NCBI GenBank assembly: GCA_949751835.1
Contig: CATKHK010000126.1
Span: forward strand, 40,782 to 104,781
Source of the DNA: Blepharisma japonicum
Lineage: Eukaryota; Ciliophora; Heterotrichea; Heterotrichida; Blepharismidae
Length of the DNA stretch: 64,000 nucleotides
Direction: 5' to 3'
This document shows, piece after piece, positions 1-64,000 of this stretch. Each line of letters begins with the position of its first letter. The stretch's first letter is position 1. The notes below the pieces were generated by a model. That model was not told the origin of the DNA and searched no databases. It worked only from the letters and a program-made list of their open reading frames with translations. The position numbers and the translations under genes are program-made.

Positions 1-1
1 T

Positions 2-3000
2 TCTGGACTAAGGCCAGTCTCAGGAGCTCAGCTAGTTTCCTGCTCGTCTACTACATCTATAGTAACCTTTACCGGTTTTCAAGCAGTTTCCCATCAATAT
101 TTAACACTTTTTGTAGCAGCTAGCAATCCAAGCAGTTCTGGAAATACTCCACAGTTCAGCATTTTTACATACGACAGCAACGGGATCCTAATAGACCAAA
201 ACTTAAAAGCAGGCTATGTGACTATTTCGACTGTGCAATACCCTCAAGGTTTCGACATTGACATGTTTTACGCAAAATCTGATAATCCCATAGGAAGCTA
301 TGGCCCAATTGATATTTTCCTGCACCCCAGAAACTACGTCCCTTGTACAGTCCCACCTTCTACTTATTTAGATATTTCTATTGATCTGCCAGGTTCGTTG
401 ACTTTGGCAAGTGGGTCGCTTTATTGCACATTTGGGTCAGACCAAGTTCCAGCCTCCAGTTGTGTTTATACATCAGGGTCGCCAAATGTAATTACTATTA
501 GAACGCCAACCAGCACGGCTGTAGACTGCTGCCCTCTTTCAATTAAAATTACTACAGTCGGTGCTGTACCTGGAGGATTTATGATCCCTTCTAATTCATA
601 TGGAAATCAAATATTTACAGCCAAAGTTTACGACTCAACAGGGACTCAGCTTGAAGAAGCCCAATTTATATTCCAAACTCGTCCATCAGCATTTACTGCC
701 TATACTTTAGATTACCTTCATCATACAAGAGATGCGTGGAATGTCATAAGATTGACCTTTACTAATACTGTTGACATCCCTTCTAATGGCATGCTAGAAT
801 TTGAGTTTGTAACTGCAGAGCATAGCTTCCCAAGAGACTTGGGCTGGGGACTGGAGTCTTTTGTAAACCATCAGTTTTCGTGCATTTATCAGTCTAATTG
901 GCCTGATTCTCCATCAGGGAGTATGTATTGTGATTTAACTACTGGCACTACTGTGACTTCTGCATTTGTAAGGCTAAAAGGCTTTACTTCAACAGTAACT
1001 GCAGGGACAAGTCGCTGGGTTACACTTTCTAATGTAAGAAATGCTCTATATGCAGGATTTGTGCCAACTTTAATAGTCAGGACAAAGGATTCAAACGGAA
1101 TTGTGCTTCAAGAACAGACTACAACATTGCCAGCGTTATTAGATTTGCCAACAGCCTCTATATCAGGTACTGTTACTACAAGTTCCACGACACTGGATGG
1201 CTCCAATGTTGAAATGGATTTCAGCCTGCCTATGTCAGCAACAATTTCTAATAGTGGAGAAGTGTACTTTGTATTCCCATATGGCTACAAGTGGAATTAT
1301 CCGAATCCTCAAGGAGGATCTATTGGGACTTGCTCTTCAAGCACTTTGTATGGTGGTTCAACCAGATATAAAAAATTCACCCAATGGCAAGCAGCTGGGA
1401 TGTTATATACCCAGCAGTCAGGAGATAGTGCATCTTCTCCTTTTAATACTTGCTTTCTAGCTGATCATCAGTCTTTATGGATTCAGACACCTACAATTAC
1501 TGCTTATGTAGTGGCTAATAAAGTAGTGCAGGACTATTATTTGATTTCTCACCCTTCTATTACCCAAACAGCTTCTGCTAGCTTTACTGGGGCAATGGAG
1601 CAGAAAGGACAATATGACAAAAGTACCACAAACTTGTGGGTTTTTAGATTTAATACAGGTAAAAGAATAACTCCAGGTGGTAGCGTCCAAGCAACTCTTC
1701 CAATTACTTATTTTTCAAGCATAAGCACCACCTGCTATAAAGTTGTAAACAGTGGGGTCACCTGTAAAGGGCAGCCAAACTGGTCTTCAAATTACCACAG
1801 AATTTTGATTTCTAATGTAGCTTCAAGCAGCACTCTTTCTCCCTCAGTCACTTTTGAAATCTGGATCTATGCGACTACAAGTAGCACTACAGGGACTGCC
1901 AATGTGGATCTCTACTCTGAAGATGAGGACACAAATGCTAATAAGAAGATCGAAGACTTAGTAGTGTCGCTTACAATAAGTGATTATGCTCCGCCTGCGT
2001 ATATAACGATGGATTCCTTGACTTCAAATCTTATAGAAGCTTATGGGTCAACTGCTTCATATGATGAGTACGGCACGATTTTATTGATATTCAAGCCGAA
2101 TAATATATTCCCTGAGGCCACGACTTTATATAACACTTTTGTTACTATAACCTTTCCATATGATGGAACAACCCAGTTTTTCCCTAAAAACCCTTCAGGA
2201 CTAATCCAGTGCAGAATGCAAAAATATCCACCTTTTATGCAATATGGTTATTTTGGAAGATTATGCCAATGGACAGCTGGACCACCTGACATAGTAACTT
2301 TTTATGTTCCCAAAGAACTTCGAGTAGACCCAAGCTTAGGACAGTTTCAAATAGAGCTCTCCACAATTGGTGTTGTTCCTCCTATAGAAAATGGCTTCTT
2401 ATCTCCTCAACCGTGGGGCTACTACAGATTCATAATAAACTTAGACAAAAATTCAGGAGCCAACATAGAGCAAGCTGAGCCACTTCTGTATTTATCCGGA
2501 AACCGTCCAACTGTATTATATACCACTTCAGAGCACAAAGGTGCAGGACTTTGGAACGTCATGATGTTTAATTTCAAAGCTACCACTTCAATTCCCCCTT
2601 CAAATGACCCCACAACCCCTGGCTATATTTTTATAAAGTTCCCATTTGACTACTTTTCAACAGGAAAAGGGTGGAAATCCGACCTTGGGATGAATATGGC
2701 AGACGGCTCCAAAATTTCTTGCTTACAAGACTCTACTCTCCACACAGCTCCAGCAATGGACTGCTATTTAATGTACGGCTATGCAACCTATGTAACAATA
2801 AAAGTTACTTTTACGTCAACTGTGAACGTTGGAGATTATATAAACTTGTACTTTGCCTCAATAGAAAACCCATCTGCAAATTTATACGATTTTGCTATTG
2901 AAATAAGCAGCCAATATGAAGATCTGTCGGCTTATGATGACCCAAAGTGGGTGATACTAGATAGAAAGGTCAATAGGTATGTGGAAACCTCATGGACGAT

Positions 3001-6000
3001 TTCTCCTACTACTGGACAAAATTATCCCAGCTTTGACTGCTACTCAACTGTTGTCAATCCAGTGCAGTTTGTCCCAGGAGATACACTGACAGTAGAATTT
3101 TCGATATTTAATTCTCAAAATATCCAGAGTGGTGAATATATTTGGCTAAAAATCCCTGACGAATTTACAGTCCCTACCACTTTAACTACTCTGCAGATTA
3201 TTAAAGGAAGCCAAGGAGGGTCAACAGATTCTTCCTGCGTACCTGCTACGCCCTATTATGTGTGGCCAGAAAACAGATTCATTTCAATGAAAAATTGTCA
3301 TAGCCCTCTAACAGTACGCACATTTAATTGACCATCTCCAGGTCCACAAGACACTCCGAATCGAATTAGAGTTTCCTTATTGACCTTACCAAGCTGGCCA
3401 ACAGCTGACGGACAGTTTACAGTCTACCATTTAGTAGATAGAAAAGCGCAGCTTGCCCGCCCATCTACATTTCCTTGGGGCTATATGATCCCAACAGGAA
3501 CTTGCACAGTAAACTACATTGGAACAACTCTATATGGTGACTATGGGGCTACTGAAGACTATAATTTCCAATTTAGTTGTGATGACGTCATTCCTGTTGG
3601 AGGAGATATTGTAATCACTTTTCCCTCAGTTTTTAACACTAACTCAGCATCTATAAGTGCATCTGGGTGTACTTTTGGCAGCGGCTCAACAGTAACTATA
3701 GCTGGAGGAGCTAGCTGTTCATTGGTAAGAGGAATAGAGCTGCATATAAGTGGATTTACTACAGCTGTTTCTGCGAACGCACTTATTGATGTAACAGTTA
3801 GCGTTACAAATCCTTCTCAAGGGTCTTATTTAAGTCCAGGCAAATATTATCAATATACAATTGCAACTTATGATAGCACTACTACAACTCCAGGGAGTTT
3901 CAACATAATTGATTTAGTGACTTCTGCTGATTATGCATGACTGACTGCATCCTCTCCTCGGTCTATCAGACCTCCAGTGATAACAACAGATTCCAATCTT
4001 ATTTTATATTATCCACAAGATCCTCTCATTGATCCAGGTCTCGCTCCAATTACATTTACTATCACAACTCCTACTCAAGTAACCCAGAAGACTGGCTACG
4101 TGATTATTTCTACCACACAAACAATATCTTTGCTAAACAATGGCCAAATTCGATGTGTCTGAATAACAGGAACCACTGAGCTGCTGGCAGATCAATGCAC
4201 CTTTACCTCTGGATCCCCTAATAGCATAAAGATGTATGCTCCTACATATAATAACATTCCAGTCGCAACTCAATACACTATATACATCACGACAGTTTTT
4301 TCTGATGGAGGCTTAGAAGGTATCAAATTTGGCAGTGGGCTAGTGAAATACCCATTCTTTGTAGATATCCATGCCACAGGTGGATCCTCTACATCTGCTT
4401 CACTGGGCTACTTAGAAGAAGTCGCTACTCCTTTTCCTTACTTAGACATTATTTCTGACTGCTGGACACAAAATGAATACACCCGCCTCCGAGTAATAAT
4501 CCAGGTTTCCTCTTCTACATCTATACTTGCAAGTTCTTTGAATACCAGAATTGTAATCGAACTCCCTGCAAATAGTGGATTTTTCCCAACTGATCTAGGC
4601 CTTGGAATTAGTGAGAACGGAAAAGTTCCATGCCAAAGTGAATCAAGCACAACCGGGACTTTGACCTGCTACTTATTCCCTGGAACAACTACTCCAGCTA
4701 CCCCTGACAAAATCGTGGTTTCTGGATATGGAAGCATGAGCTCATCTTCCAGCTATTATGAACTTGACTTCCCGAAAATCTATAACCCATCCACTGGAGG
4801 TGATGACAAAATAATAGATGTAGTAGCTTATGCTTTAGATATAAACTCTGGGTGGCCAGGGACATTCATATACTGGAGGACAATAAAGAATGTATCAAGA
4901 ATCAAGACAAATACTGTGAGCACACTGACATCAACTAATCAGATTACTGTGTCAGGAAATACAGCTGGCAGCACAGGCGACTATACATTTCCTGTAGACG
5001 TTACCTTGGCTGCTCAAGACTACTTTGTGATCGAAATGCCAGGTTTAGTTTCTTTGAGTTCTTCAGCTCCAACATGCGAATCCAACTCAGGAGCAATCTT
5101 GACTTGCGTTTATTACGCTGATACAAATACAGTCTTCGTAACAGCGACAGGAGCACATACTTCAATTAAGATTGACTTGATTAACAACCCTCCAAATCCA
5201 CTTATTCCATCTCAGTACCTTCAATTCTATGCGGAGTGGTGGAGCAAATTTGAGAAAAAGACGAAAATTACTTATCCTATACTGAACGAATCATTTGGAA
5301 CTGCTGGAAGCACAATAACAGTAACCATTCCAGATAAGCCGAGCGGCAATTACTATAAGAGTGATGTTACAGAGTATCGAATTGATGTATCAGTTGGGTA
5401 CGAGATTCCTGCTGGAGGCTGTATTACCTTTGATTTCCCCACTGAGTACCCTAATCTTCCTGAGAGCACCTGCCAGCACTACCACCAAGGAACGATTTCT
5501 ATGCTTACTGGAACTGTAACTTGCTCAGTTTCCAACCTTAGAGTAGTTCTTACTGGATTTAATGTTGTTTCTATCGGCACAGCAGTCTCCATAAAGGTAC
5601 TGGTGGAACACCCATCAAGCGCTTTGACGACCTCAAGTGGGATTGTTTACAGCTCTTACAGCTCCGGCTCTCCAGTTGCTGCAAATTTGATAGAGTCAGT
5701 GACATCCTCGACTTTTACTATCATAAACACCCTAGCTCCTTCTTATTACTCTTTCCCACGCCAAATGATGGAACCTGTTGTGGTAGAAGTTGGCAAATAT
5801 GGTCCTATAAGGATGTCTCTATCAGGATTAGGCACAATTATCAAAAATACAGGGTTTTTGAAAATCACTCTGTCGAGCTCATTTGGAAGTGTAGCTGCTG
5901 GCAGCCAGCTTGTGTGCTTATGGAACAGTAGAATGAGCAGATGCTCCATTTCAGGGTCAGTTTTTACTGTGTATGCTCCTGAAAACGCTAATTGGTCGAC

Positions 6001-9000
6001 TTATCCATTTCTATTAACGCTCACTACCACAAATGCTGATTCTATTGACCAAGTAGGAATCAAGCACCCAATCACAGCTGGGGAATATGGCATCCAAGTA
6101 AGTGCTGATTGTAATGGTGATGGCTCACTAATTAATGAAGCCATTGACTACGTCCACGTCTTTCCTTCTTCATATTTGTCAACGTTTTCAGTGGATCCTG
6201 CTCACTATACAGCAAGCTTGGTCAATTTATTCAAAATCAATATAACTCCTACTAATAATATCCCTCAAGGAGGCTACGTAAGAATCTATTTTCCAACTGC
6301 AGACTACTGGGGGAATACACTATTTGCAGATGATCTTGGTACTGGACTATCAGATGGTGAGTATATTTCTTGTCAAGAATCCCCATCTAATACCAATTTA
6401 AAACCAGTGTCAGGCCAGATCATTAAATGCAAACTTTATCTTGGAAATTCAAGCATTGCTAAGCCAGCATATGTTGAAATGACTAATTTTCAAGATTTAT
6501 TAGCTGCAAATGGAGTTTTCAAATTTGTAATTCATGGCGTCGAAAATCCTCCAAACACATATCCAGACGCAATAAATGTCGGCTTTATAGCACTAACTCT
6601 GGATGCAAGCTATGCAGATTTAGATTACTTGGATTTAACCTGAGTTTATACGGTCATTGATGCAATTTCTTCAGATCCTGGAACTCCTTCATCACCTAAT
6701 GATACGCCTTATGCGACTTCAGGCCAAGATGTGCTAGGAAGCTATGTGGAAATAAATATTCCTATGATGGACAATGTGGTTGCTATATCATCAGGGACAA
6801 CTTATCTTATCGGTGTGCCTTATGAAATTCCTCTGACAGGTGTTACCATATCAAACTGCAATGTGTATGAAACCATTGGGCTTATAGAGTATTATAGTCC
6901 TCCATCTGGGCCTGCAGATAGCTACCCGCTGATAACCTTTACCACACCAGTAAAAATAAATCAAAACTGGTCAAGCCCAGTCTTCTACTGTATTCAAATA
7001 TTAAACAAAGATTGCATAAGGCAAGATGTATATAATGGAATGGCTAGCTTAAATACTCATCCTCTGACCATAGGAACTGTGACATTTTCAACAATAAAAA
7101 ATCAAGATCTCATAGGTACTGTTGCTATAACTACAGGAGTGATAATTCCTATTGATGGTCTAATTGTGGTAACTTATCCTACTGATTACACCATTGAAGG
7201 TAGCGACTGTGAAATTTCAGGACTTTCTACTATGACAAACTTCAAATGCACAGTCTCTGGACAGTCAGCAAGCATACAAGTCTATGAGTCAATTGCAAGT
7301 GGGACTACATTGAAGATTTCCGCATCCCTTTTGTCGCTGACTGAAGACGGCAGCAGCATGACAATAAGTACTTATTATGATTCAGCAGGGACAAGTATGC
7401 TGGAAACTGGTACGAGCACTCCTACAGCGATATCTTCTACACCACCATGGCCTAATGCTTTTCAAGCCCCAGCTCAGTCGGTCACACTTACTTCTGCTTC
7501 AGTCAATCAGTACGCTCAGATCAGATTTAAGCTAAAAACCAGCCTGACCATTTCCTATTCCAACTCAAAATATGTCCAAGTCACTTTGGCTACAGGATTC
7601 CAAGGAAAAAGCTCCAATGCCAATCTTTTCTGTACTATTGATAATAATCGATGCCCATGCGCAGAAACAACCGCAAACAAAGTCTATCAAATTTTCGCAT
7701 CCAGTACCTATAGCATTTCTCCCAATGTGTGGCACGAAATCATAATATACACAAATGGAGCTGATGGAGACGTCAATGGATTCCAACTGTCTTCAAGCTT
7801 TTTCACTGAATCTATAACTGTGCTAGTAGATGATGGCTCCGGCACCAGCTCCACCAACCCTGTGACTGAAACGAGGCAGCTTTCAGTGCCTTCAGCAATT
7901 TATTCCCAATTGAAAATCACTTATTTGCATACAACGGTTGACCAGTTCAACGTATTTTCATTTTCTTTTGTGACAGGTGTAGCAGTTGATGGGCCAAATG
8001 GAGATACTTTTACTATAGAATTTCCTATGGAAGATTATAACCAAAATACGCTATTTAGATATGACTTAGGGACTGGTAGGATTTCAGGGGACACCTTTTT
8101 CTGTGACAATTTGTCATTGACTGCTTCTCCAACTATTTCTTGTTATTTTACGCAGGGAGATACTACTTATAACAAGCCAGCTAAAGTGACCATTTCTGGG
8201 TTCAGCTATGTGAATGCAGGGATTACAGTAACATTTGATATCCCAAAGGTTAAAAATCCGCAAACTTCTGGAGTGTCAGTGGATGTGTCTATAAGAGTTG
8301 CATCAGTTAAAAGCACAGGTGTAATAATGGAAGAAAGAACAGTTGATTATCTCTTCTTAGTAACTTCAAATGCAGTCTCTTCTTCATGCTCTCTCACTGA
8401 ACCTCTCCTTGGCTCTTATCTCACATATACCACAACGACCACCACTCTATCATTTCTCTGTTGCGCAGCCCAAAATTTGCCTTCGGCTACAGGAAATTAC
8501 TATATCCTGGAAGTCCCTTCAAAATACCCATTCCCCTCTGCTACTTCTCTAAATGGAGGAGGTGATTTTACAACAATTGTAAAAACATATGCATCAGCAA
8601 GCTGGGTGCTACTAGGATCTGCATCAACTGCCAATTGTAAGACAAGCAGTATATCGTCCACTTTTGCTACTGTGAAGAACCCAACCTCTACAGTTTCTGC
8701 TAACACCTTAGTATTTAAAGGCTATGCAATTTATCAGAGTCAAATGACTGATTTAATTTCTTATAGTTCAATTAGTACTGCAATCACACAAGCAGCAGTA
8801 ACTGCCTTGTCCTGCAGTATGTCATCTTCTTCGATTTCAATGCAGGAGTACAATATAAACGCAGTCAATCTGATTGATGTCTCATTTACATGCACTGGCA
8901 GCAATATCCCAGTAGGTGGCTCTTTAAATCTTGAAGTTTTGTCTGGAGGTAGCAGTGTGACAACTGACCCTTATTATTTTACAATCTACAAAGGCTTGGG

Positions 9001-12000
9001 AGCTGTCTGACACTATTCTCTTAGCGGAACAAAATATATCATCAAGGACTGAACATCAGCAATTACTTCTGGAACTTTGATGCGATTTTTAATCCCTGTC
9101 AAAAATCCCAGCACATCAGGGTCCACAATAACAATAACAGCATATGCATATGATGATAAGAGTAACTTAATGGGCTCTGCAACCGCCACTACACCTGCCG
9201 TAACAAGTGCAGGATATTCTTCTGTTTATTCTTTAAAAAGCCATTATTTGCAATTAAACAGTCTCAGCAACTCTCTGAGCACATCTATGACACTTTATTT
9301 AAATATCCCTAACTCTCTTACAACATCCTCAACAGTAACAATCGAATTTACTGGCGGAATTCAAGCTCAGACTTCTGGGCAAGAAGATAGATATGGGAAT
9401 TTTGATGGAACTCAATGTGAGCAAAGCTTAATCCCAACGTACATCAATAATTATTGTGGACAATCCATTTGAACGACAACTACTAAGATTCAATATTCGC
9501 TTGTTAATCCAAGCACCATTTCATCAGGTGTCCACCAATTTAATTTTGCTGGATCTAATATTAACCACCTACACCTTGACTCTTCTAATTCAGGGGTGCA
9601 TTTAATAAAGGTGACGATTACATCGTCTGTTACTCAATACTACACCTTTTTGTACAGAACACCCACCTCCCAAGGCAGCACAACTCCGGACTGATATGGG
9701 CAGATCATTAATTATGAAAATGTTGACCATGAATCTACAAGCACAAGTAATTCAGTGCACTATCTGCTCGCTGAGTATCCAGTTGCTTTTGGGTCACTGA
9801 ATGGGTTTTCGAGTGACCTTGGATTCGGAGTTTCTGATGGTTCTGTTGTTACTGGAATAATTGCATACGGATCAACAGTCCTCAGAGACTGTGTGCTAAG
9901 ACAATCTGCATTTGACAACAGAGCTGGAGTTCTGTGCAGGTCTCCAGCAACGACCAATAACCCAGATCTTTATATTTTTTTAATTAAGAGCCCTTCAAGT
10001 GCAGTTACAGTTTATTATAGCGTTATGGCTCTGTTCCAAGATGACACTTCCAGTTATACCTGGCATTCAATGGGCCTGACGAGCCAGTATTTTCAATCAG
10101 GCTCAGTCACTACAGCCAGTGGCTCAATTAGCATTGCCAGCCCTACTACCCAAGCAACAAGCACGTGAGACTTCACAAATATGATTACAGCAAGCAATCT
10201 TGGCCCAAGCTACAATATGCTGATACAATTTACCAATTATCAAAGTGTCTATCAATTAAGCACATATGTGAATGTAAACTCAATTATCAGTGCTTATTTT
10301 CTTTATTCCGGCTTTATCTTCGCACGGGTAAGCGATGGAGGGACTCCCCAAGTCCAATTCAGCAATCCCTTATTTTCTCGGTCAGACTTTGCAGCCAAGT
10401 CCTGAACTTTTGGGAATAGTAATATTCTAAATACAATAAAATCAACTAGTACGATCACTATTACAACTGGGACTCTGTCATCAAAATCTATTATATCAGG
10501 CTCAACGCCTAGAGCTGGCTCTACTTCCAGCTTGACTTTTAAACTTACATTTGCAGACACAATTCCAGTTGGTGGGCAAATTCAGATTGTGTTCCCTACA
10601 TCTTACTTTTCTGCAATCGACTGCTCAATATGCACATCAGGCTTTACAGATCAAGACGCGAGTAATTCAGTAACTTATACTATTACAACAACAGCATCAA
10701 GCATTATTTTGATGATAAATAAATTTCAGAAGGTGACTGCAGGCTCTTATAACATTTATGGTATTCATGCAACTTTCTCAGTAGCTGGAAGTGCAGGGAT
10801 TGACATAAATACTTATTATGACTCGACTACATCTTATCCTATTGATGCGGACACTGTATCTTTTACGATTAATACAGCATTGGCTGCTAGTCCAGTGATA
10901 TCTTTGTATCCTAGGCTATCATTTATGACTGGGTTTAAGAATCCAACTGCAGGGTCGTATTCAGACTTGGTTCTTTATTTTAACCCTACTGTAAACGTAG
11001 ATCCATCTGCCAGCGGAACTGTAAAACTGACGATGCCGAGTTCTTCTCATTGGTTTAATAATGATGGAGTCAGCAGCTTTTACTGCCTTATAAATGGAGA
11101 TTTAACCACGATAACAACTACTAGCAGCTACTATACAATTACACCTAACTCAGTTCTTAATGCAGGAACTCTTTATACTATCATTATTTCTGCGAGAAAT
11201 GGAATACACGATGGTTTATCCACTGCTTCTACGACTTCTTCTGATCTCATAACCCTAGAAGGATACACAGGTGCAACTCTTAACCAGCAAGCCACTTATT
11301 ATATAAAAGTGAGCCCTATCTTCACTCAGCTTAGCATAAACCCATATGTGAAAGGGTCAGGCTCAGATACTCTTTATCAATTAAACATTCAAACAGCTAC
11401 AACAGTGAATGGCTCGAACGGTGGAGCTTTTATAGTAGAGTGGCCGGTTTATTCGCTGTCTTCTTCTATGTCAATTTTCTCAAGCACTGTGGGGAGCACT
11501 CAGGTTTCTGGAACGTACTTCCCTTGTGAACTTTTCTCTACAGGAAGTAGTAAATATATCCCCATGACTGGTATAACCTGCATGCTAATTAAGGGCTATA
11601 CGATTTCGTCACAAAGAACTGTGCCGACCAAAATTGTTATGCTGCTAGGGAGCAATACGATTAACTCAGGTGTTTCAATCGTGATAGGTTTTCCAGGAGT
11701 GACGGTTCCAACAACTTCAAGAGGTCCAGATTTATATATATACAGCAGAGAGATTTCTAGTGGCTCTGAGGTGGTCAAGGACTATTTGAATTACAAATAT
11801 GTTAGCTTTGCTCATTCTCTTAATAGTCCTGCTTCATATACTAAAAATTTCCAATCTAGTTTTAGTAACTCATACCTCATGTCAACATCTGTCTCATTTT
11901 CTATGAGTTTTCAGCCTGTAGTCTCAATTTCTACCTCAGACTACCTAGTTTTTACATATGATCCTACAATGATATCAGTTTCCACAGGATCAGCAGACTT

Positions 12001-15000
12001 ATCATCGCCTTCCTATTCATCACTTTTTTACTATACTACAGTTGGATGAATTGTAATTCATCCTTCTTCTACAATAGGATCTAGCTCAGCTACCACATTT
12101 ACTTTTACAGGGATGAATAATCCGAACTATATTTCAGGATCTTCAAAAGACTATATTTCTGCTAGACAATGGGACAGTTTTTCAAGTAGTTGGACTCCAG
12201 GGGTATGGGATTACACTTACACATTTTCAGGGTCTGCTCCTAGTCCTCTCTATACCTTAGGCACAGTTACTCCTAGCTCATTAGGATCCTCATTTGGCTG
12301 CCTTACCTGCGCAAGCTCAGGGACATCAGTTCTTTCTAGTCAATACGTGATGTATAAGCTTACATTCCAGTACAGCTTAAACCTCCTTTCAGGAGCTATC
12401 TTTGAGCTTATCTTTCCTAAATCTACAAACGAGTACCAAAGTATTGCTAATAATTGTGAAGCCTCATCCTCAGGATTTTCAAGTCCAAATTCAGTTTACT
12501 GCTCAGCATACTCAACTCAAACCTTAAGGATTTATTATTTTGGGACTTATACACAAAATACAGATGTTGTTGTCTATATCAAGGCTTTGAATCCTCCTAT
12601 AGCTTTTTCTACTACTTCTGGGCTTACTATAAACGTGTATTATGACACTTCAGGGACTTACAACATAGGCACAGACAGCACTAATAAATTTACAGTCACA
12701 GGGCTAAGTTCAGTTCCATCTGGAACAATGAAAATTTATATACCATTCTCAAGTGAGTATATATCAGCGAGAACGACGTCAAATGCGCCACTTATCTTTA
12801 TATTTAAAACAAGCACAACAATAGCAAAAAATGCAGGCACTGTGTCCGTCAAAGTATCTTCAGGGACTTTTACCCAAGCTTCAGGAGGCACATTGATCTG
12901 CTATTTCATTGATACGACCAATAACAATCTGAAATACATTGCAAAGTCTTGCACTTACTCATCTAATGTATTTACCATAACAGCGCCAGTCTACACTGAT
13001 ATAGTGAGTGGCCAGAATTGGATAGTCAGCATATCGACATATGGGGCTACAAGTAATGGCCTTACATATCCATCAGCTGGAGGGACATTTATCAATGTGG
13101 ATTTAAATACTATAGAGATGTTTGACTATAATTATTATGTAGTTCCAACAGCTTTGCCAACTGCAAAAGTCATTTCTTATTGTAGGACAACGAGCTTTTC
13201 TAATGTTTTTCAAGTGTATATAGATGCTAGCACTATTAATAAATTCTCATCTGGTATGAGGATTGAGGCTGAGTTCGATGTGAATCAATTTAATAGCGAT
13301 TTGGGCACTGGTATCAGTGACGGAGATCCAATGGACTGCATAAGCAATATGGCAATGGAAACTTCTACTACTCTGCAATGTACCTTACATTATGGAAATG
13401 CTGGGTCTTATCCTTATAGGCCTCTGATGACTAAAGCTAGAGAGCATAACCAAGACACTAACTCCGGGAAATATTACTTGTCCTTCGCAAATGTTATAAA
13501 TCCAAGCACCAGTGGTCAAAATGTGGCTATAAGAGTCAAATACTTCAGCATCTCATCTGGCACAGAAGTCTTCACTGGTGACGAGATGATATATTTTGTG
13601 CTTGGCTCTGTCTCAAACTCCTACACAACTGATAACGAAAACTCTTACATCGCTTCTATGAACAACAAAGCAGTCATGACCACAGGTGTGACCTTCAACG
13701 CCATCACAAATGTAGGATATTACGCATTAACCTCTTCAAGCTATCTCTTCTGGAGATTCCCATATGGAATCGGCACTTCTATAACAATGACAGAAAATAG
13801 TTCAGGAAATTCTCAGACAATTGATGGGATCTTAGGTAGTTCTCAGGCAGGAGGTGGCTTATTAGTCTCAACTCCTCCCTCTTCAGGCTCATATACAGGG
13901 ACTGTTACATGGAATTTTGCAAACTTTGTGAATCCTCCTTATATCCCAACTTCTTATCCAATTCTGACAGCAGACATAGTTGTCCAAGGATTTTATGTGG
14001 AAAAAGTTGTATTTGACCAAAATCTAGCTAACCATATAGCTGCAGTAGTAACTGTAACCCATATTTGGGCTGGTGATGCTACAAATTATGGATACTTAGG
14101 TGGAAGAATTGATATGGACTTATTGTTTACTGTGGCAATCCCAATTTCAAGCAGTTTCGTTATAGAAATTAGTTTTCCATCTACCTGGACTACAGACAAA
14201 CACTGCACATTTTTAGGAACTTTGCAGTCTCCAAATAATAAAGATTGGATCGAGTGCAACCAGGTTAACACCAATGCATTTCTTGTGACAAATATAAAAG
14301 CTTATACAATGAATGACAATATAAATATTAACGGGTGGGTAACTTTGCCAAACGCAGTAGGTCCTCACACAGTGACTGTCACTGTTTACTCTAGTTATAC
14401 TACTCAGGTTATTGCAGCTGGTACTGGGACTTATACAATTAATAATGTGCCTTATCATAGCCAGTTTTCAATGGGACGATTTGTATATAATGCTGCTGAT
14501 ATTTTTGTGCCTGCAAATGGGGTATCACCATTTCTTCTGTCAGTTCCTGTGCCTGCAACGTTGACCAAGAATGCTGGATATGTAAATATTGATTTTCCTG
14601 CGTCAAGCTGGACAACTGCGCTACCTTTGGTATGTATTTGGGAAGGAACTAGCACATGGCAAGCAAGCCAATGCAGCATTTCTGGCAATACCGTAACTAT
14701 TGTAGCACCCGAATATAATGATATTACCGCAGGCACATGGATAATCACAGTCAATACTTTTCAAGGAATAAGCTACAACGGCATCACTTTCCCTACTACA
14801 ACTGAGGTGTGGACTTTGTCGACAAGTTATTCTAATGACGGTATAACAGGCCCTAATGTCATTTCCAGCACAATTTATATAAAAGTTCCTCTTGAACAAT
14901 TTGCAACTGACTATGTGTTTACCTTTAGCAATATTAAAAATACCCATATTTTAGCAGAATTGGCTTTTTCCTGCACCAATTCATATACGAAAGGTGTTCC

Positions 15001-18000
15001 ACAGCCTAGCGGGAGATCATATCTTATAGTAAGATACCCGACCAAACTCAACGGAAACACTATTTTACAAGACGATTTTGGGAGAGGGTACAGTGATGGA
15101 AAACAAATCCCTTGCTTCCCTCTTACATCTTTTACGGCTGAAGACTGTTATCTAATATGGGGAAGTGGCACCTCCTCATTAGATGGTAAAATCTATATTA
15201 ATAACTATACCCCTTCACTATCTACAAGCACACAGTCTTTTTATGTTCCATGGTTAGTCAATCCAACTACCCAAGACACAATATTGCGATTAACAGTAGA
15301 ACTCTGGGAGCTAAATACTTTATTAAAGTATGAACTAATGGAATACAAAGAAATCAAATACATTTATGCTGTCCTGAGCACTACAATTTCTACCAAAAAT
15401 CCAGGCACCATAAATTATCATAACACAAATATAAACCAGCAAGGAGATATAGACTTTACATTTGTACTGCCTAATAGTCTGACAGGGACATCTGATGAAG
15501 CTGTGGTGTGGCAGCTGGCTGAGACAGTGCCTACTTGGAGTTCTAATTTGTGCCCAAGCTCTCAGACGTGTGAAGACTTGCTGTCAGAGCATGTAATAGT
15601 TATGAGACATCCTTCAGGGTCTGGGACTATTAATAACGGAGACATTATTACTCTAAATAATGTAATGAATCCTGAAGATCCTTACATGACTCAAACATGA
15701 ACCATTTGGATCTACAAAGGCTACACCATCCAAAAGAAAATCATTTATAACGCAAATATTCCATTCGTGTATCCTACCCCTAGCGATTTTAACTATGTTA
15801 CGTGAAGGTTTGCAGACTATAACGTTCCGAACCCGCTGACAAGCCGATATGACCAATACACACTGAGATTCAGAATTTCTCATACGATCTACTCAGGATA
15901 CACAATAAAATTTGTTTTCCCTACAAGTCCTTCTTCTTCTGGAACTAGCTTTGTGGTTGACCATGACTGTGACTGGATCCATGGACTCTCAGGCAGCGGC
16001 TTAAGATGTGCAGCTACGAGTTCCTCAACGATTCAATGCACTGGGTTCAATACGTACTATCCTGACTACCCAGCTATTGTGATGACCTGCATGGCTACCA
16101 ATCCTCCAGTATCTGGCACTTCTAATGATTTTGAGCTGTACGTTTATGATGCCTCATCAAACCTTGTGTACTCAGATGTATCAATACAAACATTTGTCAT
16201 AAGCTCAGCTCCAACTTTATTAAACAAATACAGTGTAGGAGGCCCTTGGAGGACCAGAGAGCCTGCTTGTGAGAACACAAACTTTGCAGATATTACTATA
16301 TATTTCACAGGCCAAAGGACTGATATTACTTATCAATTTAAGGACAGGTTCAGCTTTTCTTTGCCAACTGGAGTAAGCCTTGCTACACTTCCGACACCTG
16401 ATGGCGCTATTGAATGCACATTTAATAACATGGCAAATCAGACTCCTGGGGAGTACTGTACACTGTCTGGCAATAGAATTGATGTAGGGATTACTGACCA
16501 GCAAACACTTGTAGCAGGAACTAATTACGTGATTCATGTGTATACAAGAGATGCGACTGCAGGGCTAGGGTATAATGGATTCCAGCTGCCAACTTTCCCT
16601 GAGTGGGAAAGCTGATATGTCCAGGCTTCAGCTGGTAGTAGTGGTGAGTCTTCCAAAGTGGTGCTTGAGGACTGTCCTGTTCCTTTTACTTCTTTATCTC
16701 TGACGCCTTATTCTTATACAGTTCAAAAGTGGAATATTTATGATCTGACTTTTCAGCCTAGCAGAAATGTCCCTGTTGGCGGAGGAATTGCAATAGAATT
16801 CACCACTTATAATGAAATTGACCAAGTTTTCGACTTAGGGTTAGGCCTTAATATGGCTCCACTTGTTCCTAGCCAAGATATAAGCTGTAAGGTAGAAAGT
16901 GGGTTTGGCAGCCCATCACCAGGGACTATTAAGTGTACTGTTTACAAGTCAAGCACAGTTTCTTATAAAACTCCTGTACTAGTAACAATAACAGGTCATA
17001 CCACAGCGATTTCTTCAAGTTCTTCACATTCAATCAGACTTGTAAAGCTTTGAAACCCAATCCAGTCAACGTCTCCAATCCTCAATGAATCTCTCAGGGT
17101 CCATTTCAAGATATATTCTTTTAACACGAACACAAATTCATTTACAACTGACAGGGCCAAATACAATTTGCAGACTCTTTTGAGTGTTTATGACCCATGG
17201 GGTTCATCTATCTTAACAAATCCTTCTCCAACTATAGTAAATCCGGAGCCTCAGCCAACTACCGCAGTGACAAATACTTATTCAGTGTTCACAAGTCCAT
17301 TAATAACAAAGATTAACTTAGGCGTCACTTTAGACACGTCTACTGGTTTCGTAATTTATGAGTTTGATAATGCTTTTATTCTACCCACAACGGGATCGAC
17401 TAGTGTCAAATGTAATGGGTCTACGTCTTTGTGCGAAGTCTACAAAGAAGCACAGTGGATTGTGTGGAGAACTAACCAATCCCCGAGTGCTTCGCTTTCT
17501 ATTAGCTTCATGGACGCTGGTACTAATACTTTTAAGACACCAAATTATTATGCGACCAGCTATACTCTGTCAGCTTATATAATAGAAGCTGGGCAATGGA
17601 AAGAGGAGCATTACTTTACCAATATGAACTCATTTGCAGCTGGAACCTTAGGCGTTTCATTCTCCCATAGGCTTTCGAGCTATCATCGGCTTACGTATGA
17701 TGTCTGGACTATTACAATTACTCCATCATTAGGCTCTACCATTGTTAAGAGAATTGATATTTATTTCCCTAGCGAGTTTAGCTGAATTGATGCAACATGC
17801 AAAACGACAGGATTGACTCAGACTTCGGCAAACTCAAACCCAATCAGCTGTATTTCGGACTGTTCTCAAGAGACCTGCACAAATCATATAACAATTACAA
17901 ATTATGATCCATTATCAGCTGTTAGTACTATTTCAGTTATTATTGGTGCAATGAATCCTAAAAACGCAGTTATAACCTCCAATTTTAATATTTACTATTA

Positions 18001-21000
18001 TGCATCAACTACTGACACGACACAAATCATAGAAAAATACTCAGGAAATTCTTTGACTATTGACAACATCATCTATCCATACGATTTCTGGGTTGAACTA
18101 CCTACTCAAAGCATTTATGATAGAGGAATCCAACAAGGTGCTTATGGAGAAATTTGGATAAGAACCAGAAGCAGAGTGACACTTCCTGCAAATACTGGGT
18201 GGTATAAGGTGGTATTACCTAATAACTTTGACATAGCTGCAGCAGCTACTCCAAAATGCACTATTGTTCACACTGATGTGCCATTCCAGAACTGGCCTGA
18301 TCGATCCACTGACTATTATAACCACATTGTGGTCCCTAACTGTATATATAGTAATGGCGTACTCAACGTTATGTTCCCTGGGACAATTTTGCGTCAATTT
18401 TATGGAGTAAAATCAGGAATCTGCACATACTTAGTCCTAACAACCTATCCATCTCCAGTCTCAGGACAGTCTGGTTTCCGTGCTCCCTTACTTTCTGGCT
18501 GCTCCCAATTCCAATTTTATGCCATGGACGGTGCAACAGTCCTTGAAGAATCCATTACAAATCTCTGTATTAGTGGAAACACTCCTACAAACCTTCAGAT
18601 ATACCCAAGCACTATTGACACTAACACGAACTCCATTTACATGTTCTCCTTCATAACAAGTTCCTATGTCCCTAACTCTTATTTCTATTATTCCGGCACA
18701 TACCCAGGCCCTCAGTCTGCCATACAAATTTCTTTCGAAAGCTACCAAAGTTTCCAATTTGACTTAGCTGGGCAATATGACTCTTATATGCAGGTTTTCT
18801 GCCAACAAATAACAGGAATTTCTCCGCCTTCTGGGGAATATTTATCGTGCAAACTTACTTTGGGCTCAACGACATCTTCTCCTACGTTTACGCATTATCC
18901 AGCAATTATTACTATTACAAACTTTAATAGTATCCCACTAGGTACCCAAGTATCATTCCATTTGCCTGTCATAAGAAATCCAAGCACTAACAGTTGGGTC
19001 CCACAGATAACGGTAGGGATATATCAAGTGGATTATTTAGGTTTGAAGTCATGGATAGAAGATGAACAAACCATAGACCTTACAGCGGTGACAGCATCAA
19101 CAGCTTTATCCGTTGTTAGCGTATGCACAGCTCCTACAACCGCTTGCTGGGTTACTAATAAAGCAGTTAAATCGAGAACTATGCTTAATTTGTATTTCAA
19201 AGCACAATCAATTACTCTGAATGGAGGATCTATGATCGTGATACAGTTTCCAAGCCAGTATGAGGATATTCCTATTAGTGGGGTTAGTGCTTATATACAG
19301 AGAAACCCAGTGACCAATACAGGGACTGATACTTTTATAATACAAGGCATCACAGTGGTGACATATCCACTAGCGAAAATGGTAGCTTTGACGACCCCTT
19401 CAGGAAGCTTTATTTATGTAAATCAGGACTGTACAATTTCTCTATTGAACTTTATAAATCCGTCATATATAGACTCCTGCTCTAATTGCAAGATCAGCTA
19501 TTACTCCATTTCTCCATCACAGAAAATCGTGGACCAATACCAAACAGACGACATTTATAATATTTTTGGGTTTACCACGGTCTCTTTTTCATTAAACCCT
19601 ATCTCTTTATCCTCAGTCTTTGCAAACTCAGCTGATGTGACTCAAACCTATATATTTTCCCCTCTTTCCACTTTGGAATCAGGCTCACAGACCAAGATTG
19701 TAATCCCTTCAACTTTTCCAGACGTCTCAACTTTAACTCCAGTGCCTACCTGCTCTCTTAATATTACTGCCACTTGTGCTATTTCTTCCCACTCAGTCAT
19801 AATTTCAGGATACTCAGACATTTCTCCAGGCACAAAAGTTCAGCTTATGCTTTCTGGGACTTTAAACCCTACTTCAGCCTTGCTAACTACACAGTCTCCA
19901 AGTGGCTTTTATATACAATCCCAAAATTCTAATGGTAAACAAATAGCTTATTCTGAGTTCCCAGTTCTCCGTATCAATGGTCCAAATCCTGTCACCAGAA
20001 TCCAAGTAAAAATAATCACGACCTTCCCTAACTCCAAAGCCCTCTCTGCTTATACATTTAATATAAACTCAATGCAAGGAATTCCAAAAGGGTCTAATAT
20101 TGTCATAACTTTCCCATCAGAATACTCCTCTCTCCCTACAAATGAGCGCTGCTTTGTATCAGGAAAATTGATATCTTTTACATCCTGCTCAATAAGTGGG
20201 TTGACAATGACGATTTCTACTAATGAGGATATAGCAAGATATGAGAGCTTAAATATAACGATTCCTAATGTGCTGAACCCTACAATAACTACTCCAGACA
20301 GCAATGGAGGGCAATATACATCAGCATTTACAGTTAATACTTATTTTGCTGGACAACTTATTGATGAGATTGACCCAAGTGACACAGATTCAAAGGTTTA
20401 TATTAAAGCAGCCCCATCAAGTTTGATAATTACCCAAACTGAGCTTATGCCTCAGTCTGAAGGGGAGATGGCTTTATATTCCTTCTGGGTAACAAATCCT
20501 GTGTATATTTCCAATAATGATGACATTTCTATGATATTCCAGTTTCCTATAGAATACAGCTACCAATTGACATCTTCATATATTGACTTATTCTGCTATA
20601 GCTCTCCAGAATATGTATCTTGCAACTTAAACTTCCCTCGTATCATAGAATTCCGCACCCTTTCTCCCTATACAGTTCAGCTGACCATGCTTTTCAAGAT
20701 TTTCGCAATCACAAATCCAGTCCAAGGCACCACAAATCCAATAGGTATTTATCTATATAACAATAAAGAAAAAACCTTAATTGGCTACAACAATACTATT
20801 ACTTTTGTGACAAAGGCAATTCCTTCTATTCTCAGCATGTACTCAGTAGAATCCTCATCATTGATTACCCATACTTATGCTGACTATAAGTTTAACTTTA
20901 CTATTATAGATAAAGGTGTAGACGATGATGGTGGTATTTATGTGGATTGGCCTGGAAACTACTATAAGCTGTTTTATGAGCCGAATTATACTTGTAGCTA

Positions 21001-23032
21001 TATATATCCAACTGACCAAATTTTAACGTCCCCATCATGTCTATTTTTACTACCTACTGGGTATAGGAGAACTGCAGTTTCTATAGCTACCCCAATTCCA
21101 ACGAATTATGGAGATATGAGCATTGAGTTTAATAATGTCCCTACATTACAGCAGGAAGGCTTATCTGGCAGCTTTATTATGAGGATTTATGATAATGATA
21201 TATATGCAGTTACAGCGAGATCTTATCCAAACCTTACCCCTTACTCTAATCTATATTTCCAAAATATAGGCTACAGGATCTTTGTGAATACTACAGTAGT
21301 TTATGTCTATAAAGGAAGTTACTCCTACCCTATAAAGCTTACCTTAGAAAAGCCTTGCCAAACAGGATTGCAGGTTATCCCAAATATTGTGGAAGGAACT
21401 GTTGGAGTCGACCCTAAAATTCTATATTTCCAATATGAGTACACAAAAGTGCTTACTTTTAGAGTTTACGCCCCGATGACTTCGAATGCTACTACATATA
21501 CTTTGCACTTCGAGAAAAATGAGACTTCAACTGATCCAGCGCTTAGAGAATATAAACCAATGGTAGATATTCCTGTCATAGTATTAGACCCGAACAAAAA
21601 TATAGGGGTCTATACAGAAGATATTTCTCACATCCCTCTTTCAGGGACAAGCTTGCCTGTAAGAATGTGGCTGGATAAACCAGCATATGATGAGCTAAAC
21701 GTAACTTTATCGACATCCACCCCAGAACAGCCAGATTATGTATTTTTCAACCCAAGTGTCATTACCTTCAAAAATGGAAAGCAATCAGACTATTTTACAG
21801 TGACTTTGGTACAAGGTGCTATAAGTGGCTATATAAAGTTTACCTTATCTGGAAATGCTTCTGCTAGCTATAAGCTGATTAGACAGTCTATTACTTTCCA
21901 AACTCTTCCTTTAGATGTCTCAAGCCCGGTGGTAAAATCTGCCAGATTATATTCTATTACAAGGACTTCTGCTTCAGTTTATATTCAATCTTCTAAGGTT
22001 GGCCTAGTTCATTATATATATACAGCTGCAGGGACATCGCCTCCTATTATGCAAATGCTTGTAAATGGTGATACTATGTGGGGTGATGCTTTACAAGTAT
22101 ATGGAAAGGTCTGGACAGATATAGATAAAGGAGTCGCGATAATCCCAATGACAGGCCTTACTGATAATACTGCTTATACGCTGTATTACACTGTGCAGTC
22201 TAGGTCAAATCATACCACAGTCAATGTAGAAACTTATAATTTTAAGACCTTACCTACATATTTGCCAGCGAAATTCAGGATTTATGTGACTGCGTTATCA
22301 TCAGTCGAAGAAGTCAATGTTGGGGTTGCGAAGGCCTTAGCATTCCCATTATCAAATGTCTTGGCGACAGGAACTGATCCAGCATTAGGCATTACTAGAA
22401 GAATGTTGCTGCAAAACAGGCAGCTATATTATGAGTTTACACTGTTTGTAAACAGAGACTCTTCAATGGATAAACCAATCACGTATGTCAATAATCTTGA
22501 CAATAATATAGACAGACTCACAAAGTACGTACCCAACTTCAATACTTCTTCAACTGTTTCGGCACACTCAAGTGAATATTCTTATCTTAATGCTGAGTTT
22601 ACTAATGAAATTACAGTTGTGTCAGACGCTAATGGTACACTCAATGCATCTACAATTCTAAATGTGGCGGGAACTGTTTATGGGATTTTATTGGGATCAG
22701 ATAAAAAAGCACCAAATAGTGTTCAGATACGAAATGGATTGGACGCCCATAATGTAAAGGTAAAGCAAGGAAGGTATTCTTATATGAGTGTGGAGTATGG
22801 ACAGACAGCTTTATTGAACTTTACTGGGCTTTTGAATCATGCTGAAATGGTTTTGTATTTAACAGCTGAAAATGCACTACCTGGAAATCCTGACTTGATG
22901 GAAGATGAGTTTACGATAGCTAAATCGGTTGTGGTTGGGAGTGCATTGGACACAACTTATGTTTATGTCTTCAAATATCTCAATTCAGCTGCTTTTATAT
23001 CAATTTCAGTGATATTAATCTTAATAATCTAA
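2..23032 (+). CDS. Giant repeat-built surface protein, 5' end outside window
   Basis: One reading frame stays open from base 2 to a TAA at 23030-23032, giving at least 7,676 residues, if about sixteen in-frame TGA codons (for example 3329, 3938, 4160, 6641, 9008, 10166, 12047, 15698, 17783) are read as Trp. The start lies upstream of the window. The protein is rich in Ser, Thr, Tyr and Gly, with paired cysteines and beta-strand-like patterns typical of extracellular Ig-like folds. Modules with P-x-GG, FPxxY, CSxSG and NP(S/T) signatures recur; about twelve super-repeats end near base 21200. Two beta domains follow, then fibronectin-III-like stretches near 21920-22260 and 22660-22870. The last 17 or so residues are hydrophobic with no cytoplasmic tail, which suggests a GPI-attachment signal or a tail anchor. 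I infer a cell-surface coat, adhesion or mating-type role; no specific family name is recognised. No intron or insertion is visible. Trp is mostly TGG, unlike the receptor array. Confidence 0.85.
800..21000 (+). repeat. Diverged protein super-repeat, period about 1.78 kb, about 12 units
   Basis: A DLGxGxSDG...C-like motif recurs near 836, 2681, 4591, 6332, 8063, 9814, about 11480 (degenerate), 13297, 15071, 16831, 18771 and about 20560 (degenerate). The spacing is about 1.67-1.92 kb, roughly 590 residues. Between motifs the same order of modules can be followed: an 'IPxGGxIxIxFP ... NP' module with TYYDS-like ends, a module ending in a Cys/CSISG plus APE motif, the DLG module ending in IxNP and a DYLFV-like strand, and a more variable fourth module. 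The units are strongly diverged at nucleotide level, so this is an old protein-level repeat rather than a DNA satellite. Confidence 0.75.
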
Positions 23033-23287
23033 GCTTTTATGCTAAAATTGCATTTTAAATAATTATTTAATGTTTTAAAGTCTTAAAAAATACAATAGTA
23101 ATTTGGAATAATATATAATTATTATAATCACCCTCTCTTTGAGTGAACAATTTTTTTAATGAAAATTTTGAAGTAAATATGATCTTATGATTTAAATTAT
23201 CAATTGTTTGAAATTTAGCAATAAATAAAATACATTCAGCTCAAGAGAGTTAACTTCGATAATTTTTTCACCCTTATGGAATATTAG

Positions 23288-23446
23288 TTATTGGGTTTGT
23301 TTTTCCTCAAGAAGTTCTGTATAGAAGCAGCATTTAACTTTGGCTTTATCCAGAGGAGCTGCTCCAAGTTCATTCAAGAGGCTCAGATTTTTTCTCTCAG
23401 CACATGCTAATAATAGGGTAAGGCTAAAGATAATAATAAGGTAGAG
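23288..23446 (-). CDS. Possible small ORF or relic with hydrophobic N-terminus
   Basis: The minus strand is open for 52 codons between a TAG (23449-23447) and a TAA (23290-23288). The translation begins with a hydrophobic run (LIIIFSLTLLLACA) and continues as a charged stretch with two adjacent cysteines (KCCFYTELLEE). This resembles a small secreted peptide or the end of a decayed gene. There is no ATG in frame, so it is unsupported as a complete gene. A missing upstream exon, a frameshift or chance are all possible. Confidence 0.2.
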   Translation of the reverse strand, partial: LYLIIIFSLTLLLACAERKNLSLLNELGAAPLDKAKVKCCFYTELLEEKQTQ

Positions 23447-23799
23447 CTAAAGAAATTTTTTTTCTTCTTAATACATATGGGAAAGTTAACCCTTCGACGG
23501 AAAATACACAGGAGCTGGTTATGGTGGAGCACAGCAACGCAGCCTGCAAAGAATTTCTGTCCGGGCTACTCACTTAATTGTTTTGGGTTGCCTTATCAGC
23601 CTAATAAAAAGAGTTGGGGAAGAAATGTCCATGAATTCATGAATTTGGATTCAAAAGGGAGTTTTGATTACACTCCCTGTAGAAGAATTTGTCACATTAA
23701 TCATCTAATCATCTAATCACCTAAGTTCCAAGTTTGAAGTTTAATTAGAATAGTTAGAAATTTCATCGCTTATTTAAAAACATACATAAAAATTATTTT

Positions 23800-23838
23800 C
23801 TCCTTCCTAAAGGAGGATTCTTTCACAAAAAAGTGAAT
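23800..23838. other. Two adjacent hairpins
   Basis: CTCCTT/AAGGAG arms with a 4-base loop are followed after a few bases by TTCAC/GTGAA arms around an A-rich loop. They lie between the two converging transcription units, so they could affect 3' end formation of either gene. That role is speculative. Confidence 0.3.
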
Positions 23839-24424
23839 TTTTTAACCTTTAGGTCGCTTATGAGGGGAATGGTCAGTAGCTTTGAATTAGTAGAATTTAT
23901 GAATTAATAATTTTCAATAATCTATTTGAAAAGTTATCTGCCAAAATTAGTATAGATTTGTAATACTTGCAATAAATTTTACTCATCTAGTTCACATATT
24001 TTTTTAATAATCTAACTTTAATGACATTTTTAAGTTTTGAAAATTTCTATCAAAATGAAACCAAAAATTTAATCTATTGAATTTATAATTTTAAATACTA
24101 GCAGTTTAAATTCAAAAGAATTTAATTGAAATGGCCAATATATTGTCATTTTTACAAAAAGTATCTAAATTCTTATTTATTTTTTTGATTTTTTAAAAAT
24201 CTTCTAGAGCATTATCTAATAAATTTTGTTTATTTTTTTGAGCTTCTTCATCTTTTTCGTTTTGGCCACTTTTGACAGAAGAATATTTAACAAGTCTGCC
24301 AATCCCAGCATCTGCAATTCTGGTTGATGACAATTGAAACCGAAATAATTTAAAAATATTTTTGTCTTTCTCAGATATTAAAAGGCATGGAAGATACTTT
24401 TTTTGGTAAAATACTTAGATATTG

Positions 24425-24650
24425 AATCAGCGGCTTGATCCTTGACTATTTAGGAGCCACAAGATTTACACCACTGACCTCTCTGCGAAATATATGCAGG
24501 AGCCAAGTAGCAGCTGAGCCAATGAGACCCGCTAGATTACTGGTATCTTGGTTTTGAGCAGCCAGATAGGATGATCTATGACATCACGATTACGGAAGGA
24601 AAGGTCACTTCCTGAAATCTCTATAGCAGTAGTGACGCATATTAAATCTT
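24425..24650 (-). other. Less AT-rich replacement segment in receptor A
   Basis: Between the premature TAA after helix 8 and the surviving tail homology (from 24408), receptor A carries about 230 bases that replace the roughly 90 bases encoding helix 9 in the other copies. The segment is visibly richer in G and C than its surroundings and has no open frame. Part of it (minus strand, near 24530) weakly resembles a polymerase III A box and can form a CTGC/GCAG hairpin, but it does not fold into a convincing tRNA. Confidence 0.4.
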
Positions 24651-26414
24651 ATTAATTTTAGTTAAGATATACCACAGCAAATTCAAAATATAAGGCTAAA
24701 TGATAAAAAAATACTATATCACAATGAAGCCCTATCATAATTAAATGGCTTTTTGTATACTGAAATTATGAAATATACAAGAAACAAGGCAATGCATGAT
24801 CCTATAAAAGCATTTTGAGAAGCTGGATAAACAATTGTATATAGAATAATAAAAACCATTTGCACATAACTTTTTAGTATAGTATGAAAGGGCTGCTCTT
24901 GAAAATGGAAAGGCAAATCATTTTTTCATAAGGGTCTATAGCCAAGGCTTGTTGACATATATAAGCAAATTCCTCAGCAAGATAGAACGACATAGTAAAT
25001 ATGCTTATCTTTTCAGCAAAATGCTGAACAGTCCCTATTATGGAAACTGTTGCTAAAACTATCCCCAATACTATTTGTGCATTGAAAAGTTTGAAATAAA
25101 TTCAAACAGACTGGTAAGAATAGTGAATCGCCAATAAAAGGCAAAAAATACCTATTAAATTCGTTAATTCCTATAATTATGCAATTCTTGGAACTTTCGC
25201 CAATTTTATATTTTTTTCAAAAAACCAGGAAAAATCATGCAAAAGAAACTCCTTCAAATAATTGTAATTGATTTCAAAACGTAAAATGATTTCTTTTACT
25301 TCAACCAGTTATATTAAGGACCATAATTTTAGTCAAATCCGATAGCTGAGGGAAAAAACTATCTATTTCATCTCCTGAATACATATATTGTAGACACTCA
25401 ATAAGGATAATAATATATGAAAAAGAATCAAAAAAATTTTCTTTTTCAACCGTTATAAGTTTCTGTATTGAAAAATCAAAAATAAAGTGCGAAAATTTAA
25501 ATACAAAGCCAGTCCCAATTATTATCGGAATAGCTTCAATTGCTATCAAAATAAAATAGCCTTTTATGAACGACTGAACTTGTCTTTCTTTGAAAGGACA
25601 TTTCTGGTCTTCTCCTATAATATCGCTGGGAATATGCCCTTCAGTAGACGCCCAAAAAGATTGTTTAATTTGTAGCACAATCAACTGGCTTGGATCATAG
25701 AGTCCACAAAGGTTCATTTTTCAGGTAGAGTTAACTTGAATTAAGTTATAAATCCCCAAAACTGTTGTTAGCCTATCATTCCCATCTTGGCTAATTTGGA
25801 CTATTCCTGAACAGCCTGTAAATTTTACATCTCTCATAGCTTTTTGAGTTTTTGAGCTTTCTAAATTTATTCCTCGATTTATTAAAGAGTTTATGGCATA
25901 AATTCCAAGATATGCAGCATCATAAAATAGGCACATATTATCATAGGCAAATCCAAAGCGTGATAAAAAATTTTTTTTGATGTTTAACCCTATTTGATTC
26001 TGAAATGCTAAAGAGCTGATATAGATGAGTCCATTCATAATTTCTTTTCGTTTTTTATATGAGTCTGTATTAATCCACTTTTCATCCAAATCAGATATGC
26101 TTAGTATTTTAAAAATTCTTTTAAATAAATTAAAAGTCTTTAGCAAAAAACTAATTACTCCATCAATAGATAAAGTTAGCATTCCATCGCCTGTAATAAG
26201 AAAAATATCAGTCTCTCTCATTCCCAAATCATAAAATGCCTCAATTACATACAAAATGTCAGGCTGCTGGATTTCTAAAACGACGTATCTGCTTTTTAGG
26301 TCAATAATTTCCTGAATCATTATTTTACTTGTACCATTAAATCCTAAAGGCACAACTCGGATTTTATTTAAAATTGTTATGCCATGTGAATCCGTCTGAT
26401 TTATGAACTGGGAG

Positions 26415-26989
26415 TTGAAATCTCTTCTTCATAATAAAAATATGATGCTATTATCCTTTTTGCTTGAAAAATAGAAATCCTCCTTGGCCAAATCTTTGAT
26501 TATTAGGTTAGGCTTCACCCCATAAATTAACACCTTTATTATAGAGAGCAAGATCCCGGTTGTGAAAAGGATATTGGAATTTTATAAATAATCTCAGACT
26601 ATGAAGACTGTGACTTTTATGTTTTTTAGCAGATGAAATTAGTGCACTTAAAACTTTAAATCTTGACTAGCAGATTCAAGGCCTGAAAGTACCAATACCT
26701 GATGAGAAAAGATTGTAGAAGCAAAAGGTTTGCAAGATGAGTAATTTAATAGTATACTTAATCGCTCTTTAAACTTCCTTAAAACCGCTTTCTTAGCTTC
26801 TAATATCATTTTGTCTTTGCCAGTCATATTCTCTTGCAAATATTTTAACATTCCTGCCAGGGCTTTGACTTCCAAATTCGCATTAGCAAAGACAGAAAAG
26901 TACAAATTGCTAACTATTGCTCTAAAAAAGCAATTTAAATAAAGCCCGCTTCTTGGGTTATACAGATTAAATGATAATAATTTAATTGA
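26415..26989 (-). mobile_element. 575-bp insertion in receptor A flanked by direct repeats
   Basis: On the minus strand ATGAGGGAGAGATTTCAA (27007-26990) and ATGAAGAAGAGATTTCAA (26432-26415) flank the insert; the last eleven bases are identical. Removing one repeat plus the insert joins the receptor frame exactly (frame shift of 2 corrected by 575 bp). This fits a target-site duplication. Unlike the insertions in B, C and H it is not TA-bounded. Terminal inverted repeats were not seen. Confidence 0.55.
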
Positions 26990-27007
26990 TTGAAATCTCT
27001 CCCTCAT
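26648..27007 (-). CDS. ORF of unknown origin inside the 575-bp insertion
   Basis: A 119-codon open frame starts at the ATG created at the insertion junction and ends at TAA 26650-26648. Its second half looks like genuine coding sequence, with a Lys/Glu-rich helix-like stretch followed by a Ser/Cys-containing segment. It has no similarity to the receptor family that I can see, and I do not recognise a domain. It may be a fragment of another gene carried by the insertion, or a chance ORF. Confidence 0.3.
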   Translation of the reverse strand: MRERFQSIKLLSFNLYNPRSGLYLNCFFRAIVSNLYFSVFANANLEVKALAGMLKYLQENMTGKDKMILEAKKAVLRKFKERLSILLNYSSCKPFASTIFSHQVLVLSGLESASQDLKF

Positions 27008-28753
27008 TGTGAATCTGAATATAATAGTGAGCACTTAGAAATTCCAAAGATACTTAAAACTAAGGCTATTGCTGAAGATGTAATTGAATTTGGATAAGAA
27101 ACTCTTAAATATTGAGGATAATATTCAAAATTACTCGTTATAGTTGATGTCTCAACGCCTAGAACAGGTATTGACACATTTATGGATTGAAATAAATTTA
27201 TTGTTTTTCCAATAATATTTGTATCTACTGTAGGTAAATGAAAATACCCTAAATCTGCAGTATGGTTTGATGAGCAGCTAAATATTGAATAATCATTAAA
27301 ACTGCAAGTGATATTGTTCATTAAAATAATAAAGTTTGGCAATAAAATCCCTTCGCTTTTAATTGTTTCTACTGCAAAATTCGCTCCATATTGATTCCTT
27401 GTATTTATTACACTATCTTCTCCATTGATGCTTATAGGAATTTTAATTTTTTCATTATTCGGTACTTCATAAGTCTCTCCTGGGAACATCAATTTATCAT
27501 GCAGCTGTAATCCTTTACCATTTATTAATCCGACAGCTGCCAGACTCCCATCACTTTTTATATTTCAAATACTGCATGCAATTGTATCAATAGTAAATGT
27601 TTTCTGCACATATTTATTTAACGCAAAAGCTGAATATGATCCTTGTATGTCATTATCCGCAACAATTTGATATAGCAGCAGAGATGTATAATAAACTAAT
27701 TTTTCAATAAAATCACGAAGCCCAGTGCTATGATATGATCTTGCCTCAAATAAAATTGAGCCTTTTAAATAAGCACCTCAAGCAGCTTCCTGCAAATAAA
27801 TATAAGTGTATCCTTCTTTGTCCATATCAGCTTCTACTAAAGCTTGCTGAATTAAAAGAGAAACCGCTGCATTTGTTTGAAAGAAAAACCATTTAACCCC
27901 TAACGGCTTGATTTCCTTTGAAATTAGTGAAAAAATGTACTCGTAAGGTATTGACTCAGGAATTGAGTATTGGGCAACAATCTCTATTCCTTTATCGTTA
28001 GTAAAATCCATCCCAGCAAAATTGCTTGTAATGATAGCGATTACTTTTGTAATTCCATAGATTTTGGCAAAATTTATTGCAAAATCTCGATATTGACTAA
28101 ATGAGTAGTCGGTGTAGAAAACGTAAGGTAAAGACTTTTCTGGCGTATTGCCATAAATGAAGTGTATAAACCCATATTCTATTGCGTATTGGCTTACTAA
28201 TGCAGATGCTAAGAGACCAGTTGAATCATATACAAATAAATAGTCAGAATTTGAAAAAGTTTTCTCTATATCTGATATATTATTGATTTCAATAGCTTGA
28301 TATTGATAGGGCCTAGTTAAGTCGCAGCCTGACAGATTGTTTAATGAGCAATCCAAAGTATTCACAAAGTAATCAATAAGCGAGGGATCAGTTTTTCTAC
28401 TGTATAAAATAGGAATTGTAAAAATCTGACTCTTCACAAAGTATAGGAATAGGCAAAAAAAAATTAACATTCAATAATAATAAATTATTAAATTAGTTGC
28501 CAAAAATAATTGAATTTAGTATTAAGGCAAGCTTGAAATTTGGAAAAAAAATTTAGTAAAAATAATAAGAAGGAGGTGAGTCATGCCTAAATATTTTGTG
28601 GAAATTATTAATTGTTTTAAGAAAAATTCGAATAATAATATATTAACAAATAAAATTAATAGAGAATTTTAATTAAAAGAGCTTGAAGTAATAAGATTTA
28701 AATATCAATTCTTTAAAAAAATAATTATCGATTTTTTATGCTATTTTCAAATT

Positions 28754-31700
28754 TTACTTTTGAGTGTTGTTATAATTGCATATACTTGAATTATATTCAC
28801 TCAAATACTCCACATTACTATTGCTTGGCTCAATAAGCTGAACATTTGACTTTAAAATATCATCATCTGGGGCACTCCAGCCTGAGTGATTGGATTTAAT
28901 ATGTGATGAATTTCTAGCATAAATATATTTGGCTGATTTTGCAATTCCTGCATCCTCAAGATTAATTGAAGACAGCTGAAATCTGAACAATTTATAAATA
29001 CTCTGGCCCTTTTCAGTTTCCAACAGTGAAGGCAAATATAATTTTTGATAAATAATGCCAATCACAATTAATACAGCCCATCCTAACAGAAGAACAATGA
29101 ACGCAGAAAGTCTATCAAGCTTCACTATAATGCAACTAATTCAAAGCATTAGGCTGCAAGACAAAAATATTATATACCACATTGAAGCTCTATCGTAATT
29201 CAAAGGTCGTCTCAATACAGAGATTATGATATAAGCCAATAATACCCCAATGCCCAACCCAAGATAAATATTTTCAGATGCAGGCTGAACTATTGTCGAT
29301 AGACCAACTAAAGTTATTTGTGTAAAAGTTTTTACTGCACAATGAAAAGGTTGATCTATAAAATGAAATGGTAGATCATTTTTTCATGTAAATCTGAGAT
29401 ATAAACTTATTGGAGTAAATAAGCAAATCCCTATTGCAGAAAAAAATACGTAATATATATGATCGTCTTGCCAACAAAACATCGAGCAGTATTGATTGTG
29501 AAAACTATCGCTAAAGTTATTGCCAATGCTATTTGTGCATTGAAAAGTTTCAAATAAATATACTCATTTAAAGAGATTAATGCTTTTTAGATTGCAGATC
29601 ATTTCAGTCATGCCATAGAATAAAAAATATTGAGCCAGCATATAATAGAACGGGTAAAAATAATATATCCCCAAGTGAAGGTAAGATATATCGATTAAAG
29701 ATGTTGATTGCCTCTAATATTAAATTTTGAGATACTTCGCCTATTTTTAATTTCTTTCATAATAATAAAATACATCATGTAAAAGCTAAGGCTATATAAA
29801 GCTGTATCTGGTTTCAAAATGTGAATAGCCCTGGTTTAAAAATTCCTCTTATATCAAGCATTGTTAGCCTTGTAACGTTTGACAAACTCGGAAAAAATTC
29901 TTGAAAATTTGGCCCTATTTGCATATATTGTATACTTTCTATTAGCTCTCCTCCTCTATAATATTTGGATAAAGTCCCATAGTCTGATCAAATTAAAAAT
30001 ACTATTTTCAAATTGTAATTCTTACAAAAATTAACTAATTGTTGAATTTTAGGATTAAACACAATAAAATATAAATAATTGAGCCCTAAATTGCATTCAA
30101 AAAATATTTTGTATTAAAATAAAAAATGATCAAAAAATTGCAACGCCACGAAAGGAGATTAAAAAAATTAAATAAGAAATAGTATCAAAGAAATTCTCTT
30201 TTTGTCTTGTAATAAATTTTGGGTATTTTTTTTTGAAAATAAAATCATAATATTTTATCGCAAAGGTAATTACAATGACCAATGGAATTATTTCAACAAT
30301 CATCAATATGAAATACCCATATAGAAAAGGCTGCACAAGAATGTCTCTGAATGGGCATTCCTGATCATCTCCTATTATATCACTTGGAGCTCCTCCATCT
30401 GCATTTCAAGATATCGATTGTTTAATTTGAAGCACAATAAGTTGGCTTGGATCATAAAGTCCGCAAATGTTCATTGTAAAAGTTGAGTTAATTTCTACTA
30501 AGTTATATATTCCTAAAATAACTGTAAGCCTATCATTACCTTCTTGGTTAACTCTTACAATTCCAGAGCATCCTGAAAAAGCGACTTCTCTCACGGAATC
30601 TTGAATAGTAGAGCTATTCACATTTACTCCTCAATTTATTAATGAGTCTATCGTATATAGTCCAAGATAGACTGCATCATAAAATAAGCACGTATAATCA
30701 TTTATATAATCATATTTAGATAGAATCTCTCTTTTTAAATCAAGCCCAATTTTATTTTGGTAAGCTAAGAAGCTTATATAAATAAGCCCACTCATAATTT
30801 CTTTTCTTTTATTAAAAGATTTGCTTCCAATTAATTTTTCATTTAAATCAGAAACGCTTATCATCCCATCACCTATGATTAAATAAATATCGCCTTCTCT
30901 CATTCCTAAATCATAAAATGCTTCAATCACGTATAGATTATCAGGTCATCTCACTTCTAAAATCACGTATCTGCTTTTGAGATCAATAATTTCCTGGATC
31001 ATTTTTTTATCATTTCCATTAAATCCTATAGGAATATTTCTGTTTTTATTTAAAATTTTTATCCCGTATGCATCAGTTTGATTCTGGAATTGGTCACTGA
31101 AATCCCTTCCCCATTGAGAGTCTGAATGTAATAAAGAGCATTTGGAAATTCCGAAAACACTTAAAATCAAGGCAGCTGCTGAAGCTGTCCGTGAATTTGG
31201 ATAAGAAACTCTTGCATATTGGGGATAATAATCAAGACTGCTTAGCACAGTAGATGTTTGGACACCTAAAACTGGTGTTGAAATATTATTTTCTTGAAAA
31301 ATTTGCATTGTCTTCAAAGTTGGTGTCGTTTCTAATCTTGAAATGTGAAAATAGCCTAAATCTTCTATATGGTCCAATAGACAGCTAAGAGTTGTATTAT
31401 TTTCTTCATACTCACAGTCTGTAATATTATAATTCACAATATCAAAATTTTGCAATAAGTCTTTTTTTCCTGTAATTTCATTTATAGCTAAAGTAACCCC
31501 TATTTGGCCCATCATATTGAGATCATCATTGCTGTACCTTGCTCCATTTATACTTATAGGAATTTTAATTTTTTCAGAATTTGGTGGGGTCGAATTTCCT
31601 CCAGGAAATATAACATTAGGATAAATTTGTATTCCATTTCCATTTATTAACCCAATCAATTTTACACTTCCATTCTGAACATTATAAAGCGTAAATCCCA

Positions 31701-32589
31701 TAATCTCAGGCTTTAATATATCAGCTAAAAGTGTATTCAATATATATCCTGAATATGACCCATGGACTGAATTACTAGATAACAAGTCATAAACAACCGC
31801 AGACGCTCAATATACCAGGTTATCTATGTAATTAAAAATATCAGTGCTATGGAACCATTTTCCTTCTAATAATATCGATCCTTCTAAGTAAGCCCCTCAA
31901 GCTGCTTCTTGAATATAAATATACATGTAGTCTTCTTTATTCATGTCTGCCTCAACCAATGCTTGCTGGATTAATTTCGAAATTTCTGGATTTGTTTTAA
32001 AATAAAACAATTTAACACCTAAAAGTTTGAGTTTTTTTGAAAATAACCAGAAAATATACTCATAAGTGGCTGTTTTAGAAATTATTAATTGAGCTACTAT
32101 TTCAACCCCTTCATTATTGAAAAAATCCATTTCAGTAAATTCACTACTAATAATAGCGATTGCTTTTTCAATTTGATAAGTTTTTGCTATAGATAATGCT
32201 GCTTTAACATAGGAGTCATAAGAATAATCTGTGTAAAGCAGAAATGGTAACGTTTTGTCAGAGGCATAGCCTATAATAACTTGGATAAACCCTAATTTTC
32301 TTGCGTATTCGTTTATCAATGTAGATAGCCCTAGAGAAGCGCATCCATCTCACATAATCACTGTGTCTGAGTTTATAAAAATGCTTTCTAAGTCAGAAGA
32401 GTCTGACACCTCATAAACCTTGAATCGGAACTGTGAGGCAATTTTACAACTTACATCATTTAAATCTGAACAATCCAAAGTATTCTTTAAATAATTAGCC
32501 AGAAAAGGTGACGTATATTGGCTGTATAGAATTGGGACAATAGAAAATTGCCCAGCAGTGATCCCAAGAAGAACACAGAATTTGATCAT
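28754..32589 (-). CDS. Receptor B: double Venus-flytrap receptor, two TA-bounded insertions
   Basis: The gene starts at ATG 32589 (signal peptide MIKFCVLLGITAG) and ends at TAA 28756-28754. Two ANF-receptor-like domains occupy about residues 15-330 and 340-700. The second has the family hallmarks YYPQYARVSYPNS, CLFYDAVYLGLYTID and FSGCSGIVRVNQEGNDRL. The membrane part is interrupted by 217 bp inside helix 2 and 82 bp inside helix 4, both containing stops. Removing both between their TA repeats gives one frame of 1,178 residues; the lengths correct a two-step frame change exactly. A conserved tail (LFRFQLSS, LKSNVQLIE) follows helix 9. It is a tandem duplicate of C. It is functional only if the insertions are removed from DNA or RNA; otherwise it encodes a truncated receptor with one complete helix. 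Confidence 0.7.
29563..29644 (-). mobile_element. TA-bounded 82-bp insertion in receptor B (IES-like)
   Basis: TA at 29561-29562 and 29643-29644 bound the insert. Joining them gives the helix-4 sequence LPVLLYLFETFQC, in register with other family members. The 82 bp supplies the remaining frame correction needed to reach the conserved tail and stop codon. Only a few bases of terminal inverted similarity are visible. Receptor C has the 81-bp homologue. Confidence 0.65.
29945..30161 (-). mobile_element. TA-bounded 217-bp insertion in receptor B (IES-like)
   Basis: The coordinates cover the removable part with one TA. TA dinucleotides at 29943-29944 and 30160-30161 flank it. Joining them restores Leu-Ile-Phe-Leu-Ile-Glu-Ser in helix 2, matching the uninterrupted paralogues. 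The ends carry a short imperfect inverted repeat (TCTCCT a base or two inside each TA). The interior has several in-frame stops. No GT-AG splice boundaries fit the junction. The same insertion occurs in receptor C at 208 bp. Confidence 0.7.
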
Positions 32590-33106
32590 TTTAAGCTAAT
32601 ATTTACTGATTAAAATATAAAAAAGGCAGTTATTACTATTAATTTCCTGAAATCGAATACCGAAGTTTTAGAAAAGTAATTTTAATGTTTGAATAAATAT
32701 AGTGAGCTTATATGGATAAGACATTGAAAAGGCTGAAATTAAAAATTATATTTTTATATCATCTCTAAAATGAAAGAATTTAAGAAAGCCTTTAACAAAT
32801 CTAGAAAAACTCTCTTTCTCATCTCCAATCATTAGAGATAGTATTTTTTGTCTGTTCTTAAAGAATTATGGAAATTTTTAAAATAATTATTCAAATTTAA
32901 TTTTACAAATTTTAGAAAATTTCTTAGTAAAGGAGGTGAGGCTTACCTAAATATTTTGCTAGAAATTATTAATTGTCTTAAGAAAAATTCGAATAATATA
33001 TCAACAAATAAAATTAACAGAGAATTTTAATTAAAAGATCTTGAAATAATAAGATTTAAATATAAATTCTTTAAAAAACATAATTATCGATTTTTTATGC
33101 TATTTT
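32590..33106. other. Intergenic between receptors B and C
   Basis: These 517 bp are AT-rich. The left half is the 5' flank of B and matches the 5' flank of C; the right part is the 3' flank of C and matches the 3' flank of B. The conserved upstream stretch is a reasonable place for a promoter, but no defined motif stands out. No ORF or RNA gene is seen. Confidence 0.5.
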
Positions 33107-36100
33107 TTAATTTTCCTTTTGAATACTGTTATAATTGCATATACTTGAATTATATTCACTCAATAACTCCACATTACTATTGCTTTGCTCCATAAGTTGG
33201 ACATTTGACTTTAAAATATCATCATCTGGGGCACTCCAGCCTGAGTGATTGGATTTAATTTGTGATGGATTTCTAGCATAAATATATTTGGCTGATTTTG
33301 AAATTCCTGCATCTTCAAGATTAATTGAAAACAGCTGAAATCTGAATAATTGATAAATACTCTGGCCTTTTTCAGTTTCCAATAATGAAGGCAAATATAA
33401 TTTTTGATAAATAGTGCCAATCACAATTAATACAGCCCATCCTAACAGAAGAACAATAAACGCAGAAAGTCTATCAAGCTTCACTATAACGCAACTAATT
33501 CAAAGCATTAGGCTGCAAGACAAAAATATTATATACCACATTGAAGCTCTATCGTAATTCAAAGGTCGTCTCAATACAGAGATTATGATATAAGCCAATA
33601 ATACCCCAATGCCCAACCCAAGATAAATATTTTCAGATGCAGGCTGAACTATTGTCGATAGGCCAACTAAAGCTATTTGTGTAAAAGTTTTTACTGCACA
33701 ATGAAAAGGCTGATCTATAAAATGAAATGGTAGATTACTTTTTCATGTAAATCTGAGATACAAACTTGTTGGAGTAAATAAGCATATCCCTATTGCAGAA
33801 AAAATAACGTAATATATATGATCTTCTTGCCAACAAAACATCGAGCAGTATTGATTGTGAAAACTATCGCTAAAGTTATTGCCAATGCTATTTGTGCATT
33901 GAAAAGTTTCAAATAAATATACTCACTTAGAGAGTTCAATGCTTTTTAGATTACAGATCATTTCAGTCGTGCCATAGAATTAAAATAGTGAGATAGCATA
34001 TAATAGAACAGGTAAAAATAATATATCCCCAAGAGGAGGTAAGATATATCGATTAAAGATGTTGATTACCTCTAATATTAAGTTTTGAGATACTTTGCCT
34101 ATTTTTAATTTCTTTCATAATAATAAAATACATAATGTAAAAGCTAAGGCTATATAAAGCTGTATCTGGTTTCAAAATGTGAATAGCCCTGGTTTAAAAA
34201 TTCCTCTTATATCAAGCATTGTTAGTCTCGTAGCGTTTGACCACCTTGGAAAAAATTCTTGAAAATTTGGCCCTATTTGCATATATTGTAAACTTTCTAT
34301 TAGCTCTCCTGCTATATAATATTTGGATAAAGTCCAATAGTCTGATCAAAATTAAAAATACTATTTTCAAATTGTAAAATTAATTAATTGTTAAATTTTA
34401 GGATTAAACACAATAAAATATAAATAATTGAGCCGTAAAATTGCATTCAAAAAATAGTTTGTACTAAAATAAAAAATGATTAAATCTTGCAACGCCACTA
34501 AAGGAGATTAAAAAAATTAAATAAGAAATAATGTCATAGAAATTCTCTTTTTGTATTGTGATAAATTTTGGGTATTTTTTTTTGAAAATAAAATCATAAT
34601 ATTTTATTGCAAAGGCAATTACAATGACCAATGGAATTATTTCAATAATGATCAATATGAAATAGCCATAGAGAAAAGGCTGCACAAGAATGTCTCTGAA
34701 TGGACATTCCTGATCATCTCCTATTATATCACTTGGAGCTCCTCCATCTGCATTTCAAGATATCGATTGTTTAATTTGAAGTACAATAAGTTGGCTTGGA
34801 TCATAAAGTCCGCATAGGTTCATTGTTCAAGTTGAGTTAATTTCGACTAAGTTATATATTCCTAAAATAACTGTAAGCCTATCATTACCTTCTTGGTTAA
34901 CTCTTACAATTCCAGAGCATCCTGAAAAAGCGACTTCTCTCACGGATTCTTGAATAGTAGAGCTATTCACATTTACTCCTCAATTTATTAATATATCTAT
35001 CGTATATAGTCCGAGATAGGCTGCATCATAAAATAAACACATATAATCATTTATATAATCATATTTAGATAGAATCTCGCTTTTTAAATCGAACCCAATT
35101 TGATTTTGGTAAGCTAAGAAGCTTATATAAATAAGCCCACTCATAATTTCTTTTCTTTTATTAAAAGATTTGCTTCCAATTAATTTTTCATTCAAATCAG
35201 AAACGCTTATCATCCCATCACCTACGATTAAATAAATATCGCCTTCTCTCATTCCTAAATCATAAAATGCTTCAATAACATATAGATTATCAGGTCATCT
35301 CACTTCTAAAATCACGTATCTGCTTTTGAGATCAATAATTTCCTGGATCATTTTTTTATCATTTCCATTAAATCCTATAGGAATATTTCTGTTTTTATTT
35401 AAAATTTTTATCCCGTATGCATCAGTTTGATTCTGGAATTGGTCACTGAAATCCCTTCCCCATTGAGAGTCTGAATGTAATAAAGAGCATTTGGAAATTC
35501 CGAAAACACTTAAAATCAAGGCAGCTGCTGAAGCTGTCCGTGAATTTGGATAAGAAACTCTTGCATATTGGGGATAATAATCAAGACTGCTTAGCACAGT
35601 AGATGTTTGGACACCTAAAACTGGTGTTGAAATATTATTTTCTTTAAAAATTTGCATTGTCCTCAAAGTTGGTGTTGTTTCTAATCTTGGAATATGAAAA
35701 TAGCCTAAATCTTCTATATGGTCCAATATACAGCTAAGAGTTGTATTATTCTCTTCATACTCACAGTCTGTAATATTATAATTCACAATATCAAAATTTG
35801 GTAATAAGTCTCCTTTTTCTATAATTTCATTTATAGCTAAAGTAACCCCTATTTGGCCCATCACATTGAGATTATCATTGCTATGCCTTGCTCCATTTAT
35901 ACTTATAGGAATTTTAATTTTTTCAGAATTTGGTGGGGTCGAACTACCCCCAGGAAATACAACATTAGGATAAATTTGTGTTCCATTTCCATTTATTGAT
36001 CCAATCATTTTTATAGTACCATTTTGAACATTATAAAGTGTAAATCCCAAAATCTCAGGCTTGAATATATCAGCTAAAAGTGTATTCAATATATATCCTG

Positions 36101-36938
36101 AATATGACCCATGGACTGAATTACTAGATAACAAGTCATAAACAACCTCAGACCCTCAATATACCAGGTTATCAATGTAATTAAAAATATCAGTGCTATG
36201 GAACCATTTTCCTTCTAATAATATCGATCCTTCTAAGTAAGCCCCTCAAGCTGCTTCTTGAATATAAATATACATATAGTCTTCTTTATTCATGTCCGTC
36301 TCAATCAATGCTCGCTGGATTAATTTCGAAATTTCTGAATTTGTTTTAAAATAAAACAATTTAACACCTAAAAGTTTGAGTTTTTTTGAAAATAACCAAA
36401 AAATATACTCATAAGTGGCTGTTTTAGAAATTATTAATTGAACTACTATTTCAACCCCTTCATTATTGGAAAAATCCATTTCAGTAAATTCATTACTAAT
36501 AATAGCGACTGCTTTTTCAATTTGATAAGTTTTTGCTATAGATAATGCTGCTTTAGCATAGGAGTCATAAGAATAATCTGTGTAAAGCATAAATGGTAAC
36601 GTTTTGTCAGAGGTATAGCCTATAATAATTTGTACAAACCCTAATTTTCTTGCGTATTCGTTTATCAATGTAGATAGCCCTAGAGAAGCGCATCCATCAT
36701 ACATAGCCACAGTGTCTGAGTTTATAAAAATGCTTTCTAAGTCCGAAGAGTCTGACACCTCATAAACCTTGAACCGAAACTGTGAGGCAACTTTACAACT
36801 TCCATCATTTAAATCTGAACAATCCAAAGTACTCTTAAAATAATTGACCATAAAAGGTGACGTATATTGGCTGTATAGAATTGGGACAATAGAAAATTGT
36901 CCAGCAGTGATCCCAAGAAGAACACAGAAATTAATCAT
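33107..36938 (-). CDS. Receptor C: double Venus-flytrap receptor, two TA-bounded insertions
   Basis: It runs from ATG 36938 (signal peptide MINFCVLLGITAG) to TAA 33109-33107. Domain order is as in B: ligand-binding domain 1 ending in a VQNG-x-IKMIG / FPGG linker, domain 2 with NITDC, YYPQYARVSYPNS and GCSGIVRV motifs, then about nine helices with the Cys loop ending CSMFCWQEDH, and the tail motifs LFRFQLFS and LKSNVQLME. Insertions of 208 bp (helix 2) and 81 bp (helix 4) sit at exactly the same codons as in B. Removing both leaves 3,543 bp, an unbroken 1,180-residue frame. Because 208 shifts the frame and 81 does not, the pattern differs from B (217 and 82), yet both come out in frame. That argues for continued removal rather than decay. 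Ligand unknown. Confidence 0.72.
33922..34002 (-). mobile_element. TA-bounded 81-bp insertion in receptor C (IES-like)
   Basis: It is bounded by TA at 33920-33921 and 34001-34002 and is homologous to the 82-bp insertion in B. Removal restores LLYLFETFQC in helix 4. A CTCACT-like stretch occurs near both ends in inverted orientation. Confidence 0.65.
34303..34510 (-). mobile_element. TA-bounded 208-bp insertion in receptor C (IES-like)
   Basis: It is bounded by TA at 34301-34302 and 34509-34510 and is homologous in position and much of its sequence to the 217-bp insertion in B. Joining the TAs restores the helix-2 frame. It has the same short imperfect inverted ends. The length difference from B lies in internal indels. 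Confidence 0.7.
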
Positions 36939-37985
36939 TTCAAGCTAATATTACTGATTAAAATGTAAAAAAGGCAGACAATTACTGTTAATTTTATGAA
37001 AGCGAATATCGAAGTTTTAGTAGAATAATTTTAATGTTTCAATAAATATAGAGAGCATATATGGATAAGATATCGAAAAGGTTGAAATTAAAAATTATTT
37101 TTATATCATCTTTAAAATGAAAGAATTTAAAAAAATCTTTAACAAATTTAGGAAAAATTCTCTTTCTCCTCACCAATTATTAGAGATAGCATAATTAATT
37201 TTCTATTCTAAATATTCAAAACTTGTAAAAAGAAATCGTTGGCAAAATGTTAATAGAAATATTAAAAATTTTAAAAAATTGTTTTTTTATGGGGACTCTA
37301 GTGAAATGCCAAAATCAGAAAAAAATTTACATGCCAGCGCCACATTCTTAAGCTATATTAGATGTATATAGTGTGAAATTTAATTAATATAGGCACTTTC
37401 GGAATTTTCAAATTCAGCATTTATCTTTGACTATGGTGTGCTGAGTTTTAACAAAAACTTTTGCTGAAGCATGCTTTCTAAAATATAGATAAATTCTGGC
37501 TTGCACATATACCAGCTCCTTTTTCAGTAATGGAATGAATTTTTAAAAAACTAAATTTGATGATTCCAACAGTAGGTCAACCACTGCTGCCTGCTTCATG
37601 AATTCTACTTCACTTTTCGCTATGCTTGCAAGAATCACTATTTCCAATACCTATATTTTTACTTTGGCTTCCTTATTACTCAAAGCTGCAGGATGAAGCA
37701 AAATCTGTGTATTATATGTATAAACTTACTACAGGTTGTAGTTTCGGCCTATTACCTATTGGCAACACAGTCGCCAAGGATCTTTGAAGGCCATTCACCT
37801 GCTTTGTGATTTCGCTAGGAAGAAGAACTTGTTTGACTTGGAATAATGAATTCGCTTGGCTTGCTAATCTTGAACGCATCTTACTGCATAATCAAGGCCA
37901 TCCGATATTTAATTATAAACAAATTTTATAAATAAATGAGTCAGCCGATATATCAGTATAATTAGCTCCGATTAAAAATACAGAT
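36939..37985. other. Gene-poor stretch upstream of receptor C
   Basis: About the first 250 bp are the 5' flank shared with receptor B. The rest has no open frame of note in either direction and no RNA gene that I recognise. A few short plus-strand runs vaguely recall domain 2 of the receptors (near 37570) but are too weak to claim. It probably holds the unrecognisable 5' part of the plus-strand relic that follows. Confidence 0.4.
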
Positions 37986-38935
37986 TTTTATAGCCCAGAA
38001 ATTATGAATTCTGAGAATAAGAGGATGATTCCTCGAAAATCTCAATAGGACTAAATTGAAAAACTATAATGTTGTTTTGCAAGGAATTATCAAAACAGAA
38101 GCAACTTCTTGTGTTTTTAGTCCAGCCACCTTCTATATATTATCTTATTGAAGAAATTTATGATATGGGCTTAAAAAAAGTAATATTGTGATTTTTACTA
38201 TTTAGATACTCTTACTCTTACTCTATATGACTATCTTAATTATAACAAAACAAATAAATATGAATTCCAATGTTAATGGCGTCAAGACAAACTCTGCTGG
38301 AGAAATTTAAAATTTAAAAATTACGCTATACTATTGGTGTTAGGGAAAGGGAAAGCTGGCTTAAACGACGATAGCATCATTTTATAATGTTACCCAGCAA
38401 TTATGCTTATTGTTGTTACGATGCAGCTTACTTTATAGGGGTAACTTTTGATTATATGATAAATTAAGGGCTTGAATATAATATCCCTCACATAGCAAGC
38501 TTGTCAATGAAAGCTCAAAAATTCGTCAGATGCACTGGGAAAGTTTCTATTGACAAGTATAGTAATGATAGAATTATGGACAGCTTTGATATTAAAACTA
38601 ATAAATAAATACGACTTCTGGAAATTTTACAGATTATGTTGCGGAAGAACTCCATTCATATAAAAGCATCATGCTAATTATTAAAGAATAATAGTATATG
38701 GAGACGGACCTGTAAATAAGCCAAACGATTGAAAAACCAAAATATAATGCATTTTTCCTGAAAGGGAGGTAAGAATTTTTAACAAGGAATAATTCTTGTG
38801 TTTGAGGTCTGCTTTGGAATTGCTTTAATATGTATTGGGATTATTGCTTTATATGCTATTGGGATTTATGTGCAGAGGAAAAAAATCCTAATATGCTTTA
38901 CAGATAAAAAGAAATAAATACAAGCCACTTATTTT
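37986..38935 (+). pseudogene. Decayed plus-strand relative of the receptor family
   Basis: Plus-strand frames show pieces in family order. A VQPPSIYYLIEEIYDMGLKK run near 38080-38190 matches the QPDILYVIEAFYDLGM motif. CYYDAAYFIG near 38410 matches CLFYDAAYLG. A FVRCTGKVSIDKYSNDRI run near 38520-38580 matches GCSGIVRISQEGNDRL. A PEREVRIFNKG plus hydrophobic stretch near 38760-38890 matches the CPFKERQVQSFIKGYF start of helix 1. Several TAA/TAG stops and frameshifts break it, and helices 2-9 are absent before the 3' flank of receptor D. It is more diverged than any array member and points the opposite way, so it is an old inverted copy. Confidence 0.65.
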
Positions 38936-39095
38936 TTTTTGGATTTGGGTTTCAAAATTAGCCGCTATCGAAAATTGCTCCATATAGACCATGGAAGGAG
39001 ATATCACCCAAGGCCTTTCAATAATAAAGCAATTTTTATTTATTTATTATATTTATTATATATAGATACTATATACTCTTATTTGACAAAATACT

Positions 39096-42000
39096 TTAGT
39101 TTTGTGAATTTTTAACTTCAAAAAGTTGAATGCTAGATTTCATACTCTCCTCTTCAAAATGATCGGAATTCTTACTGATATAACTATATTTAAGCTGATT
39201 AGTCTTAATAATTCCTGCAGCCTCAGGGCTGATTGATAGTAACTGAAATCGAAAAAGTCCTACAATGTTTTTATCCTTTTCAGACTTCAATAGACAAGGT
39301 AGCTTTAATTTTTGATAAATAACTCCAGCTATTATCAATAATATTCATCCTATTACAAGCAATACCAAAGAAGCGAGTTTGTTAAGCATTGATAATGCGC
39401 AGCAGCACCAAGTAAGTAATGCAGAAGCTATAAGGATTATATATCACAATGAAGCTCTATCATAGTTTAATGGCTTTTGCATTATCGAGAGTATTAAATA
39501 AAATAATAATAATCCGATGCATAGTCCTAGAAAAGCGATTTTTGAAGCTGGCTTGATGACTGTGAATAGACAAATTAAAAGAAATTGTATGGTGCATTTC
39601 AAGGCAATATGAGAAGGCTGCTCTTGGAAGTGAAATGGTAGATCGTTTTTCCATGTAAATCTAAAGTGTATGCTTGTAGGCAAATATAATAAAATTGCTA
39701 GAGAAGAAGTAATGGCATATTTAGAATGCTCTCCTTGCCAACAAAATGTAGAGCAGTCGTAATCATTAAAAGTGTCTTTATAATTATCACCAATGCCCCT
39801 CAAGCATTGAAAAGTTTCAAATAAATACAAGTTGATAGGCAAAAATAGAATTTCTCCTATGACAGGCATAATATATAAATTAAGCTCTTTAATACTTAGC
39901 AGCAAAAAATTGTCTGATTTTTCCCCTATTTTTAGTATATTCCATAAAAACAGCAAAAATCAAAAAAATGCCAAAGCTTCATAAATTTGCACTTGGGTCC
40001 AAAACGTGATTAAGCCATTATTAAATATTTTTCTTATATCGAGCATTGTTAATTTCAAAGCATTTGATAAACCAGGCAAAAATTCGCTAAGATCTGAACC
40101 AACTTGAATATACTGTATAATTTCTATTAAAAATATTATGTAAGAAAAGATGTCAAGGAAATTTTCCTTTTGTATTATAATAAGTTGTGGGTATTTTTGT
40201 TTAAAAATGAGATTGTAAAACTTCATTGCAAAAAATGTTCCCATAATCATAGGAATAATTTCAATTATTATCAAAAGAAAATATCCATAGAGAAAGGATT
40301 GTATAAGAATATCTCTGAACGGGCATTCTTGGTCATCTCCTATTATACCACTTGGAATCTTACTATTACCATTTCAAGATATTCAATTTTTAATTTGAAG
40401 TACAATAAGTTGGCTTGGATCATAAAGTCCACTTAGATTCATTGTCCAGGTCGAGTTAACTTGTATTAAATTATAGATCCCTAAAATTGTACTAAGCCTG
40501 TCATTACCTTCTTGGCTAATTCTAACAATTCCAGAACAACCTGCAAAAGCAACTTTTCTGACTGAATCCTGGATAGTAGAGCTATTCAAATTAACTCCTC
40601 AATTCATTAATGCATCTATCGTATATAGTCCGAGATACGCTGCATCATAAAATAAGCACATATTATCATTTATATAATCATATTTAGATAAAATTTCCCT
40701 TTTTAAATCATACCCAATTTGATTTTGGAAAGACAAGAAGCTTATATAAATAAGTCCACTCATAATTTCTTGTCTTTTATTAAAAGATTTGCTTCCAATT
40801 AATTTTTTATCCAAATCAGAAACACTTATTACCCCATCACCTATAATTAAATAAATATCGCCTTTTCTCATTCCTAAATCATAAAATGCTTCAATTATAT
40901 AGAATATATCTGGCTGGTGTACTTCAATAACAACAAACCTTGTTTTTACATCAATTATTTCTCTTATTATTTTTGTGTCGCTTGAATTAAATCCTAATGG
41001 AACAGCCCTGTTTTTGTTTAAAATTTTTAACCCATATGAATCAGCTTGACTTATGAACTGATCGCTAAAATCTCTTCCTCATTGGGAATCTGAAAATAAT
41101 AAAGAGCATTTGGAAATTCCAAAAACACTTAAAGTAAAGGCTGCTGCTGATGCTGTGCGTGAGTTCGGATATGAAACTCTCGCATATTGTGGATAATATT
41201 CTGAACCGCTCATTATACTTGACGTTTCAATACCTAGAACTGGAGTCAGAATATTATTTTCTTTAAAATCTTTTACAGTTTCTAGAGTTGATTGAGTTTC
41301 TGTTGCAGAAATGTGAAAATATCCTAAATCTTCTACCCAATTACTAACTAATGTGCCATTCCAATCGGTAATATTTTTAACTTCTATTTCAAAATTTGAT
41401 AGCAATTTTTCCTCTCTTTTTATTTTATCAATTGCAAATCAAAATCCTAATTGATTTATTGTATTTAGTTCATCATTATTATAACTTGCTCCATTTATGC
41501 TTATCGGAATTTTAATTTTTTCAGAGTTTGGAGGATACAGTATTCCTCCAGGATATACAATAGGCGATAAAATGTTTACTCCTGCCCCATTTATAGTTCC
41601 AACAGCTTTTACTGTTCCATTTTGGACATTTCAAATAGTAAATCCCATAACATCAGGATTAATCATCTGGGATAAAAACTTATTTAATATATACCCTGAA
41701 TATGATCCTTGGGCTCTATTGGCTGATAATAAATTGTAGACATTTGTGGAGCCAAAATAGATAAGGTTATTAATGTAGTTAACAAAATTTGCACTGTGCC
41801 ATCATCCTATTTCTATTAGTATGGAGCCTTCTAAATAGGCACCTCAGGCTGCTTCTTGTATATAAATGTATATATATCCTTCTGTATTCATATCAGTCTC
41901 GACTAGAGCTTTCTGAATTAACTTCGAGATTTCTGCATTTGTTTTAAAAAAAAATCATTTAATTCCCAAAACTTTTAATTTTTTGGAAAATAATCAAAAA

Positions 42001-42533
42001 ATGTACTCATAAGTAGATGCTTGGGACATAATTAATTGATCAACTATTTCAATCCCTTCATCATTATGAAAATCTATTTCAGTGAATTCGCTGCTAATAA
42101 TAGCGATCACTCTTGAAATTTTATAATTTTTTGCTAGAGATAATGCTGCTTTTGCATATGCATCATAAGAATAATCTGAATAATAGACATAAGGCAATGG
42201 CTTTTCAGGAGCATAGCCTATAATACACTGAAGAAAGCCTAAGTTTCTAGCATAATTGTTTACTTGCGAGGACATACCTAGAGAAGATGACGCATCATAT
42301 ACAACTAAATTATCTGAATTTATAAAAATAGTGTCTAAATCAGATAAATCTGTTATCTTATACACCTTGATTTGAAACTGCAAACCCACTTTACAATCTG
42401 CATCATTTGGGTTTAGACAGCCTGAAACAGTCTTTAAATATTCAGTCAGAACAGGAGATGTGTACTTGCTGTATAAGATTGGGATAGTTAAGAATTGTCC
42501 TATTGCAAAGTTTAGTAGCATCCATAAAATCAT
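39096..42533 (-). CDS. Receptor D: intact double Venus-flytrap receptor, 1,145 aa
   Basis: A single frame runs from ATG 42533 to TAA 39098-39096 with TGA as Trp (about 13 TGA against about 10 TGG by hand count). A signal peptide (residues 1-13) is followed by ligand-binding domain 1 (about 15-325), a YPGG...PPNSEKIKIPI linker, and domain 2 (about 340-700) with ANF-receptor signatures: GIETSSIMSGSEYYPQYARVSYPNS, CSLLFSDSQWGRDFS, DIFYIIEAFYDLGM, CLFYDAAYLGLYTID and GCSGIVRISQEGNDRL. A conserved NLSGLYDPSQLIVLQ stretch leads to about nine helices (745-1075), with a Cys-rich loop (FQC...CSTFCWQGEH) after helix 4. The tail carries LFRFQL, EAAGI and MKSSIQLFE. It is inferred to be a plasma- or ciliary-membrane receptor. 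The ligand domains are well supported; the membrane part does not obviously match class C GPCRs. Confidence 0.88.
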
Positions 42534-43240
42534 TAAATTTATAATAAAAATTACTTATAAAATTGTAAGTAAAGATTTTTAATTAAATTTTGACAATAAT
42601 TATGCAGACTAGGCAAAATGCATTAATTGATAATATAACTTAAATGTGATGAGTTTTTCTTCTAACGATTTTAGAGAAGTAATAGTAAATGCTCATAAGA
42701 AACTTTGTTTGATCTATTTGATAGAAAATTCAAAAAAAATTTAATTGCCTGCTTATATAAATACAATATAAGGGAAAATACTCAAATATTAAGAGATGAT
42801 CTATATTTTTTTAAACGTAGAATTTTTTTTTATTTTATTTAGTTTAATTATCTCATTCTGAGCATATTTTTTTCGTTTGCAGGGGGAGTTATTTTTTTAA
42901 GAGAAATTTAAATATATCTTATGCAAAAATACCTTAATCTACTTTATATAAAAAATCGGAATATAAGCAAGTTATTTCTTTATTTGGCATTTGGATTTGG
43001 CAAAAAGGCAAAATGAGTGCTATCGAAAATAGCGCTATTTAAGCTATAGAAAAGATATCATCAAAGGATTTTCAATCATAAAGCTATTTTAACTAATTAG
43101 TTTAGTGAATATAATATTATAAGACTAATTATATATGAAAAGTTTATTCACTTTTTTAAATAATTTTTATTAATTTGGTTATGATGGTCTACAATTTATA
43201 TCGTTATATTAATTTTCATATTCCCGAAAATTATTTTTTT
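42534..43240. other. Intergenic between receptors D and E
   Basis: 707 AT-rich bp. The right part (42850-43090) is the duplicated counterpart of the sequence downstream of D and still contains traces of the plus-strand relic. The left 100 bp match the 5' flank of E. No gene or RNA is seen. Confidence 0.5.
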
Positions 43241-46200
43241 CTAATTCATAGCTTCAAAAAGTTGAATGCTAGATTTAATACTCACCTCTTCAATAAGATC
43301 GGAATTGCACCTATATTTAAGCTGATTAGTTTTATTAATTCCTGCAGCCTCAGGGCTGATTGATAATAGCTGAAATCGAAAAAGTCTGACAATACTTTTA
43401 TCCTTTTCAGACTCCAATAGGCAAGGTAGCTTTAATTTTTGATAAATAACTCCAACTATTATTAATAATACCCATCCTATTACCAGCAATACCAAAGAAG
43501 CGGGTTTGTTAAGCATTGATAATACGCAGCAACACCAAGTAAGTAAAACAGATGCTATAAGTATTATATATCATAATGAAGCTCTATCATAGTTTAATGG
43601 CTTTTGCATTATCGAGAGTATTAAATAAAGAAATAATAATCCGATGCATAGTCCCTGAAAAGTGATTTTTGAAGCTGGCTTGATGACTGTGTATAGAAAA
43701 ATTAAAAGAAATTGTAAGGCACATTTTAAGGCAATATGAAATGACTGCTCTTGGAAGTGAAATGATAAATCGTTTTTCCATGTAAATCTAAAGTGTATGC
43801 TTGTAGGCAAATATAATAAAATTGCTAGAGAAGAAGTAATGGCATATTTAATATGCTCTCCTTGCCAACAAAATGTAGAGCAGTCGTAATCATTAAAAGT
43901 GTCTTTATAATTATCACCAATGCTGCTTGTACATTGAAAAGTTTTAAATAAACACAAGTTGATCGGTAAAAATAGAATTTCTCCTATGATAGGCATAATA
44001 TATAAATTGAACTCATTAATGTTTAGAAGCAAAAAATTGTTCGATTTTTCCCCTATTTTTAGCATTTTCCATAAAAATAACAAAAATCAAAAAAATGCCA
44101 AAGCTTCATAAATTTGTACTTGAGTCCAAAACGTGACTAAGCCACTATTAAAAATTTTCCTTATATCGAGCATTGCTAATTTTGAAGCATTTGACAGCTT
44201 GGGCAAAAAGTCGTTAAGATCTGGGCCAACTGGAATATACTGTAAAATTTCTATTAAAAAAATGATATAAGAAATTATATCAAGGAAATTTTCCTTTTGT
44301 ATTGTAATAAGTTGTGGGTATTTTTGTATAAAAATTAGATTGTAAAATTTCATTGCAAAAGACATTCCAATAACCATAGGAATAATTTCGATTATTATCA
44401 AAAGAAAATATCCATAGAGAAAAGATTGTATAAGAATATCCCTGAAGGGGCATTCTTGGTCATCACCTATTATACCACTTGGAATCCTACTATTGCCATT
44501 TCAAGATATTGATTGTTTAATTTGAAGGACAATAAGTTGGCTTGGATCATAAATTCCACATAGATTCATTGTCCAGGTTGAGTTAACTTCTATTAAGTTA
44601 TAAATCCCTAAAATTGTAGTAAGCCTATCATTACCTTCTTGACTAATTCTAACAATTCCAGAGCAACCTGTAAAAGCAATATTTCTGATTGAATAATGGA
44701 GAGTAGAGCTATTCACATTAACTCCTCAATTTATTAATGAATCTATCGTATATAGTCCGAGATAGGCCGCATCATAAAATAAGCACATATTATCATTTAT
44801 ATAATCATATTTAGATAAAATTTCCTTTTTTAAATCATGTCCAATTTGATTTTGGTAAGTCAAGAAGCTTATATAAATAAGTCCACTCATAATTTCTTTT
44901 CTTTTACTAAAAGACTTGCTTCCAATTAATTTTTCATCCAAATCAGAAACGCTTATCATTCCATCACCTGTAATTAAATAAATATCGCCTTTTCTCATTC
45001 CTAAATCATAAAATGCTTCAATTATATAGAATATATCTGGCTGATGTACTTCAATAACAATAAACCTTGTTTTTATATCAATTATTTCTCTTATTATTTT
45101 TGTGTCGCTTAAATTAAATCCTAATGGAACCGCCCTGTTTTTGTTTAAAATTTTTATTCCATGTGAGTCAGCCTGATTTATGAACTGATCGCTAAAATCC
45201 TTTCCTCATTGAGAATCTGAAAATAATAAAGAACATTTCGAAATTCCATAAACACTTAAAATAAAGGCTGCTGCTGATGCTGTGCGAGAGTTTGGGTAAG
45301 AAACCCTCACGTATTGTGGATAATATTTAGAATCATTCATTATAGTCGACGTTTCAACACCTAGAACTGGAGTCGGAATATTATTTTCTTCAAAATCTTT
45401 TACAGTTTCTAGAACTGATTGGGTTTCTGTTGCAGAAATATGAAAATATCCTAAATTTTCTACCCAATTATTAGTTAAATTGTAATTCCAATCAGTAATA
45501 TTTTTAACTTCTATTTCAAAATTTGATAGTAATTTTTCCTCTCTTTTTATTTTTTCAATTGCAAATCAAAATCCTATTTGATTTATCGTATTTAGTCCAT
45601 CATTATTATAACTTGTTCCATTTATGCTTATCGGAATTTTAATTTTTTCAGAATTTGGAGAATACAATGTTCCTCCAGGAAATACAATGGACGATAAAAT
45701 TTTTATTCCTGCCCCATTGATAGTTCCAACAGCTTTTACTTTTCCATTTTGGACATTTCAAATAGTAAATCCACTAACATCAGGATTTAACACTTGAGCT
45801 AAAAGCTTATTTAATATATACCCTGAATATGATCCTTGAGCTCTATTAGTTGTTAATAAATTGTAGACATTTTTTGAACCATAATACACAAGGTTATCAA
45901 TATAGTTAATAAAATCAGTGCTGTGCCATCATTTTGCTTCTAGTAATATGGAGCCTTCTAAATAGGCACCTCAGGCTGCTTCTTGTATGTAAATGTATGT
46001 ATATCCTTCTGTATTCATATCAGTCTCAACTAAAGCTTTCTGAATTAACTTCGAGATTTCTGCATTTGTTTTAAAAAAAAATCATTTAATTCCCATAGTT
46101 TTTAATTTTTTTGAAAATAATCAAAAAATGTACTCATAACTAGATGCTTGGGACACAATTAATTGATCAACTATTTCAATCCCTTCATCATTATGAAAAT

Positions 46201-46660
46201 CTATTTCAGTGAACTCGCTACTAATAATAGCGATCGCTCTTGAAATTTTATAATTTTTCGCTATAGATAATGCTGCTTTCGCATATGCCCTGTAAGAATA
46301 TTCTGAATAATAGACATAAGATAATGGTTTTTCAGGAGTATAGCCTATAATACACTGTAGAAAGCCTAAGTTTCTAGCATACTTGGTCACTAGTGAAGAT
46401 ATACCTAGAGAAGAGGATGCATCATAAACAATAGCTATATCTGAATTTATAAAAATCGTGTCTAAATCAGATAAATCTGTTATCTTATAAGCCTTTATGT
46501 TAACTTCTAAGTCAACTTTACAATCTCCGTCATTTGTGTTTGGGCATCTTAAAACTGTCTTAAAATAATCAACCAGAAATGGAGAGGTATACTCGCTATA
46601 TATGATTGGGATAGTTAAAAATTGCCCTATAGTGAACCCAAGTAGTAGTCACACAATCAT
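43241..46660 (-). CDS. Receptor E: intact double Venus-flytrap receptor, 1,139 aa
   Basis: The frame starts at ATG 46660 (MIVWLLLGFTIGQ; the fourth codon is TGA, so the start is missed under the standard code) and ends at TAG 43243-43241. The translation is uninterrupted with TGA as Trp. Domain layout equals D: signal peptide, domain 1 with DYFKTVLRC and YSYRAYAKAALSIAKNY, domain 2 with EYYPQY-type motif (here KYYPQYVRVSYPNS) and GCSGIVRISQEG, about nine helices with CTSSIGDNYKDTF and CSTFCWQGEH in the loop, and a tail ending IKSSIQLFEAMN. It is the tandem sister of D. Ligand-contacting positions in domain 2 differ less than loops, consistent with purifying selection, although I cannot measure rates here. 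Confidence 0.88.
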
Positions 46661-47144
46661 AAATTTATAATAAAAAAATAAAATAAACAGTTTTATGAAA
46701 TTTTATCTAAAGATTTTAAACAAATTTTGATTTTAAATCATAAAAATAAACAAAAGTGCATTAAATTGCTATTATTGCTCAATTTTAAATTTATTTTCAA
46801 TAAGTTTTTAGAATAGCAACAATAAATGACTAAAAATAGCTTTCATATGAACTATATTATAAAAAGCTCTGAAAAAAATGTAATTCCAAATATAAATACA
46901 ATTTATGGAAATTACTTCAATATAGAGAGATGGCCTAGATTTTTAATTTTAAATCTCTTTATATTTATTTGATCGGACTGGTTCAGTCTCTTTATATGTA
47001 TCACTAATATGTCATAATTATAAACTAACAAGTTCTATAATCATAAATTAATTAAGCTCAAATTTGTGTTTCCAAAATATTAGAACTTTCGATAATTAGA
47101 TTATTTTGCAAAATTAAATCATGATGCTAAATTAAGTTAAAGAT
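46661..47144. other. Intergenic between receptors E and F
   Basis: 484 bp, strongly AT-rich, with no ORF or RNA gene visible. The 5' flank of E is partly alignable with that of D. A long stretch of A/T runs follows toward F. Confidence 0.5.
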
Positions 47145-50100
47145 TTATTTAATAGCTATACTATTTCCGCATCAGCTTGAGTTATCTTCACCTATTAATT
47201 CCACATTTTCATGGCTGATATCCAAAAACTGAATACTTGATTTTAAATTGTCTTCTTCTGACAAAATACCTCTTGGCGGTGTCGGAAGATTGTTCTTTAT
47301 ATGCTCAATTTGAGATAATTCATCCTTATAAATATATTTAACAGAAGAAGCCTTAGCAATTCCAGCAGCTTCAAGACTAATTGCTAGCAATTGAAACCTA
47401 AAGAGTTTAATAATATCTATGCCTTTTTCAGATTTCAATAGAGCAGGCAGCTTATATTTTTGATAAATTGCTCCAATCATTGCTAATAGTATTCAGCCAA
47501 TAATAAGCATAGATAATCCTACTAATTCATTCAATTTTGCTAGCCCTATGCAGCATCACAGCCAAAGGCTGCAAGTAATAAGAATTATGTATCACAGGGA
47601 AGCCCGGCCATAAGTTAATGGTCTTTTTACTATTGACATTATTGCATAAAGCAATAGTAAACCAATACATGATCCTAAAAAAATATTTTCAGAAGCTGGA
47701 TTTAATATTGTGACGAGAGCAACCAAAGATATTTGTACCATACTCTTTAAAAAGCAATGAAAAGGTTGCTCTTGAAAATGGAATGGCAGTTCATTTTTTC
47801 ATGTAAATCTAAAATATACACTTGTAGGTATGTACACAATAATGGCTAATAAAGAAATAATTGAATAATTTATATGTTCTCCTTGCCAACAAAATGTCGA
47901 GCAGTCTTGATTATTGAAACTGTCTTTAAAGCTATCTCCAATGCTGCTGGTGCATTGGAAAGTCTCAAATAAATACAAGTTGGCAGGTAAAAATAAAACT
48001 TCGCCAATAATAGGCAAAAAATAGATGTTGAGCTCATTTATAGTCATTAAAATAAAATTATCCGAATTTTTCCCTAGTTTTAATATTTTCCAAATAAATA
48101 ATAAAATTCATATAAAAGCTAAAGTTTCATAAAACTCCACAAGATTTCAAAATGTTATTGATCCTTTTTTAAAGAACCCTCTTATATCAAGTGTTGTAAA
48201 CCTAGTAACATTATATCACTTAGGAAAAATGCTTTGAAAATCAGGCCCAACTTGCATATATTGTAAGCATTCAATCAAAATGATTAAATAAGAAATAATA
48301 TCAAGGATATTTTCTTTTTGTACTGTAATTAGAATTGAATATTTTTTCAAAAAAATAATATTGTAAAATTTAATTGCGAATGCTGTTCCAATTATTATAG
48401 GGATGATTTCTATAATTATCAATATAAAGTATCCTGAAAGAAATGATTGAACTAAAATATCTCTAAATGGGCATTCCTGGTCGTCACCTATTATATCGCT
48501 TGGAACATCACCCTTTTCATTTCATGAAATTGAATGCTTGATTTGAAGCACAATAAGTTGGCTTGGATCATAAGTCCCACAAAGATTCATTATTCAGGTT
48601 GAATTGACTTGAATTAAGTTATAAATCCCCAAAATAACTGTAAGCTTATCGTTTCCATCTTGACTAAGCCTAACTACTCCTGAGCACCCTGTAAATGCAA
48701 CTTCCCTAACTGATTTTTGAATTGCAGTGCTATCCAAATTGACGCCTCAATTTATTAGTGTATCAATTGTATAAATTCCTAGATACACTGCATCATAAAA
48801 TAAGCACATATAATCATATACGAAACCATACTCTGATTTAATTTTATTTTTCAGTTCAAATCCTACTTGATTTTCGAATGCCAAGAAGCTCACATAGATA
48901 AGCCCACTCATAATTTCTTTTCTTTTTACGTAAGCTTTGCTTCCAATTAATTTTTCATCTAAATCAGATACACTTATCATTCCATCACCAACTACCAAAT
49001 AAATATCACCTTCTCTCATTCCTAAATCATAAAAAGCTTCAATTACATACAAAATATCAGGCCATTCAACTTCCAAAACAACATATCTGCTTTTGAGCTC
49101 AATAATTTCCTTTATGACTTTTTTATCACTACCTTTAAATCCTATTGGAATTATCCTGTTTTTATTTAAAATTTCTATTCCATAATAATCAGTCTGGTTT
49201 TTGAATTCTTTACCAAAATCTTCGCCTCATTGGGAATCTGAATACAATAAAGTGCATCTAGAAATTCTGAAAACACTTAAAATAAGGGCAGCTGCTGATG
49301 CTGTGCGCGAATTTGGATATGAAACTCTTGCATATTGAGGATAATATTCAGAGTTACTCATTATGGTCGATGTCTGTACCCCTATAATTGAAGTCGAAAT
49401 ATTATTTTCTTTAAAAATTTTTATTGTTTCAAAAGCTGCCGAGGTCTCTATCCTAGGAATATGAAAGCATCCTAAATCATTAAAATTGTCTGAAAAGCAG
49501 TTATAAGTTGAATTGTCATCAATAAAGCTACAATCAGTTATATTATTTACTACAATATCAAAATTTTGCAATAGCTTCCCTTCTGCTTTAATTTCATCGA
49601 TAGCCAAAGTAATTCCTAATTGATTTATCGAATTAATTTCATTATCTTTATAGGTAACTCCGCTAATACTTATAGGCAATTCAATTTTGTTGTTATTAGG
49701 TGCGTCATAAATTTCCCCAGGAAACAATATAGGTGACGCAATTTGGACCCCTTTTTGATTTATAATTCCGACTGATTTAATAGTTCCATTTTGAATATTT
49801 CAAATAGTGTATCCTAATGTTGCAGGGTTGCTAAATGCTTTTATAAGGTTACCGACTATCCATCCTGAGTAAGATCCTTGGTTTTTATTATTTGTTATTG
49901 TGCCATAAATCACCACAGACCCAAAATGCATAATGTTATCGACATAATTAAATATATCAGTGCTGTGAAATCATTTTGATTCTAATAATATCGATCCTTC
50001 TAAATGAGCTCCTCATGCAGCTTCTTGTATATACACATATGTAAAACCTTTTTTATTCATATCAGCTTCTATTAAGGCTTGCTGAATTAATAAAGAAATC

Positions 50101-50708
50101 GGTTTGTTTGTTTTAAAGAAAAATCATTTGACACCTAATGGTTTTATTTTTTTGGATATTAGCCAAAAAATGTAGTCGAAAGTCGCTGTTTGAGGTAGAA
50201 TAAACTGTCCGACTATTTCAATACCCTTATTGTTGTTGAAGCTCATTTCAGCAAATTCGCTACTAATAAGGGCTATAGCTTTTCGTATATTATATGATTT
50301 AGCTATGTTTAATGCTGCATTTGCATACTCACTTAGCTGATAATCGGAATAAAAAACATGCTCCAGAGTTATTCGTAAAGGGTAACCAATAATGATTTGG
50401 AGGAATCCTAAGCTTCTTGCATATGTATTTATTAATGATGATATTCCTAATGATGAAACAGCATCATAAATAAGGAGAAATTCTGAGTTTTCAAATATTT
50501 TTTCAATGTCTGACAAATCAGTAATTTCGTATAGATTGAACCGAAAAGGTAAGTTTAATTTACAGCCAGCCTTATTTTCAGGTGAACATTCTAAGGTGTT
50601 CTTGAAATATTTAACAAGCAAAGGAGAAGTATTCTTGCTATATATAATCGGCACTATGATAAATTGACCTATTGCAATTCTAAGAAGAATGCAAATTTTT
50701 ATCAGCAT
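47145..50708 (-). CDS. Receptor F: intact double Venus-flytrap receptor, 1,187 aa
   Basis: It starts at ATG 50708 (signal peptide MLIKICILLRIAIGQ). The frame passes a TGA at 47174-47172 and ends at TAA 47147-47145, so the last nine codons are seen only with TGA as Trp. Domain 1 (about 16-325) has the YARSLGFLQIIIGYP and LIQQALIEADMNKKGF motifs; domain 2 (about 335-700) has NITDC, YYPQYARVSYPNS, CLFYDAVYLGIYTID and GCSGVVRLSQDGNDKL. About nine helices follow with FQCTSSIGDSFKDSF...CSTFCWQGEH in the loop. The tail is longer than in D and E and includes KLFRFQLLAISLEAAGI and NLKSSIQFLD. It is intact, with no insertion at the sites used in B, C or H. Confidence 0.88.
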
Positions 50709-51828
50709 TAAATTAATAATTATTATAAGTTCTAGTAAACAGGTTTATGTGTTTAGGCGCTACCAATTTATATCCATAATCATTTATTCTAAGACACAGC
50801 ATTTAATTATTTTTGCTCTTTATAAGAAAATTAAAAAAAATAGCTGAAATGCTTATGCATAAATTTTCTAAAAATAGCCAGCTTTATGGTTAAAATAATA
50901 AAAAATTATTTTTGAACTATTAAATCAATTTATTTAATAGACCATTACCGTAGCTTTGAGTGGGGTGTAAATATTACACTTTATTTTAGACAAGGTAAAT
51001 TATTTTTTGAATAAAAATATCCAAGTGGCGATTTTTAATTTTTTAAAAGCAGAGGTGAAAAATTGTTCTTTTGAGTATATAAATCATTTGGTATCATATC
51101 GGACATTCAGTAGTAGCTTTTTCAATCATAAGATATTATCAATTGGAAAAATTAGAACATGGTACTGGCTCAGGGCCTGAAGAAGTTGGCACATAGCTTA
51201 AAAAGATCATTCATAGAGTGGCCTAAATCTTGGTAAAATGATTGCTTTTAATGCATATTTCTTTAAAATAAAACAAATTAATCTGTTCATCTTGTTAACT
51301 AGTCACAGCTGAACTTAATGGATTCTCCTAATCTTTCAATTAACACTCCATCATTCTTGGATTTCAAGTGGCATTTTTATAACCAATTATGTTCTCTACA
51401 AATGCAAATTGGGGTGATATGGAGCGATAAAAATAACCCTCATAAAAAGGAATCTGTATAAATTTAGATTTTCAGATCTCTTAGTGCATGATGTGCAGGA
51501 ATTATTGCTTGAAGATCAATTAAAGGATCAAACAGCAGGCACACATTTAACAGTTCCGTACAGATCCTGTGCAAATGGTCAAAACATTGAATTAGCTCAT
51601 TCTAAAATATCGAACCTAACCATATCATCTTGCATTAATCTTGTGCAAGCGTTCTGCAATAGCGCATGCTTTATTACACCTTTCTACTAATGCATAATGC
51701 AACATCTTGCACTAGCGGATTGTGATGCGGTGCGTCCTGTGATAGCACATGCTTTATAACTCTAGACATCAATAAGAAGGTTATTAATAAGCAAATTTAA
51801 ATATAATACCTGCATAAAACTATAGAAA
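50709..51828. other. Intergenic between receptors F and G
   Basis: 1,120 bp. The region nearest F is AT-rich. Around 51450-51760 the composition is less AT-rich and includes two imperfect copies of a roughly 55-bp sequence (see separate entry). A 68-codon plus-strand ORF at 51484-51690 overlaps these repeats and looks like chance. No supported gene or RNA is seen. Confidence 0.5.
51624..51762. repeat. Imperfect direct repeat of about 55 bp
   Basis: Both copies begin with an ATCTTGCA stretch and end with AGC(G/A)CATGCTTTAT; they lie about 80 bp apart, at about 51624-51678 and 51703-51760. The middle parts align only loosely. Function unknown. Confidence 0.4.
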
Positions 51829-54800
51829 TTATATAGTTTTGTTCTCATTCAAATATGAGTTATCTAAAAACTCAAATCTCAAATTGTTTGTGTCTATAAT
51901 TTGGCTAGTATCAAGGCGTTCTTTTATGGATATGCTACTTTCTGATCAATTTAAAATATTTTCATTGATTTCACACTCATTAGTTAGATAAATGCTTAAT
52001 TCTGAATTTTCTTTATTTTCTTCATCTCACTCTTCACCATTAATAAGTTGGATACTTACTATAGATTTTTTGTTAATTTCCTCTGGCTTTTCACCTATTT
52101 CTTCTTTTGACATTCCATATCATTTTCACTCATCAGATTTTGATAACTTTTCTTTTTCTGATTCACTGTGTTCTGGTTCACTATGCTCTGATACATTTAT
52201 TCTTTTCTCAATAATTTCCTCTTCATTTTGACATAATTCTTGACTTGAATAAGCATATTTAAATAAATTTTTAATCCCAGAATCTGCTATTCTACTAGAC
52301 GTTAATTGAAACCTAAACAAATGGTAAATATCTATACCTCTTTCAGATATTAAAAGTGAAGGAAGTCTTAATTTTTGATAAAAAATTCCAAATAAGACTA
52401 ATAGAGTCCATCCTACAGTAAGTACCGCTAGTGCTGCAGTTTTATCACCTTTTGAGATTCCGCAGCAAATTCAAAACAAAAGACTAAAAGCCAAAAAAAT
52501 AGTATATCACATTGAAGCTCTTTCATAATTAAACGGCTTTTTATATATAGTGATTACTACGTATATAAAAAATAGTCCAATGCATAACCCAATAAATACA
52601 ATCTCTGAAGCTGGCAAAACAATAGTGTGTAGGACAATAAAAATCATTTGTATATAGCTTTTTAGAACGAAATGAAAAGGCTGCTCTTGAAAATGAAAAG
52701 GTAAATTATTTTTCCATAGAGGCCGGCAATAAATACTTGTAGGCATGTATAGGCAAATTGCTAGAGAAGAGACAATGACATAATATATGTGCTCTCCTTG
52801 CCAGCAAAAAGTTGAACAAATTTTGTCATGGAAACTGTCATAAAAACTATCCCCAATGCTGCTTGTGCACTGAAAAGTTTGAAATAAATTCAAACAAATA
52901 GGCAAAAACAGTGAATCCCCAATAAAAGGTAAAAAATATAAATTAAATTCGTTTATCCCTAAGACGAAACAGCTTTTCGAGTTTTCTCCTATTTTTCTTT
53001 TTTTCAGTAAATATAAAATAAATCAGAGAACTGCAATTACTTCAAAAAATTCTGCTTGGTTTCAAAAATTAAAATAATTTCTTTTATTTCAGCCAGTTAT
53101 ATTAAAAATTACTAATTTTGTGATATCAGTTAGTTCGGGAAGAAAATTATTGATTTCTTGTCCTGTGTGCATATATTGGAAGCACTCGATAAGCATAATA
53201 ATATAAGAAAGAGAGTCACAAAAATTTTCTTTTTCTACTGTAATAAGTTTCTCAATAGAAGAATTTATAATAAAATTGTAAAATTTAACCACAAAAATAG
53301 CCCCAATAATTATAGGAATAATTTCAATAACTATTAAAATGATGTAGCCTTTTAAAAATGATTGAACTTGTCTTTCTTTAAATGGGCATTTTTGGTCGTC
53401 TCCTATAATTTCACTAGGAATTTTAATAGAGATCGAAAAACTCTGCAAAAGCTGCAGCACAATCAGTTGGCTTGGATCATAAAGTCCTTGAAGATTTAAT
53501 TTTCATTCAGAATTTACTTGTAATAAAGCATACATTCCCAGAACCGTTGTAAGTCTACTATTTCCATCTTGCGTAATTTGAACTATTCCAGAGCAGCCTG
53601 TAAATTTTACATCTCTTATAGAATTTTGCATTGATTGACTATTTATATTGATTCCTCTATTTATTAAAGAATTTATTGCAAAAATTCCAAGATAAGCTGC
53701 ATCATAAAATAAGCACATATCATCATATGCAAAACCATATTGGGACAAAAAATTATTTTTAATACCAAGTCCAATCTGATTTTGGAAGGTTGGATAACTA
53801 AAATAAAGCAGCCTACTCATAATTTCTTTTCTTTTTATATAAGAATCTGCATTTATTCTTTTCTCGTTTAAATCTGAAACGCTTATAGTCCCATCGCCAG
53901 CAATCAAATATATATCGCCGTCTCTCATTCCTAAATCATAAAATGCTTCAATTACATGCAAAATATCTGGCTGCTGGACTTCTAAAACCACAAATCTTGT
54001 TTTCAAGTCAACAATCTCTTGTATAACTCTTTTATCAGTTCCATTAAAACCTAATGGAACTGCTCTGATTTTATTTAAAATTTTTATGCCGTAGGATTCA
54101 GTCATGTTTTTAAATTGTTCGCTAAATTCTTTTCCTCATATAGATTCTGAATATAATAAAGAACATTTAGATACGCTGAAAATACTTAAAATTAAAGCAG
54201 CAGCTGAAGATGTAATTGAATTTGGATAAGAAACTCTTGCATATTGAGGATAATAGTCAAGATTATTCATTATAGTTGATGTTTCTACTCCGATAACTGG
54301 AGTGGTAATATTAAGGGATTGAAATATTTCTATTGTAGATAAGGATACTGAGGTATCTGCTGGAGGTATATGAAAATAGCCTAAATCTTCTGTAAGATTT
54401 TGAAAGATATCATAAGCTGAATTATCACTTAAAAAACAGTCAGTGATATTATTAAATGATAAGTTAAAATTTGGCAGTAATTTTCTCTCATCTTTTATAG
54501 TTTCTAGCGCAAAAGTCGCTCCTAATTGACTTAAATCATTGATTCTTGAACAATTCATTCCGTTTAGACTTATAGGAATTTTAATCTGTTCATTATTTGG
54601 GACTATATAGGTTCCTCCAGGAAACATTATTGGAGCAAGTATTTTTATACCTTCTCCATTTATCACTCCTACGGGATTCAAGATTCCTTCTCCTTGAATA
54701 TTTCAAATTGTTACTCCTATCCCGTCCAAAGTAAAAGTCTGCTGTGCAAAAGTATTTAAAATATATGCTGAGTATGATCCTTGAATATCGTTAGTTGATA

Positions 54801-55611
54801 TTATCTGATACAAAAGTACAGAGGTTCAATAAATAATTTTTTCAATATAATCGTAAAAATCATAACTATGATATCATTTTGCTTCTAATAAAATTGAGCC
54901 TTTTAAATAAGCATTTCAAGTTGCTTCTTGCATATAAATATACGTATATCCTTCTTTGTCCATGTCAGCTTCTACTAATGCTTCTTGAATTAATTTAGAA
55001 GTTTTTGAATTTGTTTCGAAGAAAAATCATTTAATGCCTAAAGGTTTAATTTCTCTTGATATAAGGGAAAAAATATATTCATAAGTCGTAGATTCAGGAA
55101 TTTTGTATTGGGCGACAATTTCAACGCCTTGATCATTATTAAAATCCATTTCGATGAAATCACTTGTAATAATAGCAATTGCTTTTTTAATTCCATAAAT
55201 TTTGGCAAAATTGATTGCTAAATCTCTATATACACTAAGACGAAAATCGGAATAGATCACATAGGGCAAAGCGCTTTCAGGCGTATTGCCATAAATAAAA
55301 TGTATGAACCCATATTCCATTGCATATTGGCTGATCAATGTGTACATACTTAGTGAAAAAGTTCCATCAAAAACAAATAAATAATCTGAGTTTGCAAAGG
55401 TAACTTCTAAGTCAGAAACATCATAAATTTTGACAGCTTCGTACTGGTATGGCAAATTTAGATTGCAGCCTACTCTATTATTTATTGAGCAGTCTAGAGT
55501 ATTCAAAAAATAGTCAACCAGCAATTGATCGGTATATCTGCTATATAAAATTGGTATTGTAAAGATCTGGCATACGGCAAAGTCTAGAAAAAGCCCAAAA
55601 TAAGTTATCAT
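51829..55611 (-). CDS. Receptor G: intact double Venus-flytrap receptor with long tail, 1,260 aa
   Basis: A single frame runs from ATG 55611 (signal peptide MITYFGLFLDFAVCQ) to TAA 51831-51829, reading many TGA as Trp. Domain 1 carries AKIYGIKKAIAIITSDF; domain 2 carries YYPQYARVSYPNS, CLFYDAAYLGIFAINS and GCSGIVQITQDGNSRL. About nine helices follow, with FQCTSSIGDSFYDSF...CSTFCWQGEH in the loop and KKPFNYERASMWY before helix 8. The cytoplasmic tail is about 170 residues, the longest in the array. It has a Glu/Ser/Lys-rich stretch (EHSEPEHSESEKEK), a KSIVSIQLIN version of the family tail motif and a Ser/Asn-rich end. G is the closest intact relative of the broken gene A. The long acidic tail suggests partner binding or phosphorylation, which is inferred. 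Confidence 0.88.
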
Positions 55612-56836
55612 CTATCAATAATATTTAATATATTTAATAAATAATCTATAAGGCATGACTATAAAAGTTTACTTTGATACTTAAAACTATCAAATATTTT
55701 AGCTATTATTGAAGCTGATATAAAAAAATTAATATTAAATATGAGAGCACCAGTTCATGATGGGTAAAGCATAGTTTTTATTTTTAAAATAATTAATTAT
55801 AAATTCATAATTTCTAAATATTTTCAATAAAAATATATTTCAATAAATAAAGAATTTAGGATTAATGCGAACTAATAATTTTCTATATTTTTACTTGCTC
55901 AGGAAAAGAAAAAATTTAATAAAATTGTACTTTTTGAAGTTGAAAATTTTGACTTCTTTGATCGTATTCTATTCAAACTGCAGCTTTTTGAGCTAAATAG
56001 CCCAATAATATTTTATATCTTCACTCTAAGTAAAGTTTTCTAGCATTATAGAGCATTTCTAATAAGTATTTCTTCTAATTCATCACATATGTTTTAGTAA
56101 ATTCTCAGAGCCAACTCAGCAGCATCTTTATATTCAGCCTCGAAATAGAAAAATGATATATATCCCGAGCCTCATTGGATTTCCCAAGACTATATCAAGA
56201 ATATATTATAATAGATTCTTTTTAATCTATATTAGGAAAATAAAATAATATAGTTTTTTTTATTTGATAAATAATTTACTGTTAGTGTTCAGTTTCCTGA
56301 AATATCTAGACATTATGTAGAAGTAAAAAGGTTATATCTTTTTCGTCTCAACTTCACATATATTGCTTATTCCTTAGCACTAAGGAATTCTAACTTATCA
56401 AAGCTTTTTGTGTCTTAGAATGCTTTATTTCAGGAAGCGGTTATACCCTAAATATGATTATATAAAGTTGTGAAATATAATAAACTCTTCATAATTATTT
56501 TTTAATTTTATTATTATTTTATAATAAAGTGATCCTACTTTAGAAGAATTTTTTTAGTTTTGCTTATAGAAAATGAAAATACGACGATTTCAGAATTATG
56601 CAAGATATTAGATCTGCTTTCCCTCTATAAGATTAAATCGAAAAATCTTGCTTGCACTAAAGAGTGGCTAATTTTTTGATTTTTAAAAATACTTTACATG
56701 CAAAGGATAACTCGGCTTAAAGGGGGATCAATATCCCCAAAAAAGCATTTATCCAATGTCCTTATTTCTCTTAAAGCGGAAGAGTTAATGTTTTATTAGC
56801 GTTTAATAATTAGTATATTGAACTAAAATACTTATT
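55612..56836. other. Intergenic between receptors G and H
   Basis: 1,225 bp with no supported gene. It contains a 143-bp element with 11-bp perfect terminal inverted repeats (56294-56436) and an internal hairpin. The rest is AT-rich without recognisable signals. Confidence 0.5.
56294..56436. mobile_element. 143-bp MITE-like element with terminal inverted repeats
   Basis: TTCCTGAAATA at 56294-56304 is repeated perfectly in inverse at 56426-56436. The interior contains a perfect hairpin with TTCCTTAG/CTAAGGAA arms (56370-56387). It has no coding capacity. No clear target duplication is seen; it is not tightly bounded by TA. The size resembles the 141-bp insertion in receptor H, but the terminal sequences differ. 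Confidence 0.5.
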
Positions 56837-59800
56837 TTAAGTCTCCATTTCAATTTCACATAACTGAATACTTGATTTAACGTTATCCTCTTCTGGCATA
56901 TATTTTTTAGGGGATTTTAATATTTGCTGAGTTTTTACTTCACTAAAGTTACGAGCGTCATTTTCTACATAAACATATTTAAGCGATTTCGTCTTAATAA
57001 TGCCTGCCATTTCTGGACTATTTGATGACAGCTGAAACCTAAAAAGCCTAACAATATTTATAGCTTTGTCTGCCTCTAATAGACAAGGAAGTCTCAGCTT
57101 TTGATAAACAGCTCCAAATATAGCTAATATAATTAGCCCGATAGACAGTACTATTAAGGCTGCAATCTTGTGAAGTTTTAATAATTCACAACAGCACCAG
57201 AATAGCAAAGCAGAAGCTATAAAAATTATATATCACAATGAGGCTCTATCATAATTCAATGGCTTTTTAATTGCTGAGATTATCAAATATAGCAGCAGTA
57301 AGCCAATGCATAGTCCCGAGAAAGCTTCATCAGAAGCAGGATTTACTATTGTAGCAAATGCAATAAAAACAATTTGTATAGTGCTTTTTAAAGTTATGTG
57401 AAAAGACTGCTCTTGAAAATGAAATGGTAAATCATTTTTTCATGTAAATCTAAAGTATAAGCTTGTAGGGAGATACAAAGAAAGTGCTAAAGAAGAAATA
57501 AAAGCATAAATAATATGATCTCCTTTCCAGCAAAATGTTGAGCAATAATGGTCATTGAAGCTGTCTGTAAAATTATCACCAATGCTACTTGTGCACTGGA
57601 ACGTTTGAATTAAATAAAAATTGATAGGTAGAAATAGTATTTCCCCTATAATAGGCATAATATACAAGCTAAGATCATTGACAGTCCCCAATATAGAATT
57701 TTTCGTCGGATTTCTACACTTTACTAGATATTTTCAAAAAAATAGTAAAATTCATGTAAATACTAAGGCTTGATAAAGTTGCACTTGATTCCAAAAAGTG
57801 AATAGGCCATTTTTAAAAATTCCTCTTATATCAAAAAATACTAATTTAGTAGCATTTGATCATCTAGGGAAAAAATCTTTAAAATTTGGAGACATTTGAG
57901 TATATTGTACGTTTTCTATAAAAATAATAAAATAAGAAAGAATATCAAGAAGGTTTTCTTTTTCAGTGTTAATGAGTTTTGGGTATTTTTGGCTAAAACA
58001 AAATTTGTAAAACTTCACCACAAAAAAAAATCCAATAAATATCGGAATAATTTCGATTATTATCAAATAAAATATCCATAGAGAAAAGACTGCACAAGAA
58101 TGTCTCTGAATGGACATTCTTGGCCATCTCCTATTATATCATTCGGAACCCCACCATTAGAATTTCAAGAAATTGATTGCTTTATTTGAAGCATAATAAG
58201 CTGGCTTGGATCATAAACTCCACAAAGATTCATTGTCCACGTTGAATTAATTTCTATTAAGTTATAAATTCCTAAAATTGTCGTAAGTCTGTCATTACCT
58301 TCTTGGCTAATTCTTACAACTCCAGAATAACTAGTAAAAGCAACTTCTCTGACTGTGTCTTGAATTGTAGAGTAATTCAAATTAACTCCTCAATTCATTA
58401 ATGTATTTATCGTATATAGACCAAGGTATGCTGCATCATAATATAAACACATAATATCATTTACAAAGCCATACTCGGATAAAATTTTGCTTTTTAAATC
58501 AAATCCAAATTGATTTTGAAACGCCAAGAAGCTTATATATATAAGTCCACTCATAATTTCTTTTCTTTTATTATAAGATTTACTTCCAATTAATTTTTCG
58601 TTTAAATCAGAAGTACTTATCATTCCATCACCTGTAATTAAATAAATATCGCCTTCTCTCATCCCTAAGTCATAAAATGCTTCAATTATATAAAATATAT
58701 CAGGTTTATGCACTTCTAAAACAATAAATCTGGTTTTCAGGTCAATAATTTCTTGTATTATTTTTGTATCGCTCCCATTAAAACCTAATGGAACTACTCT
58801 TTTTTGGTTTAAAATTCCTATTTGATATGATTTAGTCTGATTTTCGAAATGCTTAATAAAGTCTTCTCCTCATAGTGAGTCTGTATAGAGCACAGAGCAT
58901 TTAGAAATTCCAAAAACACTTAAAATCAAAGCAGCAGCCGATGCAGTTCGTGAATTTGGGTAAGAAACTCTTGCATATTGTGGATAATACTCCAAACTGC
59001 TCATTAAAGTTGATGTTTCTACTCCTAAAACAGGAGCCAGTATGCTATTTTCTTTAAAAAATTTCATTGCTTCTAGCACCAATTCAGTTTCAGATGCAGA
59101 AATATAAAAATACCCGAAGTCAGTTAAATTATTAAACTCACAATCAGTGACATTCTTGGTTTCAATATCAAAATTTGCCAAAAAATTATCCTCTGCCTTT
59201 ATAGCATTAATTGCAAAATCAACTCCTATTTGATTTACTGTATTTAGTCCATCATTATTATAACTTACTCCATTTACACTTATCGGAATTTTAATTTTTT
59301 CAGAATTCGGAGGGTCAGTTGTTCCTCCAGGAAATACCAAGTCTGAATAAAGCTGAAATCCAGCCTCATTAATATTCCCAGCTTTTGTTACAATTCCATT
59401 TTTGATATTTCAGATTGTATATCCCATAACTTCAGGTTTTAATACATTGGCTAAAGACTTATTTAATATGTATCCTGAAAAGGATCCTTGATTTCTATTA
59501 TAGGTTAATAAATTGTATACATTATTTGCGGCAAAATGAAGGAGCTTATAAATATAGTTATAAATATCAGTGCTGTGCCAGGATTTTGCTTCTAGTAATA
59601 TAGAGCCTTCTAAATAGGCACCATAAGCTGCTTCTTGTATATAGATATAAGTATAGCCTGCTTTATTCATGTCGGCTTCAACTAATGCTTGTTGAATCAA
59701 TTTAGAAATAGCCGGATTTGTTTTTAAAAAAAATCATTTAATCCCTAGAGGTTTTATTTGTTTCGAAATTAATCAAAAAATATAGTCATAAGCGGCTGCT

Positions 59801-60453
59801 TGGGGTACAATTATTTGATTAATAATTTCAATCCCTTCTTCATTTTTAAAATCCATCTCAATATATTCACTGGTAATAATGGCAATTGCTTTATCAATAT
59901 TATCTTTTATAGGGTCTTTTTGCATCAGTAACTAGGGAACTAGTTACAAAAAGTTCCCTATTTCCCAGTCAGAAGACTGCAAGAATAAGCAACTTGCTAT
60001 GACTTTAATTAATACTGATACCTAAAAAGACCAACGACATATATAATTTTTGGCTATAGATAGCGCAGCTTCCACATAGGAATTGTATGAGTAATATGAA
60101 TAAAATGAATGGGATAAAGCATTTTTAGGAGGATAACCTGCAATAGTTTGAAGAAACCCTATTTTTCTTGCATACTCGTTTATTAATGCAGATATCCCTA
60201 ATGAAGCTGTTGCGTCAAAAATGATAACTATATCTGAATTTACAAAAATTGCATCCAAATCAGAAAAATTTGCGATTTTATAGACTATGAATCGAAAATG
60301 TAAATCCGCCTTGCAGCCTACGTTAGTTACATTTGAGCAGTCAAAATTATTCATCAAATAGTCAGCTAGTGCGGGAGAAGTACTTTCGCTTATCAAAATT
60401 GGGACAATCGATAATTGTCCAGCTGCGATCCCTATGAGTATTCAGATTATCAT
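56837..60453 (-). pseudogene. Receptor H: family member with 141-bp insertion and frameshift
   Basis: It starts at ATG 60453 (MIIWILIGIAAGQ, fourth codon TGA) and ends at TAA 56839-56837. Two faults separate it from an intact gene. A 141-bp TA-bounded insertion after AKNY in domain 1 brings an in-frame TAG. One base is also missing from an A run at 58065-58067 (TTTT in I, TTT here on the coding strand), which shifts the frame at helix 1. Removing the first and allowing for the second leaves a 1,158-residue protein with all domains and the NVKSSIQLCE tail motif. The rest is well conserved, so the faults are recent, or one is an assembly error and the other an element removed in vivo. I label it pseudogene with that reservation. 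Confidence 0.6.
59903..60043 (-). mobile_element. TA-bounded 141-bp MITE/IES-like insertion in receptor H
   Basis: TA at 59901-59902 and 60042-60043 flank it. Joining them gives Ala-Lys-Asn-Tyr-Asn-Ile-Asp-Lys-Ala-Ile-Ala-Ile-Ile, which matches the paralogues in length and sequence. Subterminal inverted repeats of about 18-20 bp are clear: GGTCTTTTTGCATCAGTA (59913-59930) against the inverse of bases 60013-60032. A hairpin with AGGGAACT/AGTTCCCT arms (59934-59959) lies inside. It has no ORF. The combination of TA boundary, inverted repeats and precise frame restoration fits a MITE-derived IES. Other excision points (for example TA at 59909) would leave extra residues. Confidence 0.65.
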
Positions 60454-61298
60454 GATATTATAATTATAATTACTAAAAATATTATGCAAAATGTTTTCAC
60501 TGACTAAAAGCTGCCTTTAGTTATTTTTTATATAATTAATTATTGGGACATTTAAAATAAAATACATATAAGATCGAATTAATCATAAATAAAAATATAT
60601 TCCATTTAGAAAATTCATTAAATTTTATTATTTTTATTAAGAAATAGTTAAATTATAATCATTATTAATAGATTTTGAAGAGACTACTATGAACAAGAGT
60701 CATAATATATAGAACACGTTAAAAAATTTATTATTTATGCCTAATTTCTTATAATTATCATAAGACGAGTAGAATGCAGCAAGGCTTATACATTGCCTAA
60801 TAAATTTTTCGCCAGATTTATGTCGAGCATTTTTTGAGATTAAACTTTTATTATTTTATCCGGCCTTTTTTTGATTTTTGAGTTTTAAAAACTCGATTTT
60901 CTTGTCATGCTATCTTACTAAATGCCTCTCTCATTGCTGATAATATATGTTTTCTATAATTTCGTTACTTTATCAATATATAGCCCTTCCTAATCTTCAA
61001 TTATCTATTATAATTCACATTTCATATATATCTGTATATCAACTTTTACCCCATATCAGTAAAAATAATATAAAATCTTTAATTGATACCAATTCTAACC
61101 TTATCTTTATATCAGGATTTCTAAAGTCTCATCTATTTCCTATTTTTATCAAATAAATATAATTTTTATTGAAAAATACTTTTAATTATAAAATGCTATA
61201 TCCAAAAGTAAAATAGATAAGCTTAATATAAATAAATAATGTAATAAATCTTTATTATTGGATTTACATTAATTAAAATCCAAAATATTATTGAATGA
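60454..61298. other. Intergenic between receptors H and I
   Basis: 845 AT-rich bp. There is a short palindrome (GAGTTTTAAAAACTC) near 60880. A 69-codon plus-strand ORF (60947-61156) lacks any recognisable feature and is taken as chance. No RNA gene is seen. Confidence 0.5.
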
Positions 61299-63998
61299 TT
61301 ACACATTTTTGACTATAGCGCTGTTGCTACAGCTCGAGCTATAATCCCCAACAAGTTCGGCATTTTCATTGCCAATGTCAAAGAACTGAATGTTTGATTT
61401 TATGTAATCCTCTTCTGATAAAAAATTTCTAGGAGATCTCAACCTTGATTGAATTTTTATCTCTTTTGGTGAAGAATCCTCATAGATATATTTCATTGAC
61501 TGAACTTTAGAAATTCCTGCAGCTTCAGGAGTGATTGAAAATAGCTGAAATCTAAAAAGTCTATGAATATCTAAACCTTTTTCAGAATTCAATAGGCAAG
61601 GAAGTTTCAATTTTTGATAAATAACTCCAGATATCAATAATAATATTCAGCCAATTATTAGCATAACGAATGCAACTATTTTATTTGCTTTTGCTAGAGC
61701 ACAACAGCATCAAAGCCATAAACTGCAAGCTATAAAAGCTATATATCACAATGAGGCTCGGTCATAATTCAATGGCTTTTTTATTGTTGAGATTATTAAA
61801 TATAATAGAAGTAAACCTATACATAGCCCTAAAAAAGCATTTTCAGAAGCAGGATTTATTATTGTGACCAATAAAACCAAAAAAAATTGGACGGTACTTT
61901 TTAGGGCAAGGTGAAAAGGCTGCTCTTGGAAGTGAAATGGTAAATCTTTTTTTCAGGTAAACCTGAAGTATAAACTTGTAGGGAGATACACAGATAGCGC
62001 TAAAGAAGAAATAATAACATAAGTAATATGCTCTCCTTTCCAGCAAAATGTTGAGCATATATGATCATTGAAGCTATCTTTAAAATTATTTCCTATGCTA
62101 CTTGTGCATTGAAAAGTTTGAAATAAATACAAATTGATAGGCAAAAATAGAATTTCTCCTATGATAGGAGTAATGTAAAGGATAAGTTCATTAAAATCTA
62201 CCAATATAGAATTGTCTGAAGTTTTTCCTATTTTGAGTATTTTCCATAAAAATAACAAGAATCATATAAATGCAAGAGCTTCATAAAACTGTATCTGAAC
62301 TCAAAATGTGATTAAGTCTTTTTTAAAGAATCCTCTTATATCAAGTGTTGTAAATTTGGTTAAATTAGATCATTTGGGGAAAAAGCCTGTAAAATCTGGC
62401 CCTACTTGCATATATTGCATATTTTCTATCACAAAAAGTAAATAAGAAATAATGTCATAAAAATTTTCTTTTTGAGTTTCAGAAAGCTTAGGGTATTTTT
62501 GTTTAAAAATAAAATTGTAAAATTTTATTACAAAAACAATTTCAATAATCATTTGAATGACTTCGATTATTATCAAAATAAAATATCCATTGAGAAATGA
62601 CTGTACAAGAATATCTCTGAATGGGCATTCTTGATCATCTCCTATTATATCACTAGGAACGTCTCCCTTTGCATTTCATGAAATCAACTGTTTTATTTGA
62701 AGCACAATAAGTTGGCTTGGATCATAAAGTCCACAAAGATTCATAGTTCAGTTTGAGTTAACTTGTATTAAGTTATAAATTCCTAAAATAACTGTAAGTC
62801 TATCATTGCCTTCTTGGCTAACTCTTACAACTCCAGAGCAGCCTGTAAATGAGACTGCTCTAACTGAACTTTCAATATTAGTGCTATTTACATTAATTCC
62901 TCAATTTATTAGCGCATCTATCGTATATAGGCCAAGATAAGTTGCATCATAAAATAAGCACATATAGTCATTTAGGTAGTTATATTCAGCTAAAATTTCA
63001 TTTTTTAATTTATTGCCAATTTGATTTTGAAATGCCAAGAAACTTATATAGATAAGCCCACTCATAATTTCTTTTCTTTTATTGTAAGATTTGTCACCGA
63101 TTAATTTTTCTTCTATATCAGATGTACTTATCATCCCATCACCTATAAGTAAAAAAATATCGCCTTTTCTCATTCCTAAGTCATAAAATGCTTCAATTAT
63201 ATACAAATTATCAGGCCATTTAACCTCTAAAACTATGTATCTGCTTTTCAGGTCAATAATTTCTTGTATAATCTTTTTATCACTACCGTTGAATCCTAAT
63301 GGAACAATTCTATTTTTATTTAAAATTTTAATATCATATTCCTCAGTATGTTTTGCAAAATGCTCATTAAAATCTCTTCCTCATTGTGAATCTGAGTATA
63401 AAAAAGAGCATTTAGAAATCCCGAAAACACTTAAAATAAGTGCAGTTGCTGATGCTGTGCGTGAGTTTGGATAGGAAACTCTTGCATATTGAGGGTAATA
63501 ATTTAAGTCGCTCATTGCAGTTGACGTCTGCACCCCTAAAACAGGTGTCAAAATATTATTTTCTTGGAAAATTGCTATAGTTGATAAGACTGTAGATGTT
63601 TCAAGTCTGGGAATATAAAAATACCCCAGATCATCAAAATGGTCTAAAAAGCATAAATTATCATTAATACTGCTGCAGTCCGTTATATTATTAACAGAAA
63701 TATCAAAATTCGATAATATTTCGTCTTGTTCTTTAATATTTCTTATAGCTAAAGAAATTCCTATTTGATTCAAAATATTCAATCCGTTATTATCAGATGT
63801 TGATCTACTTGTGCTGATAGAAATTTCGATTTTATTATTATTTGGTGCATCATAAGTTTCTCCAGGAAATAATAGAGGAGAAACCATTTGGATTAATTTT
63901 CCATGTATAGTCCCTACTGCTTTTATACTTCCACCTTGCACATTTCAAATGGTATATCCCATATTCTCAGGCTTAAGATATTCTGAAATCATTTTTCC
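61299..63998 (-). CDS. Receptor I: double Venus-flytrap receptor, N-terminus outside window
   Basis: The frame is open from the window edge (first complete codon 63998-63996) to TAA 61301-61299, giving 899 residues with TGA as Trp. The visible part begins near the end of domain 1 (EYLKPENMGYTIWNVQGG, FPGETYDAPN linker). Domain 2 follows with NITDC, GVQTSTAMSDLNYYPQYARVSYPNS, CLFYDATYLGLYTID and a GCSGVVRVSQEGNDRL-type motif. There are about nine helices, with FQCTSSIGNNFKDSF...CSTFCWKGEH in the loop. The tail has LFRFQLFSITPEAAGI and IKSNIQFFD and ends in a Ser-rich stretch. It is intact over the visible part. The array probably continues to the right. Confidence 0.87.
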
Positions 63999-64000
63999 CA

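Follow-up and report, generated by a model that had tools for sequence, protein, structure and literature searches.

Tandem Venus-flytrap domains on a nine-helix membrane domain: a large family of candidate chemoreceptors in the heterotrich Blepharisma japonicum

The genome of Blepharisma japonicum carries a large gene family whose products, probably cell-surface receptors, place two consecutive Venus-flytrap (VFT) domains in front of a membrane domain of nine helices, and we count at least 186 gene places for it, interrupted genes included. Class C GPCRs, ion channels, cyclases and kinases are all known to carry Venus-flytrap sensors. Here, doubled VFT sensors sit on another membrane module, and in such numbers they are a candidate heterotrich chemosensory repertoire, possibly a form of cellular taste or smell that is still unstudied. 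The reading that we favour, and hold to be reasonably probable, is that these proteins are heterotrich chemoreceptors in which tandem VFTs of the amino-acid type act on a non-GPCR, possibly TRP-like, nine-helix transducer that likely gates a conductance. The channel step taken by itself deserves less confidence than this combined statement.

The array under study lies in a stretch of 64,000 nucleotides (the window) of contig CATKHK010000126.1. In its receptor half (24-64 kb; G+C 28-31%) long frames appear only when TGA is read as Trp; the standard code breaks the receptor frames at TGA, including at Trp positions that are conserved across the alignment. In gene F, TGA occurs 16 times in frame, in at least five cases at Trp positions invariant in a 16-row alignment. 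Two approaches, frame reading with TGA as Trp and tblastn searches that used gene F plus six B. stoltei proteins as queries, recovered nine related receptor loci on the minus strand (24196-63998), all arranged head-to-tail. This is the nine-member tandem array claimed in the preliminary description, with the additions that only five of the nine loci are uninterrupted (receptor I being judged only within the window) and that the array is longer than the window, 14 members being listed on the same contig (C126). Loci D, E, F and G each read as one unbroken frame (1139-1260 aa when counted from the first ATG), and locus I runs without interruption up to the window edge. Insertions disrupt loci A, B, C and H, and H has a frame change as well. 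The loci are as follows:

24196..28470, minus strand: receptor A, with about 0.5 kb of inserted sequence (about 26432-26952) and a second break close to where the membrane part ends
28757..32589, minus strand: receptor B, membrane part broken by about 0.2 kb of inserted sequence (near 29946-30156) and by a second, shorter insertion
33110..36938, minus strand: receptor C, interrupted at the same sites as B
39099..42533, minus strand: receptor D, intact
43244..46660, minus strand: receptor E, intact and close to D
47148..50708, minus strand: receptor F (P0001, 1187 aa), intact, with its in-frame TGA codons read as Trp
51832..55611, minus strand: receptor G, intact and long-tailed, 1260 aa
56840..60453, minus strand: receptor H, with an insertion of about 0.1 kb in domain 1 and the frame change at helix 1
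61302..63998, minus strand: receptor I, intact within the window, its 5' part past the window edge

Receptor C is a recent duplicate of B, and receptor A is 83% identical to the B. stoltei protein P0009 over the matched stretches. The signature motifs quoted in the preliminary description are present in the sequences. Gene F starts with a hydrophobic stretch that, going by hydropathy, we read as a putative signal peptide, and the remainder of the protein is laid out as follows:

49704..50663, minus strand: VFT domain 1 (residues 16-335), transferred by alignment and without a Pfam match in F
48483..49703, minus strand: VFT domain 2 (residues 336-742), matched by ANF_receptor
47424..48476, minus strand: nine-helix membrane domain (residues 745-1095), helices by hydropathy and models, with a C..C...CW...H loop between helices 4 and 5
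47148..47423, minus strand: tail after the last helix, presumably cytosolic

The two consecutive flytraps proposed earlier are borne out by Pfam (for domain 2), hhalign, a family profile and a structure model. Four window genes (D, E, F and G) were scanned with Pfam: ANF_receptor matched domain 2 in each of them and domain 1 in none. In further Pfam scans ANF_receptor was present in eight of eight relatives and 14 of 14 members; six of the eight relatives scanned carry two ANF stretches, and L004 and L007 carry one. All 48 proteins of one set of relatives outside this genome carry ANF_receptor too. Aligned to each other by hhalign, domains 1 and 2 reach a probability of 98.8 (E 7e-17). A family profile built from 63 sequences (63 of 72 kept, nine of at most 1090 aa being dropped; 62 of the 63 with enough of domain 1) matches domain 1 to the amino-terminal domain (ATD) of the NMDA-receptor subunit GluN1 (E 6e-25), and domain 2 to the ATD of plant GLR3.4 (E 2e-29) and also to class C GPCRs. 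Both VFTs are visible in the AlphaFold2 model of the relative P0022, where the secondary structure supports domain 1. Given the ANF stretches in relatives, the alignment to domain 2, the GluN1 match and the model, domain 1 is therefore a VFT. The VFTs also resemble a bacterial branched-chain amino-acid binding protein (4gnr), a likeness that was weak in a second comparison. With the whole chain as query, where the VFTs dominate the search, Foldseek ranked full-length class C GPCRs first, a point against the favoured reading; such searches list VFT proteins and so speak to the VFTs rather than to the membrane part.

In the P0022 model (63 rows, pLDDT 86.9, pTM 0.68) nine helices span residues 792-820, 836-855, 886-910, 921-941, 980-1006, 1017-1040, 1042-1063, 1069-1092 and 1100-1124, together with a short helix at 860-873 and a hairpin at 958-973. 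A first model of window gene F was poor (16 rows, pLDDT 56.6); its helix set corresponds to that of P0022, and it serves as support for the helix number only. Hydropathy agrees with nine helices, helix 2 being under the threshold used. With the N terminus taken as outside, K/R would outnumber D/E in the inner loops and the tail, and the acidic loop that joins helices 4 and 5 and contains the Cys residues would lie on the outer side; a slight positive charge on the predicted outer loop that joins helices 2 and 3 runs contrary to this pattern. The earlier count of nine rather than seven helices thus finds support in the P0022 model, the weaker F model, hydropathy and loop charges, and the P0022 model contains two flytraps, not one, and nine helices; by sequence profile, no canonical 7TM_3 core was seen in the family. 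Domain 1 has seven near-invariant columns and domain 2 has 19, compared with 35 in the membrane part plus tail.

The same genome holds a second receptor-like family, with 100 places among the matches listed, some of them fragmentary or broken. Its ectodomain is of another kind: in L035, the only one scanned whole, it consists of beta-helix PMP repeats with a weak Cys-rich module, an Ephrin_rec_like match, and Ephrin_rec_like lies just upstream of four listed membrane parts (on C7, C11, C131 and C137). An ectodomain of this type was absent from the double-flytrap proteins scanned by Pfam. The two families differ in that L035 has a beta helix where the others have VFTs, whereas their membrane domains are alike and, as judged by profile comparison, homologous. 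In hhalign the two membrane parts reach a probability of 93.4 (E 2.4e-7, score 61, 245 columns), and 92.5 with other alignments; the alignment pairs the C...C-W..H loop and the K-P-F-N region, and an inner-loop motif is common to both families. Reversed and block-shuffled controls stayed at or below a probability of 1.2% and a score of 23.4. The probability was 0.4% or less for 7tm_3-like proteins and for unrelated multi-helix proteins, and 2.4% or less for PF06011-type proteins of the genome against the double-flytrap membrane part; other multi-helix proteins of the genome scored 25.2 or less. With family subsets the signal fell to 55.9% (46 conserved-type rows) and 75.4% (22 divergent rows), and with L035 as a single sequence to 41.1%. 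Ephrin_rec_like genes were considered as a bridge between the families and set aside, since most showed some two membrane helices by the threshold applied; the bridge is the L035 family. A multi-helix domain common to two large families is unmatched by accepted Pfam models in the members scanned.

The suggestion of a TRP-like relationship has indirect support. Three PF06011 matches overlap second-family places, one over the cut-off (31.4 bits) and two at 26.0 and 22.0 bits; PF06011 is a TRP-like family that we take to be of the fungal Flc/Pkd2 type. In a full Pfam scan PF06011 matched none of 14 double-flytrap members and none of 20 second-family members, and the double-flytrap membrane domain compared directly with PF06011-positive proteins of the genome gave an hhalign probability of 2.1, which is not significant. 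The second family reached 48.7% against the same proteins, a step that is only suggestive because one of four shuffles also reached 23%. A TRP-like origin of the nine-helix domain is plausible on these comparisons.

The genome searched comprises 45.2 Mb in 224 contigs. Our count is a lower bound made up of 170 membrane-domain places and 16 ANF-only places, merged from three membrane-domain searches and one ANF search in which the best 102-122 of 257-267 candidates were scored (rows merged: 106 of 106 for ANF; 119 of 119, 44 of 122 and 9 of 122 for the membrane domain, the partial figures being rows new by eye). At least 143 gene places lie on contigs with three or more; among the matches listed, contig C19 has 24 members, C112 has 16, and C126 and C93 have 14 each. 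An ANF match stands upstream of at least 85 of the 170 membrane-domain places, among the ANF matches listed. Twelve further whole members (L001-L008, L036-L038 and one in L039) measure 1145-1293 aa from stop to stop and have a layout that is consistent by length and reading; some were also aligned or Pfam-scanned. A search with the gene F protein listed 12 relatives, all of B. stoltei, the best 84% identical. The search of other heterotrichs proposed earlier returned relatives in B. stoltei and Stentor coeruleus, and a third protein search (18 matches) held no protein beyond the earlier ones; the family thus appears in heterotrich ciliates, by word-based searches and among the matches listed.

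Across the three domains, dN/dS is 0.15-0.62 in five paralogue pairs, and the proteins therefore are or were maintained by purifying selection. Domain 1 has the lowest identity of the three domains in four of the five pairs (in the fifth pair, B/C, the membrane stretch is partial), as would suit a variable sensor mounted on a conserved transducer. Divergence is rapid in the tail (dN/dS 0.32-0.90 across four pairs). A lineage-specific chemoreceptor class, raised as a possibility in the preliminary description, is a candidate that fits the family size, the clustering, the ectodomain type and the faster divergence of domain 1.

The layout differs, as had been claimed, from the standard class C GPCR, ionotropic and guanylate-cyclase types, according to Pfam scans and the P0022 model. 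Compared with ionotropic glutamate receptors, the ATDs of NMDA GluN1 and plant GLRs match ciliate domains 1 (GluN1) and 2 (GLR3.4) by profile, and the W-P-G-G type linker of the ciliate family is presumably akin to that of GluN1; however, the Lig_chan ligand-binding and pore module had no Pfam match up to E 1 in the proteins scanned (four window genes, relatives and 14 members). A cyclase or kinase-homology domain was likewise without a match up to E 1 in the proteins scanned, and where a receptor guanylate cyclase has its domain after one membrane helix, the ciliate family has nine helices. The VFTs of BvgS belong to a different VFT class. Tandem VFTs in one chain are described for BvgS-type bacterial sensor kinases, and BvgS, unlike the ciliate family, is a histidine kinase of a two-component system (PMC4352136). 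A sub-threshold 7TMR-DISM_7TM match (21.8 bits, cut-off 29) in one of four window genes is regarded as chance, because it was confined to that gene and did not recur in the further scans.

In the mechanism that we favour, the two tandem PBP1-type VFTs would lie on the outside of the cell and shut around small ligands, with amino acids, amino-acid derivatives and short peptides as the most likely kinds. This movement would reach the nine-helix domain by way of the W-(P/G)GG..P linker and a C-P-F stalk; that domain is unlike the class C GPCR core by sequence profile, common to the second family and possibly a distant PF06011 relative. The output thought most likely is a ligand-gated conductance change, with entry of Ca2+ or other cations driving a ciliary response; alternatively, the domain could couple to a cytosolic effector. 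A clue to the ligand comes from the conserved member P0014, whose S-Y-G-A-T-S loop aligns to the S-Y-G-S-S-S loop of GABA-B1, which we take to be ligand-binding there. At this position the window clade has G-(V/I)-x-T-S. Since clades vary in the amino-acid loops of domain 2, their ligands probably vary as well, and, to judge from these loops, amino-acid binding need not apply to all members.

Could the family instead be one of divergent class C GPCRs, with seven of the helices forming a 7TM_3 bundle, two extra ones, and signalling through G proteins? In GABA-B and other class C GPCRs, too, a PBP1-type VFT is followed, after a short linker, by several membrane helices, and domain 2 of the ciliate family is similar to theirs by sequence and fold. 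Yet the ciliate proteins have two VFTs per chain, nine helices and no 7tm_3 match: PF00003 was found at three places in the genome (profile search, E 0.01), none of them in the array family, and in none of 14 family members at E 1. A G-alpha profile gave 28 genome matches, all within positions 143-264 of 333, the part shared with small GTPases, and one frame on C42 exceeded the cut-off only through three repeats of that part. This would disfavour a GPCR output. The weak G-alpha result is not readable as absence, because G-protein signals are reported in ciliates: knockout of a Tetrahymena GPCR lowered G-protein activity and chemoattraction, in a study that cites such signals in Stentor and Paramecium (PMC3226668). 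GPCRs in relatives of animals were surveyed in 2025, and ANF domains appear there with 7TM cores (PMC12716839). On balance we regard a GPCR identity as unlikely.

A little less improbable, though still doubtful, is a ligand-binding receptor on a nine-helix scaffold that is neither channel nor GPCR and recruits cytosolic partners to its inner loops and tail. The K/R residues on the inner loops would suit it, as would the conserved LFRFQ...AGI-type motif with which the tail of the window clade opens, and we know of no function for the second family, which has the same membrane part. The tail is, however, fast-diverging, and no accepted Pfam domain was found in it in the window genes (four) and relatives (eight) scanned. 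Nutrient uptake, in which the VFTs would deliver substrate to a nine-helix transporter, draws on the likeness to bacterial branched-chain amino-acid binding proteins; we consider it very improbable, as the membrane part matched no accepted transporter family in the proteins scanned and an expansion of this extent suits receptors better.

Chemoreceptors with a conductance output remain our preferred reading. A far-reaching version of it, which we put forward only tentatively and think rather unlikely as a whole, is that the family is a new class of ligand-gated channels with tandem amino-acid-type flytraps on a TRP-like nine-helix pore and forms a main heterotrich chemosensory repertoire, including the gamone 2 (blepharismone) receptor. 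PMC10892320 refers to putative gamone 1 receptors and describes gamone 2 as derived from an amino acid. A term search of the B. stoltei genome paper (PMC9942806) did not return the word 'receptor' in its text. In the literature searched, no published identification of heterotrich chemoreceptors or gamone receptors was found, nor any title or abstract on ciliate flytrap, ANF, nine-transmembrane or gamone receptors that describes the family. The B. stoltei and Stentor relatives carry database labels such as 'Receptor ligand binding region domain-containing' or hypothetical, so that the genes are annotated yet, as far as searched, unstudied. For the conserved member P0049, an MMETSP transcript protein is 100% identical over the part compared.

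Four of the nine array receptors are broken by insertions that disrupt their reading frames, at the following window positions:

26432-26952, frame-breaking insertion in receptor A
29946-30156, frame-breaking insertion in receptor B
34304-34505, frame-breaking insertion in receptor C
about 59930-60060, frame-breaking insertion in receptor H

Receptors B and C have their insert in common; its ends, judged by eye, resemble short inverted repeats (CTCCT/AGGAG), suggestive of a retained mobile element or internally eliminated sequence.

Elsewhere in the assembled genome, the membrane part of the array receptors has homologues in a second, large receptor-like family (contigs C137, C131, C60, C85 and C11, among others), which accounts for 100 places among the matches listed, part of them fragmentary or stop-broken. 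In one example, L035, the ectodomain consists of a beta-helix (PMP repeat) and a weak Ephrin_rec_like match. Matches to the TRP-like family PF06011 also occur in a distinct family with an extracellular region of another type (contigs C139, C110, C51, C15 and C4). The genome additionally holds three short frames resembling the class C GPCR membrane core (7tm_3), 279-319 aa in length and without a flytrap domain within the stretches examined:

contig C5, position 680687, short 7tm_3-like frame
contig C25, position 371904, short 7tm_3-like frame
contig C81, position 97858, short 7tm_3-like frame

Two further features of the window accompany the receptors:

2-23032, plus strand, open frame of 7676 aa
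36945-39098, spacer between receptors C and D, 2.1 kb

Read with TGA as Trp, the plus-strand frame is uninterrupted and runs off the window start; its G+C content is higher than that of the array, and scanning both halves gave no accepted Pfam domain. The C/D spacer is the longest among those of the array within the window and contains small frames.
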